From contig JALGQZ010000006.1 in NCBI GenBank assembly GCA_023105745.1, positions 34,551,686 through 34,615,685 on the forward strand: 64,000 bases of DNA. The letters are read 5' to 3'. Source of the DNA: Austropuccinia psidii. Taxonomy: Eukaryota > Basidiomycota > Pucciniomycetes > Pucciniales > Sphaerophragmiaceae. The notes under the pieces were generated by a model, which did no database searches, was not told the origin of the DNA, and was given only the letters and a program-made list of their open reading frames with translations. The position numbers were made by a program, and so were the translations under genes. How positions within the stretch are numbered: position 1 is the stretch's first letter; the number at the start of each line of letters is the position of its first letter. This document shows positions 1 to 64,000 of this stretch, piece after piece.

Positions 1-303
1 TAAAATTAGTTGTCTTCAAGAATTATCTTTATAATTATTCTTGAAAAAGATAATTATATATTAAAAGAATTTTATTATTTTAATAAAAGAAGTTTTTATT
101 ATTAAATTCTTCTTGTAATTGATTCTTGTAGAAAATTACCTCTCACTGTTAAAATCACTAGTAGTGTTTAACACGTAAAAGAAATAATTCTTTGATTATT
201 TAATTGGGGCTATTATACTATTTTATTATTATATTTCATAAGAGCAGACATATTACTGTTGAGTAATAGTAATATTATCATCAGTTTCATAGTCAAATCT
301 TAC
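1..303 (+). repeat. 3' end of a Gy1-type LTR, plus orientation, cut by the window edge
   Basis: The reverse complement of this stretch matches the first 300 bases of the Gy1-type LTR at 41129 almost throughout. It closes with the family terminus, a block reading CATAGTCAAATCTTACA. Only the downstream end of the LTR lies in the window, so I cannot say whether it is a solo LTR or belongs to an element further left. No coding frame is present. Confidence 0.75.
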
Positions 304-488
304 AAAAATTCATATCTGACCTGAAATCCATGGATTTACTTATTCAAAAACGGTTATTCATATTTTCTTAAATCAAAAATGATGAATGTTGGATATATTC
401 ATGACTTATGGGTTATGCATAGTTCAGAATGAATTTTAATATTAATATTGCCCCAGTTGGGTATGTAAAATAAACCTCAAGGCTCACA
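304..488 (-). repeat. terminal fragment of a Gy1-type LTR, minus orientation
   Basis: These bases match the last 190 bases of the LTRs at 14136-16029 and 41129-43032, including the run ATGACTTATGGGTTATGCAT and the closing block ending GGCTCACA. The fragment abuts a plus-oriented LTR end at base 303, so two LTR ends of opposite polarity touch here. Confidence 0.75.
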
Positions 489-1728
489 AAATCAGATTTC
501 ATTGAATATTAATGAATAAGCAAAAAGCAATTTTCATTTATTCAATGTCTCACTATATTACGTATAAACTCTTTTGTGTGTAATTTAACCATTGGAAAGG
601 AGATCATAAAGATCTTGGAAGTTATTGAATCTTCAGTTGGCTTAGAATAACCTGAAACATGTACAAACAACTCCATTATAAGCTCAAATTGTTACAAAGA
701 AACACTTCAACCTAACCCCAAATGGAATACCTTCTGTTAGGTGTAGATACCTTTCTCATGGTAGTTTTAAGTACAAAAGTGCCATATTTTTGATGAAAAA
801 AATACTGAGGATGATTTAATGAATTAATTTTTAGAAGAGAGATAACTACAATTTTTTGTATATAAAAAAATCAAAATAATAATTTCAATTTTAATTCAAC
901 TCCAAAAATTAGTGTTTTCCAAAAAGAGGTGATAAGATAAAAAACAATATTAAACTCTCTAATTGTAAAATTTTTTCCCACATGAAGGATTGTGGTTTAG
1001 TAGGAAATTTTCAATTCAAACTAAAGTGGGGCTGGGGCAAAATTCAGAAAAGATGACATCCAAGGGGAGAAAATGTGATCAAATATCCAAAAAAATGTAT
1101 GGAAATGGGTTTATTGTCATTTGGAAGACAGAAATAAAGGGAAAAGGAAAATTATTTCAGTGTCGAATACATAAAAAAATCAGGCATTTATATCTATTTG
1201 CAACTGGATCCCTCATATCAGCTATCAACTTTAACTTGATCTTTATTTCCTTGCAAAGATACTCAAACCACTAAATTATTTCCAAATGAAAACTCATTAA
1301 GGGTACAGAGTTGTAAATGTCTTCACAAGGTTCTTCATTGTTTTTAATTTTTTGAGTCAAGTAACCCCTGAACTCAGCCGATTGAGATCGTGTATTGTAA
1401 ATGTAATGGGCTACTGTAATACAATGACAGTCTCTGTCACCCTGGAAAGTGATTGAATTGGATGAATATTTCAAAATTTATTTTGGCCAGTATCCTGAGC
1501 CAGGTGCCTGATGGAAATGGATAAAAAAAATCAATTTTAAAATAACAAAAAAAATCTCACATCAAAATGAATTACAAGCTCCAAAATACTTTGAGAATTC
1601 ATCAATTTTGCAAAAAACCTTTTTTATATAATAAAAGTATAAATCAATTGCATCATAGACCTTCAAAGTGTTCTCAGGCTTGGGGGTATTTCTTTTAGAG
1701 GTTCTTCTGCTCTTGGAAAATCTTCTGG
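489..1728. other. AT-rich sequence with no recognised gene
   Basis: Short open frames exist but none has a recognisable domain or a clear relation to the gag or pol frames elsewhere in the window. The stretch lies between an LTR fragment and the end of an LTR-C copy. It could be decayed internal sequence of an LTR-C element, but nothing in it proves this. Confidence 0.5.
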
Positions 1729-3022
1729 TGTTACAGGGGCTCTTATGAAAGCAAGAGCGGCCTGGCACTCAGGAATCAAGAACTCACCTGGAGGGCTCCA
1801 AAGGAATAAAGAAAGAAAAGGAATATATTTCTTTAAGGAAGAATAAGAGTAAATAAAAGTTTGGAAAAGATAAAAGAAAAAGGAAGCCAATGGCCAAGAT
1901 AATAAAAAGCCAAAAGCCAAAGATCCAACCAAATGAATCCTCAATTGACTGTTTCAACCTGCCAGAAAGAACAATAAAATTAGTAAAGGATATGACCACC
2001 AATATCCACTCACAGGCAAAGAAGAAAAGGTGCAAATTACTTCCTTAAGATTATCGGTATTTACTTTAATAAATGAAAAGAAATTAAGCATAAAAATAAA
2101 TCCAATATATTAATTAACTGGGGAAAAAGTCCCCAGGGAAGAAAGGTTGGCCAGTATATGTGAAAAGCTGAAATACTGATCCTGGAGGGTTGCTCGCGAC
2201 TTTATTTACTGTTTTGGCTCAATACAGATCTTGCCATCTTGAGAATTGAACTGTGTGATGGAATTCCCAACATGCAATATGAATTGGCCCAACAGGGCCA
2301 AGGCTGTACAGCTTGCTTGAATAAAACCTGTATAGACCAATTGAGTTTTCCAAGGAATACTGAAGTACTTGATTCCTTAAAAACTAATTGAATTCTTGAT
2401 AAACTCTTGAAATTTCCCTTGGAAGAATCCTTAAAGAAAGTACAACCCAACTCCTGCAGGGCCAGGTGGTTGGGGTCATCAAAGTGTCTTCTGGTAGCCA
2501 CCATGGAGTGAAAGACTGAATGACTGAAAAGACTTACTTCAAAATGGGTGATGGATTTGGGGACTTGGTTTGAAATGGCCTAATTTGGTCCTGAAACTAT
2601 CACCATTGGATTTCTGCGCAAAATTACTGCATAATGGTATGTAATACCATATATGCACCATTCCTGAATCTATGGTATGGAGTAAATTGGTGAAGAAATT
2701 TCTTTCCCCTGAATGAAGGAAAAACTTTGCTGAGCTTAATATGGTGGCCTCTGGTAATTGCCAAAGGCCAGGGGTTGAAAATGGCCAATTTGGGTGATGG
2801 GGTCCTTTTGGCCGTTTGTGGGATTGGTGAGATTGAAGGCAAAAATTGGCTCTGGTGGGTCCACCTGGCCTTGAGGGTAGGTGGTTGGCCCCCTTGGTCT
2901 CGTTGGATTTAGGCAAAAAGGGGCCTAAGGGTCCCACGGACTGCAGACCATAGAGGCCATAGGGGTTCTAAATGGCCCAAAAACCCTATAATCAAGGGGG
3001 TTGCCCCAAGGACCCTGGTGAT
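1729..3022 (-). repeat. LTR-C copy, minus orientation, 5' truncated
   Basis: This is an inverted, diverged copy of the solo LTR at 12181-13808. Shared landmarks are the minus-strand block encoding SLAFGFLLSWPLASFFFYL (13608 copy: SLAFGLLLSWPLASFFFYL), the block around 2640 encoding VHIWYYIPLC in both copies, and the terminus TGTTACAGGGGCTCTTAT at 1729. The similarity stops near 3022, which corresponds to about 12452 in the other copy, so roughly the first 270 bases of the LTR are missing. The overlapping small open frames inside it are not genes. Confidence 0.8.
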
Positions 3023-5639
3023 GGCTAGAGATATCTTTTCCACTAATTTTTGGCTTGTTTGAGGTCTTTAATTGAATATCTTCCCTTAAGGTTTGCCTTC
3101 ATAATGTTATTGGCCCTTTTGACTCTGGGAAATTTGCTGAAAAATACCATTCAAGTTAAAGAATTTTTGAGATGTTTCAGAATTGGTGTTCTGTCTTCCA
3201 GTTGTCTTTTAAAGTGGAATTATTCAATATATTCCAATACTTCATTAGTTCCATGCTTGCTTTATTTCCCCACAGTTTAATGATCTGCTTGAGAGACATT
3301 CTGACATGAATCTTTCAAAGGAAATGAGTTAATGTTAAAAAAATCTGGAAAACTGATGATAAAAAAGCCTCACAAATAAATAAAAGTGCTACTGTGGATA
3401 GAAGTCTAATAACTGGAGCTTTTGGGACTTGGGAAGTTCCTGTTGGGTATTGTGCTTTCAAGGTAAGCCTTGAAAATTACTGTATTTATTGGTGGATTTC
3501 AAATTCAAATGAAATTGTCTTTTGAAATTTGCAAATGCCATATTAAAGTCACAATGAGATAACATACTATCAATAAATCAGATATGAGGATGGAGTGTCT
3601 TGACATGAACACTAATTTCTGATGATACTCTGTTAATTTTTTCAATACAATGTCTCTTGAAATCCATTTGAAGGGCTCTAAAAATACTCCAGGAGAGTAA
3701 AGTTGGACTTTTGGAGTTAAATCTTAACACTTGCATGGAGACCCTCAATGCTTGAGGTAGAACACATTCCCAGGTTATAATTGCTTTTTGTTGAGGCTGT
3801 AAAATCCAGGCTTTGTCCGAACATCTCACTAATTTGGGATTTGTAATGTGCTTTTGATATTATTCCAGTTATCTTTAAAATATTTTTCTTTTCATTAATG
3901 AATAACTTTAGGGATAAATCCCCAATGCATTCATATGCACATTAATCAAGTAAACCTTAAGATGGGAAGTGAGTGACTTGATTCCAAACTCCCATAGAAC
4001 TTTTGAAATGAGTCCATGGCCAATTTTCTTCATGGAATAAGCAGATAACTCTATGATTAGGGGCCAAAGGTATATAATGAGGTTTTGAGTCTGAGCAGAG
4101 TTTTTGAAGTGACTTTTTCAAGGAGAAACCCTTATGTTAAACAATTGCTGGAGGGAAATAAATTTGGTATTTTTGAGGACTTTATATATAGATTTATTCA
4201 ATAACCAAGTATAAGAGAATTCAGTTTCATTGCTTAATAATTAAGATACCCCAGAAATTTCTTAGTGATTGAGCTGATTCTGTAAGGTTTGGAGATGAAA
4301 CTGTTATCACAACCTGAGTACTCAGTCTATATAAATATTTGTATAAAGCAAAATTCTTCAGAAATAGTGTAAAAATGAGTATTAAGAGGAAAAATTCTGC
4401 AAATGATCCTTTGAAATTCTGATATTTGAAAAAAGAATATTATGGGAACTCATGGTTTTATCAAAAATCAGAATTGATTCAAAAACACAACAAGGAATAT
4501 TTAGGGATACAAAGGAATTTCTGCAAAATATATTAATTTATAATTAACTTAGCAAATAAATTCATTCAAATCTCAAAGATCTGCTATTTGAGAAGAAATG
4601 CATACCCAAAAGTGACAAGAGAGGATCTGGAAACAAAGTGACAAATTTCATACTGAAGAAAGATTATTTAATTTACTACTTGGAGAGGATGAGGATTAAA
4701 ATGATTATAGGAGTTGCAAACTATTATTATAGAATTTTTTCACTTGATAATTATGGATATGATAGTTTTAAAATGATTTTTTAAACCCTGAATTGGATTT
4801 CTTCAATATTATCAAACTATCAATAAAAGGAAAATTAGATTAGTAAAGGAAGACATTCTTCATTAGTAACCATGTTTCTTCCTCCAAAACTAAGATTACC
4901 TCTCACTAGTTTTGATAATAATATTGGCAACGTAAAAGCCAAAAATGGAAGCATTGAACCCTGGCTTATACCAAAAGGTTTTTTTCAGCCATTTTAGCTC
5001 TAGAAACCAGCCATTTTTATGGAAAATTCTGGTTAAAACACATAATAATGTGTTCAAAGAACCTTAAGCAGAGTTGAAAATTCTTTGTGGAGGATTTTTC
5101 TAACTTCTTGGAAGCTTTTGAAACTTCCCTGTTTAGAATCAAATGCTCATCATCAACTAAGGCACAAACCCTGTGATTCAATACCAGGTTTGAAGCAATG
5201 GGATTTCTGATTTATTTAGACATACCATTCCTGTAAGAATGGAATTTGGAGAGTAAGGCACTATCAGATCCATGATTCCATTTGCCCCAAACACTTAATC
5301 TTTTCAATTTCTATTTTTAATTCCTCAGCATGGATCATAATTTATTTTTCACATATGCGAGTTTATTGAAAAATTACAGTGAAAGAATATAGTTATTAGC
5401 TCCTCATATTTAAATTCAAGTACAATTAATTACTACACATGCACATTTTTTCTTTTCAATTGGAAATACTTCAGTTTGTCATACCTTCTGAACTACAAAG
5501 AACAGCTCAATTCAACTCAAAATGTGATGGTTGGAATAAAATTTGTTGTGATTTGAATTTGTTTTCATCAGATTGAGAATTTTTCAGTGAATTTTTTTTT
5601 CACTTCTAAGCTTTGAATAATTGAGTTACAAGCACCCAA
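3023..5639. other. long AT-rich stretch without recognised features
   Basis: I find no open frame with a recognisable domain, no RNA gene and no clear match to the LTR families of this window. An open frame of 83 codons at 3578-3829 (minus) looks random in composition. Old, unrecognisable repeat sequence is the likeliest content. Confidence 0.5.
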
Positions 5640-6090
5640 ATATGATGCAAGGTAATTTTTCCTGAGGAATCCAATGATGAGATACAAGTAAAATAATCAA
5701 GAATAGAGTTTTTATGATGTAATGAAATGCTCTTGGAAGTTTAATAAGCACATGCCAGGATATCAGAATTCACTCTCTGAATAGCTGTAGCGTCTATAAC
5801 CTAAAGGTTATTAATGATCAAAGTTTGAGCTTAAAATTGATCATTTATGATCACCCACTGTAATGTTATTATAATTTTAACAGTTATGTAAGTGATAAAA
5901 CAGGTGAATAGTATTAAATTATGATTAATACTAATGAAATCCACAATTTTTAGGCTTGTTTCAAGTCTATGATGTCATCAAACATAGATTTATAGTGATA
6001 ACTCTAAATAACGGCGTAATAATTTGATAATATGGTTTGATCATGATTTAATAATCACTAAACCTTAAGATACTGATCATTTTCAGTGGA
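5640..6090 (+). repeat. decayed fragment of a Gy2-type LTR, plus orientation
   Basis: In reverse complement it follows the middle of the LTR at 20031-22056 (about 20870-21240). Shared landmarks are the inverted GATCATGATTTAAT and ATCAAACATAG blocks, the TCAGAATTCACTCTCTGAAT block, and the flanking poly-AT segments. It is much more diverged than the two Gy2 LTRs are from each other, so it is an old insertion. Confidence 0.65.
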
Positions 6091-6095
6091 TAACA

Positions 6096-7125
6096 TCAGT
6101 ACACTGGCTTGTGGTTTTCAAAAGGCCTGTATAGCTGGTATTTGTCTGAAATGGTTTTATGAAACAACATCTGGGCAGTTCTCACTAATACAGGGTGAAA
6201 TCTTTCATTGGAGGACCACATAGCCCTCTTCTGATGTGTATGACATGTAGAATGCTGTACAGAACCTGTACAGGACACCAGTATTGTCCAAAGTATGAGT
6301 TTTTGAATTAAAAACAGGCCTCTTCATCTGTTTGACACCTCATAATCATAATTATGGGTGAATATCCCACAGTGAGGCTGTATTGGTCTAATTGTAGGAT
6401 TTTGTTTTAAAACTGCTATAACTTCGTCATGTTTTGATATATCAAGCTCAACTTTGGTTCATTTTGTAGCCCTGGATTTCCTCTACACAATGTTACCTCA
6501 TTTGATATGGTTATCATTAAATATGGTAAAGCTATGCCATGTACAAGACTTTTTGTACATATGTATGATTTGCTTAAAATCTGTAGGGTGCTTGTTGGCC
6601 CCATTAATTTTGTTCTACATGTGATATGGGGAAATTGATGGCATAATCGGATAGCCCTGATTTTGCTCTTTACAAAAAGAACACACTTTAGGTATCTCAC
6701 ACTAAACCTGTACAAGGTAGATGAGAGGTGAATATTTTATTCCCCCTTATTTGACCTTATTTTGGTCAAAACCTCAGTAATTCTGATGCTAGCTCAATTT
6801 GGTTAGTACCATCGGATAGCACTGACTTTGAGCTTCATTTTGGATACCCATTTGATGGGGTTAAGCCTCTTCCTCTGAATTACAGATGAGAGAGGAAAAA
6901 TAAGGTTCATCCTCAGCAACAACTTTGAGCAGGAATAACTTTGTTATTCTTTGTCCTATTATAATGGGACTTGGGTATTTGGAAAGGGGTGAGTTTCCCC
7001 TTTTGTTTGATACTTTTTAGGCTGGTTTGGCTCAGCTCCATGTTTTGGTGCTATCTTGGCTCTACCATTGGTTTATGGTATTTGGCTGTCATGCTTGTGC
7101 TCTGGGTTTGAGACACAGGGTGACA
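6096..7125 (-). repeat. LTR-B fragment, start missing
   Basis: It is collinear with LTR-B at 48984-50417 from the block CTTGTGGTTTTCA (6105) through the TACAGAACCTGTA region (about 6255) to the terminus GGGTGACA at 7125. The first 400 or so bases of the LTR are absent and the sequence instead joins the Gy2-type fragment on its left. Strand follows the coding strand of the element that carries LTR-B at its 3' side near 50417. Confidence 0.75.
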
Positions 7126-7379
7126 ATCACTGGAATCAGGTTTTTTGACTTTATGACTGACAGAAGTACTCTTGACAAAATTTCTTGTATAAAATGAAGG
7201 TCCAAATTTCTTTAAATGACCTTTTGGGAGGAGCTGGTTTGGGAATTGGGTGTCTTAGACCTATTGAAAAATATCTTAATTTTTGTGAGTGTCATATTGG
7301 CACTCAAGGTGGACAATAACACCCCTGTGCACTAGAGGTATTATTCAAATTTTATAACAGAAGATCAACGGCCTAAAAC

Positions 7380-9540
7380 TGCAAGGTTTGTCTATGAAAC
7401 ACTTGATAATAGTAACAAATATCCAAAGGAATATGACTTTCCTGAGGAGAAAATATAATATAATTAAATATTATGACTAAAAATTACTATAATTATGAAC
7501 AATAATTATATAAAAAAGAATTTGAATATTTTTTAAGAATTTAATAATAAATAAAAATCTTAACAATCATAATTAACTACAATTATTTTATTATTGTACT
7601 AGTCACCCACAGCTATAACTATAAGATACATACAAGCTCTCAATGAGACATTTACATGTGGAAAATAATAATATCTATCAACTTATAAATAAGATGAATA
7701 TTGATCATAAAAAAAAGATCACACCCACTTTGCAGAAATAATTCTTTTATAGAAAGTTCATATAAAAAAACTAATACTAGATAAAAAAGGTATAGAACTA
7801 TAGAGAAAACCTACTTGAAATACTTATTAAATGCAATAAGTCAAACAACAACAGTTATAGTATTGAATAAGGTTTATAAGTTGAAACCCCACCAAAAATA
7901 ATTTTTTTAAAGATAAAAGCAACTTGTTTATGATAAAATAAGATTTAAGTTCTTCTAGAGGAATTTGTGTGTTTTAAAAGATATTTAAGACAAGAATTTT
8001 AGAACACAAAATATATCATTGGTGATTACCCCAATAATCTGAATGTTATTATTTTCATTATTTAACTTGAAATTTATAAAGTAGAAAATACCTAAGAATA
8101 AATTTTAAGAATAATATTTTAAATTTGATGTGACTTTAACTGTTTAAAAGTATAATATTATTAATTGAATGATGATGATGATGGACAAGAACAGTTATTT
8201 AAAGGATCTTTTTACACTTTCAGAGCAGCTCTCTTTATTCATGATGGATAGAGAGGGCATTCTCAGGTCAAAAGTGAATAACAATGCTTAAAAATAAGGC
8301 TTGTTATGTAAGGTAACTTGTTTTTCATGCCAACTTAAGCTTACCAGTGTTATTCTTAACTTCAAGTAATTTTGATCCTCTGCTGAGTTAATTCATTTAA
8401 GTTTAAATATGAAATAAGTCTAGTTATATTGAATTTTATCACATGAAAAACTTAAGAATGAAGTTTCAAGTAAAAAATCTCTTAAACTGGATTTTCAATT
8501 ACTTTTCAAAGAAATCTCAATTTTCTTGAAGAATGATTAGACAGGTTAATTTGAAGGCTAATTACCAATTGTTCCTTTTTGGAAAAGATATTAAAAATTT
8601 AATGACTACACAGATAAAGTTCAATTTTAAGCTGTGTGGAAACTTCAAGACAATCCATTAAGAATTGGATTTTGAATGAATTTTTGAGGTTATTGCCACT
8701 TTTACATTTAAAATAGCATTACACACCAAACCTTAACTTTTAATTAGGTTTTAACTTCTTTAACCCTAAATTTTAAGCTTATTTGAGATTCTTTAACCTG
8801 AAATAAGCTTTGAAATATCTTAAAGCCTTGATTACAAGTCTCCATATAGCAATTTACCCTTTGTATGGTTGTAATTCTTGTCCAAATTGGGTTAAAATCA
8901 GTTTAAACTTTGATTTTGAATAAAAGTCTAATATTAAAGTTGGAATAAGGTTGTAAATCCTCCAATACAGTTTAAAAACTTTAATTGAGTCCATTCAGAT
9001 CCCAAAAGCTGGGTACCATTCCTGTTTTTGGCTTTTTTTCTTTTTTCCAACCTTTCTACATGAATTTTGCAATTTTATTTATTAAATGCCATACTATGGC
9101 CTTAAATCAATTCAAATTGATCCCACACAAAATTTACATCCTATATAGCGAATCATTAGCCAATTTGGTAAATATACACCACACCTTAATTTTAAATAGA
9201 TTTTTGGTAAGTTTGTATAAACCTGATGAAAATTTGAATTTAAGCTTAATGTTAACAATTTTTAAAAAAAATTACAACTGTACTGTGAGATTCTTAAATT
9301 TTCCAATAAAATAAGAAACAGCCATTTTTTGGTGTAACACCCTATGGGTCTACCCTAGGTTATTTTTTGTTAAGAATCCATAAATATATCCATCTTTGTT
9401 TACTAAAAAGAAAGTTATACTTATTTCTTGTTATTTTTTTATTTTCAATTCAATTGATAAGTCTGACCAAGACTAAATCAACTGTATAAAATGTTTTTTT
9501 TGGCCTAATGGGTATGTTGTACATATTTCACAGGCTCACA
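7380..9540 (-). repeat. 3' LTR of a Gy1-related gypsy element (minus)
   Basis: It begins TGCAAGGTTTGTCTATGAAAC, like the other LTR starts here, and ends CACAGGCTCACA. The flank beyond its end, GTCCCTACCACCAAAAC, resembles the polypurine-tract side of the other gypsy elements. At 2161 bp it is slightly longer than the Gy1 LTRs and mostly too diverged to align by eye, so it represents a separate subfamily. The 109-codon open frame at 8985-9314 lies inside this LTR and is not a gene. The 254 bases before it (7126-7379) hold nothing I recognise. Confidence 0.75.
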
Positions 9541-10668
9541 GTCCCTACCACCAAAACAAAATTTCACTACAATTTCCAATTAAATGGTATAACCCCAATT
9601 GAACTTGGGGAGTATAATTAACTGTCCAACCTTTTTACTGATACTCTCAAGTATTCACAGCACACAATTCAAACTTGCTTTGAGGCATTGGTTTTCCCCA
9701 TGTCTGAAGCTTCTGATAAACCTTTGGGAATCAGGTACCTTACTTTCTGAAAGCCACTTGTCTTCATGTTGTGGGTTTCTGTATCTCACTAAGTATTCTC
9801 TTTCATTTCCCCCCTAAGTCTTCTCTCTGTAAAGACTTTCAGCACCTTTTTCTGTTCAATTTGATCAAGTGATGGTGTTTCCAAGGGTTTTTTATTTCTC
9901 AAAAACAAATTCCTTATCATTTGTAGTGTGATTCTTTACCAGACTGACAGGGAAAGTTGGGTGCTCGTTTTCCAATTCTCCTGAAAGTTATACTTGTACT
10001 GCACATGTCCCATGAAGGGCTATCCTTACCAATGGTCCTTCCAAGGAATATTTCAATTTCCTTGGGCCTTTAATATTATTAAAGTTCATGTTTGAATCTA
10101 TATGAAGTCCCCTACTTTGAATTCTTGGGTTGTATGAAATTTATCCCACTTTTGTTTAGCATATTCCAAGGCATCAGTCATTCTCTGATTTTCATTATGC
10201 CTAAATATATCAAGCAATAGCTTGAAGCTTGATGCAGTTGGATGAATATCAACTAATTATTTCTTCAAAGTATCAACTGGAATTTTAGGGTTCCATCCTT
10301 TTCCCAAAATTTCAGGAGTTGTGCCTGTGGAAGTATGGATGGAAGTCTTGTAGGTTAATTCCAACGCTGGCATAAGTGTACACCAATCATGGGTAAATCA
10401 ATCAAAATCCTTAAACTCTAGGCCCTCAGAGCAGACTCTTCTGATAATTTCCTCATCATTCTAAATCCTTCATTTTACAAATCCATCAGGTTGCAGATTT
10501 TAAGCTGTTGAGAATAGTATTTTTGTACCCAAAATCACATGTAAATTTGTCCCTAACGCTGATGTAAATTTGGGGTCTCTATTACTAATGATATTCTTAA
10601 AGAGATAGTGACCTAATATACCTTTATTAGAAATTACAAGAGCTGTATCCATAGCTGTGTCATCTTTA
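9541..10668 (-). pseudogene. gypsy pol remnant: integrase core and C-terminal part
   Basis: On the minus strand, broken frames between about 10668 and 10150 read through the integrase core. Segments include [12 protein letters not shown] at the position of the usual HPQTDG motif, GLEFKDFD followed by FTHDWCTL, and ALELTYKTSIHTSTG followed by GKGWNP. These match the Gy2 integrase at 22661-23040 almost word for word, but several stop codons interrupt them. The remnant ends where another LTR begins at 10669, inside the segment corresponding to HKDDTAMD, so everything upstream of the integrase core is missing. It lies directly beside its own 3' LTR (7380-9540). It is not functional. Confidence 0.8.
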
Positions 10669-11057
10669 TGTAAGATGTGTCTATGAAACTGTTGATAATA
10701 TTACTACTATTTAACTGTACTGTGACTGTTATTATGAAATAGAATATATAAATTCATTATAACAACAGCTTAAATAATTAATTTGTTGGTCATTTATTTT
10801 ACATTTTATACTAGTGATTATCACAGTAATCAGTAATTGTCTACAAGAATTAATTACAAGAAGTATGTTATAATGAAACTGTTTTCATATATAATTATCT
10901 TTTGCAAGAATTATTAAAAGCATAATTATTGAAGAAAATCATTATTAGAGAAAAAAATTAAGAAATAAATATAAATAAATCACTAATACTCCAATAATAC
11001 CTTGAAGAGAATTGGTACAGAGATTTGATGGGTAAAGAGTGGATTTAATATTCCATA
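10669..11057 (-). repeat. truncated Gy1-type LTR inserted in the integrase remnant
   Basis: It begins TGTAAGATGTGTCTATGAAAC and follows the first 390 or so bases of the LTR at 14136, including TACAAGAATTAATTACAAGAAG and the block near ATTTGATGGGTAAAGAG. Similarity is lost after about 11057. It starts within the integrase frame, so it is an insertion into the element on its left. The other side is lost and no TSD can be paired. Confidence 0.75.
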
Positions 11058-11089
11058 CCAATTCTACCAGTCTCAAGCTTCCCAAAAAA

Positions 11090-11815
11090 TTTGAAAAAAT
11101 AATAATTTCTGCATTATGAAAAATTTTCAGGAAAACTCTGGGGGGGGAAATAAAATTTAAGAATAAATTTGGACATGGAAAGAAGACTGGCAATTTTGCA
11201 AATTACTGAATAAATCTGAAGATAGGACATAAATTTGTTAAATTCTAGGGGAGAAATTTGAATGAAATTTTAGAACGTGAGAGGAATTTTGGAAGATATT
11301 GCAGAATGATGCAAGAGAATAAAATGAAGTGGTGGAATAGTTTTATATATGGAAATAGGATTGCTAAATTACAGAAGAGGTGTGGAATAATTATAGAGAT
11401 CCAAATAGAATTTAATAATAAGTCTGGAGGTGGCAAAAAAATTGTGGAATAACTTGGGATATGGAAAGAAGACTGGGTAATTTTGGAAACTTCAGAATAA
11501 CTCTGGAGATGGAAGTATGATTACAGAAGTACCACAGAGGTGTGGAATAATATGAGAAATAAATTTTGACTGAAGAATAATTATATAGATGGAAATAGGA
11601 TTTCAGCACTACAGAAAATTGTAAGGTTAATTCTGGAGAAGGAAACAAAATTGTGGAAAAGCTTTGAAAGTCAAAAGAGGATTGGGGAATTATGGAAAAA
11701 TCCCAGAATAACTCTGGAGAAGAAAATATAATTGGAGAATACTTTCAGATATGGAAATAGTATTCTGGAATCATACAAGAAGTGTGGAATAATTCTGCAT
11801 TAAAATACATAACAA
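11090..11815. repeat. degenerate minisatellite-like tract
   Basis: The phrases TGTGGAATAA, CTGGAGATGGAA, AGATATGGAAATAGGATT and GAATTACAGAA recur every 50 to 110 bases across about 700 bases, with spacing too variable for a clean unit. Small open frames on both strands (11258-11452 plus; 11245-11436 and 11412-11648 minus) are by-products of this repetition. About 200 bases after it (11816-12010) show nothing recognisable. Confidence 0.55.
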
Positions 11816-12010
11816 AGTCACCACAAAGAAAGATGTCACCAGCTAAATTCTCCGAAAGATATTATATGAAGAGAAGGAAGTTCAAGTGTATGAACCTGTA
11901 TATTCTTCACCTTCTTGGCAAAAATAAACTCTAACAATCCACATTATCTCAATTACATCACATGATTTTTATAGGGAAAAACACCACCAGCAAAATTCTC
12001 TCAGCAAACA

Positions 12011-12180
12011 TGTAGCTACACCAAAACTACACATCTTATGAGATAAAAAATCCCAAATATGATTTTTGTGAGTCCCATGTTTTTAGAAGCTCTATGGGGG
12101 CCCAAAGGTATTGGTAGGGGTCTGCTCTCTCTCATTTTTCCAAAAATAATGGAACAAGTTCCTGCTTTTGAGGATCACAA
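12011..12180 (+). repeat. LTR-D copy 2, first segment
   Basis: It matches the reverse complement of 53560-53730 in LTR-D copy 1: ACACCAAAACTACACATCT, a segment with GAAGCTCTATGGGGGCCC, then CTCATTTTTCCAA and ATGGAACAAGTTCC. It is interrupted at 12180 by the solo LTR-C and resumes at 13809. The first half of the LTR, upstream of 12011, is missing or too diverged to see. Confidence 0.75.
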
Positions 12181-13808
12181 TGTCACAACCACAAAGAATG
12201 ACCCTCGTCAATTGGTGTTGCCTCAAGCCCAGCCTGAAACCAAGTTGCGGCCAATTGGTCACACCATATCTTTTATGGCCCATTGGCCCCCTATGGTGCT
12301 CTATTGCCTTTTGGTCATAACACCTTTTTCCCTGGCCATATCCTGCCATCATTGGCCTCCTTGGCCAACTTTCATCTCACCAACCCCCAGGGCTTTATCT
12401 TTGTTTGGGGCCTGGGTTTCCTTTCAGTCTTCCAGGGGTCTATGGACCCTCTAGCCACCATCAGGCCTCTTGGCCCAACCCCTTATATTAAGAAGGTTTT
12501 GGGCTAAATGGCTTTTTGGGGGCCTTTAGGCCCTCTATGGACCACGGTCCATATGCCATGATCCACGGTCTGTGGGCCCTTTAGGCCCCTTCTGGGCTAG
12601 TCCAATGAGGCCAAAGCAGGCAGTCCACTAGCCCCCAAGGCCAGGTGGGTCCCAAACAACAAGTGGGCTTACCTGAGCCAGTTTGTGACCATGGACCCAA
12701 ATCCACCAATTTTGGCCAAGAAAACAAAAGGTCCCAATTTCCAACCAAGGACCACCAGTGGCCCATTTACAACCATGGCCTCTGGTAACCCCCAGAGGCC
12801 ACCATCTCAGCTCAAATTCACCCTTCCCCTCAACTCAAGGGGAATACTTCCCTTTCCTCCCTGCATCCTATACTCAAGGATGTGGGAGTGGTGCATATAT
12901 GGTATTATATACCATTATGCACCATTTTTGCTCAGAAATCCAATGGTGACGTTTTCAGGACCCAATTCCATGATCCCAAATCAAGTTCCCAAAATTCATC
13001 ACCATTTTTGAAGGATGACTCTTCAGCTCATCAGTCTGGCAATCCATGGTGGCTATCAGAAGACCATTTCAGGACCCCAACCACCTGGCCCTGCAGGAGT
13101 TGGGTTGGAAATTCTTTCAGAATTATAACAAGGGTCTTTCCCAGAGGTTATGCATCATTCAATCAGCTGTCAAGGCAGAAAGTACTTCAATACCCTGGAC
13201 AAATTAATTGGTTCATACAGGTAGCAATCAATCATACCTGTATGTCCTTGTCCCAATTGGGCCAATTCATACTCCACTGGGGGAATTCCATCACACAGTT
13301 CCATTTTCAATATGGCCATAATTGTATTGAACCAATTCAGAAAATACAGCCCAGTGATTCACCTTCCAGGATCAGCCTCTCAGTTTTTCACATATACTGG
13401 CAACCTTTCATCACCTGGGGACTTTCTCCCCAGTTAATTAATATATTGGATGTATTTTTATCCTTCTTTTATTTGACCTTATTAAGAGTAAATACTGATA
13501 ACCTTAAGTCAGTCATTTTCACATTTTCTTCTTTGCCTGTCAGTGGATATTGATGGTCATATCCTTTACCAATTCCATTCTTCTTTCTGGCAGGTTGAGA
13601 CAGTGAATTGAGGATTCATTTCGTTGCCTCGTTGGCTTTTGGCTTGTTGTTATCCTGGCCATTGGCTTCCTTTTTCTTTTATCTTTGGCATATTTGTCTT
13701 TACCCTTTTATTATTCTTTTAATAAATATATTCTTTTGGAGCCCTCCGAGTGAGTTCTTGATTCCTGAGTGCCAGGCTACTATTACTTTCATAAGAGCCC
13801 CTGTGACA
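12181..13808 (+). mobile_element. solo LTR-C with target-site duplication CACAA
   Basis: It starts TGTCACAACC and ends CCCCTGTGACA, so the termini form the inverted repeat TGTCACA/TGTGACA. It is flanked by CACAA at 12176-12180 and 13809-13813. The flanks on both sides continue the LTR-D sequence, which proves insertion. No internal region is present, so it is a solo LTR left by recombination between two LTRs. It is unusually GC-rich for this window, with many GGCC-containing words between 12280 and 12830. Open frames of up to 223 codons run through it, but they have no domain match and the inverted copy at 1729-3022 does not keep them open. Confidence 0.9.
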
Positions 13809-14135
13809 CACAACCATTCCTGAACTAGCAGGATATTTATTGTAGGCATAGCTTGTGAGTTGTGCAAATCTCATTAGTGTTTCTCAGTAGCTTAGTATTA
13901 TTGAAGAATAGGAGTTTAACTGTAGTGAAATTCCCTGTATCCTGGCTCAGTAGTTTATGATCAGTTAATAATAGGAGTATACCCATGGTGAAAAGCTCAG
14001 TGGCCTTTCTCAGTAGCTGAGTATTATTGAATAATAGTAGTAGTGCCATAATGAAGATCTCAGTAGTTTAGTATTATTGATGAACAGTTGTATAAGCATA
14101 GTGAAATGCTTGGTAGACTTTCTCAAGAGCTTAAT
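13809..14135 (+). repeat. LTR-D copy 2, second segment
   Basis: It continues LTR-D after the solo LTR-C. CCTGAACTAGCAGGATAT matches the complement of 53540-53560, followed by several diverged copies of a 65-75 base unit containing CTCAGTAGCTTAGTATTATT. The same internal tandem unit is present in LTR-D copy 1 (53400-53520). It ends at TTAAT (14131-14135), the TSD of the Gy1 element inserted here. Confidence 0.8.
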
Positions 14136-16029
14136 TGAAGATTTTTCTATGAAACTGTTGATAATAGTACTATTAATCAATAGTAATATAACTTTTATTA
14201 TGAAATATAATAATAAAAGTATTATAATGAAAATTAAATAATTGATTAATTAATTATATCTTTTACTTGATATACACTATTCGTTATTATAGCAGTAAGA
14301 AGTAATTTTATACAAGAATCAATTACAAGAAGTATTAAAAACTTCTTTATTAAGCTAATAAAATTAATTTAATATATAATTATCTTCTACAAGAGTAATT
14401 TTCAATACTATTCTTGAAGAAAACTATTACTAGAGAAAAAATTTAAGAATTAATAAAAAACCACTCACTGATACTACAATGAACCTAGAAAAAGTTTTCT
14501 AGAGGGATTTGATGGATAACATTGGATTTAGATGATAAAAAAATGATTTATAACAGTACTACAACAATATATAATTGATTTCTATGATTCCAAATCTTTC
14601 TGATTCATTCTCAAAAAATCAAAACATTCAAGAAAGCTTTTTGAGTAATACTTACTTGTTGGTAATAAAGGTATAATTGGATAATAAGATGATTTGGAAG
14701 AAACTGCGAGAGGAGGCCTCTTTTAAGTAAAAAACAGCTCACAGAGGCGTGCCATGGAGCAAACATAAAAAAAAGTGAGTGAGAAAACAACAATCCCTTT
14801 TGGATTAATAATTGAATCATCTGTTGTCATGTAAGATTATCATAATTACTTAATGGATCCTTTAATGTGACTACCAACCCAAATACGGTTAAGAATAAAA
14901 GGAGTAAGAACTTTAAATCTTCTTTTATTTAAAAATGAATATTGGTTTCTCAAAGTTATAGATTTTATTGGAAATTTCACCACAGGTTGTATTTTATGTG
15001 AGTTTTGAAAGATTCAGTGTTTCACATGGAATAATCAAAAATGGAATGTGGGTAAAACTCTTAATTTTACCTATGAAACTGTAATTCTCTTTGTTTTCTT
15101 TATGGAGAAGACTGTTCTCCATTGGTCTTGAAAGCTTTAAAATGATACATTTAGAACTGTATTTTTAATTAATTTTTGATGGTTTTACCTCATTTATACA
15201 TAGAATTGAAAATAGCACTCTATGACAGGTTTCAATGGGGTAAATCAATGGATTCTAGTCTAAAGATGGCTTTAATTCATTTTTTGAGGCTTATCCATGG
15301 AAAATGATAAATAATTGAGATGGTTGAAAGAGTCTAAGTAGCTCTTTACCTCCTTGGAAAGTCAAAATAGCAGCTGATTTGCAATTTCTTATGATTTAAT
15401 GAGATTTTAACTTGGTAACCCAGTTCCCAAAAGGTTTGAGTACAATAATTGGGCCATGATCAGCCTTGGATCTAAGCTTTAGAGCTATCCACATCTCAGA
15501 GGCCTCAGAAGTTTGGTACCCTGGCTCTCTTTGATGTCTTTTGTCCCCTCTAGCTATTTTCACATCAAAAAATAGAAATTCAGGTTTCAAGACTGATATC
15601 CACTATGGGTGTATCAAAACTGTACTTACAAATACCATGATATTAAGTGCCACAAACATGCACAAGACTATTATTAGTGTATATGTAATATGGGATTTCT
15701 CACATTCCTATTATTTTGGCATGAAATTGGGAAAAAAATTCAAAATTCTTCTATATGGTATTGAATTTTTTTCCATATCACCACTGCACAGAGTTCATTT
15801 AAGCTTATTCACTCTATGGAGCTACCCTAGCTGAAATTGGTGTGGAATCCAAATCTAGACTTAAATCCATGGATTTACTTACTTAATAGAAATCTATTCA
15901 TCTTTTCTGAAATCAAAGATGATGAGTTTCAAATGTATGAATGACTTATGGGTTATGCATAGTTCAAAAAGTATTCTTGAAGATAATTGTGGCCTATCTC
16001 AGTATGTAGAATATACCTTAAGGCTCACA
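14136..16029 (-). repeat. 3' LTR of Gy1-1
   Basis: It starts TGAAGATTTTTCTATGAAAC and ends CCTTAAGGCTCACA, giving 1894 bp. Immediately inside lies TTCCCTCCCACC, which on the element's strand is the purine-rich GGTGGGAGGGAA expected of a polypurine tract. It is about 30 bp longer than the 5' LTR. Confidence 0.85.
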
Positions 16030-16250
16030 TTCCCTCCCACCAAAAAATAAAATTTTACTACAATTTTATTAATGATATCAATAAAAAAAGGGCCCAAAGG
16101 GGGTTAATGTCCAATGTCCAACCTTTTTAGATTACTGGGAGCAATTAATTTAAATCATATTCACAGCTTTATTTGGGCTTGTGGCCTTCTTTCATGGCTA
16201 AATCTTTTCAAGAGCTTTTCTGAGTCAGGTATCTCCAATTCCGCCAGCCA

Positions 16251-16679
16251 TTAATCTCCATGTATGGGATTTTTATATCTGACAAGACATTCTCTTTGAT
16301 TTTTACACCTAAGTCTCCTTTCTTTAATTACTTTCTTTATCTTTTTTTCTTCACTCTGTTCCACTGGTGGTACAGTCAAAGGAGTTGGTTTCCTTAAAGG
16401 AAGCAATTCTTTATCAGCTGGTTGATAATGTTCTATCAAGATGACTGGAAAATCTGGATGTTTATTTTCTAATTCACCACTCAATTCCACTTGAACTGCA
16501 TTGGTTCCATGTAAGGAAGCAATAACAAAATGTCCTAAATAAGAATCTTTGAGCTTCTTTGGGCCTTTGATATTATTAAAATTGAAAGTTGAAACTAGAA
16601 CCAAGTCCACTAATTTGATGTTTGGTACTTTATGACTCTTGTCCCACTTCTGTTGTGCATAGTCAAAAGTGTCATTCAT
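16251..16679 (-). pseudogene. Gy1-1 integrase C-terminal domain and broken chromodomain
   Basis: A 142-codon frame reads from the end of the integrase (FDYAQQKWDKSHK, then LVLVSTFNFNNIKGPKKLKD) through a segment ending in FPVILIEHYQP, the position of the usual V-LL-PY block. It continues into KERRLRCKNQRECLVRYKNP, the start of a chromodomain. In Gy2 the same position continues with the conserved tryptophan segment DEWLLEKDI; here the frame stops first. The family role of this tail is to steer integration to chromatin marks. It is collinear with 22175-22606. Confidence 0.8.
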
Positions 16680-17502
16680 ACTTTTTTTTAATGATGTTTC
16701 ACTTTATCAATCATTATTTTGAAGCTTGAAGATGTAGCATGGATGTAAATCAAATCTTTCCTCAGTGATTCTGCTGGAAGTCTTGGGTTCCATCCTTTCT
16801 CCAACATAGCAGGAGTTTGGCCCATGGCAGAATGGAATGATGTCTTATATGCCAATTTTAATGCAGAAATTACAGTGCACCAGTTATGGGTAAAGCAATC
16901 TGAGTGTTTGAATTATAATCCATAAGCACAGAATCTGCTGATCATGTCCTCTAAAGCTTGATTCATTCTTTCTTCTAGCCCATTAGTTTGAGGGTTAAAT
17001 GTTATAGAAAATGATAACTTGGTCCCAAACAATTTCTGAAGATTAGTCCCAAGCAAGTGTTATAGCTTCTGTAACCACTTGGAGAAAGTGCTGTGACCCA
17101 ATCCATGTTAAAAACTCCTAAAGGAAATTTTGGTTCTTGAATATGAATCATTAGTCCAAATTTCTTACTTGTACCCCTGTTTGCTTTTCGGAATCTGTCA
17201 CAGGTATTGCAATATTCAATGTTTTCTTTTCTCCAAGATTTCCACCATGCACATTTTTTCACTTTTTCAAGTGTTCTGGATTCTGACAGGTGTCAGGAGT
17301 AGATGCTATCATGGCATTCATGAAGAATGGTATTGATAAACAATCTGATACACAATTTCATCACACAAGAATGTTTATTTCTGTGGTAAATTATTCCATC
17401 AAACAAGTGAAATTTTCCTTCATAATACAAATTTTTCCAAACTTCATCTAGTGAATTGACAAAAGATGTATGTTTGCAGTCTTTATCTAACAAGGAAGTC
17501 AA
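16680..17502 (-). pseudogene. Gy1-1 integrase zinc-binding and core domains, internally deleted
   Basis: Frames at 17293-17502 and 17002-17262 give the region before and across the H2C2 zinc finger (GIIYHRNKHSCVM, then EYCNTCDRFRKANRG) and the first catalytic aspartate in NMDWVTALSP. Just after NTCLGLIF the frame jumps to a segment equivalent to LFGTKLSFS. The part carrying the second catalytic aspartate (DRDPKF in Gy2) is therefore deleted. Beyond it come a decayed HPQTDG region and TFHSAMGQTPAM-like segments with stops. The enzyme cannot have been active after this deletion. Confidence 0.8.
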
Positions 17503-17520
17503 GATATGACAATTCTTGCC

Positions 17521-18130
17521 CTACTTATAAGATTCTCTGACTTCTTCAAAGAATTCAGTCTCAATATATGTTTTGTTCATTCCTTCAACTGGAATATGTG
17601 GTTCTGCTTCCAAAGGTACATAATCTGGATTATCAGAAGTATTGGTTAATGCCCACCTACTAAGCCCATCAGTATTTTTGTGAGATTTTCCTGCCTTATT
17701 AGCTATATTCATATTACTTCTATATTCTTGAATGAATCCTTGCCATCTCAACATATGTCATTTAGGATTTTTTGTGTTAAGAAGTGATTTCATGGCATTG
17801 CAGTCAGTTATCACTTCAAAAACACTTCCATAAAGATAATAGTGTAGTTTTTCAAGTGCCCATACCAAAACTAAGTACTGAATCTGGCTTGCACCATATG
17901 TGGATTCTTTTGGTTTGATTTGTCTTGCAATGTAACAAACTGGTCCATTTGTAGGCTTTTCATCAATAATTTGGACTTGATGTAGGTCTTCCCCTAATCT
18001 ACCTCCATATACATCAGTGTAAAATTTAAAAGGTATATTCCAGTTAGGCATGAGGAGTAAAGTCCTTTTGTAAGCGCTTTCCTTATCTTCTCTTAATATT
18101 TAATTCTTTCCTGTGTCATTTGAAATACTG
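17521..18130 (-). pseudogene. Gy1-1 RNase H domain remnant
   Basis: The frames at 17758-18051 and 17521-17754 contain NIPFKFYTDVYGGRLGEDLH, QIKPKESTYGASQIQYLVL, VITDCNAMKSLLN and [11 protein letters not shown]. These align with RNase H of Gy2, where the catalytic residues are D785, E830, D855 and D900 of the 23488-26523 frame. Here the catalytic glutamate of QMECL is replaced (QIQYL), and an in-frame stop separates the two parts at 17755-17757. Confidence 0.8.
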
Positions 18131-19073
18131 TCTGTTGATCACAGATTCTACAGAGTGATTTGGCTAGAATTGCAAATTATTTCACGGGTTGCCTGGAATG
18201 ACTGGAAAATCCAAGAAAAGAAATCATTCCTTTCGTATTCTGGGGTATTGTCTTAAGTAACACTGCTTCCACTTTATTTTTGTCAATACCCAAGCTTAAG
18301 CCGGAAACAATATGTCCTAAAGCTTTAAGTTCTTCAAGGCTGAAGTTACATCTCTTGAGTGAATGCTTCATATTCACTGATGCAAATTTTTCAAGTACTC
18401 TTACAAGTCTTTCAAGGTGCAAAGACCATGAATCAGAACATATTATAATATCATCAATATGAATGATAATCCATTGTTCAGATAATCCTTTGGGGAAGAT
18501 GGTATTCATCATTCTTTGATAATGAGATGGTGCATTTTTAATATCAATTGGCATTCTAAGATACTCATAAATGACACAGTGACTTATAATGCTAAGTAAT
18601 TTCTTAGCTTTGGGGGTGGATTTTATATACTTGGCTTTAGAAAATTGGGTAAAGGTTTTTTGGATTCTACGAATTGAATAGCTATCTGCAATTGTTTAGG
18701 TATTCAGTGCTCTGAAATATCCAACCATTCTAAATTTATCACTGTGTGAAGCCATAATAACAGGTGTTGTCACCTCAACTCCCTCATTATGGCCTACTTT
18801 CCTTAGTACACCTAGTTGGATCAACCCTTGGATATGTTTCTCCAAGGTTTCTCTAACTCTGTAACTGCCTGGATAAGATGGTTTTCTAAGTACTGGAGTG
18901 TATCTTCTGTCAATATTAAGAGTAATAACAACTTCATGCCCTTTAATAGTGTCTAATGGTTCATTAGCAGAAGCAAATGCATTTTTATATATGCACAACA
19001 CATTAATAAGCTCTTGCCTTATTCTGAGTGACAATGATGGATTTTTTTGTGCCTCCACAACTTGATCAGTCAC
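18131..19073 (-). pseudogene. Gy1-1 reverse transcriptase remnant
   Basis: The frame at 18696-19073 holds the N-terminal RT part ([51 protein letters not shown]). The frame at 18177-18554 holds the palm and thumb, with the active-site box IIHIDDIIICSD, KCNFSLEELKALGHIVSGLS and GMISFLGFSSHSRQ. Between them (18555-18695) the segment with the first catalytic aspartate is full of stops. It is homologous to residues 440-760 of the Gy2 polyprotein. Confidence 0.85.
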
Positions 19074-19084
19074 AAATATTTCCT

Positions 19085-19521
19085 TCTAAGTATCTTTCTT
19101 TGAAGATACTATTGATATTTGTTTGGGCATATTGGAAAAAGCAAATTTTTGCCTTTTATTTTCTCCAATTGTAAAATATCTGGCTCTATGGTTATTGATT
19201 TAAATACCATAAATATTCAAGTAATCTTTTCCAAGAATGATATGTTGAGATGTACAATTGTCCATCACTACTATATCTGTATTCATTTTCACACTTCCTT
19301 AAAGGTGTGTAAATACAATATTAATGTCCAGAATGCCAAAAGGTATATACATACTGGCAATACTAAGTCTTACAACTGCTATTGGTAATACATGTTTTTT
19401 CCATTCAGGAAGTATGGCAAGGAGGTAATCTTTGCCTACACAAGTGCAAAATGCTCCTGTGTCCATATTAACTTTGGCTTCAGTATTGATGTGATACAAG
19501 ATCCCCAGAAGGGTATCCTTT
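19085..19521 (-). pseudogene. Gy1-1 aspartic protease remnant
   Basis: The minus frame at 19299-19499 includes the protease active-site segment VNMDTGAFCTCVGKDYL (DTG intact), followed after a break by the equivalents of HIILGNDYL and NHKARYFTIG near 19140-19260. The frame is cut just upstream of the active site by the LTR-B inserted at 19522. Its other half resumes beyond 31571. The partly matching copy at 46020-46440 confirms that the join is collinear. Confidence 0.8.
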
Positions 19522-20030
19522 TGTCAGGCTGAGTATATGAAGAGGTGATAATAAATAGTATTTACAACATAAACTATGACTGTGACACATATAATCATGT
19601 TAAAAATGGGTTTTAATAAAATTAAAGGGCTTTACTAATGATTATAAGTGGTGGTGAGTGCTGATGAAAGCCCTGGGTGCAGCTTTACCCATTGGGTAAC
19701 AATACTAAAGTTTATAGTATAACCTGATTATTTTCCAAGAGTATAGCAGTTTTTGACAGTTGTACTATGTAGGAATTCAAGAGCAGGATGGGTATTCCTT
19801 TTATGGCAGTGAAAAGGCTTCTAGACCTTTTGACGTAGAGGAAGTGAAGATTGTTTACTCTCAAGGACAGGCTTGTGGTTTGAAAAAGGCCTGTAGAACC
19901 TTTATTGGGCTCAGATGTGGCTTTGAAACCACATCTTGGAAGTTTTAACCAATACAGGGTGAAGATTTTCATCTGGGGACCACACAGCCTGATTCTGACG
20001 TGTATAATGCGTAGAATGCTGTACAGAACC
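19522..20030 (-). repeat. LTR-B inserted in Gy1-1, first segment
   Basis: It begins TGTCAGGCTGAGTATATGAAG and follows LTR-B at 48984 through GTGGTGGTGAGTGCTGATGA, TATTTTCCAAGAGTATAGC and the CTTGTGGTTTGA block to GTACAGAACC. There it is split by Gy2-1 and resumes at 30726. It is flanked by CCTTT (19517-19521) and CCATT (31572-31576), a 5-bp TSD with one later change. Confidence 0.85.
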
Positions 20031-22056
20031 TGTAAGGTTTGACTATGAAACAATAAGTAAAAATTACTAATTTTTTACTTATTGTACTCTGAATGTCCTT
20101 ATAATTGAAATAAATAAGATTAAAATAATAATAATAATAGAGAAATATTATTATTATGGCGTAAAAATATTATATTATTAAATAAATATAATAATATAAT
20201 TAATATTATATGAAATTATAATATTATAAATAATATATTAATATAAAATAATTAATATATTATAAAGCTCTTTATTATTGTTACCAACAAATAATAAAGG
20301 CGTAAAAAACTGTTTTTTATAAATAAAAAACAATTAATAACAATAATATTACTAATATTAAAGTTATATATTAATATAAATACTATTTATATTAATTAAG
20401 AATTATTAAGAGTAATAATAAGAGAGAAATTATTATAATAAGATGAAATAACCTACTTTTAACACTTAGAATAATAATATTGAGATTTGTTACGCCAAAA
20501 GAATATAATACAACTTTTTCAAATTGTATTTACAATAAAAAATAAAGAAAATTACTAAATTTCTTGATTTTTACGTGGAAATGAGTTTATAGAGAGATTT
20601 ATAACAAAAACAATTAAAGAATTGATTTAATCACGTAAAAATGGTGATTAATATTAAGATGGTCTTTGGTCTTTAATAATATAAGAGTTTTATATATAAA
20701 GAATAAAGAAATTACCTTTTATTTAATTGATTTAATGTTTTTGATGCGTCTGAGGGGTAAATAGAGTAAAAAGAGCTCTATTTATAGTAAATACTTCCCT
20801 CCTAGAGTCCAACAGGCTTCTAGTAGACGTGAAATGATCATATCCACTGGAATTGATCAATATTTTAAGGTTTGAGGGTGATTACATCATGATCAAACCA
20901 TATTACATCATTATTACACCATTATTTAGAGTTATCACTATAACTCTAAGTTTGATGACATCAGAGGCTTGGCAGAACCCCAAATTTCGTGGATTTCATT
21001 AGTTTTAATCATAAACTAATAGTATTCACCAATTTTATCACTCTTAAGACTGTTAAACCTAAATTAAGGTTACAGTATGTGATAATAACAGCTCAAATGA
21101 AGCTCAAACTTTGATCCTCAATAACTTTTAAGATTTACATGCTACAGCAATTCAGAGAGTGAATTCTGATAGCCTGGCATAACCTTATTATGCTGCCAAG
21201 AGCCTTTCATTACATCATCAAAACTCTAATTTTGATGATTTTTCTTGTAACTCATCTTTTCTGTCGAAATTCAATATTTTAAACTTCAAACCTTGATTTC
21301 AGGGGGTTATACCCTGAATTTAATAATAAAAACTACATCATTCTTCACGAATGAACTAGTAGAATCCAACTGTATACTTTTTTTTAAGTTTGGAACACTT
21401 TCACAACAAAGTGGTCAACAGCTCTGTTGATTTTTATCAATAATTCATCATAGGTTTTAACCTTGTTTATAATTTGTAAAATAAAGTTCATATCTGTGTT
21501 CTTACAGTAATTATGTGGTAACTTTATTTTTGGTTCATCATTCTATCATGTATAGTTTAGAAGATATTAGCTATGATCCTTGAATATATGCGTTGACCAA
21601 AAAAGTGCATATATTCAGGATAATTCCTTAAGTATTAACATTGGGAATTAGCTTGTTAATTGTTTTATGTGTGGATTTTCATGGGGAATCCACTGGTACA
21701 ATTTATTCCACATGTTGTTTCATTAGTTCTTGAGATAAATGAGGTTTTATGGTTTCTATAAGGTATTATACCTTATAATTCCTTAAATATTGACTTTACA
21801 TATATGCCATAAAAATGGTATATGTGTATTTTTCCATGGGGAATCCAATGGTATAACTTATTTTACATGTTGATTCCTTGGCTTTTAAGTTAAACCATTT
21901 TTTGTACCAATTTATGGTATTTTTTGTATATTTAAGTAATTATTCTTAATGTATAATTATTCTAAGTAATTTTAATATAATTATATTAAAGGCATAATTA
22001 TTCTGAGTCTTTTTTGTGACCTTATTGGGTATGTGGTAATATCTCAAAGGCTCACA
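20031..22056 (-). repeat. 3' LTR of Gy2-1
   Basis: It is 2026 bp and extremely AT-rich in the half near 20031 (long TTATATTAATATAAA runs), less so toward 22056. It starts TGTAAGG and ends GGCTCACA. Short inverted motifs such as GATCAAACC near 20890 recur in the old fragment at 5640-6090. Confidence 0.9.
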
Positions 22057-22070
22057 TTCCCTACCACCAA
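22057..22070 (-). other. polypurine tract of Gy2-1
   Basis: Directly inside the 3' LTR the plus strand reads TTCCCTACCACCAA. On the coding strand this is TTGGTGGTAGGGAA, a purine-rich tract touching the LTR, which in this class primes plus-strand DNA synthesis. The same motif, slightly changed, borders the LTRs at 9540, 16029 and 50417. Confidence 0.7.
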
Positions 22071-22174
22071 AAAAGATTGTACCACAATCTGATATGTGTG
22101 ATTAGGGCATCATCCACTGTCCTACCTCTTCATTAGACTTTGTTAGTCTTGAAGCTCAATAATGCTTAACTTTT

Positions 22175-22660
22175 CTATTTTTCAGGCTTTCTTTCATGTC
22201 TGAACCTTCTTAGTAGTTTATCAGCATTTGTTATATCTTTCTCAAGTAGCCATTCATCTTCCTGAGTTGAATTTCTATACCTTACAAGGTATTCCCTTTC
22301 TTTTTTGTTTCTTGTCCTTCTTTCTTTAAGGACTTTTACTATTTTCTTTTCCTCTCCTTCCTCCAAGGGGGGAATCTCAAGTGGGGGTTTATTTCTTAGT
22401 GGAAATAACTCCTTGTCACTTGAACTGTAAGGTTTTATCAGACTTACAGGGAAAGTTGGGTGTTTGTTCATTAGTTCACCTGTGAGTTCTAATTGCACAG
22501 CATTGGGTCCATGGAGTGCTTTTATCATAAATGGTCCTGCAAAGGAATCTTTCAATTTCTTTGGGCCTTTTATGTTATTGAAATTAAGGGTTGATACTAA
22601 AACCAAGTCTCCTATTTTGAAATCAGGTGGTTTATGACTTTTATCCCATCTTTCTTTTGC
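22175..22660 (-). pseudogene. Gy2-1 integrase C-terminal domain with chromodomain-like tail
   Basis: A 143-codon frame begins [18 protein letters not shown], continues FPVSLIKPYSSSDKELFP and ends with a chromodomain-like module: KERRTRNKKEREYLVRYRN, then DEWLLEKDI, then LLRRFRHER. This tail is typical of chromoviruses and is thought to guide integration to heterochromatin. The frame differs from the integrase frame upstream. A one-base change near 22657-22660, in the segment before KERWDKSH, shifts it. Apart from that shift the module looks intact. The stop is at 22175-22177. Confidence 0.85.
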
Positions 22661-23487
22661 TATTTAAAAGAATCTTGCATGCATCTGTTTGCATGGTGTC
22701 TTGCTTTGTCAAGCATTATCTTGAAACTGCTTGCTGTTGGATGTATATCCACTAAGTCCTTTTTGAGGGTGTCATAAGGAAGTCTTGGATTCCAACCTTT
22801 CTCTAGCATTGCTGGTGTTTTGCCAGTAGAAGAATGGATTGATGTCTTATATGCCAGTTCAAGTGCTGGAATTAGTGTACACCAATCATGGGTAAAACCA
22901 TCAGAATCTTTGAATTCTAGCCCATAAGCACAGAATCTTCTGATCATGTCCTCTAAGTTCTGTATCATTCTTTCTGCTAAACCATCAGTTTGGGGATGGT
23001 AAGCTGTTGAGAATGATAGCTTTGTCCCAAACAAGTTATGGAGATTTGTCCATAATGCTGAAGTGAACTTTGGGTCTCTGTCACTTATAATATTTTGGAA
23101 TAAGCCTGTGTGACTAATGACTTTATTTCATATCATTATGGCTGTATCCATAGCTGTGTCATCTTTATGACATGGTAAGAACATGGGAGTTTTACTGTAC
23201 CTGTCAACTAGCACTAGGCATGCATTATAACTCCTGTCTCCTCCTGGAGGTAAGGCTGTTACCCAATCCATATGAACTATTTCCCATGGGGATTTTGGTT
23301 CTTGGATTTGGATCATCATTCCAAATTTCTTTCCTGTGGCTCTGTTGGCTTTTTGACATCTGTCACAGGTTTGGCAGTATTCTGCAACATCTTTCTTCCA
23401 ATTTGGCCACCAAGAGCAGGTTTTCACCCTCTCTAGTGTCCTATCTTCTGAGAGATGTCCAGATGCAACACTATCATGACACTCATG
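22661..23487 (-). pseudogene. Gy2-1 integrase zinc-binding and catalytic core
   Basis: It lies in the same frame as the large polyprotein upstream. It reads the H2C2 finger (HECHDSVASGHLS, then YCQTCDRCQKANR), the first catalytic Asp in HMDWVTALPPGGD, the second in [13 protein letters not shown], and the Glu in [13 protein letters not shown]. Further on come [16 protein letters not shown] and [11 protein letters not shown]. All three D,D,E residues are therefore present. Two TGA codons break the frame, at 23488-23490 just before HECHD and at 23128-23130 between the first and second Asp. A frameshift ends it at about 22660. It would join viral-type cDNA to host DNA if translated whole. Confidence 0.85.
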
Positions 23488-26400
23488 TCAAATAGTGTTT
23501 ATTAGTGTTCTATCTGTTAAGGCCATAACACATGTGTGTTTTGTTCTATGGTAAAGGATTCCATCAAGGAGGTGAAATCTTCCTTCATCATATGCCTTTT
23601 TCCATATTTCATCTAGTTTTGATGAAAGTGATGGATCTTTGCAGTCTTTCATTAGAAGTTGGCTTAAGATATGGCAATTTTTGTCTGTCTTATAGCTTTC
23701 TTTAACTTGGTTAAAGAATTCTGTGCCAATGTCTGTAACACATATTCCTTCTATATGGTGCTCTTCTTGTGGTACCCATGCTGGATTGTCAGGGGTATTT
23801 GCTAGAGCCCATCTGCTAAGACCATCTGCATTTTTATGAATACTTCCAGATTTATGAACAATAGTCATATTTCCTCTATATTCTTGGATAGCAATTTGCC
23901 ATCTCAGCATATGTCTATTTGGAGTCTTCATATTTAATAGTGATTTCACAGCATTACAGTCTGTGATTACATCAAATACTGTGCCATCCAAATAATAATG
24001 CAATTTTTCTAAAGCCCATACTAGGCATAAGCATTCCATTTGGCTTGCTCCATACCTTGCTTCTGTTGGCTTTATCTGCCTTGAAATGAAACAAATTGGT
24101 CCTTCCACTGGTTTATCATTGATAATTTGTGTTTGGTGAAGTGCAGCACCTAGTCCTTCTCCACAAGCATCAATGTACAGTTTGAAGGGTAGTTTCAAAT
24201 CTGGCATCAGAAGAAATGGGGCATTTGTTAAGGAATTTTTCAATTCTTCATATGCCTTGACTCTTTCTTCTGTCATCTCATAGACTGTTTGTTGGTCACA
24301 TAGCTTATACAAGGATTTAGCAATCTTTGCAAAGTCCTTTATATGCTGTCTATAGTAACCAGCAAATCCTAGAAATGATTGCATTTCTTTTTTGGTTTGA
24401 GGCATTGGCTTAAGTAGTAATGCTGCTACTTTATTTTTGTCTATGCCTAGACTAAGGCCAGATACTACATGTCCTACTGCCTTTAATTCACTGTATGCAA
24501 AATGACACTTTTTCAAGGAAATTTTCATATTCACTTGGACTATTTTTTTTAGTACCCTTTCTAGTCTTGTAAGGTGATTTTCCCAAGTTTCTGAGCAAAC
24601 TATGATATCATCAATATAGATAATAAACCATCCTTCTGATAGTTCTTCAGGGAATATGGTATTCATCATTCTTTGATAATGGGAAGGTGCATTTTTTATT
24701 CCAAATGGCATTCTTAAGTATTCAAATATTCCACAATGGACTATTATTCTTAGTAGTTTCTTGGCATTGTCTGTTAAGACATTTTGATGAAAACCCTTCA
24801 GAGCATCCATAGCTTTGATGAACTTAGCTTGTGACAATTGGGTTAATGTCTCATGGATTCTGGGTATTGGATATCTGTCTGGAATGGTATAGGTATTCAG
24901 GGCTCTGAAGTCTCCTACCATCCTTGATTTTCCATTATGCCAAGTTATAATGACAGGTGTAGTAACTTCTACTTGTTCATTATGTCCAACCTTTCTTAAT
25001 ACTCCTAGGTCCATTAATTCTTTAATGTGCACCTCTAAGGCTTCTCTAGCTCTTGGACTGGCTGGATAAGCAGGTCTTCTTAATAAAGGTGGGTAAGGTT
25101 TTTCTACATTAAGAATTATATCCACTTCATGTCCAATTATGGCACCTAGTGGCTCTTTGTCAGTTGCAAAGGTATTTTTATACTTAAATAAGAGGTCAAT
25201 CAATTTTTCTTTCATTTTTTCTGTTAATTCTTGATTGAATTCTGCCTCTTTGAGTTGTTCAGATATAAAAAGTTCCTTTTCTGGAATTTTTTCTTCATTC
25301 TTAATAACTGTGATTTGTTTTTTGTTATTTAAGAATCCAAACTTTTGTCTTTTGTTATCTCCTATGGTAAAATATCTATCCTTTTGGTTGGAGATATCTA
25401 TACCATAGATTGATAAGTAGTCATTCCCAAGTATGAAATGATTACTAGTACAGTTGTCCATTACTACAAACTCTACTTTAATTCTGACACATTGTGAGGG
25501 ATGAGGAAAAATTAGTGTTAAATCAATTATTCCAAGGGGCTTCATGCTCTCACTTGCACTACTAAATTTGACACCTTGTATTGGCATAATTTTTTCTTGC
25601 CAGTCTGGGACAATGGTTTTTAAATAACTTTTGCCAACACAAGTGCAATATGCTCCTGTATCTAAGTTAACCTTTCCTTCTTGGTTATCAACCATAACAA
25701 TACTAATACTTGATTTTCCAGCTGTATATCCCATTCCTCTTGCAGGTTTGGTTCTATACATTTTGGCATCTTGTATGTTTGTCAGATTTGTGTCAGATGT
25801 TCCAACTTGTGGCAAGTTTGAATTAACATCCAGTACTTCATAAATTATATCAATATTATTAATTTGTGCATTAATTATATTGATCTCATCACTTTCAGAG
25901 CTTTCTGACTCTTCTGTCTCTTTTTCAGAGTCAGATTCCTCTTCTTTTTCATTTTGGCTTTCTGTTTCCACAATTTCATTAATCTTTGCTTTTTTAAGGC
26001 AATTATTGGCTAAGTGTCCAATACCTCCACATTTATGGCATTTTCTTTCCTCATTATTGTTAGATGTATTGGGCTTAAAGGATTCTTTTGACTTATCTTT
26101 TTTGATAAATGGTTTATTTGGGTTTTTAATGTCCAATTTTTTCCAAGTCCTGCCAATTCTTGTTCTTGTCACTATGTCTTCTAGTGCATTTATATACTCT
26201 TCTGTGGAGCATGGTTCTATACACCTGCTTCTTAGGGCATGTTCTAGTTCCCCTCCACATTTTTTAAGTATTTTCATATGCACCATTTTCTGTGACATTT
26301 CTGGGTACAGTGCATTAAGCCTTTCAACTTGTTTTAAGAACCAAGTTAGAGGTTTATCTTTCTCTGGGTCAAAGAAAGAGTTTTCAAATGCATTTTCTAT

Positions 26401-26523
26401 ATTATACCTCCAGGCATCATTTGCCCACTTGGTGATTATTTCTTGTTTCCACCAAGACCAGGTATTTTTACCATTTGTTTGTCTTATGCCATAATACCAT
26501 CTTTTTGCAGATTTCTCAAACAA
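23488..26523 (-). CDS. Gy2-1 gag-pol polyprotein segment: Gag C-terminus, protease, RT, RNase H
   Basis: This is the longest uninterrupted frame of the window (1011 codons). Residues 1-130 are the C-terminal part of a retrotransposon Gag. Residues 162-175 form a CCHC zinc knuckle ([14 protein letters not shown]), followed by an acidic linker (180-215). The protease active site DTG is at 288-290. RT spans about 470-740, with catalytic aspartates D573 (in [12 protein letters not shown]) and D638/D639 (in YIDDII). RNase H spans about 775-905, with D785, E830, D855 and D900. The region leading to the integrase zinc finger follows. All catalytic residues are present. The first codon is TTG, not ATG: an in-frame TAA at 26524-26526 separates it from the Gag frame above, where Gy1 copies have TAC or TCT. 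The TGA at 23488 then separates it from the integrase. Whether these stops are read through or are simply mutations cannot be told here. Confidence 0.9.
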
Positions 26524-27290
26524 TTAATGTAATCTTTCAGTGATTAATTCATCTGGTATGGCATAGTCTTCTTGTAACATGTCAATTGTTTTAATAAATG
26601 ACATGTGGTCATATTCACCTTCTTCTGTGAATGTTGGCCATTCCTTCAATTGAGGTGCTTCTTTCATTAAGACTTGGTTGTTGTCTTGATGACTCAAGTC
26701 TGTTATGAAAGGATTTGACAATTCCTCTTTTGTTTTAACAGGGCTTCTTATATGAGAAAATGGTGTTGATAACTTTGGCATATTTAAATTAGCCTCATTA
26801 GTTTTATCCATTTTTTCAGTAATAAGCCTTATTTCACTCTGAATATCATCTTTCAGATGCATTCTTGCTTCATCACTTTTTTCCACATGGTCCAAAAGTA
26901 ATTTTTGGTGTGATGAAGTCTTTTCTTCAAATTTTTCTACAGAAATACTTAATTTATTTAATTTTTCTGTAAGATTGTCAATACTCATGTCATAATTGAT
27001 TGTCAAAGTCTTATCTTTGATATCTTTTATGTATTTATACAATTCTTGTTGTCCTTGTATTAATTTTTGAGTATTGTCAATTAGATTCTTTGGTTTATTA
27101 TTTTCAACAATAAACTTAATGTTGTCAATTTCTTTCTTGTTTTGCACAACAATTTTTGTTAAAGAAGATAAATTGTTATTTATTTCTTGTAGTGATAATA
27201 AACTATCTTTAATTTCTTTTAGAGGTAATATACTATTTTTAATTTCTGTTAAAGTATTTACAACATTTTTGGTCAAGGTTATTTCTTTGG
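26524..27290 (-). CDS. Gy2-1 Gag, middle part with coiled coil
   Basis: It is in the same frame as the polyprotein downstream and separated from it only by TAA at 26524-26526. Repeating segments such as LTEIKNSILPLKEIKDSLLS and SLTKIVVQNKKEIDNIKFIV have heptad-like spacing and suggest a coiled coil over about 130 residues. KEAPQLKEWPTFTEEGEYD and FIKTIDMLQEDYAIPDELI follow, matching the Gag of Gy1-2 (KLQEWPTFSGEVKY). An open frame continues upstream of 27290 to 27792, but comparison with Gy1 shows the Gag frame there is a different one (27279-27740), so this frame's upper third is not real coding sequence. Confidence 0.75.
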
Positions 27291-27740
27291 GAAATGAGGT
27301 TGTCTCATTCTTTGCTCTTCCTTGTCCTTGACTTCCATCAAGGTTCTGGCCATGTTGAAAACATTGTCCATGGCATCCTTTTGGATTCTTGGGATTCTGT
27401 AGCTTGGGGAATATGGTTTCTTCCAATGCTTTTTCTTGTTCTTCTTCCCTTCTTGGGGAAGTGGGTTGGCTTGAGGCTTGCTGATAGAGGCTACTGGGGC
27501 TTCTTCCTTGGTTGCCTTCCTCTTTTTGGCATGATAATCCTTGATTTTTTTGATTTGAGGTTTGGATGACAGTGGATTCCATCCATTGGAGTATTTCACT
27601 ATCTCCTCCTCTTTGAGGAACTTTTTCAGGATGTGCCAGGAGTTCATCACTCCTTGGTGTATTTGAGGCAGCATTTCCCAGTCTTTGTCCTTGTATACTG
27701 TGTAATACTGCTTGTACTGGCTCATGTAGATGTCTATTTG
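27279..27740 (-). CDS. Gy2-1 Gag, N-terminal part in a shifted frame
   Basis: The frame reads IDIYMSQYKQYYTVYKDKD, then QGVMNSWHILKKFLKEEE, then basic stretches (KKNKKKHWKKPYSPSYRIP) and VFNMARTLMEVKDKEEQRM. It matches the corresponding Gy1-2 segments (IYQSQYKTWYGEAKEEEWEI, and NWNRPYPQGY). Conservation of this frame and not the overlapping longer one identifies the true coding phase. It ends with TAA at 27279-27281. Joining to the middle part requires a frameshift or removal of a short segment near 27285. Confidence 0.75.
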   Translation of the reverse strand, partial: QIDIYMSQYKQYYTVYKDKDWEMLPQIHQGVMNSWHILKKFLKEEEIVKYSNGWNPLSSKPQIKKIKDYHAKKRKATKEEAPVASISKPQANPLPQEGKKNKKKHWKKPYSPSYRIPRIQKDAMDNVFNMARTLMEVKDKEEQRMRQPHFPKK

Positions 27741-27792
27741 AGCCCTCTGAATGTGATTTGTACCTATTTGAGTTACTCATACTTAGTTCCAA

Positions 27793-27972
27793 TTAAGGCT
27801 CAGATATCATGGGCCTTTCTGGGACTTGCCTTTGGGATAAGGCACTTCCTTGTGTGGATTCTGTTCCACTGGGGATATTGCCCTTTCTTTTCCCTTTTGA
27901 GGGATCAATTCTACCTCTGAGTCCAGTTCCATCTGATTGGATGGAGTATTGGGAACCTCTTCTGGTAGTCAT
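27793..27972 (-). CDS. Gy2-1 short N-terminal Gag frame (59 codons)
   Basis: It starts at ATG 27972 with MTTRRGSQYSIQSDG and stops at TAA 27793-27795. It corresponds to MVHTRNGRNYSVQPDG of Gy1-1 (about 33730-33550), which runs to SEPEL at the position where Gy2 has SEP and then the stop. The similarity marks it as the original start of Gag, probably cut off from the remainder by a mutation or by an unrecognised splice. Its small size would hide it from most gene finders. Confidence 0.6.
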   Translation of the reverse strand: MTTRRGSQYSIQSDGTGLRGRIDPSKGKRKGNIPSGTESTQGSALSQRQVPERPMISEP

Positions 27973-28003
27973 AATTTAAAGAATAAGAAAAAATAAAAGT
28001 ATT

Positions 28004-28213
28004 TTAGAATAAAATTCTTTTATGGCAATTTAAAAAGAGGTGCTCACCTTCAGAGTCTTGAATGGTGGGCCCTGGAAAGTCTAATTTCTTAGCTTTCTTT
28101 CTTTTGGTGATAACTGGTGTTGGAGAACTTTGACAAGTTTCTTCCACCAATCTCTCAACAGTAGCTTGGTTGTCTTCTGTTGGGTTATCTTCAAACACTA
28201 AAAAAGACAAATA
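28004..28213 (-). other. Gy2-1 leader exon with splice-like borders
   Basis: Upstream of Gag an open segment without an ATG reads FEDNPTEDNQATVERLVEET and later KRKKAKKLDFPGP. On the minus strand it is preceded by TTTGTCTTTTTTAG (a 3' splice site) just above 28213 and contains GAAG followed by GTGAGC (a 5' splice site) near 28046. The same arrangement occurs in Gy1-1 (33800-33965) and Gy1-2 (43467-43625), where the protein segments resemble each other. It may be a spliced 5' coding exon of the element. Confidence 0.5.
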
Positions 28214-28680
28214 AATATAAGTCTTTTTATAAGAAGTGTTATTTTTGGCAAGATATGGCAATTTTCCACGTAGAAATTGCTTTTATATCTTTGAAAAATT
28301 GAAATAAATAAAGAAATGAATAAAAATGAATAAAAATAACTTTTTTATTTGTTTTTAATATTTTTTAATATTTTTTATATATTTTTTATTTTTAAAGAAT
28401 AAGATAAAAAATGAATATGATTCTTATAAAATTAAATTATAATAAAAATTATTTTTAATTTATAAAATATCTCTTTTAATCACTAGAGTCACTCAAAGAA
28501 AGTTCTTGCAAGTCTAAGGATGTGAAAACCACGTGTAAGACAGTACAATTGCTTTCCAAATGCCTCAATAGCTTTTAAAATCAATAAAATATAAAATTAT
28601 TATATAATTTTATGATTACAAATATAATTTATTATTGGATAAACCCAAATAGAATCTTTTTAAAGGTCTTTTAAGTAAAT

Positions 28681-28698
28681 ATCACGGCCAGGCCCCCA
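28681..28698 (-). other. candidate primer-binding site of Gy2-1
   Basis: Two bases inside the 5' LTR the coding strand reads TGGGGGCCTGGCCGTGAT. It begins TGG, as expected for a sequence pairing with the CCA end of a tRNA. The two Gy1 copies carry TGGGGCCTGGC (34307-34321) and TGGGGGCCTGGCC (43083-43100) at the same place. I cannot name the tRNA. Confidence 0.6.
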
Positions 28699-28700
28699 AA

Positions 28701-30725
28701 TGTAAGGTTTGACTATGAAACAATAAGTAAAAATTACTAATTTTTTACTTATTGTACTCTGAATGTCCTTATAATTGAAATAAATAAGATTAAAATAATA
28801 ATAATAATAAAGAAATATTATTATTATGGCGTAAAAATATTATATTATTAAATAAATATAATAATATAATTAATATTATATGAAATTATAATATTATAAA
28901 TAATATATTAATATAAAATAATTAATACATTATAAAGCTCTTTATTATTGTTACCAACAAATAATAAAGGCGTAAAAAACTGTTTTTTATAAATAAAAAA
29001 CAATTAATAACAATAATATTACTAATATTAAAGTTATATATTAATATAAATACTATTTATATTAATTAAGAATTATTAAGAGTAATAATAAGAGAGAAAT
29101 TATTATAATAAGATGAAATAACCTACTTTTAACACTTAGAATAATAATATTGAGATTTTTTACGCCAAAAGAATATAATACAACTTTTTCAAATTGTATT
29201 TACAATAAAAAATAAAGAAAATTACTAAATTTCTTGATTTTTACGTGGAAATGAGTTTATAGAGAGATTTATAACAAAAACAATTAAAGAATTGATTTAA
29301 TCACGTAAAAATGGTGATTAATATTAAGATGGTCTTTGGTCTTTAATAATATAAGAGTTTTATATATAAAGAATAAAGAAATTACCTTTTATTTAATTGA
29401 TTTAATGTTTTTGATGCGTCTGAGCCGTAAATAGAGTAAAAAGAGCTCTATTTATAGTAAATACTTCCCTCCTAGAGTCCAACAGGCTTCTAGTAGACGT
29501 GTACTGATCATCCCACTGGAATTGATCAATATTTTAAGGTTTGAGGGTGATTACATCATGATCAAACCATATTACATCATTATTACACCATTATTTAGAG
29601 TTATCACTATAACTCTAAGTTTGATGACATCAGAGGCTTGGCAGAACCCCAAATTTCGTGGATTTTATTATTTTTAATCATAAACTAATAGTATTCACCA
29701 ATTTTATCACTCTTAAGACTGTTAAACTTAAATTAAGGTTACAGTATGTGATAATAACAGCTCAAATTAAGCTCAAACTTTGATCCTCAATAACTTTTAA
29801 GATTTACATGCTACAGCAATTCAGAGAGTGAATTCTGATAGCCTGGCATAACCTTATTATGCTGCCAAGAGTCTTTCATTACATCATCAAAACTCTAATT
29901 TTGATGAGTTTTCTTGTAACTCTTCTTTTCTGTCGAAATTCAATATTTTAAACTTCAAACCTTGATTTCAGGGGGTTATACCCTGAATTTAATAATAAAA
30001 ATTACATCATTCTTCACGAATGAACTAGTAGAATCCAACTGTATACTTTTTTTTAAGTTTGGAACACTTTCACAACAAAGTGGTCAACAGCTCTGTTGAT
30101 TTTTATCAATAATTCATCATAGGTTTTAACCTTGTTTATAATTTGTAAAATAAAGTTCATATCTGTGTTCTTACAGTAATTACGTGGTAACTTTATTTTT
30201 GGTTCATCATTCTATCATGTATAGTTTAGAAGATATTAGCTATGATCCTTGAATATATGCATTGACCAAAAAAGTGCATATATTCAGGATAATTCCTTAA
30301 GTATTAACATTGGGAATTAGCTTGTTAATTGTTTTATGTGTGGACTTTCATGGTGAATCCACTGGTACAATTTATTCCACATGTTGTTTCATTAGTTCTT
30401 GAGATAAATGAGGTTTTATGGTTTCTATAAGGTATTATACCTTATAATTCCTTAAATATTGACTTTACAGATATGCCATAAAAATGGTATATGTGTATTT
30501 TTCCATGGGGAATCCAATGGTATAACTTATTTTACATTTTGATTCCTCGGTTTTTAAGTTAAACCATTTTTTGTACCAATTTATGGTATTTTTTGTATAT
30601 TTAAGTAATTATTCTTAATGTATAATTATTCTAAGTAATTTTAATAGAATTATATTAAAGGTATAATTATTCTGAGTCTTTTTTGTGACCTTATTGGGTA
30701 TGTGGTCATATCTCAAAGGCTCACA
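28701..30725 (-). repeat. 5' LTR of Gy2-1
   Basis: It is 2025 bp and collinear with the 3' LTR at 20031-22056. The largest local difference is around 29500-29515 (GTGTACTGATCATCCCACTG here against GTGAAATGATCATATCCACT), which contains the one-base indel. As the 5' LTR it should contain the element's promoter. I do not single out a TATA box because the sequence is AT-rich throughout. Confidence 0.9.
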
Positions 30726-31571
30726 GAACCTGTATGGGACCCCATTATTGAATGAAATATGAGGTATTGAAGTAAAAACAAGCTTTTTTGTCTGTTTGAC
30801 ACTTCATAGTCATGGGTATGTGATATTATCCCATGGTAGGGCTGTATTGGCCAAACTGTGGGATTCTGACCTTAAAACAGCCATAAATTTGTCATTTTTT
30901 GAGATATCCTTCTCAGGATAGGTTCAGTGTGTATCCCTGTATGTGTTCTACACAATGGTTTCTCATTTGATATGGCTATCATCAAATATGGAAAAGTTAT
31001 GTCATGTACAAGAATTTTGTACATATTGGTGTTTTAGGCAAAAAGCTGTATTAGGCTTGTTTTCCTTATACCTTTGTTCTAGATAAGATATGGGGAAATT
31101 AATGGCACCATAAGATAGCCCTGATTCTGCTCTTTCCAAAAAGACCCCACTTTAGGTATCTCACTAAAACTGTAGGATCTAAATGAGAGGTGAATATTTT
31201 ATTCACCCTTAGTTGGCCTGATTTTGGCCATAACTTCTGTAATGCTGGTGCTAGCTCAGTTTGGCTGGTACCATTGGATAGCCCTGACTTAGAGATTCAT
31301 TTTAAATACCCATTTGATGGGTTTCAGCCTCTTGATATGTATTTCAGATGAGACCTGAGAATTAAGGTTTATGCTCAGCAACAGCTTTGTTATTCTTTGT
31401 CCTATGGTGATGGGACTTGTATATTTGGAAAGGCATGAGTTTCCTCTTTCTTTTGATACAATTCAAGCTGATTTGGCTCAGCTCCTTGTCGTGGTGGTAT
31501 CTTGACTATACCATTGATTTATTGTATTTGGCTGTCATAGCTGTTCTCTGGTTTTGAGTCACAGGCTGACA
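30726..31571 (-). repeat. LTR-B inserted in Gy1-1, second segment
   Basis: It resumes with GAACCTGTATGGGACC and follows LTR-B copy 48984-50417 to the terminus GAGTCACAGGCTGACA at 31571. Together with 19522-20030 it makes an LTR of about 1.35 kb, close to the 1.43-kb copy at 48984. Both ends are present with a TSD, and no LTR-B internal region lies nearby, so it is a solo LTR. Confidence 0.85.
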
Positions 31572-31576
31572 CCATT

Positions 31577-33756
31577 ACCTCTGGAAGGTTTAGTATTACA
31601 CATTCCGCAATCCTGGATGTTGTTCAGGTTACAGCAGTCCTCCCTATATTGTGGTAAGTGGGTATATAATTCTTTGAATTAAAAGGAACCTGTAATGTTC
31701 TCAATGGGATATTCTTCTATTGGTGTGTTGTCAGAGATTGCATAATCTTGGTCAGATTCTTCTTTATTTTAATCACATTAGACTTCTTGAATGACTTGAA
31801 TTCTATTGATTTTAGCCTGCTTGGTACAAGTATTGGCTTGATGTGAGGTTCTTCCACATTTATGACACTTTAAGACAGGTCTTTCAGGTCTTTTGTCTCC
31901 TCTGGAAATCTTTGGGATCATGTTGGACTCCATGGGATTTCTAGTCCAGGTTTTACCAATTCATGTCCTAGTAATGATATTTGCCATAGAATTAATGTAG
32001 TCCTCTGATGAACCAGGTTATACACATCTGCACTTGATATCATTCTGTAGTTCTCCTCCACATTTCATTAATATTTTCATATTTATCACTGAATCAGACA
32101 TATATGGGTGTAAAGCAGATAATCTGTCTTTCTTTTTGAGGAACCAAACAAGTGGTTTATCTTTTGCTGAGTTAAAAATGGAACTTTCAAAAGCAGTTTA
32201 CATTTTAAACCTCCAATAATTGTTTCCCCATTTGGTGATTACTTCAGATGTCTACCAAGGCCAATCATGTTTTCCATGAGCTTGTCTCATTTTGTAATAC
32301 CATTTCTTTGCAGTTCTGGAAAACAAGTAGTGCAATTTATCTACAATTATTTCATCAGGTATATTAAACTCGTCTTGAAACATATCAATTGTTCTTATGA
32401 ACTCAATATGATTTTACTTTCCTTCACCAGAGAATGTTGTCTATTCTGCTAATTTGGGAGTATCTTTTGCAGAGCTAGCATTTTCTACCAGAAAAGGGGT
32501 TAAAATTCCTTTAACAGAAAGATTCTTTTAAGTCAAAGGTGTGGAATGTTTTGGCATATGTGTATTTGGTTCATAATTTTTATGAATTTGTTCCACAGGT
32601 GAAATTATTTCATCTTTTAATTTCTGCCTTTCACTGTCACTTCTTCCCAAATGTATGGGAAATTGTTTGGTATTATTAACTACCCCTAAAACATGATTTC
32701 TCAGAATCTGAATCTGTTCATTAATGTTTGTAATGGAAAGATATTCCATTTCATCATCTTGGAATTGATATTTACTCTCAATTCGGTCACATGTATTGGA
32801 AATTCAATCACGTTTGGAAAATTTAGCCTTATGCCATTCAGCAGAATGACTTTCATTCTTTTTCAATTCAGTGATATCTAATGTTATTTTACTTACCTTT
32901 GCATTAATTTTACCAAGCTCTACAGTTATACTAGTTTTGACAAATTGTGTTTCTTGTATTATCTACATGGAAAAGTCCTATTAATTCTTTCCTGCTTCTT
33001 GGCTGTGAATTCCATAAGAGTCCTGGACATATTGAAGACGTTGTCCACTTCGGAAGGCTCTAATTTGGGGATCCTGTACCCCTGTGGGTAAGGTCTGTGC
33101 CAATTTGTTTTGGCTTTTCCCTTTCCTTGGTTTTTATTGGGACCTCTCTTCCTCTTCTGAGGTCCTTTGGGCTTGTCTTTGGAAATTTATGGAGCTGGTT
33201 TGGAGCTGGTAGACACCACTGGGCCTTCTTTCTCCAAAGCTGGAGTCATTTCCAATTTCTTCTTCTTGTCTATGGATAAAAGACTTTGGTCTTTCAACCA
33301 ATTCTTTATATTTGTGACCTTGTCTTTACAATAAAATAGGCTCCATCCTTCTCAGAGTTCTATGGTGTTCTCCTGACCCAGAAAGCTCCTGATGTCTAAG
33401 TAGGAGTTCATGGCCCCCTGCCAAAGGCTTGGGCATATTTCCCACTCCTCTTCCTTTGCTTCTCTGAACCAGTTTCCATACTGGGACTGATATATTTATA
33501 TTTCTGCCACTTGGAAATGGTTCAGCCTTTAAAATATTTCCTTAAATCAGTTCAGGTTCAGAGTTTACATCAAAGTTTGGGGGTACAGACCCTGGGGAAT
33601 GGGGGGCAACTCTGGCATCCCCCAGACATGTCTTTTGTGAGGAAGACTTGCCATATCTGTATTTGGTCTTTCCCCTCCCTTTTCCACATCCATCTGGCTG
33701 GACTGAATAGTTTCTTCCATTTCTGGTATGTACCATTTCCACTCAATCTTAAATAA
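31577..33756 (-). pseudogene. Gy1-1 Gag, decayed
   Basis: Read right to left: the N-terminus MVHTRNGRNYSVQPDG (about 33735), a segment like QYGNWFREAKEEEWEI, basic repeats and NWHRPYPQGYRIPKLEPSEV (about 33080), a coiled-coil region, and EYLSITNINEQIQILRNHVL (32750). A capsid-like region and an intact CCHC knuckle (CHKCGRTSHQANTC, about 31850) follow, then the approach to the protease. Many stops and frameshifts break it. The join to the protease at 19521 is restored when the LTR-B insertion is removed: the coding strand reads AACCTTCCAGAGG before and AAAGGATACCCTTCTGG after, matching the uninterrupted Gy1-2 copy at 46046-46072. The upstream leader segment lies at about 33800-33965 (VKIAKRGTLFRPEQAKQLPK). 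Confidence 0.85.
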
Positions 33757-34306
33757 AATGAAATATAAAGACAGAAAACACACCTTTTGGTAGTTGTTTG
33801 GCTTGTTCTGGTCTAAATAAAGTGCCCCTTTTGGCAATTTTTACTCCAATTCTTTCTTCAGATTGTGCTTCTGAACATTCTGGACTAATAATAAAGCGCT
33901 CACTGAGCCTATTACCAGTTGCCCTATATTTGACTAAAGACGCTAAGAAAACTGATAAAAGAAAGAGATTTATTCTTTTGTTACAATATTTTTAAGTTTT
34001 TTTATGATTTTTATTATTTTTTAATATAAAAAAATGATTTTTTTAAGGGGAAAGAATAAATATTCAAGAATTTGCACTTGAAATTGATTCATAGTAACTC
34101 AAAGAATAATGTTATAAGTTTTTGGATGTGAAAAAGCCATGTGTAAAAACAGTATTAAATGAAACCAAATTTGTCAATCAAAAAGATTTCAAAGACAATT
34201 TCAAAAAGAAAAATAAATTCAAATTCAAATTGACACAAAAAACTTATTAAATTAATATATTTTAGAGCTTAAAAATATATCAAATGAGGGTACAAGGTTC
34301 AAAAAA

Positions 34307-34321
34307 TGCAGCCAGGCCCCA
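34307..34321 (-). other. candidate primer-binding site of Gy1-1
   Basis: Two bases inside the 5' LTR, the coding strand reads TGGGGCCTGGCTGCA. It is one G shorter than the corresponding sites of Gy2-1 and Gy1-2, consistent with decay. Confidence 0.55.
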
Positions 34322-34323
34322 AA

Positions 34324-36187
34324 TGTAAAATTTGTCTATGAAACTTTTAATAATATTATATTTAATCAATAGTACTATCAATATTCATATGAAATATAAG
34401 AATAAAATTCTTAAAACCAAAGTTAAAGATTTAATTAATTATTTCTTTTACTTGTTATACAGTACTAGTGATTATAACAGTAAGAAGTAATTGTCTACAA
34501 GAACCAATTACAAGAAGTATTAAGAGCTTCTTTATTAAAAAAACAAAATTATGTTAATATATAATTATCTTCAACAAGAATAATTATAAATACCATTCTT
34601 GAAGAAAACTGTTACCAGAGAAAAAGTATAAAAATTAATAATAAACCACTCACTAATACTACAATGAACCTAGAAAGAGTTTGCTAGAGAGATTTGACGG
34701 ATAATTGTGGATTTAAATGATCAAAAGATGATTTATAACAGTGTTAATACAATATATAGTTTATTTCCATTATTTCACGTCTTTCTGATTGATTTTGAAA
34801 GAATTTAAACACTTACTAAAAGTTTTAACTAATACTTACTTGTTGGTAACAAAGATATCATTTAAAAATAAGATAATTTGGGAAAAAAAGCAAGAGGAGG
34901 CCTTTTTTAAGTCAAAAACACCTCACAGGGGCATGCCATGGAGAAAACTGAAAAACAAGTGAGTGATAAAACAGTAATCCTTTTTGGATTAATAATTGCA
35001 TCTTCTGTTGTCATGTAAGATTATCATCATTACTTAATAAATGCTTTTATGTGACTACCAACCAAATATGGTTGAGAATAAAAGGAGTAACAACTGTAAA
35101 TCTTCTTTTATTTCCAAATGAAAATTGACTTCCAAAATTTATCAATTTTATTTGAAATTTCCTCCCAGGTTTTATTTTCTGTGAATTTTTGTAGATTTGG
35201 TATTTCATGTGAAATCATCAAAAATGGATTGTAAGTAAAACTTTTCATTTTACTTATGAAACCATGATTTTTTTGGTTTCTTTCTGAGTAATACCATTCT
35301 CCATTGGTACTTAAGGCTGCAGAAAGACTCATTGTGAACTGTATTTTTAATGAATTTTTGGCTGGTTGCTATGTGGTAAATCAATGGATACTAGTCCAAA
35401 AAGGGTTTTAATTACTATTTTAAGTTTTATCCATGGTAAATCATTAAGAATTGACATGGTTACAGGATTCTAAGATGCTCTTTACCTCTTTTTCATGTCA
35501 AAATAGTAGCTTATTTGCAATTTTCTTATGATTCAATAAGATTTTAAATTTGTAACTAGGTTCCCAACAGTTTTTAGTATACTAATTGGGCCATGATAAG
35601 CCATAGATTGAATCTTTAGAGCTATCCATCCCTCAGAGGCCTCAGAAGTTGGGTACCCCAGCTCTCTTTCATCTCTTTCGTCCCCTCTAGCTATTTTCAC
35701 ATCAAAAAATAGAAATTCAGGCTTCAAGACTGATATCCACTATGAATGTATCAAAACTGTATGTAACAATACCATTATATTAAGTGCCACAAACAATAAT
35801 AACACTATTCTTAGTGTATATGTAACATAGGATGTCCCACATTCCCATTATTATGGTGTAAAATTGGGAAACACAAAAATCTTCACAATTCTTTTATGTG
35901 GCATTGATGATGTGGTATTGAAGTATTTTCAATATTACCACCTCATAGAGCTGATTTAGGCTTATTCACTCTTCAAAGCTACCCTAGGTGAAATTTTATG
36001 GAGAATCCAAATCTGGCCTTAAATCCATGTATTTACTTACTCAAGAAGATGTTATGCATCTTTCCTGAATCTAAAAATGATGAATTTTGAATATATGCAT
36101 GACTTATGTGTTATGCATAGTTCAAAAAGTATTCTTTAAGATAATTGTGCCCTATTTGAGTATGCAAAATATACCTCAAGGCTCACA
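34324..36187 (-). repeat. 5' LTR of Gy1-1
   Basis: It starts TGTAAAATTTGTCTATGAAAC and ends CCTCAAGGCTCACA, 1864 bp. It is collinear with 14136-16029 but clearly diverged (compare the two ends), which marks an old insertion. The base following is TSD TTAAT. Confidence 0.88.
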
Positions 36188-36625
36188 TTAATGTTATTAT
36201 CAAAATTGAGTAGTGATATAATCCTAGTATTGAAAAATGATTCTTGAAGAATTAATATGAATATCAAGTTCCATACTCTTATCAATAGTATTCATATGAA
36301 ACATATAATCATTATCAAAAATAAGACACTCAAAAAAGAAAAAAGAGAAATCCTTTTATATTCTTATTCAAATAAAATAAAATAGTAGTCATTGATAGGT
36401 CCTATCCAAAGACTAATGATAATTCTCCTCTTTCTGTTAAAACCACAAATGTTATCTTATTTTGTAATTTTCCATAGGCTGGCTATTAAATATTGTTTTG
36501 AGGGGAACCTAACACACCTAAGAACCCATGGTTTTTGGACAGTTCTGAAATTCAAAAAAGACTTATGAAATTTCTCCCTCAGGTTACTTGCTTAATTCAT
36601 CCCACAGAATGAAGTTGTTCTGTTG
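36188..36625 (+). repeat. LTR-D copy 2, third segment
   Basis: It continues LTR-D after Gy1-1: GTTATTATC, GAGTAGTGATATAATCC, then TTATCTTATTTTGTAATTTTCC, a segment with GGGGAACCTAACACACCTAA, and AATTCATCCCACAG near the end. These follow the complement of 52893-53350 in LTR-D copy 1. The end at about 36625 is approximate, because the terminal TTCCCACA seen in copy 1 has decayed. Confidence 0.75.
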
Positions 36626-36629
36626 TCTT

Positions 36630-37681
36630 CATAAGTCAAATTTCTCATAATATTTCTATCTGAAGATCTCTTTTTATCTCCCTTATTCCCTCATATTCTT
36701 CATCTATCTCATTGGCAATATATTCATTTTATTCTATTGTGGGGTCAGCTTTGATTTCATTTTTGCCTTAAGTCAGTTTATCATTTCTTTTTTTTGAATT
36801 TGACCATATTATGGAAGTAGTCTGAACTCTTTCCTCATTTAAATTTGAATGTAAATTTTCATTGAAACTTGCATTTTTTTTCACAATTACTTTTTTATAT
36901 TTTATTCTTACTATCCTGTAAGCCCTGAATTTCCTTTTGTAACCTAGAAATATTCCTAATTGACTTGTCTGGTTGGATTTCCAATTTTTTTTCATTTTTT
37001 AAACAGCAAATCACAGCTCTGAAACCAAATACTTGAATGTTTTGTATTTTTGAGGTGGTTTTAGTCCAAATATTTTTAGGTTTGCGGTTGTTCCTTGAAA
37101 TGGTTGGAAGTAGATTGGAGATAAATAGAGAAGTTTTGATTTCCTCTTCACAATAGCAATGAGGTAAGTTACTTCTATTTCTTAGGAAGTGTGATTTTTC
37201 TAGTATTGTATGGTTAGCTCTTTCAACAAATCTGTTGGGTTCTGGTGTTTCAGTTTTTGAAAAGACATGAATAAAGCCATCTGTTTCTGCAAGATTTTTT
37301 AATTCATTGGCTTGAAATTCTCCTCCTTTTGCATAGACCAATTTCTTCAGGTTGCTATCTTGCATGTTTTCCTTGTTTCTCTTCATTGTTAGGAAATTGG
37401 GCAAGAATTCACTCTTCTTTTCTGGAAATATTAATTTTTTTTTCTTGAGACTTGATCAACAATTGTAAGAAAATCCTGATATCCCCAATCAAACTGGGGG
37501 TGTTAGGTTTGATGACGTCAATTTGTATGCAATTAAATGGTAATTTGGTAGTTCCAAAATCATTATTGAACAGTTTCCTTTTCCTTTTGTTAGTTTCACA
37601 AATGACACAATGGAAGTCTTCCCTTCCTAAATTTAATAGGTTTTTTATCTTGGTACTGGGGGTCCAAGTTAATTGTGCCAT
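36630..37681 (-). pseudogene. Ty1/copia integrase remnant
   Basis: Frames at 37409-37681, 36895-37404 and 36768-36995 read a copia-type integrase. A zinc-finger part has FHCVICETNKRKRKLFN. The first catalytic Asp lies in FNCIQIDVIKPN. The core has KLVYAKGGEFQANELKNLAE (usually a D..GGEF motif, here the aspartate position reads A in YAKGGEF), the Glu region reads RFVERANHTILEKSHFLRNR, and a C-terminal part has NIQVFGFRAVI. RT and RNase H, which follow integrase in copia elements, are missing: LTR-D copy 2 begins instead. It is decayed by stops and frame changes. Confidence 0.8.
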
Positions 37682-37689
37682 ATTGAACC

Positions 37690-38130
37690 TGGCTGAAAGG
37701 TCAGTGATAGTAAAAAGGCAGGGATTTTGTAGTTAACATACATAAGGTTTTTTTTTATTTTACTGCTGATTATTATTTCATTTCTGGATCTTAGGGATAA
37801 TTTTTTCTTATTGATGTAATTCAAATTTTTGCTTCAATAATTCAAGCATTCTCAGTAGCTTCCATTTCAGCTTAGGTAAATTCCTAAATTTGTCATGTTG
37901 TAGTTTCTTGTTGATGAAAATGATTTCCACAGTAACTATTCCTTCTGAAAGAGGATTAGTTTTTAATTTCCTGTGGTCACTGTTAAGGAGGTAGCTTTTG
38001 GTTTTTGATTAAAGAGCTTGGTAGTGTTGAACATATGGTGAGTAGCACCACAACCAACTAAAAGTGAGTTCTTGTTTTTTCGATTATCTTGTGTTTTGGA
38101 TAGGTGAGCAGATCAATTGCAGACTTTTTC
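37690..38130 (-). pseudogene. copia aspartic protease remnant
   Basis: On the minus strand near 38030-38080 a segment reads LLVGCGATHHMFNTTKLFNQ. Copia proteases have D in the first position of DCGATHHM; here it is glycine, so the active site is lost. The remainder of the interval, leading to the integrase frame, is interrupted by stops. It lies between the gag and integrase frames, as expected in copia order. Confidence 0.7.
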
Positions 38131-38131
38131 T

Positions 38132-38622
38132 TCATATCTTTATTTGATGATTGATGAATTTGTTGTTATGTTTTCTGTTTTTACAAAAGTAAACAATTCT
38201 GTGAACCTCATAAACATGGGTAATTGAGCAATTATCAGGTTTAGTGTTAGATAATTTTCTGCCTTTGTAGAGACTAGTATAAGCTTGTAGTCTAGTAAGG
38301 ATGATATCAGGGCTTTCAATAGGTTCTTTGTTGAAATTCCGACTATCAAAAAACTGATTTAATTCACGATCTCCTCCAAGCTTACCCAGTAAGGAGAAGA
38401 ATAGTAGATAATTTGGAACCTTGAACTTAATTGATTCTAGTTCCATTTTCATTTTTTGACAGTCATAAATGTAGTTTTTCAATTTTCCACCTAGATTCTT
38501 CCTCTGTTCACTGCATTTTTTGAGGCGAATTTTTCAATGATTTCGTTCCAAAGAAGATAGAAATCAGAAAAGGTTTCTTCATTTACCACCTCACAGGAGA
38601 ATTTTCCAACCACTGTTGTCAT
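38132..38622 (-). pseudogene. copia gag remnant (UBN2-type)
   Basis: The start is probably ATG at 38622, reading MTTVVGKFSCEVVNEETFSD and then FYLLWNEIIEKFASKNA. After a frame change it continues with KNYIYDCQKMKMELESIKFK, PNYLLFFSLLGKLGGDRELN and SPDIILTRLQAYTSLYKGRK, and a ruined zinc knuckle (VYFCKNRKHNNKF, first and last cysteines lost). The pattern is that of copia Gag proteins with a UBN2 domain. Two overlapping frames at 38132-38482 and 38140-38349 reflect a frameshift. Confidence 0.75.
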
Positions 38623-39899
38623 TATGATATTTATTTTCAGGTAGTTTCTTGTCACACATATCTAGTAGATCTCCAGATCTAAGGTTTACTTTAATTTGTA
38701 AACTACAGTGACCAAAGTTAGTCTCATGGAGGTGTCTTTCTTGTAGTTTTTATTTTCTTTCATTTTATAGGACATATTGATACAATCCACCTTTTTTGAT
38801 TTATAGCATATCAAGACTGTAAATACAAAAAGTGTTCCAAAATTAAAGAGAAGTACAATGAGGTATTTTTAATACCTTAGAGGTAGACTGCTCTAGATAT
38901 TGTTACTAATAAACAATAAAAACTTGACAGCAGGTGTAGAAGTTTGCTATGACTAAAAACAGGCTTAACAAGTAATTGAGATATCTGAGTTGATCAGAAA
39001 AGACAAATAGATGAGAACTATTCACTCTCGTTGCTAAAAGTTAATCAGGCTCATTTTGGCCAATTGTTTGGCAATTCCCAGTACAGTTTGTCCCACAAAG
39101 ATGAATGAGAAGACCGCAAATTCTTTCATTAAAAAGCTTTAAGAAATCAGAGTTCAGATTTGAACCAAGACAAGATCTTATCACAAGAATATCTCACCCA
39201 TTCTAGAATGATAGCAGCATGATTTTTTTAATTATTCTTCAAGGACATGGGTTTGATCAGAAGCAAAAGCTTACCTGTTGTAATGAGAAATGTCGACAGC
39301 ATAACGTGACGTTTGTAAAGCCTTTTTGATTATAAAAAAGGAATCCTGAATTGGTTGCATTCGAAGTCAACTTGGCATAGAATTGCAGACACCTACCCAA
39401 AGTGAGGAGTAATAATTTCAAGGCTCTGTATATAATCAAATTCTTTGACTGCATAGTGAAAGACAATGTATTCAAGCCACATTTAAATTTCATAAGAATT
39501 CTGAATGGGATAAGCTCAATAACCTTTTTTGGTTAAAGAATGTAAACTTTGAAATGGTGCTTTCTCTTTGTATTATTTGTAATTTTTGTTTGAAATACTT
39601 TTGTGTATTGTTTATCCTACATATTTTACTAAAACTCACTGTAATCTCTAGTAACTGAATAGACAGTACTTTATTATAGCTAAGGACATGGAAATATATT
39701 TCTATAGAATAAAATAGATAAGTAAACTTCGTCGTTGTCGTTGTTTTCTCATCATTTTATACTTATCATTGTTAGTATTTCAATAGAACTAGAATTCCAG
39801 GTTGGCTTTTACCACTTACAGCCCGCATGTTCTATATATTTTAATTACACTAAGCTTACATATATGCAAAAATTGAGAGAATGTAAAATATCTAATGAA
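38623..39899. other. no recognised gene; probably copia 5' flank and decayed repeat
   Basis: One 78-codon open frame (39257-39493, minus) shows no domain. The copia 5' LTR would be expected here, but I cannot find an LTR pair because the 3' side is deleted. Confidence 0.45.
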
Positions 39900-40520
39900 A
39901 ATCTAATTTAAAATGCTTGAAAACACAATGATTATGGTACTTTCATCAGATGCAGGTCCTATCCCACCAAATAACACACCAGATACATTTTTTGCTATTG
40001 AGAGCCACATAAAACTGCACATGGGAATATAAATGAGTTTGAAAATGAACTCCAACAATTTTGAGAGATTGTGCTTGTGATTCATTCATTGTGATAGCGA
40101 ATGCAAGTGTAATTTGGAACTGATTATATCTGCTGAAGGAGATTCCAAAGTCCATGTCATCCTCCCAGGTGAGCATAATTTAAGTAATAAATACCTGATT
40201 CTATTTTATTGGTCTATTCATCATTTTTCATTTTAACACATTTATTTTTATTTTCCCCACCAATAAGTGCATATCATGTTTAAGCTTGTTGATAGAAGCA
40301 GGGGAAACTCAGGTTTAAGGTTCATGTTGTGGGAGTGAAATACTGGGGTATTAATCTCATTGAATACTCCTTCTGGAACTAATTGTGGGCTTTAAGTAAT
40401 CTGATCTATGAATTTTTTAGGTATTATTACTTCAGGAATCTCATTTATCTTTAATATAGCAGAATTTAAAGATGATAAAATCCCTCTTTCTTCATAGTAG
40501 CCAAACATATAACCCAGATT
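39900..40520 (-). pseudogene. Pif1/Helitron-type helicase C-terminal remnant
   Basis: Reading the minus strand from 40520: YEERGILSSLNSAILKINEI, a decayed TYYSADS-like segment, LKPEFPLLLSTSLNMI, then FQITLAFAITMNESQAQSLK, VGVHFQTHLYSHVQFYVALN and a tail with ESTIIIVFSSIL. This is the order at the end of Pif1-family helicases as found in Helitron transposons, where the penultimate motif is usually TINKSQGQT, followed by PVFSHGQLYVALSR. The substitutions (NES for NKS, AQS for GQT, loss of the ALSR arginine) and frame breaks make it inactive. The Rep domain and Helitron ends were not found, so it may be a fragment of a Helitron or of a helicase gene. Confidence 0.75.
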
Positions 40521-40662
40521 TCCACTGTTCACAACGCCTTGATGATTCTTTTATAAAGATCATTGAATTCTTTCAAACACCTTAACTTTTGAAGTAATGA
40601 AGAAATGGTTGACACCTTGAAAACTCATTCCTCCACCATATTTTTTTTGTTAGCACCATTCT

Positions 40663-41092
40663 GTCACAATGCTGTCTGCCAGACCTCAGCAAAGGCAACT
40701 CTTGCCAAAAAGGCTATTAAACCAGTTGAAAGACCGGTTAATACTGGCAAGCTGTAGATCACATTCCCCCAGGTTTAGAGCACTGCATCCCAAAGTGCAT
40801 GTAACTGATGGTATTACCCATGTCACCCTCATGGAGTTACAATAGTCACAACAAGAGCCTACAAGGAACCCCCAAGGGGCGGAACCCTTGTACGCCAATG
40901 GAGCGGAAAACCCAGCGATTTCTGGATGTTTGATTGAGACCACCTCTTGTCTCCAACCAGAATCAAACCCATGATGTTGGTAACCGGTTTATTGTCACAA
41001 TGCTGTCTGCCAGACCTCAGCAAAGGGCACGTTTTTCAAAAAGGCTATCAAACCCGTTGCAAGACCAGTTAATACTGGAAAGCTGTAGATCA
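40663..41092. mobile_element. TRIM-like element: two 100-bp direct repeats flanking 231 bp, TSD CATTC
   Basis: The repeats are 40663-40761 and 40993-41092. Both start TGTCACAATGCTGTCTGCCA and end GCTGTAGATCA, so each has TG...CA ends like a short LTR. CATTC stands before the first (40658-40662) and after the second (41093-41097). The internal part contains CCAGAATCAAACCC (40959-40972), the complement of a pol III B-box-like GGTTTGATTCTGG. No coding capacity. A weakness: the first repeat is also followed by CATTC, so a tandem duplication is an alternative. Confidence 0.5.
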
Positions 41093-41128
41093 CATTCCAC
41101 CATGTGACACATGCCCTACATCCAATAT

Positions 41129-43032
41129 TGTAGGATTTGACTATGAAACTGATGATAATATTACTATTAATCAACAGTACTATGTCTGTTCTTATGAAAT
41201 ATAATAATAAAATATTATTATAACCACAATTAAATAATTAAAGAGTTATTTCTTTCACTTGTTAAACACTACTAGTGATCTTAACAGTGAGCAGTAATTG
41301 TCTACAAGAATCAATTACAAGAAGAGTTTAATAATCAAAACTTCTTTCTTGAAATAATAAAATTATTTTAATATATAATTATCTTTTGCAAGAATAATTA
41401 TAAACATAATTCTTGAAGAAAACTAATTTTAGAGAAAAACTTTGAGAATTAAAGATAAATTACTCACTTATACTCCAAAGAGCTTATTGAAAGATATAAG
41501 TAGAGAAATTTGACGTAGAATTGTGGATTTAAGGGATCAAAATGATTTATAGCAGGATTACAACGGTATATAGTTGGATTCTATGATTTCACGTCTTTAT
41601 GATTTATTCTGAAAGAATTAAAACACTTAAGAATAGTTTAACTAATACTTGTTGGTAACAATGATATAAATGGATAATAAGATGATTTGATGAGGAAAAA
41701 ACAGCAATAGGAGGCCTCTTTTAAGTCAAGAACAGATCACAGAGGCATTCCATGGAGCAAACTGAAAAGCCAGTGAGTGAGAAAGCAACAAACCCTTTGG
41801 GATTATTGATTGCATCATCTGTTGTCACATAAGATTAACATCATTACTTGATTGATGCTTTTACATGACTACCAACCCCAATATGGTTAATAATACAAGG
41901 AGTAACATCTGTAAATCTTCTTTTACCCCAAAATAATCATTTATTTCTCAAATTTATCAATGTTATTGGAAATTCCATCTCAGGTTGTAATTACTGTGAA
42001 TTTTTGAAGATTCAGTGTTTCACGTAGAATAGTCAACAATGGACTGTAAGTAAAACTTTTAATTTTACTAGTAAAACCATGATTCCTTTTGTTTATACCA
42101 TTGATAATAAAGGTTTCCATTGGTCCTGCAAGTTTCAGAGAGATTCAACAAGAATTGTATTTTGAATGAATTTTTGAAGTTTTTACCTCATTTCTACATA
42201 GAATTGCAAATATCAGTGTTTAACTGGTTGTTATGAGATAAGCCAATTGATACAAGTCCAAAAAGGGTTTTAATTAATCTTTTGGGGGCTGTCCATGGAA
42301 ATTAATTAAGAATTGACATTGTTACAAGAGTCTAGGTTGCTCTTTACCTCCTTGGCATGTCAAAATAGCAGCTTATTTGCTATTTTCTTATGATATAATG
42401 AAGTTTTGAAATGGTAACCAAGCTTCCAAAAGGTTTTAGTTAACTGATTGGTCCATGATCAGCCATGGATCCAAGATTTAGAGCTTTCCATGCCTCAGAG
42501 GCCTCAGAAGTTGGGTACCCTGGCTCTATTTGATGTCTTTTGTCCCCCTTGACTATTTTTTATGTCAAAATAGAAATTCAGGCTTAAAGTGAGATATCCA
42601 CTTTGGGTGTACCAAAAGTGCATGTAGGAATACCCTAATACTAAGTGCTACAAAAATGCATAACACTATTCTTTGTGTATATGTAACATGGGATTTCTCA
42701 CATTCCCATTATTTGTGTGTGAAATTGAGAAAAACAAAAATTTTCACAGATCTTTTATGTGGTATTTAAGTATTTCCCATATTACCACCTCAAAGAGTTA
42801 ATTTGAGCTTATTCACTCTATGGAGCTACCCTAGGTGAAGTTTGGTGTAAAATCCAAATCTGGCCTTAAATTCATGGATCTACTTACTCAGTAAAACGTT
42901 ATCCATCTTTTCTGAAATCAAAAATGACAAATTTTGAATATATGCATGACTTAAGGGTTATGCATAGTTCAGAATTTGTTTTTAAGGTAATTGTGGCGTA
43001 TTTGGGTATGTAAAATATACCTCAATGCTCAC
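41129..43032 (-). repeat. Gy1-type LTR, minus orientation
   Basis: It begins TGTAGGATTTGACTATGAAAC and ends near AATGCTCA at 43032, about 1.9 kb, collinear with the Gy1-1 LTRs. No internal sequence of its own orientation follows; instead it meets the plus-oriented LTR stub of Gy1-2. No TSD is visible: AATAT stands before it, and the sequence after it belongs to the stub. Confidence 0.8.
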
Positions 43033-43082
43033 CACTGATTAATAGTAACATTATCATCAGCTTCATAGAAAAATCTTCCATT

Positions 43083-43100
43083 TGGGGGCCTGGCCATGTT
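43083..43100 (+). other. candidate primer-binding site of Gy1-2
   Basis: The sequence TGGGGGCCTGGCCATG starts two bases after the LTR end, as in Gy2-1. It is shared by three elements of this window. Confidence 0.6.
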
Positions 43101-43466
43101 TTTTGAACCTTGTACACTTAATTAATATATTTTTAAGCTCTAAAATATATTGATTTAATAATGTTTTTTCTTTAAATTTAAAGTTAAAATTATTTTTATT
43201 TTTGAAATTGTCTTTAAAATCTTTTTCATTGAGGAATTCAGTTTAATTTTATAATGTTTTTACACGTGGCTTTTTCACATCCAAAAACTTAAAAATTATT
43301 CTTTGAGTTACTCTGAATCAATTTTGAATAAAATCTTAAATTTTCCTTTTTTTTCCTTTGAAAAGAATCCTTTTTTTTCTATTAAAAAATAAAAACTTGT
43401 AAAAAATCTCAAAAATATTTCAAAAGTATAGAAAATAATTTTTCTTTGATCAATTATTTTCTCTAG

Positions 43467-43625
43467 TGTCTTCAATCAAATACATTTCATCTGGTAATAA
43501 GCTCAGTAAGAGATATATTTCCAGTCCAGAGTCTCAAGAAGCAAAATCTGAATATGGGATTGAAGTGAAAATTGCTAAAAGAGGCACTTTATTCAAAGCA
43601 GAAATAGCCAAAAAACCACCAAAGG
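43467..43625 (+). other. Gy1-2 leader exon with splice-like borders
   Basis: After TTATTTTCTCTAG (3' splice site) an open segment without ATG reads SSIKYISSGNKLSKRYISSP and VKIAKRGTLFKAEIAKKPPK. It ends at CCAAAG followed by GTGTGTG (5' splice site). An AG at ACATTAG precedes AATGGTGCATACC, the start of Gag. The segment is conserved in Gy1-1. Not proven to be transcribed. Confidence 0.5.
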
Positions 43626-43672
43626 TGTGTGTTTTCTGTCTTTATTCTTTATTTTCACTTAAATTGACATTA

Positions 43673-44390
43673 GAATGGTGCATACCAGAAATGGAGGCAA
43701 CTATTCAGTCCAACCAGATGGATCTGGACAAGGCAGAGGCAAGACCAGGGCCAGATATGGCAAGTCTTCCTCATGAAAGACATGTCTGGAGGATTCCATA
43801 GCTGCCCCCCATTCCCCGAATTCTGTACCAGCAAACTTTGATTTGAACTCTGAGCCTGAACTGGTTCAACGTAATCTTTTAAGGGATGAACCATTTCCAA
43901 GTGGCAGCCATAGAAATATATCAGTCCCAGTACAAAACCTGGTACGGAGAAGCCAAGGAAGAGGAGTGGGAAATATGCCCAAGCCTTTGTCAGGGGGCCA
44001 TGAACTCCTACTTACAAATCAACAGCATTCTGGGTCAGGAGAAAAACATATAACTCTGAGGAGGATGGAACCCATTTTATTGCAAAGATAAGGTTAAAAG
44101 TATAAAGAATTTGTTGAAAAAACAAAGTCTTTTATCCATAGACCAGAAGAAGGAGTTGGAAATGACCCCAGCTTTGGAGAAGGAAGGCCCAATGGCTTCT
44201 AAAAGCTCCAAACCAGCTCTAGAAATGTCCAAAGACAAGCCCAAAGGACCTCAGAAGAAGCATAAAGGTCCCAAGAACCATCATGGAAAGGGCAAAGGCA
44301 AAGGCAATTGGAACAGACCTTACCCACAGGGGTACACAATTCTAAAATTGGAACCCTCAGAAGTGGACAGTATTTTCAATATGGCCAGAA
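43673..44390 (+). pseudogene. Gy1-2 Gag, N-terminal part
   Basis: It starts at the ATG of AATGGTGCATACC (MVHTRNGG, about 43677), then SEPELVQRNLLRDE (43846), IYQSQYKTWYGEAKEEEWEI (about 43915), and basic repeats KGPQKKHKGPKNHHGKGKGK and NWNRPYPQGYTILKLEPSEV. It ends at FNMAR where a 235-bp insertion cuts it. Several frame changes. The conserved segments align with 27279-27740 and with Gy1-1. Confidence 0.75.
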
Positions 44391-44625
44391 TGACAGAGTT
44401 AGTTTTGGTCTCTCAACCTTAATACATGAATACCAAGCACTGAGGGACTTGAACCCTCATCATCAACATTCATGAGCAAAGCTCTTACCAATTGAGCTGA
44501 GTGCTTATTGCGGATGAGTGATTAGTGAAGAAGCCATGCCTGCTTTGAGTATGTATTAGCCCTTCCTAATCATGGTGCATCAGTTGTGAAAGCATGCTTA
44601 AGAGCATCTATAACATGATCCAACA
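44391..44625. mobile_element. 235-bp insertion in gag with TSD CAGAA and a tRNA-like core
   Basis: CAGAA lies at 44386-44390 and 44626-44630. The insert starts TGACAGAGTTAG and ends GATCCAACA, so it has TG...CA ends. Gy1-1 lacks it: there the corresponding sequence runs straight from ATGTCCAGGA to CTCTTATGG. It has no open frame of note. The size, termini and 5-bp TSD suit a tiny solo LTR or TRIM; the tRNA-like core suits a SINE. I cannot decide between them. Confidence 0.7.
44435..44506 (-). tRNA. tRNA-like sequence or tRNA pseudogene within the insertion
   Basis: On the minus strand 72 nt fold partly as a tRNA. A 7-bp acceptor stem AAGCACT/AGTGCTT is perfect. The D arm GCTC-AATTGGTAA-GAGC has the conserved GG. 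The T arm GAGGG-TTCAAGT-CCCTC is perfect and includes the B-box GGTTCAAGTCC. The anticodon stem is poor (TTGCT against GTTGA, one mismatch and three G-T pairs), with loop CATGAAT and nominal anticodon TGA (Ser). A serine tRNA should have a long variable arm, which is absent, so this is probably a pseudogene or a tRNA-derived repeat. Confidence 0.5.
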
Positions 44626-44630
44626 CAGAA

Positions 44631-45840
44631 CTCTTATGGAATTCACAGCCAATAAGCAGGGAAGGATGAACAGGACTTTTCCACACAAATCATAGGTGAA
44701 ATAAAATCTTTTAAATCTTGTATTGATGCAGAACTTAGTAAATTTCATGCAAAATGAAATAAAATAACATCAGATATCAATGACTTGAAAAATAATGACA
44801 GAATTTCTGCTGATTGGAATAAATTAGCCATTGTCAGACTTGACTTAATTTCCAATACATTTGAAAGAATTGAGAGTAAATATTAAGCTCAAGATGATGG
44901 AATGGAAGATATTTCCATTGAAAACATTAATGACAAACTTAGAATTATGAAAAATCATGTTTTAGAAAGATTTAATATTACCAATCTTTTTGCCACACAT
45001 TTGGCAAGAAGTGACAATGGAAGGCAGAAATTGAAGCATGAAATAATTGCACATGTGGAAAAAATTTGTAAGAATTATGAACCAAGTTCACATGTTCCCA
45101 GAGATCCCACACCTTTTACTGAATAGAAACTTTCTGTGAAAGCAATTTTGACCCCTTTTTTTCTCCAAGAAAATGAGATATCTGCAAAAGATATTCCCAA
45201 ACTACAAGAATGGCCAACATTCTCTGGTGAAGTTAAATATAAGAATATTGAGTTCATAAGAACATTTTATATTTTGCAACAATACTTTCATATACCTGAT
45301 GAAATTATAGTGTGTAAAATGCACTCTTTGTTTACCAGAAGTTCAAATAGATGGTATTACAAAATGAGACAGGAAGATGGAAAAAATGATTGGTATTGGT
45401 GGAAATCTGAAAAAATCAGCAAGTGGGCCAAAAATTCTTGGTGGTTTTAATTGGAAAATTCTTTTGAAAGTGCCATTTTCAACTCAGAAAAAGATAAACC
45501 ATTTACTTCATTCCTCAAACAGAAAGACAGATTATCTGCTTTACACTCAGATATGTCTGACTCAATGATTAATATGAAAATATTGAGAAAATGTAGAGGA
45601 GAACTAGAAGATTATATCAAATGTAGATGTGTAGAGCCCTTTTCAATGGAAGACTACATTGGTGCCATGGAAGATATCATTACTAGGACAAGAAGTGGTA
45701 AAACCTGGATTAGAAAACCTATGGAATCCAAAACAATCCCAAAGCTTTCCAGAGAAGATAAGAAATTTGTCTTGAAGTGTCATAAATGTGGAAGAACCTC
45801 ACATTTAGCCAGTGCTTGAATCAGAAGGACTCAAATCATT
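44631..45840 (+). pseudogene. Gy1-2 Gag, middle and C-terminal part
   Basis: It resumes with LMEFTANKQGRMNRTF-like sequence and a coiled-coil region. EDISIENINDKLRIMKNHVL (44902), KLQEWPTFSGEVKYKNIEFI (45199) and SSNRWYYKMRQEDGKNDWYW (45340) follow. Then come NSFESAIFNSEKDKPFTSFL (45454) and the CCHC knuckle CHKCGRTSHLASAC (45778-45819), immediately followed by TGA. In-frame stops at 45124, 45448 and 45820 break what is otherwise a recognisable Gag. Confidence 0.85.
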
Positions 45841-46020
45841 GAAGAGGTTTAGAGTTCTGAAGAAAAATAATAATCTGACTAAGATTCTGCAGTCTCTGAT
45901 AACACACCAGTAGAAGACTATTCTTTTGAGAACATTACAGCTTTCTTTTAAGTCACTTAAGTCCATACTCTCTTAACACATTATAGTGAAGATTGTTATA
46001 ACATAATCAATATACAGGAT

Positions 46021-46440
46021 GCTAGAATGTCTAATACTAAACCTTCTAGAGGCAAAGGATACACTGCTGGATCATCTTGTATCACATTAGATATGATGAA
46101 TGCTGTTGAATCAAAAGCTAATTTGGACACAGTGGCATTTTGCATTTGTATAGGCAAACATTACCTTCAAATAATACTCCCTTAATGGAAAAATAATCTA
46201 TTACTAATAGAAGGTTGCCAATTTAGTAGTTCCAGTAATAATATGTAGCCTTTGGGCATATTGGACACTCATCTTGTATTTCCACACCCTGCAGGAAGTG
46301 TAATAATCAAGACAGAGATAGTAGTAATGAACAATTGTGCCTCTCAACATATCATTCTTGGTTTTGATTATTTCAGTATTTATGTTATTGACATCAACAA
46401 CCATAAGGACAAATATTTTACAATTGGAAAAAAAAAGACA
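46021..46440 (+). pseudogene. Gy1-2 aspartic protease
   Basis: It reads ARMSNTKPSRGKGYTAGSSC and the active-site segment ANLDTVAFCICIGKHYL, where the DTG glycine is replaced by valine. LVFPHPAGSVIIKTEIVVMN, HIILGFDYFSIYVIDINNHK and YFTIG follow. It is homologous to residues 255-390 of the Gy2 frame. The G-to-V change and stops at 46183 and 46246 remove function. Confidence 0.82.
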
Positions 46441-47606
46441 TAAATTTTCTTTTTCCAATATTCTCAAAACGATGTCAATAGTATTTCAAAGAGAATAACT
46501 TATAAGGAGGAATTTGTTAATGATCAATTTATTGAAGCACAGATTCATCCATCATTATCATTCAAAATGAGGCATGAGCTTGTTGATGTGTTGTACACAT
46601 ACAAAAATGCATTTGCCTCAGATAAAGAACCATCAGGTTCTATGAAATGACATGAAGTTCAAATTACTATTAAGATTGAAAGACCATACCCAGAAGTACT
46701 GAGAAGACCAGCTTATCCAGCAAGTCCCAGAGATAGAGAAACCTTGGAGTAAAATATCCAAGAGTGGATACAACTTGGTTTCCTAAGAAGCATAGGCCAT
46801 AATGAGGAATTTTGAGTGAAAACTCCTGTTATTATTGCTAGGCATAATGACAAATCAAGGATGGTTGGAGATCTTAGAGCATTGAATACCCACACAGTTC
46901 CAGATAGGTATCCAATTCCTAGAATCCAAGAAACTTTAACCCAACTATAAAAAGCTAGTTATATAGCCTCAATGGATTCATTGAAGGGCTTTAATCAAAA
47001 ATATTTGATGCCCAAAGTCAAGAAATTACTTAGGATTATCACCCAATGCAATATTCTTAGGTCACTTAGAATTCCATTTGGTATTAAAAGTGCACCATCT
47101 TATTATCAAAGAATGATCAATAGCATCTTCCCCACAGAATTATCTGAAGGATGGCTCATTATTCATATTGATGATATAATAATATTTTCAGATTCATAGT
47201 CTTTACACCTTGAAAGACTTGCAAGAGTGCTTGAAAATGTTGCAGGGGTGAATATGAAAGTTTCACTCAAGAAGTGTAATTTTGGCTTTGAGGAACTTAA
47301 ATATCTAGGAAATATTTTTTCCCGTTTAAGCTTGGGTATTGAAAAAACCAAAGTAGCAGCAGTATTACTTAGACCAATATCCCAGAATAAGAAAAAAATT
47401 ATTTCTTTCCTTAGATTCTCCAGTCAGTACAGGCAACACCAGAGAGATTTTGAAATTCTAGCCAAGTCACTATATAGAATCTGTGAACAACAGACATTAT
47501 TTGACATGACACAAGAAATAATTAAAGCTTGTGAGAAGATAAGGAAAGCTCTTAGAGAAGCACCTTTACTTCTCATTCCAGACTGGAATATACCTTTCAA
47601 ATTGTA
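46441..47606 (+). pseudogene. Gy1-2 reverse transcriptase
   Basis: From about 46690 the frames read [24 protein letters not shown] then VKTPVIIARH, SRMVGDLRALNTHTVPDRYP, and the first catalytic Asp in IASMDSLKGFNQK. The palm box LIIHIDDIIIFSDS (47157-47198) and the thumb with KKCNFGFEELKYLGNIFSRL and KKIISFLRFSSQYRQ follow. Stops at 46648, 46750, 46815, 46948 and 47197 break it. The catalytic residues are still visible. Confidence 0.85.
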
Positions 47607-48046
47607 AATTGATTCATGTGGAGATGGATTGGAGAAGCCATGGATGAATTCCAAATTATTGATGACAAACATACAGAAAGACAAATTTTTTATCTCTCAA
47701 GGCAAACTACACCAACAGAAGCTAGGTATGGGCACTTGAGAAATCACATTATTATTGTATTGGAAGTGCCTTTGAAGTGATAGCTGACTTTAATGCAGTG
47801 AAATCACTTCTTAACATGAAGAGACCTAACAGACATAGGTTGAGATGGCAAATAGTCATTGAAGAATATAGAGGTAACAAGACTATAGCTAATAAGGCAG
47901 TATACAATTACAAAAATGCTGATGGGCTTAGTAGGTGGGCATTAGGCAATACTCCTGATCACCCAGCTTATGTACCTTTGGAAGCAGAACGACAGGATCA
48001 AATCGAAATAATTGACATAACTGATATTGGGGCTGAATTATATTAA
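47607..48046 (+). pseudogene. Gy1-2 RNase H
   Basis: It follows a stop after NIPFKL. IDSCGDGLE corresponds to the first catalytic Asp, then a gap where the QMECL-type glutamate segment has been deleted (GTR-like sequence joins directly to WALEKS). After that [20 protein letters not shown] and [20 protein letters not shown] (47800-47970). Losing the glutamate segment and TDC to ADF at the third position make it inactive. Confidence 0.8.
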
Positions 48047-48983
48047 GAAGCCAGAGAATCCTATAAGTAGGACAAGAAATGCCATATCTTGACTTCCTTA
48101 TTGGATAAAGGCTGCAAACATACATCTTTGTTCAATTCACTGGATGAAGTTTGGAAAAATTCCTATTCTGAAGGAAGATTTCACTTGTTTGATGGAATCA
48201 TTCACCACAGAACTAAACATTCTTGTGTGATGACATTGTTTAGCAGATTGTTTATCAATACCATTCTTCATGAATGACATCATAGCATTTACTCTGGACA
48301 CCATTCAGAAGAAAGAACACTTGAAAAAGTGAAAAAATGTGCATGGTGGCCATCTTGGAAAAAAGAAAACATTGAATATTTCCATACCTGTGACATTTGC
48401 CAAAAGCAAACAGGGGTAAAGGCAAAATGATTGGACTAATAATTCATATTCAAGAACCAAAATCCCCTTGGAAAGTTGTTCACATGGATTGGGTCACAAA
48501 ACTTCCTCCAAGTGGTGACAGAAGTCATAATGCTTGTTTAGTAATTGTAGAAAGATATAGCAAAATACCCATATTCTTACAATGTCATAAAGATGACACT
48601 TCTATGGATAAATCTCTTACTACAGAGTTACTTAATAATATTATAAGTGAAAGAGATTCCAAATTCACATCTTCACTTTGGACCAGTCTTCATAGATTGT
48701 TTGGGACCAACTTATCATTTTCTACAGCATATCACCCTCAAACTGATGGGTTAGAAGAAAGAATGATTCAAACTTTAGAGGAGATGATCAAGAGATTCTG
48801 TGCTTATGGATTAGAATTCAAAGAGTCACATGGCTCTACCCATGACTGGTGCACTCTAATTCTAGCATCAGAATTGGAATATAAGACATCAGTTTTTCCT
48901 TCCACAAGTCAGACTCCTGCTATGTTAGAAAAAGGGTGAAATCCAAGACTCCCGGAAGATACACTGAGGAAAGACTTAATTTA
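48047..48983 (+). pseudogene. Gy1-2 integrase, 3' truncated
   Basis: SLDEVWKNSYSEGRFHLFDG leads into the H2C2 finger region (48250-48420). The core has HMDWVTKLPPSGDRSHNACL (48481), [40 protein letters not shown] (48723) and DWCTLILASELEYKTS. The second catalytic Asp reads SERDSKF, so the aspartate is kept in a diverged context. The frame stops at 48937 and the element is cut at 48983 before the C-terminal domain. Confidence 0.85.
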
Positions 48984-50417
48984 TGTCAGGCTGAGTCTAT
49001 GATAAAGGTGTATAATGGTATTTAAAACTTTAACTATGAATTTGAAATGGTGAAAATGATATAAAAAGTTCTTTATAACTATAATAAATGTTTTAAAATA
49101 AAATATTAAGGCCTTTACTATAATAATATAGTGGTGGTGAGTGCTGCTGAAAGCCCAGAGTGCAGTCTTACCAGTTGAGTTACTATAGTAAGAACTACAA
49201 TACTTAAGTTGAAAGTATAACCTGTTTATTTTCCAATAGTATAGCTGTTTTTGACAGTTTTACTACATGAGAATTCAAGAGCAGTATGAGGAAACCTTTT
49301 ATGGCTGTGAAAAGGCCCCTTTATATCCTAATATGGGGTGAAAAGGCTTCTAGATCCTTCCACATAGAGGAAGTGAGGATTTTTCACTCCCAAGTACTGG
49401 CTTGTGGTTTTCATAAAGCCTGCATAGCCTTTATTAGGCTCAGATGTGGTTTTGAAACTACATCTGGGAAGTTTTCACAAATACAGGGTGCAAATTTTCA
49501 TTTGGGACCACATAGCCTGATTCTGACATGTATTACATGTAGAAGGCTATACAGAACCAGTATGGCACCCAAGTATTGAATGCACTATGAGGTATTGAAG
49601 TATAAACATGCTTCTTCATCTTGTTGACACCTCATAATCATGGTTATGGGAGAATATCCCACGGTAAGACTGTATTGGTCTAATTGTGGGATTTGGAGCT
49701 TAAAACTACCACAGCGTTGTCAGTTTTTGAGATATCAAGCTCAACAATGGTTGATTGAGTATCCCTGAGCTATTTTACACAATTGTACCTCATTTGGTAT
49801 GTTAATCATTAAATATGGAAAAGTTATTCCATGTACAAGCTTTCTTATACACATTTGGGATTTGTCCAAAAGCTGAATGGAGCTTGTTTGCTCCATATCT
49901 TTTTTTCTAGATGTGATATGGGGAAGTGGATGGTACCATCAGATAGCCCTAATTGTGCTCTTTCCAAAAGGACCCCACTCTAGGTATCTCACACTAAAAT
50001 TGTAGAAGTTGTATGAGAGGTGAATACTTTAATCACCCTTATTTGACCTTATTTTTGTCATAACTTCTGTAATTCTGGTTCTAGCTAAGTTTGGCTAGTA
50101 CCATTGGATAGCCCTGACCTAGAGATCCATGTTGAATACTCATTTGATGGGGTTAAGCCTCTTCCTCTGTATTTTAGATGAGAGGTAAAAATTAAGGTTT
50201 ATGTGCAGCAACAACTTTGGGCAGGAATATCTTTGTTATTCTTTGTACCATGATTATTGGACTTGCATATTTGGAAATATGTCAGTTTATTCTTATGTGT
50301 GATATCTTTTGAGCTAATTTGGCTCAGATCCATGTTTTGGTGGTATCTTGGCTATACCATTGATTTATGGTATTTGTCTGTCATGCTTGTGCTCCGTATT
50401 TGAGTCACAGGCTGACA
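48984..50417 (-). repeat. LTR-B, complete copy
   Basis: It runs from TGTCAGGCTGAGTCTATGA to GTCACAGGCTGACA (1434 bp), with GTCAGGCTGA/GGCTGACA-type termini. It is the reference for the fragments at 6096-7125 and 19522-31571. Next to its right end lies TAACTCCCTAC, which on the minus strand gives GTAGGGAGTTA, a plausible polypurine tract. It would thus be the 3' LTR of the minus-strand element on its right. No TSD: ATTTA before it, TAACT after it. Confidence 0.8.
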
Positions 50418-51560
50418 TAACTCCCTACAATAAAGGCTCATCATTGATGAGACTGTTGAGTCCTGCTAGAGGCCCTGAATCGCATTACATTAAGGTTCCC
50501 ATTTGGTATGGCATATTCTGCCAGCCACTTGTCTTTTTCAGCTGTCTGGTTCTTCAATCTGGCTAAGTACTGTCTCTGATCCTTACCATTCAGTCTGATC
50601 TTACTGGCCTTGATGATTTTCTTCCTAGGTCAAGGGGAGTCCTCCATGTTCACTTTTTCTGGTGGAGTGAGGTTCTTCTTGCTGGAGGGTAATTTTCCCT
50701 CCTCTGTCTGGAAGTATGGCTTGACCAAACTCACTTGAAAGACTGGGTGTTTCCTGGAAGATTCCTCTGTGAGTTTGACTTCCACTGCATTTTTCCCTAT
50801 CAATTTAGTGTGAGTGAAGGGCCCTACAAATGAATCTCTCATCTTCTTAGGTACTTTGAGATTATTAAAGTTCAGTGTAGACACTAATACTTGGTCCCCC
50901 TCTCTAAAGTCAGGTTTCATGTGTGATTTGTCCCACCTCTTCTTATTATATTCCTTTGCCTCAGTTATGCATTTGGCAGCTGTGTCACAATCCTTCTTCC
51001 ACATCTCATGGAAATATTTGGCTGTGGGGTGGATGGTCAGAAGATTTTTCTTCAAGTGATACACAGGCAATAGGGTATTCCACCCTTTCTCTACCAGTGC
51101 AGGTGTTTTTCCTGTGGTAGAGTTCTGGCTAGTATTATAAGCCAGTTGGACTACTGGTAGAAGGGTAACCCAGTCATGGATGTATCCTTCATGGTTCTTG
51201 TATTCCATTCCATAGGCACAGAATCTCTTAAGGATGTCTTCCATTGTTTGGATCATCCTTTCAGCTAATCCATCTTTTTTTAGATGGTAAGCTGTAGAGA
51301 AAAAAAGTCTAGTACCCAGCATGTAATAGAGGTTGGTCCAAAATTCTGATGTGAATTTTGGGCCCTATCACTAATGATAATCTTACAGACTCCACAGGTG
51401 TATCTTATGTTACTCCAAAAGAACAGTGCAGTATTCATGGCTGTATCCTCTTTGTGAAATTGTAGGCACCTTACACTCTTGCTGAACCTATCACCTATGA
51501 TCAAGCAGGCATTGAAATTCTCTTTTCCTCCTGGTACAGGTCCTGTTACCCAGTCCATGT
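50418..51560 (-). pseudogene. gypsy integrase core, C-terminal domain and chromodomain-like tail
   Basis: Frames at 51280-51558 and 50630-51322 read [20 protein letters not shown] (first Asp), IISDRAQN (second Asp), [20 protein letters not shown] (Glu), [51 protein letters not shown] and [12 protein letters not shown]. After a stop near 50632 the same strand continues QYLARLKNQTAEKDKWLAEY, a chromodomain-like module with its tryptophan. Catalytic residues are kept but the HPQTDG box reads HLKKDG and the frame is shifted around 51300. It is a more distant relative of the Gy1/Gy2 integrases. Confidence 0.82.
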
Positions 51561-52312
51561 TGATGGTTTCCCATGGGTGCTTGGGTTCTTCTATGTGTTG
51601 AAGTAACCCATACTTCTTCCCATGTTTTCTATTTGCCTTTTGGCATCTTTCACAAGTGTTTCATGTATTAACTCAACTCTTGTTCCCATTTGGGCCATCA
51701 AGCTGTGCTTGCTACCCTCACCTTGCTTCTGTCCTCACTCATGTGTCCCATATACAGGCAGTCATGGCATTCTTTTAGGATCAAGGATATATGCTCTCTG
51801 TCTATTATTTTTAATGAACTAGTGTGCTTATCTCTGGTAGAGCATTCCATATATAAGGAAATATTTGTTGTCTCTATAGTCCCTCAACCAGGGTTCCTCT
51901 AACTGGTATTCCAGTTCTGGGCTCCTGCACTTTTGTTGAAGGAGTTACAACAATATGCCACACTGTTTTAGTTTGGAATATGTCTTCATCACTGCATTGA
52001 AAAATTCATTATGCAGCTCTAAGGAAATAATTCCCAATATAGGAGTTTCTGTTCCTTCTGAAACAGTTTTTCCACTTTCTGGGGTATCACTTTCTGGGGT
52101 ATCACTTTCTGGTGCCCCTTCAGAAAATTTGAAGTTTTTCTTCTTATCTATTTCCATGAAATTAATAGAGATCTTGGCTGAAACTTCAGGGTCATAAGGT
52201 GTATTGCTTTTGACATTGTCCAGTGGCCATCTGCTAAGGCCATCTTCATTGGTATTGCTTTTACCTTATTTGTATATGATGGTCATATTCCTTCTATACT
52301 CCTGGATAAAAA
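51561..52312 (-). pseudogene. end of RNase H and integrase N-terminal region
   Basis: At 52200-52312 the minus strand reads QEYRRNMTIIYK and NEDGLSRWPLDNVKS, the last RNase H motif. A frame follows (51945-52157) containing three copies of TPESD encoded by a 15-bp tandem repeat at 52073-52114, ending SLELHNEFFNAVMKTYSKLK. The zinc-finger region (51600-51760) is broken by stops: NTC then [18 protein letters not shown]. Upstream of 52312 the RT and protease are absent. Confidence 0.72.
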
Positions 52313-52319
52313 CATTATT

Positions 52320-52877
52320 CTTTTCTTTTTACTTCTTTTTGAAGAAGCTCAATTAATTCTTGCTGCATTGCCAATATTTTTTGATGAAGTATTTCTGCTT
52401 CAGACATATCTCATTGTCCCTGAATTGTTTCTTAATCCATATTTTTTTCCTTGTATTCATTAGGATTATGTGGTATCTTTAATGATGATGCTGACTCCAT
52501 ATTAATATCTTCTTTCTTTTTCTTCTGTTGTTCACTTTCCTTTTTAATTTCAAATAGTTTCTTGAGGAAATTTTGGAAATAATCTGTAGCTATCTTCTGA
52601 TATTCCTTCTTTTTTCTGGGTGTACCAACTGGTACACTTTGATCTATATGTGATTCTTCTTCAGGTGATGTTGCTCCTCTTTTTGAATAATAATGATGGA
52701 ATGATTTTGTTGAAGAACTTGATGGTGAGAATTATTTAGAATATTCTTGCTTCTATGATTCCAGATTGAATTTATAGGCTTGTGATCTTTGCTGATTGGT
52801 AAAGGGATTTTCAAGGATTTAATTTTAAGGTTTTTTTGATAATGGATGGGTTTTTGTTGGTTGAATCTGCATGCCAT
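52320..52877 (-). pseudogene. Gag N-terminal fragment of the LTR-D element
   Basis: The frame at 52644-52877 starts at an ATG that overlaps the primer-binding site: MACRFNQQKPIHYQKNLKIK. Further on, 52330-52640 encodes charged, coiled-coil-like sequence rich in K, E and Q (for example KKKKEDINMESASSLKIPHN). No capsid or zinc-knuckle region follows, because the sequence jumps to RNase H near 52312. No homology to the Gy1/Gy2 Gag is visible, which supports a different family for this half. Confidence 0.6.
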
Positions 52878-52890
52878 GGTTGGGACACCA
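52874..52890 (-). other. primer-binding site of the LTR-D element
   Basis: Two bases from the LTR-D end the minus strand reads TGGTGTCCCAACCATGG, a normal-looking site beginning TGG and pairing with a tRNA 3' end of the form GGTTGGGACACCA. It differs completely from the TGGGGGCCTGG sites of Gy1 and Gy2. Confidence 0.75.
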
Positions 52891-52892
52891 GA

Positions 52893-54159
52893 TGTGGGAA
52901 CTACTTTTGGTGTGGGATGAAATAAGGAAGTACCTTAAGGGGGAAATATTTGGTAAGTCTGTTTTAATTTTCAGAATTTTCTAATAACCATGGGTGCTAA
53001 GGTGTATTAGCTTCCCCTGTAAATAATACTGAATACCCACCCTACAGAGAATTAGAAAATAAAATAAGATTTGCTGCTTTAACAAATAGAAAATACTTAT
53101 TACCAGTCTCTAAATCAGACCTATCAATAACACTACAATCAAAACTCTGATTTCAAACTAAACTTTTTGATAAAAGAAAGACTAAGTTTTTCTGTTATTT
53201 AAATAAGAATGATAAGAATATATATTTTTTATGGCTTTATGTTTATTATAATGATTTTTTTAATATTAATACCAATAATAAAACTACAGGATTTGATTCC
53301 TTTCCTAGTTTTTTCATATTTTCTTGATACTGAGTTTCTATGACTACTCCTTTTCTTTTAATAATAATAAGCTTCTTAGAAGATCTAATAAGCTTTTAAC
53401 TATGGTTATACTACTATTCTTCAACAATACTAAGATATGGAAAAAGGCTACTGAGCTTTTCACAATGTTTACACTACTATTCTTCAAGAAATACTAAGCT
53501 ACTGAGATTTTCATTACTAAAACACTACTACTACTACTGATATCCTGCTAGTTCAGAGATGGTGGTGATCCTGCATAATGGGAAGGTGTTCCATGATTCT
53601 TGGAAAAATGAGGGACAGAAGAAATGTATTTATACCTTTTGGGCCTCCACAAAGCTTCCCAAAACAGGTTACTTGGAAAAAAACATAGTTGAGAGGTTTT
53701 AGCTCGGGAGATGTGTAGTTTTGGTGTAGAAATATGACACAGGTTCCAAGTTTGGACCAATGAGATTGAGTTGTCACATAAATTGGTAATTATAAGTATG
53801 CACCTGGAATTAATTGGAATTATGACCCATCAGATGGTGTTATTCTTTTGATGGACTTTGGACATGAATTCTGACCAATGAGATTAATTTATCATGTCAA
53901 TTTGTAACTATAGGTATGTACCATGAATTAATTTGATTTCTGACCAATCAAATGATGTTCTAATAAGTTTTGAAAAATGTGTAGTGTGTAGTTGAAAGGA
54001 TTAGTCAGCTTCTGTGCAATTGGTGTCTATCTTGATGTCCAGCTTATGGTTTAGGTTAAAAATAATTCTTTCTTTTGAAAAATAATGTCTGTTTTCTTCC
54101 CAAAAGATTTTATTCTTATGTTTTCATTTTGTATTTTTGTTTGTCTGCAAGCTTCCACA
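52893..54159 (-). repeat. LTR-D copy 1 (5' LTR)
   Basis: It runs from TGTGGGAACTAC (plus strand) to GCAAGCTTCCACA, so the ends are inverted (TGTGGGAA/TTCCACA), 1267 bp. It contains diverged tandem copies of the CTCAGTAGCTTAGTATTATT unit (53340-53520) and two related blocks, each with GACCAATGAGATT (53755 and 53874). It matches copy 2 in the central nest. Confidence 0.8.
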
Positions 54160-54244
54160 AACAATAATCTTGGAATGACCTTTAATATGGCTTGAACCAG
54201 CTAAATGACCAATCCAGAGGTGAATAGCTCCTCCTTGTCAGCTA

Positions 54245-54297
54245 CACTACTGGCAAGTGTCTGACGCTGCGGCATGCAACGTTGTCCTGACGCTGTG
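54245..54297 (+). repeat. left terminal inverted repeat of the CACTA element
   Basis: It starts CACTACTGGCAAGTGTCTGA and ends TCCTGACGCTGTG. It includes two GACGCTG words. Its partner is 60533-60585. Confidence 0.92.
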
Positions 54298-54475
54298 CAT
54301 TCTAGCACCAAACACATTTCAATTAATTTTTTTCATTTCTCTACGTTCAAAATAGCCTTACTTTTTCTGTTTTTTATATTACTTTTACTTTTATTTTTAA
54401 CAAATTACTATAAATTTTTTTTTGAAAAACACATTTTATTTTTTTTCTTTTAAAGATCAATTTTTAACCATTAAA

Positions 54476-57329
54476 ATGAAAGTTCGTGATTGCCCTCAGT
54501 GCATTGAATTTGATTTTACAGACCAAAATGGCAAGAAAACTCGTGGTGTTCTTGTTTCTCAGAGGACTCATAATCAACATTGGGCTAAGCATTATCAATC
54601 TGTTCAACCCTTATCCAATATCATATCAAAAACCACCTATTGGACCATTCCAATTCAAAGGATGGTCAGAATCCATCAGATCAAAGTCACAAAAGTAGTA
54701 AACCAGATCATTGTACTGAAAATAGCTTTGGAGAATTGTATTGTAAGTTTTTTGGATATTTTATTTTGAATGACTCTGCTGATCTGCTACTTTTTATGAA
54801 TTAGGCCTTCTGCTTTTCTTTATTGCATGGTTATATGTTATTGGTGGGATGAGCCAAGATAAGTGTCAAGTTGCTTGAAGGTATCTCATTTATATTGTCA
54901 ACCTTTCAAGACAACTCAATAATAGCAAGTATATTCAGCCACATATTCCAAAGGATGTGCGGACTGTGGTTAAGAAATTCAACCTTACTCCTGAGCTTTC
55001 ACAATATGTTTGTTGTCCAAGATGCTATGCCACCTACAATTTTGAAACAGCTCCTCATGAGTTCCAATACAAGAACTTCCCAAAATCTCTTCCATGTGGC
55101 GTGTTTTTGTTTCATCCTGTCCATTTAATTTTACCTGTACCTCACCTTTGAAGGATTCCTATGAGTTCTTCTAGATCTCAACAAAATCACCAAAAGAGAA
55201 GGCCATTTTCAGCATATGTCACCTAAGATTTCTCAAATCGGCTCAGATGGTTTGTTCCTCAAGCTGGGCAATAAATTGAAGATTGGAAGAAATCTTTAAA
55301 TACAACAAGCGATTCTATTTATGATTACCAACAATCACCAGCATGGGAGGCGCTCTACCCCCGATCCCAACAAAGCTAGCATTGGCATTCAGCTTTTTTA
55401 CTGATTGGTTTATTCCTCTCTCAAACAAGGCAGCTGGAAAGCAAGTATCCCTTGGAGTTCTAGCTCTAAACTGCCTCAACCTTCCACCAACAAGTCGATG
55501 GAAGATGCACAACACTTTTCTTTCAGGCCTGGTTCCACAACCCACACAACCAAATATGGTGACTATCAATAACATCTTGAAAATTTTCATTGACGAAATA
55601 GCTCTTCTTGATGAAGGAATTATGATTCAGACCCCACAATACCCTAAAGGTTGCAAGGTGGTTGTCTGGCTGGGTTGCTTAATTGGAGATTTGGTAGCGA
55701 ATCACAAAGTAGCAGGGTTTGCTTCCCACTCTGCTACTCCATTTTGTTCTTGGTGTGACTGCTCAAAGGCTGATATTCAACAACTGAAATTGGGAAGACT
55801 ACGACAAAAACACATATTCAAAGACTGTTCACATCAATTTAAAGACCTTAGGAACAAGACAGAATGCACCAGGATGGTTAAGAAAACAGGCATTTGGTGG
55901 TCAGAGCTGAACTGTTTGCCCTATTGGTATCCTGTGCAACAGATACCACTTGGTATCATGCATAATTGGTTTGAAGGAATACTTCAACACCATTTTCGTA
56001 ATTGATGGAGATGGTATTTGGACAAACTTGTACAAGATGAAAACAAAACCAATGATTATGATACAGAAGACGACTTTGAGATGCAGGGTGGCAATACTTC
56101 AGGCCTGGTAGGTCTGTCATGGGACCAAGCACACAAGATGGTGTCTGCATTGAGGAATTTTACTGTTCCATTGGGTGTTACTCGCATTCCTCATTGGCTT
56201 GGACAGGAAAAAGAGGGGAAGATAAAGGCAAGTGAATGGCACTCACTTTTTGCAATCTATTTACCTTGAGCAGCCATCAATAATCTCATTGGAGATATTG
56301 ACCAATTGGGCAACAGTCCAAATGAAGCCATAAGAATGTGCCTCTTGGTGGAAAACTTTCGTGCATCGGTAGCATGCACACATATTTTGGAGGGTTTATC
56401 AATTGAAATATCCGATCGCTCACATTTTACAGAGGAATATCAAAAGTATTGTGATTTCTCAAAATCACTTTTCCATGGTTATGTCATCAACCCAAATCAT
56501 CACTAGTCCTTGCATATTGAAAGGCAGCTCAGGCATTGGGGCCCATTGATAGGTGTTTCAGAATTTTCTGGGGAGAGATTAATTGGGATTCTGCAGCATA
56601 TCCCAACTAGCGGCCAAATCGGTAACTCAAAATGGGTGGGAAGTTGGGGGCTCTGGCTGAACTTATTCTTTTTTCAAGGTAAATTTGGTGTAACAATAAT
56701 GAAATCATTTTGCCAATGGCAAATGTTAATGGAAAAAAATGAATGGGAGGTGTCTGAACAAATTCAAGAGAGTAATGAAGTTTATTTCGAGATGGATTAC
56801 AGCACTTACCTGAAGATTCTATTTCATTTGCGAAAAAAAAAACACCAAAACTCCGTGATTACTCAAACATTCCTCACCCAGAAGGTACAGCAGTATTGCT
56901 TAACTATGCAAAAGAATTAGCAACCATAAGGATAAGGGGTGTCTGATTGGTAATTCAGAACCTAACAATATGATTCAATATATATCCGCAGGTGAGATCC
57001 ATTGTGGAATTGTGATACATATTCTGAAGGTGGTCTGTCATGGGCCAAATGATAAACAACTGATCATCAAGCACCTGGACATAGCGAAGAGCATTTGGGA
57101 TGAAGCACCATGGTTGAAAGACGTTCTTGACAAGTTGGAAGTTGTACATCTAAGGCAAACAGGTAACAATGAAATAGTTCCTTCAAGTAATGTCTTGGCT
57201 ACTGGAGCCTACCACAAACTCCCAGCCTGGACCCTTGGATGCAAAGAGCCCAGTGTGCTGTTTCATGTGATCAAAAAAGGAGAAAATTTGGACTCAACTG
57301 GAATCTTTGTAGAAGATTCTGGATTGTGA
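54476..57329 (+). pseudogene. Tnp2-type transposase of the CACTA element, decayed
   Basis: From ATG 54476 it reads KVRDCPQCIEFDFTDQNGKK, a zinc-binding start seen in fungal Tnp2 proteins. There is a likely 62-nt intron (54743-54804, GTAAGT...TTAG), then FFIAWLYVIGGMSQDKCQVA, IPKDVRTVVKKFNL and a second cysteine motif YVCCPRCYATY. The Tnp2 domain (55343-56005) contains VANHKVAGFASHSATPFCSW, then WWSELNCLPYWYP and IMHNWFEGILQHHFRN. Further parts: LSWDQAHKMVSALRNFTVPL (56110), HWGPLIGVSEFSGERLIGIL (56535) and the C-terminus to 57329. In-frame stops occur at about 54872, 56003, 56267 and 56504. The family cuts at CACTA ends; this copy cannot make a full protein. Confidence 0.85.
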
Positions 57330-57926
57330 CGTGAGAAAAGTCACAATGGAGATGGACTCATTCTAATCAACAACTAGACGATGTATGAAATCATTGGTAA
57401 TGTTGGATTTTAACAATTGCTCTCTATGTAACTAATATTCAAGAAATGCAACAATCATGCAGTTCACCTTGCTTTAGCTCTTCCAACACCATTAATAAAA
57501 AACATCACGGCACTAATCAACTTGTCCACATGTTGCTCAAATTAAATCGTTAATTTTCCCAGGATAGCCATTTGAACTATTTACAATCAAAAATCACTCT
57601 TCAACTATTTACACTTTTCAATCCATGTATATTCGCATCATCAATCCATTTGCAAACAATCACTAGTCAACCCTAAAAAACCCAATCAACTTTGTCTAAA
57701 CCTAGATTCATCAACTATTTACAAAGGAAACTTCATTTATCTTCAAGTAAATTATCCACATGCAAGCCCAATACTATTCAAACAAAATCAATCCAAGAGA
57801 AATATTTACATTTTCATTTACCTTTGCAATCTGAGTCAATTTTTTTTCCTTGTATTGTTTTTTTCTCATCTTTATCAATAGAATTTAACTCAATAAAGAA
57901 TAAAACCAAGTAAAGATTCTTCAAAT
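57330..57926. other. spacer between the convergent CACTA genes
   Basis: AT-rich, with one 73-codon open frame (57692-57913) without a domain. The stops of the two genes face each other here, so it should hold both transcript ends. I do not assign terminators. Confidence 0.5.
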
Positions 57927-59788
57927 TTACCACTTGTCTTCCTCATAATAGTCCATTTGTGAATGCTGACTTTTCTTTCCTCTAGAATCCCAAGAATCTG
58001 ACATAATCACATCCCCTCCGGCTTCTTGACTTTCTTCAAACTCCTCATTGTGTTCCTCTGGTTCAAGCTCTATTTCACCTTGCTCCAACTCAATGATTTG
58101 CTTGATGACCAAATGGTTTTCAAAGTCATAGTGAGGATTGGCTGCATCTAAATCAACACTTTCATCATCACTCAAATCACCAGCATTGCTATCTCTTTCA
58201 CTACTTTCGGGAGTTCTAGGTTCAATTTCGTAATCTTTTATGGTCAAATCCCAGTATTTGTAGTTGAAAGAAATATCACCAAGTCTTTCATTGGGATGTT
58301 GTTTTCTCTTAGGAGGTAGGTCCTTGACTGGAACAAATGCGACCTCAGATAAATTGGCTGCCATTAATTTTTCAGAGTGATCTCTATCATTAAACCATTC
58401 TGGTCGGTAAAGGTCAATTGCAACATTTTTAGGTGTCTTTTTAAATTCAGAAATGATTGGAATCTTGGGCCTCCGACAAATTCATTGATTTGATCTGCGG
58501 CCCATCATGGCCTCAACATCTTTAATCTTGCAGTCAAGTCAGCGAAAGAAGGCAGTAGAATTCTCAGATTGGTAGGCAAGTGTCTTGATGACATAAACTC
58601 CTGCCTTTGAATTCTACTCATCATCACTATGTGCATTAACATCTGATGCAATGATTTGATACCTTTTTGCATAATTGTGGCCCACTAAAAACTTGTAACA
58701 CCAATGAAGTAGCTTTTTTCAAACATCACTTGGATTAGATTTTTGAACAAAAATCATTTGAAACAAACAAAACCACTTACTCTTAGTCTTTCCCGCTGTA
58801 CTACCTTTTTCTCTACCTCATGCTCATTCCATCCTTGGTCTTGAGATTCCATCTTATACCTTTTGGCTAATACATAGTGCACATAGTGATCATATGCAGT
58901 ACAAAGCAATCCCAGATCACCACAGTAAGTAAGGTTGGCCCGCATATATTGATAGGCCCCACTGCATGCAATTTGGCAAAATTTCATCAAGGCTACAACT
59001 CGACACGTCTCATTGTACAGGGAATTGGGAGCCTTTTCAAGATCAGGTGCCCAGATACAAATTCCCAGCTTGGCAAGCATTGCATGAATGTATGTGATGT
59101 AGAAATCTTGCATGTTTATAATATTTTTACCTATTTTTCTCTTTCCAGAACATGCATCACGTAAAGTTTGGACTTGAGCTTCGTTAATTGATTTCACACC
59201 TTGAGAGTTTTGTGGAACACTCTGAACCTCTTCAACACTGGAAAAGCGTTGGTAGAATTCTTTCAATTATTGTTTGTTGGGAGCTGTTGGCATTGCACCT
59301 GGAGTAATCCTCCCCCACAAAAGTTTGATGTGTACGTATAAAGCTTCCTAAATACATTTCTTAACCTAATTAGCCAACTGGATTTGAAAAAGTTGTATGC
59401 AGTTTCTCACCTTTGTATATTTGAAATCAGGAGGTGCATTTTGCATGAGCATTTGTATTGGATTGCACCTTACTGATGAAGCTGGTCGTACTTGGGGACA
59501 TTGGGTGCTTCTGGTTTTTTTTGATTTTTTTGTATGACTGCTTGCTTTTGGAGTATTATGCACTTGATCTTCAAAACTGATGTGGCGCCCCTTTCCTTTA
59601 TCTGTTTTTTGACTGTTGCTTCCCCAAGGATTTTCTTTGGCTGGTTCTGCAGCTTCTTCTTGCTGCCATAACTGGGCAATTAATTCGTCATGTTCCAAAA
59701 TGGCCTTTTGAATTGGTTGAACGTCAGTCTGGCCCAATGAGGGTCCTGCAGTTGGTTGAGCATGAGAATTTGAATTCAGAAACCTCAT
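57927..59788 (-). pseudogene. second CACTA gene (spliced, unknown function), decayed
   Basis: Exon 1 starts at ATG 59788 (MRFLNSNSHAQPTAGPSLGQ), is polar, and ends at a GTGAGA donor near 59395. Exon 2 begins after TTTAG near 59342 with ALYVHIKLLWGRITPGA, then FYQRFSSVEEVQ, GKRKIGKNIINMQDFYITYI and AYQYMRANLTYCGDLGLLCT, to a GTAAGT donor near 58782. Exon 3 starts after TTTTTAG near 58687 with VGHNYAKRYQIIASDVNAHS. It continues VYVIKTLAYQSENSTAFFR, PKIPIISEFKKTPKNVAIDL, MAANLSEVAFVPVKDLPPKR and an acidic tail to TGA-free end 57927. From memory of the family, such proteins accompany Tnp2 in fungal CACTA elements, but their role is not known to me. Stops at about 59267, 58620, 58545 and 58482 make it a pseudogene. 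Confidence 0.7.
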
Positions 59789-60532
59789 TTTAATTGAATG
59801 TTCTTGATAAACTAATGATAAGAATTGGTTTGCAGTAATTCAAACTAAATAAAAAATATGAGTAGTTGAAATTTGAGAAAATAAGTGCTATAGATTAATC
59901 AAACGTATTTAATGCAGTTAATTTATAACAGTTGAAAGGATTTAAAGCATGAGATGAAGCTTTTGAGAAGGTGAGTAGGCTTAAACCAATTGAAAGACAT
60001 GACCAAAAAATTAAATACAAGGGGAGGGACAAGAGCAGTAGCTAACTGGTATGATGCTATAGTGTGCCCATGTTTTATTTGAGGGATCCTAAGCAGGTGA
60101 ACAACATAAGAAAGGAATGTGTCTGGATTAGACATGGGGTACTTTGTGTGAAATGTCAACACAATAACTCCAGCAAGTTGTTTCAGACTTATCAATTGGG
60201 CTCACAGCACAACGGCTGAAAAATATGTTGCACGCACTTCGAAAACATAAAGAAGTTTCTTTCCAACTGTCAGAATTCTAATGTTTTTCTGAGAGATAAT
60301 CCATTGATTTTCTAGTTAGTGACTTCTTAGAAGGTTTGAGCAATAATGGCTCAAATAAAGAGGCATTTTTAGTCCTGCCCTAGTACTGGTCAAAGAATGT
60401 TCTCCAACACAAGAGGTTTAACCAGCTCTGTTTCACACTTGTTTCAAATGCCTTTCATAACCCTAGCATTCTGACAATTCAAGATATACATATGACCAGA
60501 AGGGGAAGATTACAAGCACTATTTCACAGCGC
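59789..60532. other. right subterminal region of the CACTA element
   Basis: No gene: the 90-codon minus frame at 59923-60195 has no domain. It should contain the promoter of the minus-strand gene and transposase-binding repeats, but apart from the terminal repeat I see no clear array. Confidence 0.45.
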
Positions 60533-60585
60533 CACAGCGTCAGGACGACGCTGCATCATGCAACATCAGCTGCTTGCCAGTAGTG
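60533..60585 (-). repeat. right terminal inverted repeat of the CACTA element
   Basis: On the minus strand it starts CACTACTGGCAAGCAGCTGA and ends TCCTGACGCTGTG. Partner of 54245-54297; the following CTA completes the duplication. Confidence 0.92.
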
Positions 60586-60588
60586 CTA

Positions 60589-61329
60589 AGACAGAAAGTT
60601 TTTTTTTTTCTTTTTGAGTCTGGAATTGTAACTGTGTCTGTAGCAATAACTTCTTTTCACCTTTCTATTTATCTTCAAAAATATTGTGTATATTGAATTC
60701 TATATCTATTTATCTTTCTGGTAAGCTTGAAACTGATACTAATGGTATGGAATACTACAGTGTGCTTCACCCTCAAGCATGCATGTTGAGTAATTGGCAT
60801 GTGTCAAGGATTGGGCCTGCACTTTTGGGCCAAAATATTCTCATGAATGATCTTTTTTACTAATTTTTATGCTCATTGATTGTGCTATTTTTTTGTTTTG
60901 ATATCCTTTTTTTCTGTCTATTGCCTTATTGCCTTGATCTTTATTGCAATGAGAATTGTAACTTGTTGCCTGAAATGGATTCCTTGGTTCCTGTTGGTGG
61001 TCCAAGCCCCATCCCATACCCTGCTCAAATGGGATGTGAACTTAAGTTGAGGTAATATTATGTGCCCTGTGAGCCAATCCCATAGAGGCATTCCCTTGGG
61101 TTCTTTGGAAAGTCTTCGGGCCGGGGGTCACCCTTAGCACTGCGTGTAGGTGTGGTGAGCATGCGCAAAAAAAAGCCCGCACAGAACTTAATGGCTATCT
61201 GTTATACCGTGCAACATAACTGATATACCATATGGGAAAACAGTTAGAATTTGCAGTGTGTGTTCTATTTGGAGGATGTTCTCTGGGCCAAATTTATCTG
61301 TTGAATTACAGGACTTGATCAATCATCAC
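60589..61329. other. no recognised gene; composition less AT-rich toward 61100
   Basis: A poly-T run follows the CACTA element. Around 61000-61200 GC-richer words appear (CGGGCCGGGGGTCACCC), with no open frame of note. It may be the decayed upstream part of the chromovirus fragment. Confidence 0.4.
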
Positions 61330-62026
61330 AATTCTTGTCAGCGTGTACACAAGCTGTACAGTACAAGCTGCGCCCCAGGGTTTGTTACAATCATCACCCA
61401 CTTCGTCGTGACCGTGGAGTGAGATTGGTATGGATTCTGTTGCCAAACTTGCCTTGTCCTGTGGCTTTGCTGCCATCCTTGTTGTAACAGATCTTTTTTC
61501 TAAATGTTGTCATCTACTTCCACGCCGCAAAGTTATGATGGGTGCTGATTAGGCTTTACTTTTTCCAGATCGCTTTGTTTGTCACCATGGATTTCCGACC
61601 AAAATCGCAGCGAACAGGGGTTCTATTTTTGTCAGTGCCTTTTGGCGGTCATTTTGCAAAGGTTTAGGTGATTTGTGCACTCCTTCCACTGCTTTCCATC
61701 CACAGACGGATGGCCAAACCGAGCGTTCGAACCAAACTTTGGAGGATTATTTGCGACATTTTTGCACGCATCGTCAACCCAATTGGCCAGATTTATTGCC
61801 CATGGCTCAGATTTGTTTCAATAATCCTGTTTCCTCCTCCTCAGTCTTTTCTCCATCTTTTCTCTGGAAGGGTTTTCACCCACGTGTTAATACTCTCACT
61901 ACCCCGTCTACTGTGACTGCCGCTGACCATTTCCTCTCCCAGTTAATGCGCAGCGAAGCTAAGGCCTTTATGGCTATCACTCGAGCAAAAAATCGTCAAG
62001 ATTTGCATTACAATGACGGATGTTAA
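61330..62026 (+). pseudogene. chromovirus integrase core, 5' truncated
   Basis: The frame from 61430 reads MDSVAKLALSCGFAAILVVT, DLFSKCCHLLPRRKVMMGAD, a stop at 61550, then FPDRFVCHHGFPTKIAANRG, IFVSAFWRSF, STAFHPQTDGQTERSNQTLE and LRHFCTHRQPNWPDLLPMAQ to 62026. This is a gypsy integrase of the Tf1/Maggy-like type, not the Gy1 type. The second catalytic aspartate (normally SDRGS) is asparagine here (AANRGS), and the stop breaks the core. Codon and base use are clearly GC-richer than in Gy1 and Gy2. Confidence 0.85.
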
Positions 62027-62561
62027 CCACATGACAACTTCTTCCCCGGCAATTTGGGTGTGTTGCGGCGCAGGTATTTAGCTACTACTCGACCTAGTGC
62101 CAAACTCGATTACCACTTTGTGGGCCCTTTTTATGGTGGGTCCAAATGTGGTCCGTTTGGTGTGACCAGTGTATTTGCGTTGAATACATCAGGTTTTCAA
62201 CATTGCATTGCTTAAACGATACTTGCTGCCTCCATCAACCCCCACTACTCTCCACCATCTGTCACTCCGACCTTGGTCAATGTATTGCCCTCCGTTACCA
62301 AATGGCGTGAAGTTTCTGCAGTCCTGGATTGTCGCTTTACTCAGCGAACTCACCATTACCTTTTGCGTTGAAAGGATTCTTCTCCGGAGGATGACACTTG
62401 GGTCCCTTTGGGTTTCATTTTGGGTTGTTTGTCCGGCAAACTCACGGCTTTTCACGATGCAAATCCCTCTCTACCTCGTCCACCCCCTCCTTCTTTGTCT
62501 GGCCTCTCGTTTTGTGGCAGCCTGGCTGCTACTCCATCTTTCCACTCAGGAAAATAATTAT
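62027..62561 (+). pseudogene. chromovirus integrase C-terminal region and chromodomain
   Basis: In changed frames the strand reads RRYLATTRPSAKLDYHFVGP (usual IRTTRPSKKLD...GPF), GFQHCIA at the position of HPVFHVS, SINPHYSPP, then a chromodomain VSAVLDCRFTQRTHHYLLR, a stop in place of W, KDSSPEDDTWVPL, and a proline-rich tail to the LTR. The W-to-stop change fits TGG to TGA. Confidence 0.78.
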
Positions 62562-62807
62562 TGTTACATTCTGTAGAAACTTCTGTGCCTTTCTATTGTT
62601 ACTTTGCATAGAAAATTCTGTTCCTTTCTCTTACTCTGATTACGTCAGCTAGAAATCTATATTGGATAATATTAAAATCTGACGCGTCTTAGCCTGTATT
62701 ACAATTTGTATGTTTCGTTTCTATTTAAAAGAGGAATCTCTCTTCCTTCTTCCTGTTTCTTCATCGAAAAATCATTATTGTTTTATCCCTTTTACAACAT
62801 CCTAACA
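62562..62807 (+). repeat. 3' LTR of the chromovirus (246 bp)
   Basis: It starts TGTTACATTCTG and ends CATCCTAACA (TGTTA/TAACA inverted ends), directly after the chromodomain frame and a purine-rich AGGAAAATAAT. It contains a TATA-like TATTTAAAAG at 62724-62733 before a pyrimidine-rich stretch. The short length is normal for this chromovirus type. The 5' LTR is not in the window. Confidence 0.7.
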
Positions 62808-62948
62808 GTTTGCCACACGATGAGGCCGGACGTCGAAATCTGTATGCTGCAAATGAAGTCAGGAGACTATGAAGGAGCACTCTCACCCACGCAATATATA
62901 TAGCAGGCTAATACTTCTATGTTAATATCTTGAATTTCAACGTCCAAA

Positions 62949-64000
62949 ATGAAAGAACTTGAATTAATCAAGTACAATGGATGTATATTCGCATTATTCT
63001 TACATTTGAGCTTTCATTTTTGCACGCTCACAAACCATTTACAGGAATCTAACAGTTGGTACAAAGTAGCCGTTGGCGATGGGACTCCTCGTTTGCTCAA
63101 TGGAGTGCAAGCCCATTTCCCACTCCGTGGAAGTCAGTTCTGTGAAAGCTCCTCCGCTGTAAGCTCCAATTGTTTTTTCTAAGTTAAGTTTCATGATTTC
63201 ATGGCCTGGTTTGGACGAGAGTTAATGAGTGGTTCATGATAGGAGACGCTAGGCTCTATTGCTTCAAAAAAAGGCAAAAAGCGTCCTGAAATAAAATCAG
63301 ATACGCCTGTTTCATTCGATAATCAAAGGCATGAATTGCTCAAGAAACAACGAACGGGAAGTGCTAGTGAGCTTCATAAGGAGGTACCTAATCCAAGTTG
63401 GTGCTCATCAAATCGAGCTTCATCTAACAAAATAATACAAGTACCTCTGAATGAGTTTTATTCAATCTATTACTACTCATTTCTGCTCAGAGCCACTGTT
63501 ACCAGTCGATGACTATTACAGGTCCTCCCTTACTCCTGATTCGATGGGTTACTCTGCCCCACCGAAACAGTGGGAAGGGTTTTACACTCCTCCAGAGTTC
63601 TTCACACAAACCATTGCTGTGACAGACGGGCTAAAAGTGCCTTCGGACTCAGAATTGAATTATAGTAAGGAAGTCGTTTTTTCTGTCGCAAGAAATCTTT
63701 TCAATGACACAACCTCAGCTCTCTTCAATGAATTTTTTAGAAGCATATTGACTTTGCTCAACTTGACGATTTTTTTTATCAATTTTTTTCATTCTTTAGG
63801 TCCATATGGGAAAAATGGGCTAACCTTTGAAGAAAAGGATATTGGAAAAATCCTGCTTTCGTTAAACCAATTCAGGGCAAGTGAATTAATAAAATGGGCA
63901 AAAAAAAAGTCGAGATATTGTATAGGTAAAACCGAAAACTCTGTATCAGTGCTTCAAACCCACAAGTCTGCTATTGGTACGTCAGAATTGAAAGATTTGG
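62949..64000 (+). CDS. partial multi-exon gene of unknown function at the window edge
   Basis: I do not recognise it. Proposed exons: 62949-63158, 63243-63366, 63491-63664, 63800 to beyond 64000, with introns GTAAGC...ATAG (84 nt), GTGAGC...TCAG (124 nt) and GTAAGG...TTAG (135 nt). The phases (0, 1, 1) agree and leave the spliced frame open to the edge. The exon 1 protein starts MKELELIKYNGCIFALFLHL; residues 11-27 are hydrophobic, like a signal or membrane segment. Exon 2 is basic (SKKGKKRPEIK). Exon 3 is rich in P, S and aromatic residues. Exon 4 has LTFEEKDIGKILLSLNQFRA. An unspliced frame is also open from ATG 63451 to the edge. The lower AT content and lack of repeat similarity suggest host DNA. 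The true start could be upstream, for example near ATG 62820. Confidence 0.5.

What the first reader, a model, noticed from the sequence alone, without database searches (positions are those of the whole stretch)
12011..36625. Insertion stack four levels deep, each step dated by a target-site duplication
LTR-D copy 2 contains a solo LTR-C (TSD CACAA) and Gy1-1 (TSD TTAAT). Gy1-1 contains a solo LTR-B (TSD CCTTT/CCATT). LTR-B contains Gy2-1 (TSD GAACC). Removing each insertion restores a sequence present uninterrupted elsewhere in the window: LTR-D at 52893-54159, the Gag-protease join at 46046-46072, LTR-B at 48984-50417. The order also agrees with LTR divergence: Gy1-1 LTRs are clearly diverged, Gy2-1 LTRs nearly identical. 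This gives a relative clock for four families at one place.
Basis: seen in the sequence. Interest (0 to 1): 0.8.

Follow-up and report, generated by a model that had tools for sequence, protein, structure and literature searches.

The report
Nested retrotransposons, youngest born CpG-free
A stretch of what is very probably the myrtle rust genome holds jumping elements inserted one inside another four levels deep, which is real but ordinary, while the youngest of them is unusual in carrying no CpG pairs at all in its protein-coding body although its own ends still have them.

Summary
The stack is real. All four insertions have 5-bp target-site duplications at base precision (three perfect, one 4/5), and each pair of flanks rejoins on an uninterrupted copy elsewhere in the window. 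LTR divergence agrees with the nesting: Gy1-1 K2P 0.198, Gy2-1 0.0135. The host is very probably Austropuccinia psidii or a close relative, where Gypsy bursts are published, so the stack is an ordinary nested LTR-retrotransposon array.

Limits: the outermost piece (D2) is truncated with no duplication found. C and Gy1-1 are siblings in D2, so their order is unknown. Only two steps have an LTR pair to date.

Following the clock gave a less ordinary point. Gy2-1 is young, yet its body 22057-28268 has 0 CpG (194 expected; GpC normal) and 0 CGN among 40 Arg codons. Its own LTRs share 10 CpG sites; 4 more differ between them. Decay after insertion therefore cannot explain the body: the element arrived CpG-free. 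The published account for this fungus is bursts first, deamination later. Drift under methylation or selected escape is open. The whole genome could not be reached; this rests on one young copy.

The parts
12011..36625 (.). D2, outermost host: D-family LTR-like fragment in three pieces (about 12011-12180, 13814-14135, 36193-36625), inverted to the reference 52893-54159; truncated at its left end, no duplication found
12181..13808 (+). C, solo-LTR-like element (ends TGTCACA...TGTGACA) with duplication CACAA; strand inferred from an AATAAA-like stretch near its right end; second partial copy 1728-2664 inverted
14136..36187 (-). Gy1-1, old Ty3/Gypsy element with duplication TTAAT; LTRs 14136-16029 and 34324-36187
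19522..31571 (-). LTR-B (19522-20030 and 30731-31571) alone in Gy1-1, between the gag side and the reverse-transcriptase side; duplication CCTTT/CCATT; strand inferred from the B element at 48984
20031..30725 (-). Gy2-1, young Ty3/Gypsy element with duplication GAACC; LTRs 20031-22056 and 28701-30725
22057..28268 (-). CpG-free body of Gy2-1: 0 CpG, 194 expected; lies within the longest CpG-free run of the window (21591-28269)
23488..26523 (-). Open frame with CCHC knuckle, reverse transcriptase, RNase H; 0 CpG of 89.9 expected
26524..27792 (-). Gag-side open frame, in frame with the pol frame and parted from it by one stop; 0 CpG of 35.2 expected
45904..46213 (+). Uninterrupted Gy1-2 sequence at the LTR-B insertion site
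48984..50417 (-). LTR-B reference, beside the integrase end of a truncated minus-strand Gypsy element (matches from 50462; weak pol match to 52313); uninterrupted at the Gy2-1 site
6103..7125 (-). Second LTR-B copy, truncated at its left but uninterrupted at the Gy2-1 site; strand inferred as for LTR-B
52893..54159 (-). D reference, uninterrupted at the C and Gy1-1 sites; no flanking duplication; strand inferred from a primer-binding-site-like stretch at its left

Best explanation
Successive integrase-made insertions of LTR retrotransposons, each cutting target DNA with a 5-bp stagger: a D element; then, in unknown order, C and Gy1-1 into its remnant; a B element into Gy1-1; and a recent Gy2-1 into the B LTR. 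C and B were reduced to single LTRs, most likely by recombination between their own two LTRs (inferred). The order and the duplications are shown; the recombination is inferred from the anatomy. Gy2-1 came from a lineage whose coding body had already lost every CpG while its LTR and leader kept some. That the loss predates insertion is shown here for one copy; its cause (deamination of methylated CpG in a long-lived active lineage, with or without selection) is inferred.
For: Four duplications; restored sites; K2P 0.198 against 0.0135; among four Gy1-type LTR copies the two Gy1-1 LTRs group together by 10 sites against 1 and 1, in 272 gap-free columns; Gypsy domains; relatives in A. psidii MF-1. 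CpG: body 0 of 194.0 expected, GpC 182 of 194.0; Arg codons 0 CGN, 40 AGR; codon-boundary CpG 0 against 41.0 +- 4.8 in 1,000 synonymous shuffles; LTR CpG sites 10 shared, 1 in the left copy only, 3 in the right only.
Against: D2 has no duplication and lacks one end. Empty alleles in another strain or haplotype could not be seen: the genome search was unreachable in 9 of 9 tries. No full-length C element was seen in the window. The CpG claim rests on one young copy; published genome-wide averages run the other way, with younger families having more CpG (PMC8063080, PMC12774611).
Confidence: 0.93

Rival explanations
1. The stack is an assembly misjoin of unrelated repeat copies.
For: Repeats of this kind are prone to misassembly; no reads could be inspected.
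Against: All four junction pairs carry matching 5-bp duplications (one with a mismatch) and rejoin on uninterrupted copies.
Confidence: 0.03
2. Gy1-1's two LTRs do not belong to one insertion but were brought together by recombination between elements.
For: At 82.7% they are little closer to each other than to a third LTR at 41129-43032 (80.2% and 81.0%).
Against: Perfect TTAAT duplication; site patterns 10 against 1 and 1 for pairing them, on the first 300-odd bases only.
Confidence: 0.05
3. The CpG-free body of Gy2-1 is decay after insertion by deamination, as published for this genome in general.
For: The Gy2 LTR pair shows CpG changes (3 of deamination type and 1 other among 14 CpG sites, against 27 substitutions over 2025 sites in all), and TpG+CpA is in excess in the interior (1.26).
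Against: LTRs of the same insertion keep 10 of 14 CpG sites in both copies; the upper 95% limit of CpG loss per copy is 0.30, so losing all of even 40 CpGs has a chance near 1e-21. Arg to C/H/Q/W/stop against A. psidii proteins is 41 of 2370 against 23 of 2151 in reverse; these counts overlap because many proteins cover the same residues.
Confidence: 0.03
4. The body is CpG-free only through codon bias or translation needs of the host, not methylation.
For: Coding sequence is affected and LTR much less so.
Against: A distant Gypsy-like integrase frame in the window (61553-62026) uses 9 CGN and 1 AGR codons and has 20 CpG of 23.8 expected. TpG+CpA excess in the Gy2-1 interior points to deamination.
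Confidence: 0.1

Closest known systems
Nested LTR retrotransposons of maize intergenic DNA (SanMiguel 1996, seen only as a citation; passages of PMC2773423 seen)
   Same: LTR elements inserted in one another, oldest at the base
   Different: A fungus; two levels are single LTRs; A+T-rich and CpG-poor
Gypsy bursts of Austropuccinia psidii (PMC8063080, passages and section 26 read)
   Same: Gypsy dominance, a burst near 78% family identity, GC 33.8% (window 33.9%), CpG depletion without RIP
   Different: There CpG loss is placed after the bursts; here the young copy arrived with a CpG-free body
Helenus, tRNA-bearing TRIM of rusts (PMC10886601, passages seen), for the 235-bp element at 44391-44625 outside the stack
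   Same: LTR-like unit with tRNA-like sequence, 5-bp duplication, rust host
   Different: Only one LTR here; no PBS or PPT to test

Membership tests
Ty3/Gypsy LTR retrotransposon (Gy2-1) | Reverse transcriptase and RNase H | tested here: met
   RVT_1 2.4e-22, RT_RNaseH 1.4e-27; best solved relative is Ty3
Ty3/Gypsy LTR retrotransposon (Gy2-1) | Integrase downstream of RNase H | tested here: met
   Relatives that carry integrase-region Pfam domains (P0004, P0117) align over 22184-25545, with stops and a frame change
Ty3/Gypsy LTR retrotransposon (Gy2-1) | Paired LTRs with TG...CA ends and short duplication | tested here: met
   20031-22056 and 28701-30725, GAACC
Ty3/Gypsy LTR retrotransposon (Gy2-1) | Primer-binding site and polypurine tract | tested here: inconclusive
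   G-rich stretches stand beside the LTRs where expected; no matching tRNA was sought
Solo LTR (B in Gy1-1) | Single LTR with duplication, family with internal sequence elsewhere | tested here: met
   CCTTT/CCATT; Gypsy integrase sequence beside LTR-B from 50462
Solo LTR (C in D2) | Single LTR with duplication, family with internal sequence elsewhere | tested here: inconclusive
   CACAA and TG...CA ends met; no internal sequence seen for this family
Solo LTR (D2) | Duplication at both ends | tested here: not met
   Truncated, no duplication
RIP-mutated repeats | Composite RIP index above 0 | tested here: not met
   -0.17 to -1.19 in 8 element segments, -0.69 for the window

The most novel reading that the evidence does not exclude
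Active Gypsy lineages of this rust were selected to shed CpG from their coding body, which makes that part invisible to CpG methylation, before they amplified. The genome-wide CpG loss would then be partly a property of the invaders at birth and not only decay afterwards. Gy2-1's body (0 of 194 expected) lies below even old dead Gy1 bodies (25 of 359 expected; p = 2.6e-5), as selection would give. Stronger methylation of young copies would give this too, and the old B interior (1 of 79) is about as low.
Probability: 0.25. Interest if true: 0.65.

Novelty: new member of a known kind. Interest (0 to 1): 0.38.

Why it matters
The stack gives a clean order of insertion in a gigabase fungal genome, but of a kind known since maize. 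The CpG result bears on how very large fungal genomes came to tolerate their elements. If young elements arrive CpG-free, CpG methylation cannot mark their bodies, and CpG content cannot serve as an age mark for them. It is directly testable on public assemblies that carry 5mC calls.

Tried and rejected
Tried without result: the window's own genome (genome search, unreachable 9 of 9); viral contigs for relatives of the Gy2-1 pol frame (1 stretch matched a pattern, 0 confirmed); a coding reading of element C (254-codon open frame 12789-13550): no Pfam match at E 0.1, and the second copy shows stops in that frame's counterpart. RIP was rejected by index. ARAGORN with the bacterial code found no tRNA, while Rfam found one tRNA-like sequence.

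Results against my reading. The excess of TG/CA discordance in LTR pairs (Gy1 L/R and B solo/ref: 14, against 18 over six control classes) compared with Gy1 coding segments a+b (7 against 27) is not significant, Fisher p = 0.064; the class CG-TA was left out of the controls. Pairs not used in that test: Gy1 segment c (leader and gag start, 7 TG/CA against 12 control changes), B 6kb/ref (3 against 8), C/Cx (1 against 6, so no excess in this LTR-like family), LTR L/X (7) and R/X (7), and the Gy2 pair (0). The old B interior is about as CpG-poor as Gy2-1. The excess of T-involving differences between the Gy2 LTRs (19 of 23, p = 0.0026) is not seen in the Gy1 trio and may be chance. My first count of changed LTR CpGs left out one non-deamination change; one search gives 4 differing sites, not 3. 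One search used 187 rather than 194 as the Gy2 expectation in its binomial test; one search repeats it with 194. One search stopped on a parsing error and was rerun; one search failed on an import error and was rerun.

Full report
Where it is. The window is 66% A+T and full of repeats. The open frame 23488-26523 (-) has its best relatives in Austropuccinia psidii MF-1, at 81-89% identity among the first seven rows. Two frames from 55-59 kb do so too. The window's GC of 33.9% is close to the 33.8% published for that genome (PMC8063080, passages). The host is therefore very probably A. psidii or a near relative; the record itself was not seen.

The stack. Self-comparison and junction reading give: D2 holding C (12181-13808, CACAA) and Gy1-1 (14136-36187, TTAAT); Gy1-1 holding LTR-B (19522-31571, CCTTT/CCATT); LTR-B holding Gy2-1 (20031-30725, GAACC). 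Random 5-mer pairs of the window agree fully in 0.18% of 200,000 draws. With one copy of the duplication dropped, the joined flanks align across the join on the D reference, on Gy1-2 and on LTR-B, at 79.7-83.2% identity, and for Gy2-1 on a second LTR-B at 6120-6413, at 78.6%. For B, the uninterrupted Gy1-2 copy shows CCTTT, so the right-hand copy CCATT is the mutated one.

Age. The Gy1-1 LTRs differ by K2P 0.198 and the Gy2-1 LTRs by 0.0135. With the rate 1.05e-9 used for rusts in PMC12210899 (section 16 read) these would be 94 and 6.4 million years; with 1e-8 (assumed) 9.9 and 0.7. Absolute dates are thus loose; the order is not. The Gy1-1 LTRs are only slightly closer to each other than to a third LTR at 41129-43032, but in a four-copy comparison over their first 300-odd bases they pair by 10 sites against 1 and 1. 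That agrees with a burst in which many copies are of like age; PMC8063080 reports one near 78% family identity.

D2 is a truncated piece without a duplication. C is not ordered against Gy1-1. The moment when B lost its interior is not ordered against Gy2-1. LTR-B at 48984-50417 stands beside the integrase end of a truncated minus-strand Gypsy element (matches from 50462 to 51835, and a weak pol match to 52313); LTR-B's left end abuts Gy1-2 sequence.

State of the elements. Gy2-1 has two stops in its gag side, two in its integrase side and a frame change near 22.66 kb; it is young but broken. Gy1-1 and Gy1-2 hold many stops: 16 and 19 in their longest alignments.

CpG. Testing whether deamination distorts the clock led to the less expected result. 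The body of Gy2-1 (22057-28268) has 0 CpG where 194.0 are expected, and 182 GpC of 194.0. Its pol frame has 0 CGN of 40 Arg codons, 0 NCG of 184 Ser(TCN)/Pro/Thr/Ala codons, and 0 codon-boundary CpG against 41.0 +- 4.8. Its LTRs have 11 and 13 of about 30 expected: 10 sites are shared, 1 is in the left copy only, 3 in the right only; 3 of these 4 differences are of deamination type. CpGs in the 5' leader are 3 of 4.1 expected. Since the LTRs have aged exactly as long as the body, the body must have been empty of CpG on arrival. TpG+CpA is in excess in the interior (1.26) and hardly in the LTRs (1.07 and 1.06), which points to past deamination in the lineage.

Older family. If Gy1 had carried a full load of CpG at insertion (about 111 in segments a+b), about half of the sites lost in both copies should now read TG in one copy and CA in the other. 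7 are seen, against a background of 4.5, giving an upper limit of about 17 ancestral CpGs lost in both. LTR pairs of Gy1 and B show 14 against a background of 3. The contrast is suggestive only, p = 0.064. Segment c, with the leader, was counted apart (7), and the C family shows no excess (1).

Control. A distant Gypsy-like integrase frame at 61553-62026 uses 9 CGN and 1 AGR codons and holds 20 CpG of 23.8 expected. A second open frame at 62184-62576 (5 CGN, 2 AGR, 13 CpG of 21.0) is not in the frame of the integrase match and may not be coding. CGN codons are thus usable here, and not every Gypsy sequence is CpG-free.

Against what is known. PMC8063080 (section 26 read) and PMC12774611 (section 20 read) hold that TE bursts were followed by deamination, with younger families richer in CpG; the correlations reported in PMC12774611 are r = 0.18 (GC) and 0.12 (CpG). 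One young copy does not overturn that, but it shows that CpG loss can precede insertion. Searches for CpG-free, CpG-depleted or methylation-evading transposons (listings only) showed no title or abstract start that describes this; the library lacks most subscription journals.

Verdict. A sound observation and an ordinary kind of structure, with one open side question worth a genome-wide count.

Noticed in passing
44391-44625: 235-bp single LTR-like element with a tRNA-like sequence (44434-44506, -, 41.5 bits) and perfect duplication CAGAA inside Gy1-2; fits a solo LTR of the Helenus group.
   Followed up: partly
21591-28269: Longest CpG-free run of the window; covers the Gy2-1 body and the adjoining part of its 3' LTR.
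   Followed up: yes
50481-53705: Second longest CpG-free run (106 expected) over the old B interior and the left part of the D reference.
   Followed up: no
14136-36187 and 20031-30725: Transversions are about as common as transitions between copies of one family (ts/tv 0.70-1.08, 0.93 in the young pair); G>T and C>A are about as frequent per base as C>T in the Gy1 LTR trio, so deamination alone does not make the A+T richness.
   Followed up: partly
41129-43080: Gy1-type LTR with no duplication seen abuts 45 bp of an inverted Gy1-2 LTR; a similar inverted LTR arrangement stands at 1-488.
   Followed up: no
5673-7125: An inverted Gy2-type LTR fragment directly abuts a truncated LTR-B.
   Followed up: no
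55325-59266: Remains of what looks like a DNA transposon: frame at 55325 with relatives bearing Transposase_21 (tnp2), and a companion frame at 58757 (-); relatives of both have neighbouring locus numbers in A. psidii MF-1 in at least 3 cases.
   Followed up: partly
61379-62404: Distant Gypsy integrase remnant (28% identity); the kilobases 61001-64000 have much higher CpG (0.61-0.76 of expected) than the rest of the window except 20001-21000 (0.81, few expected).
   Followed up: partly
9498-11047: Gy1-like fragment with integrase end and LTR start but nothing between.
   Followed up: no
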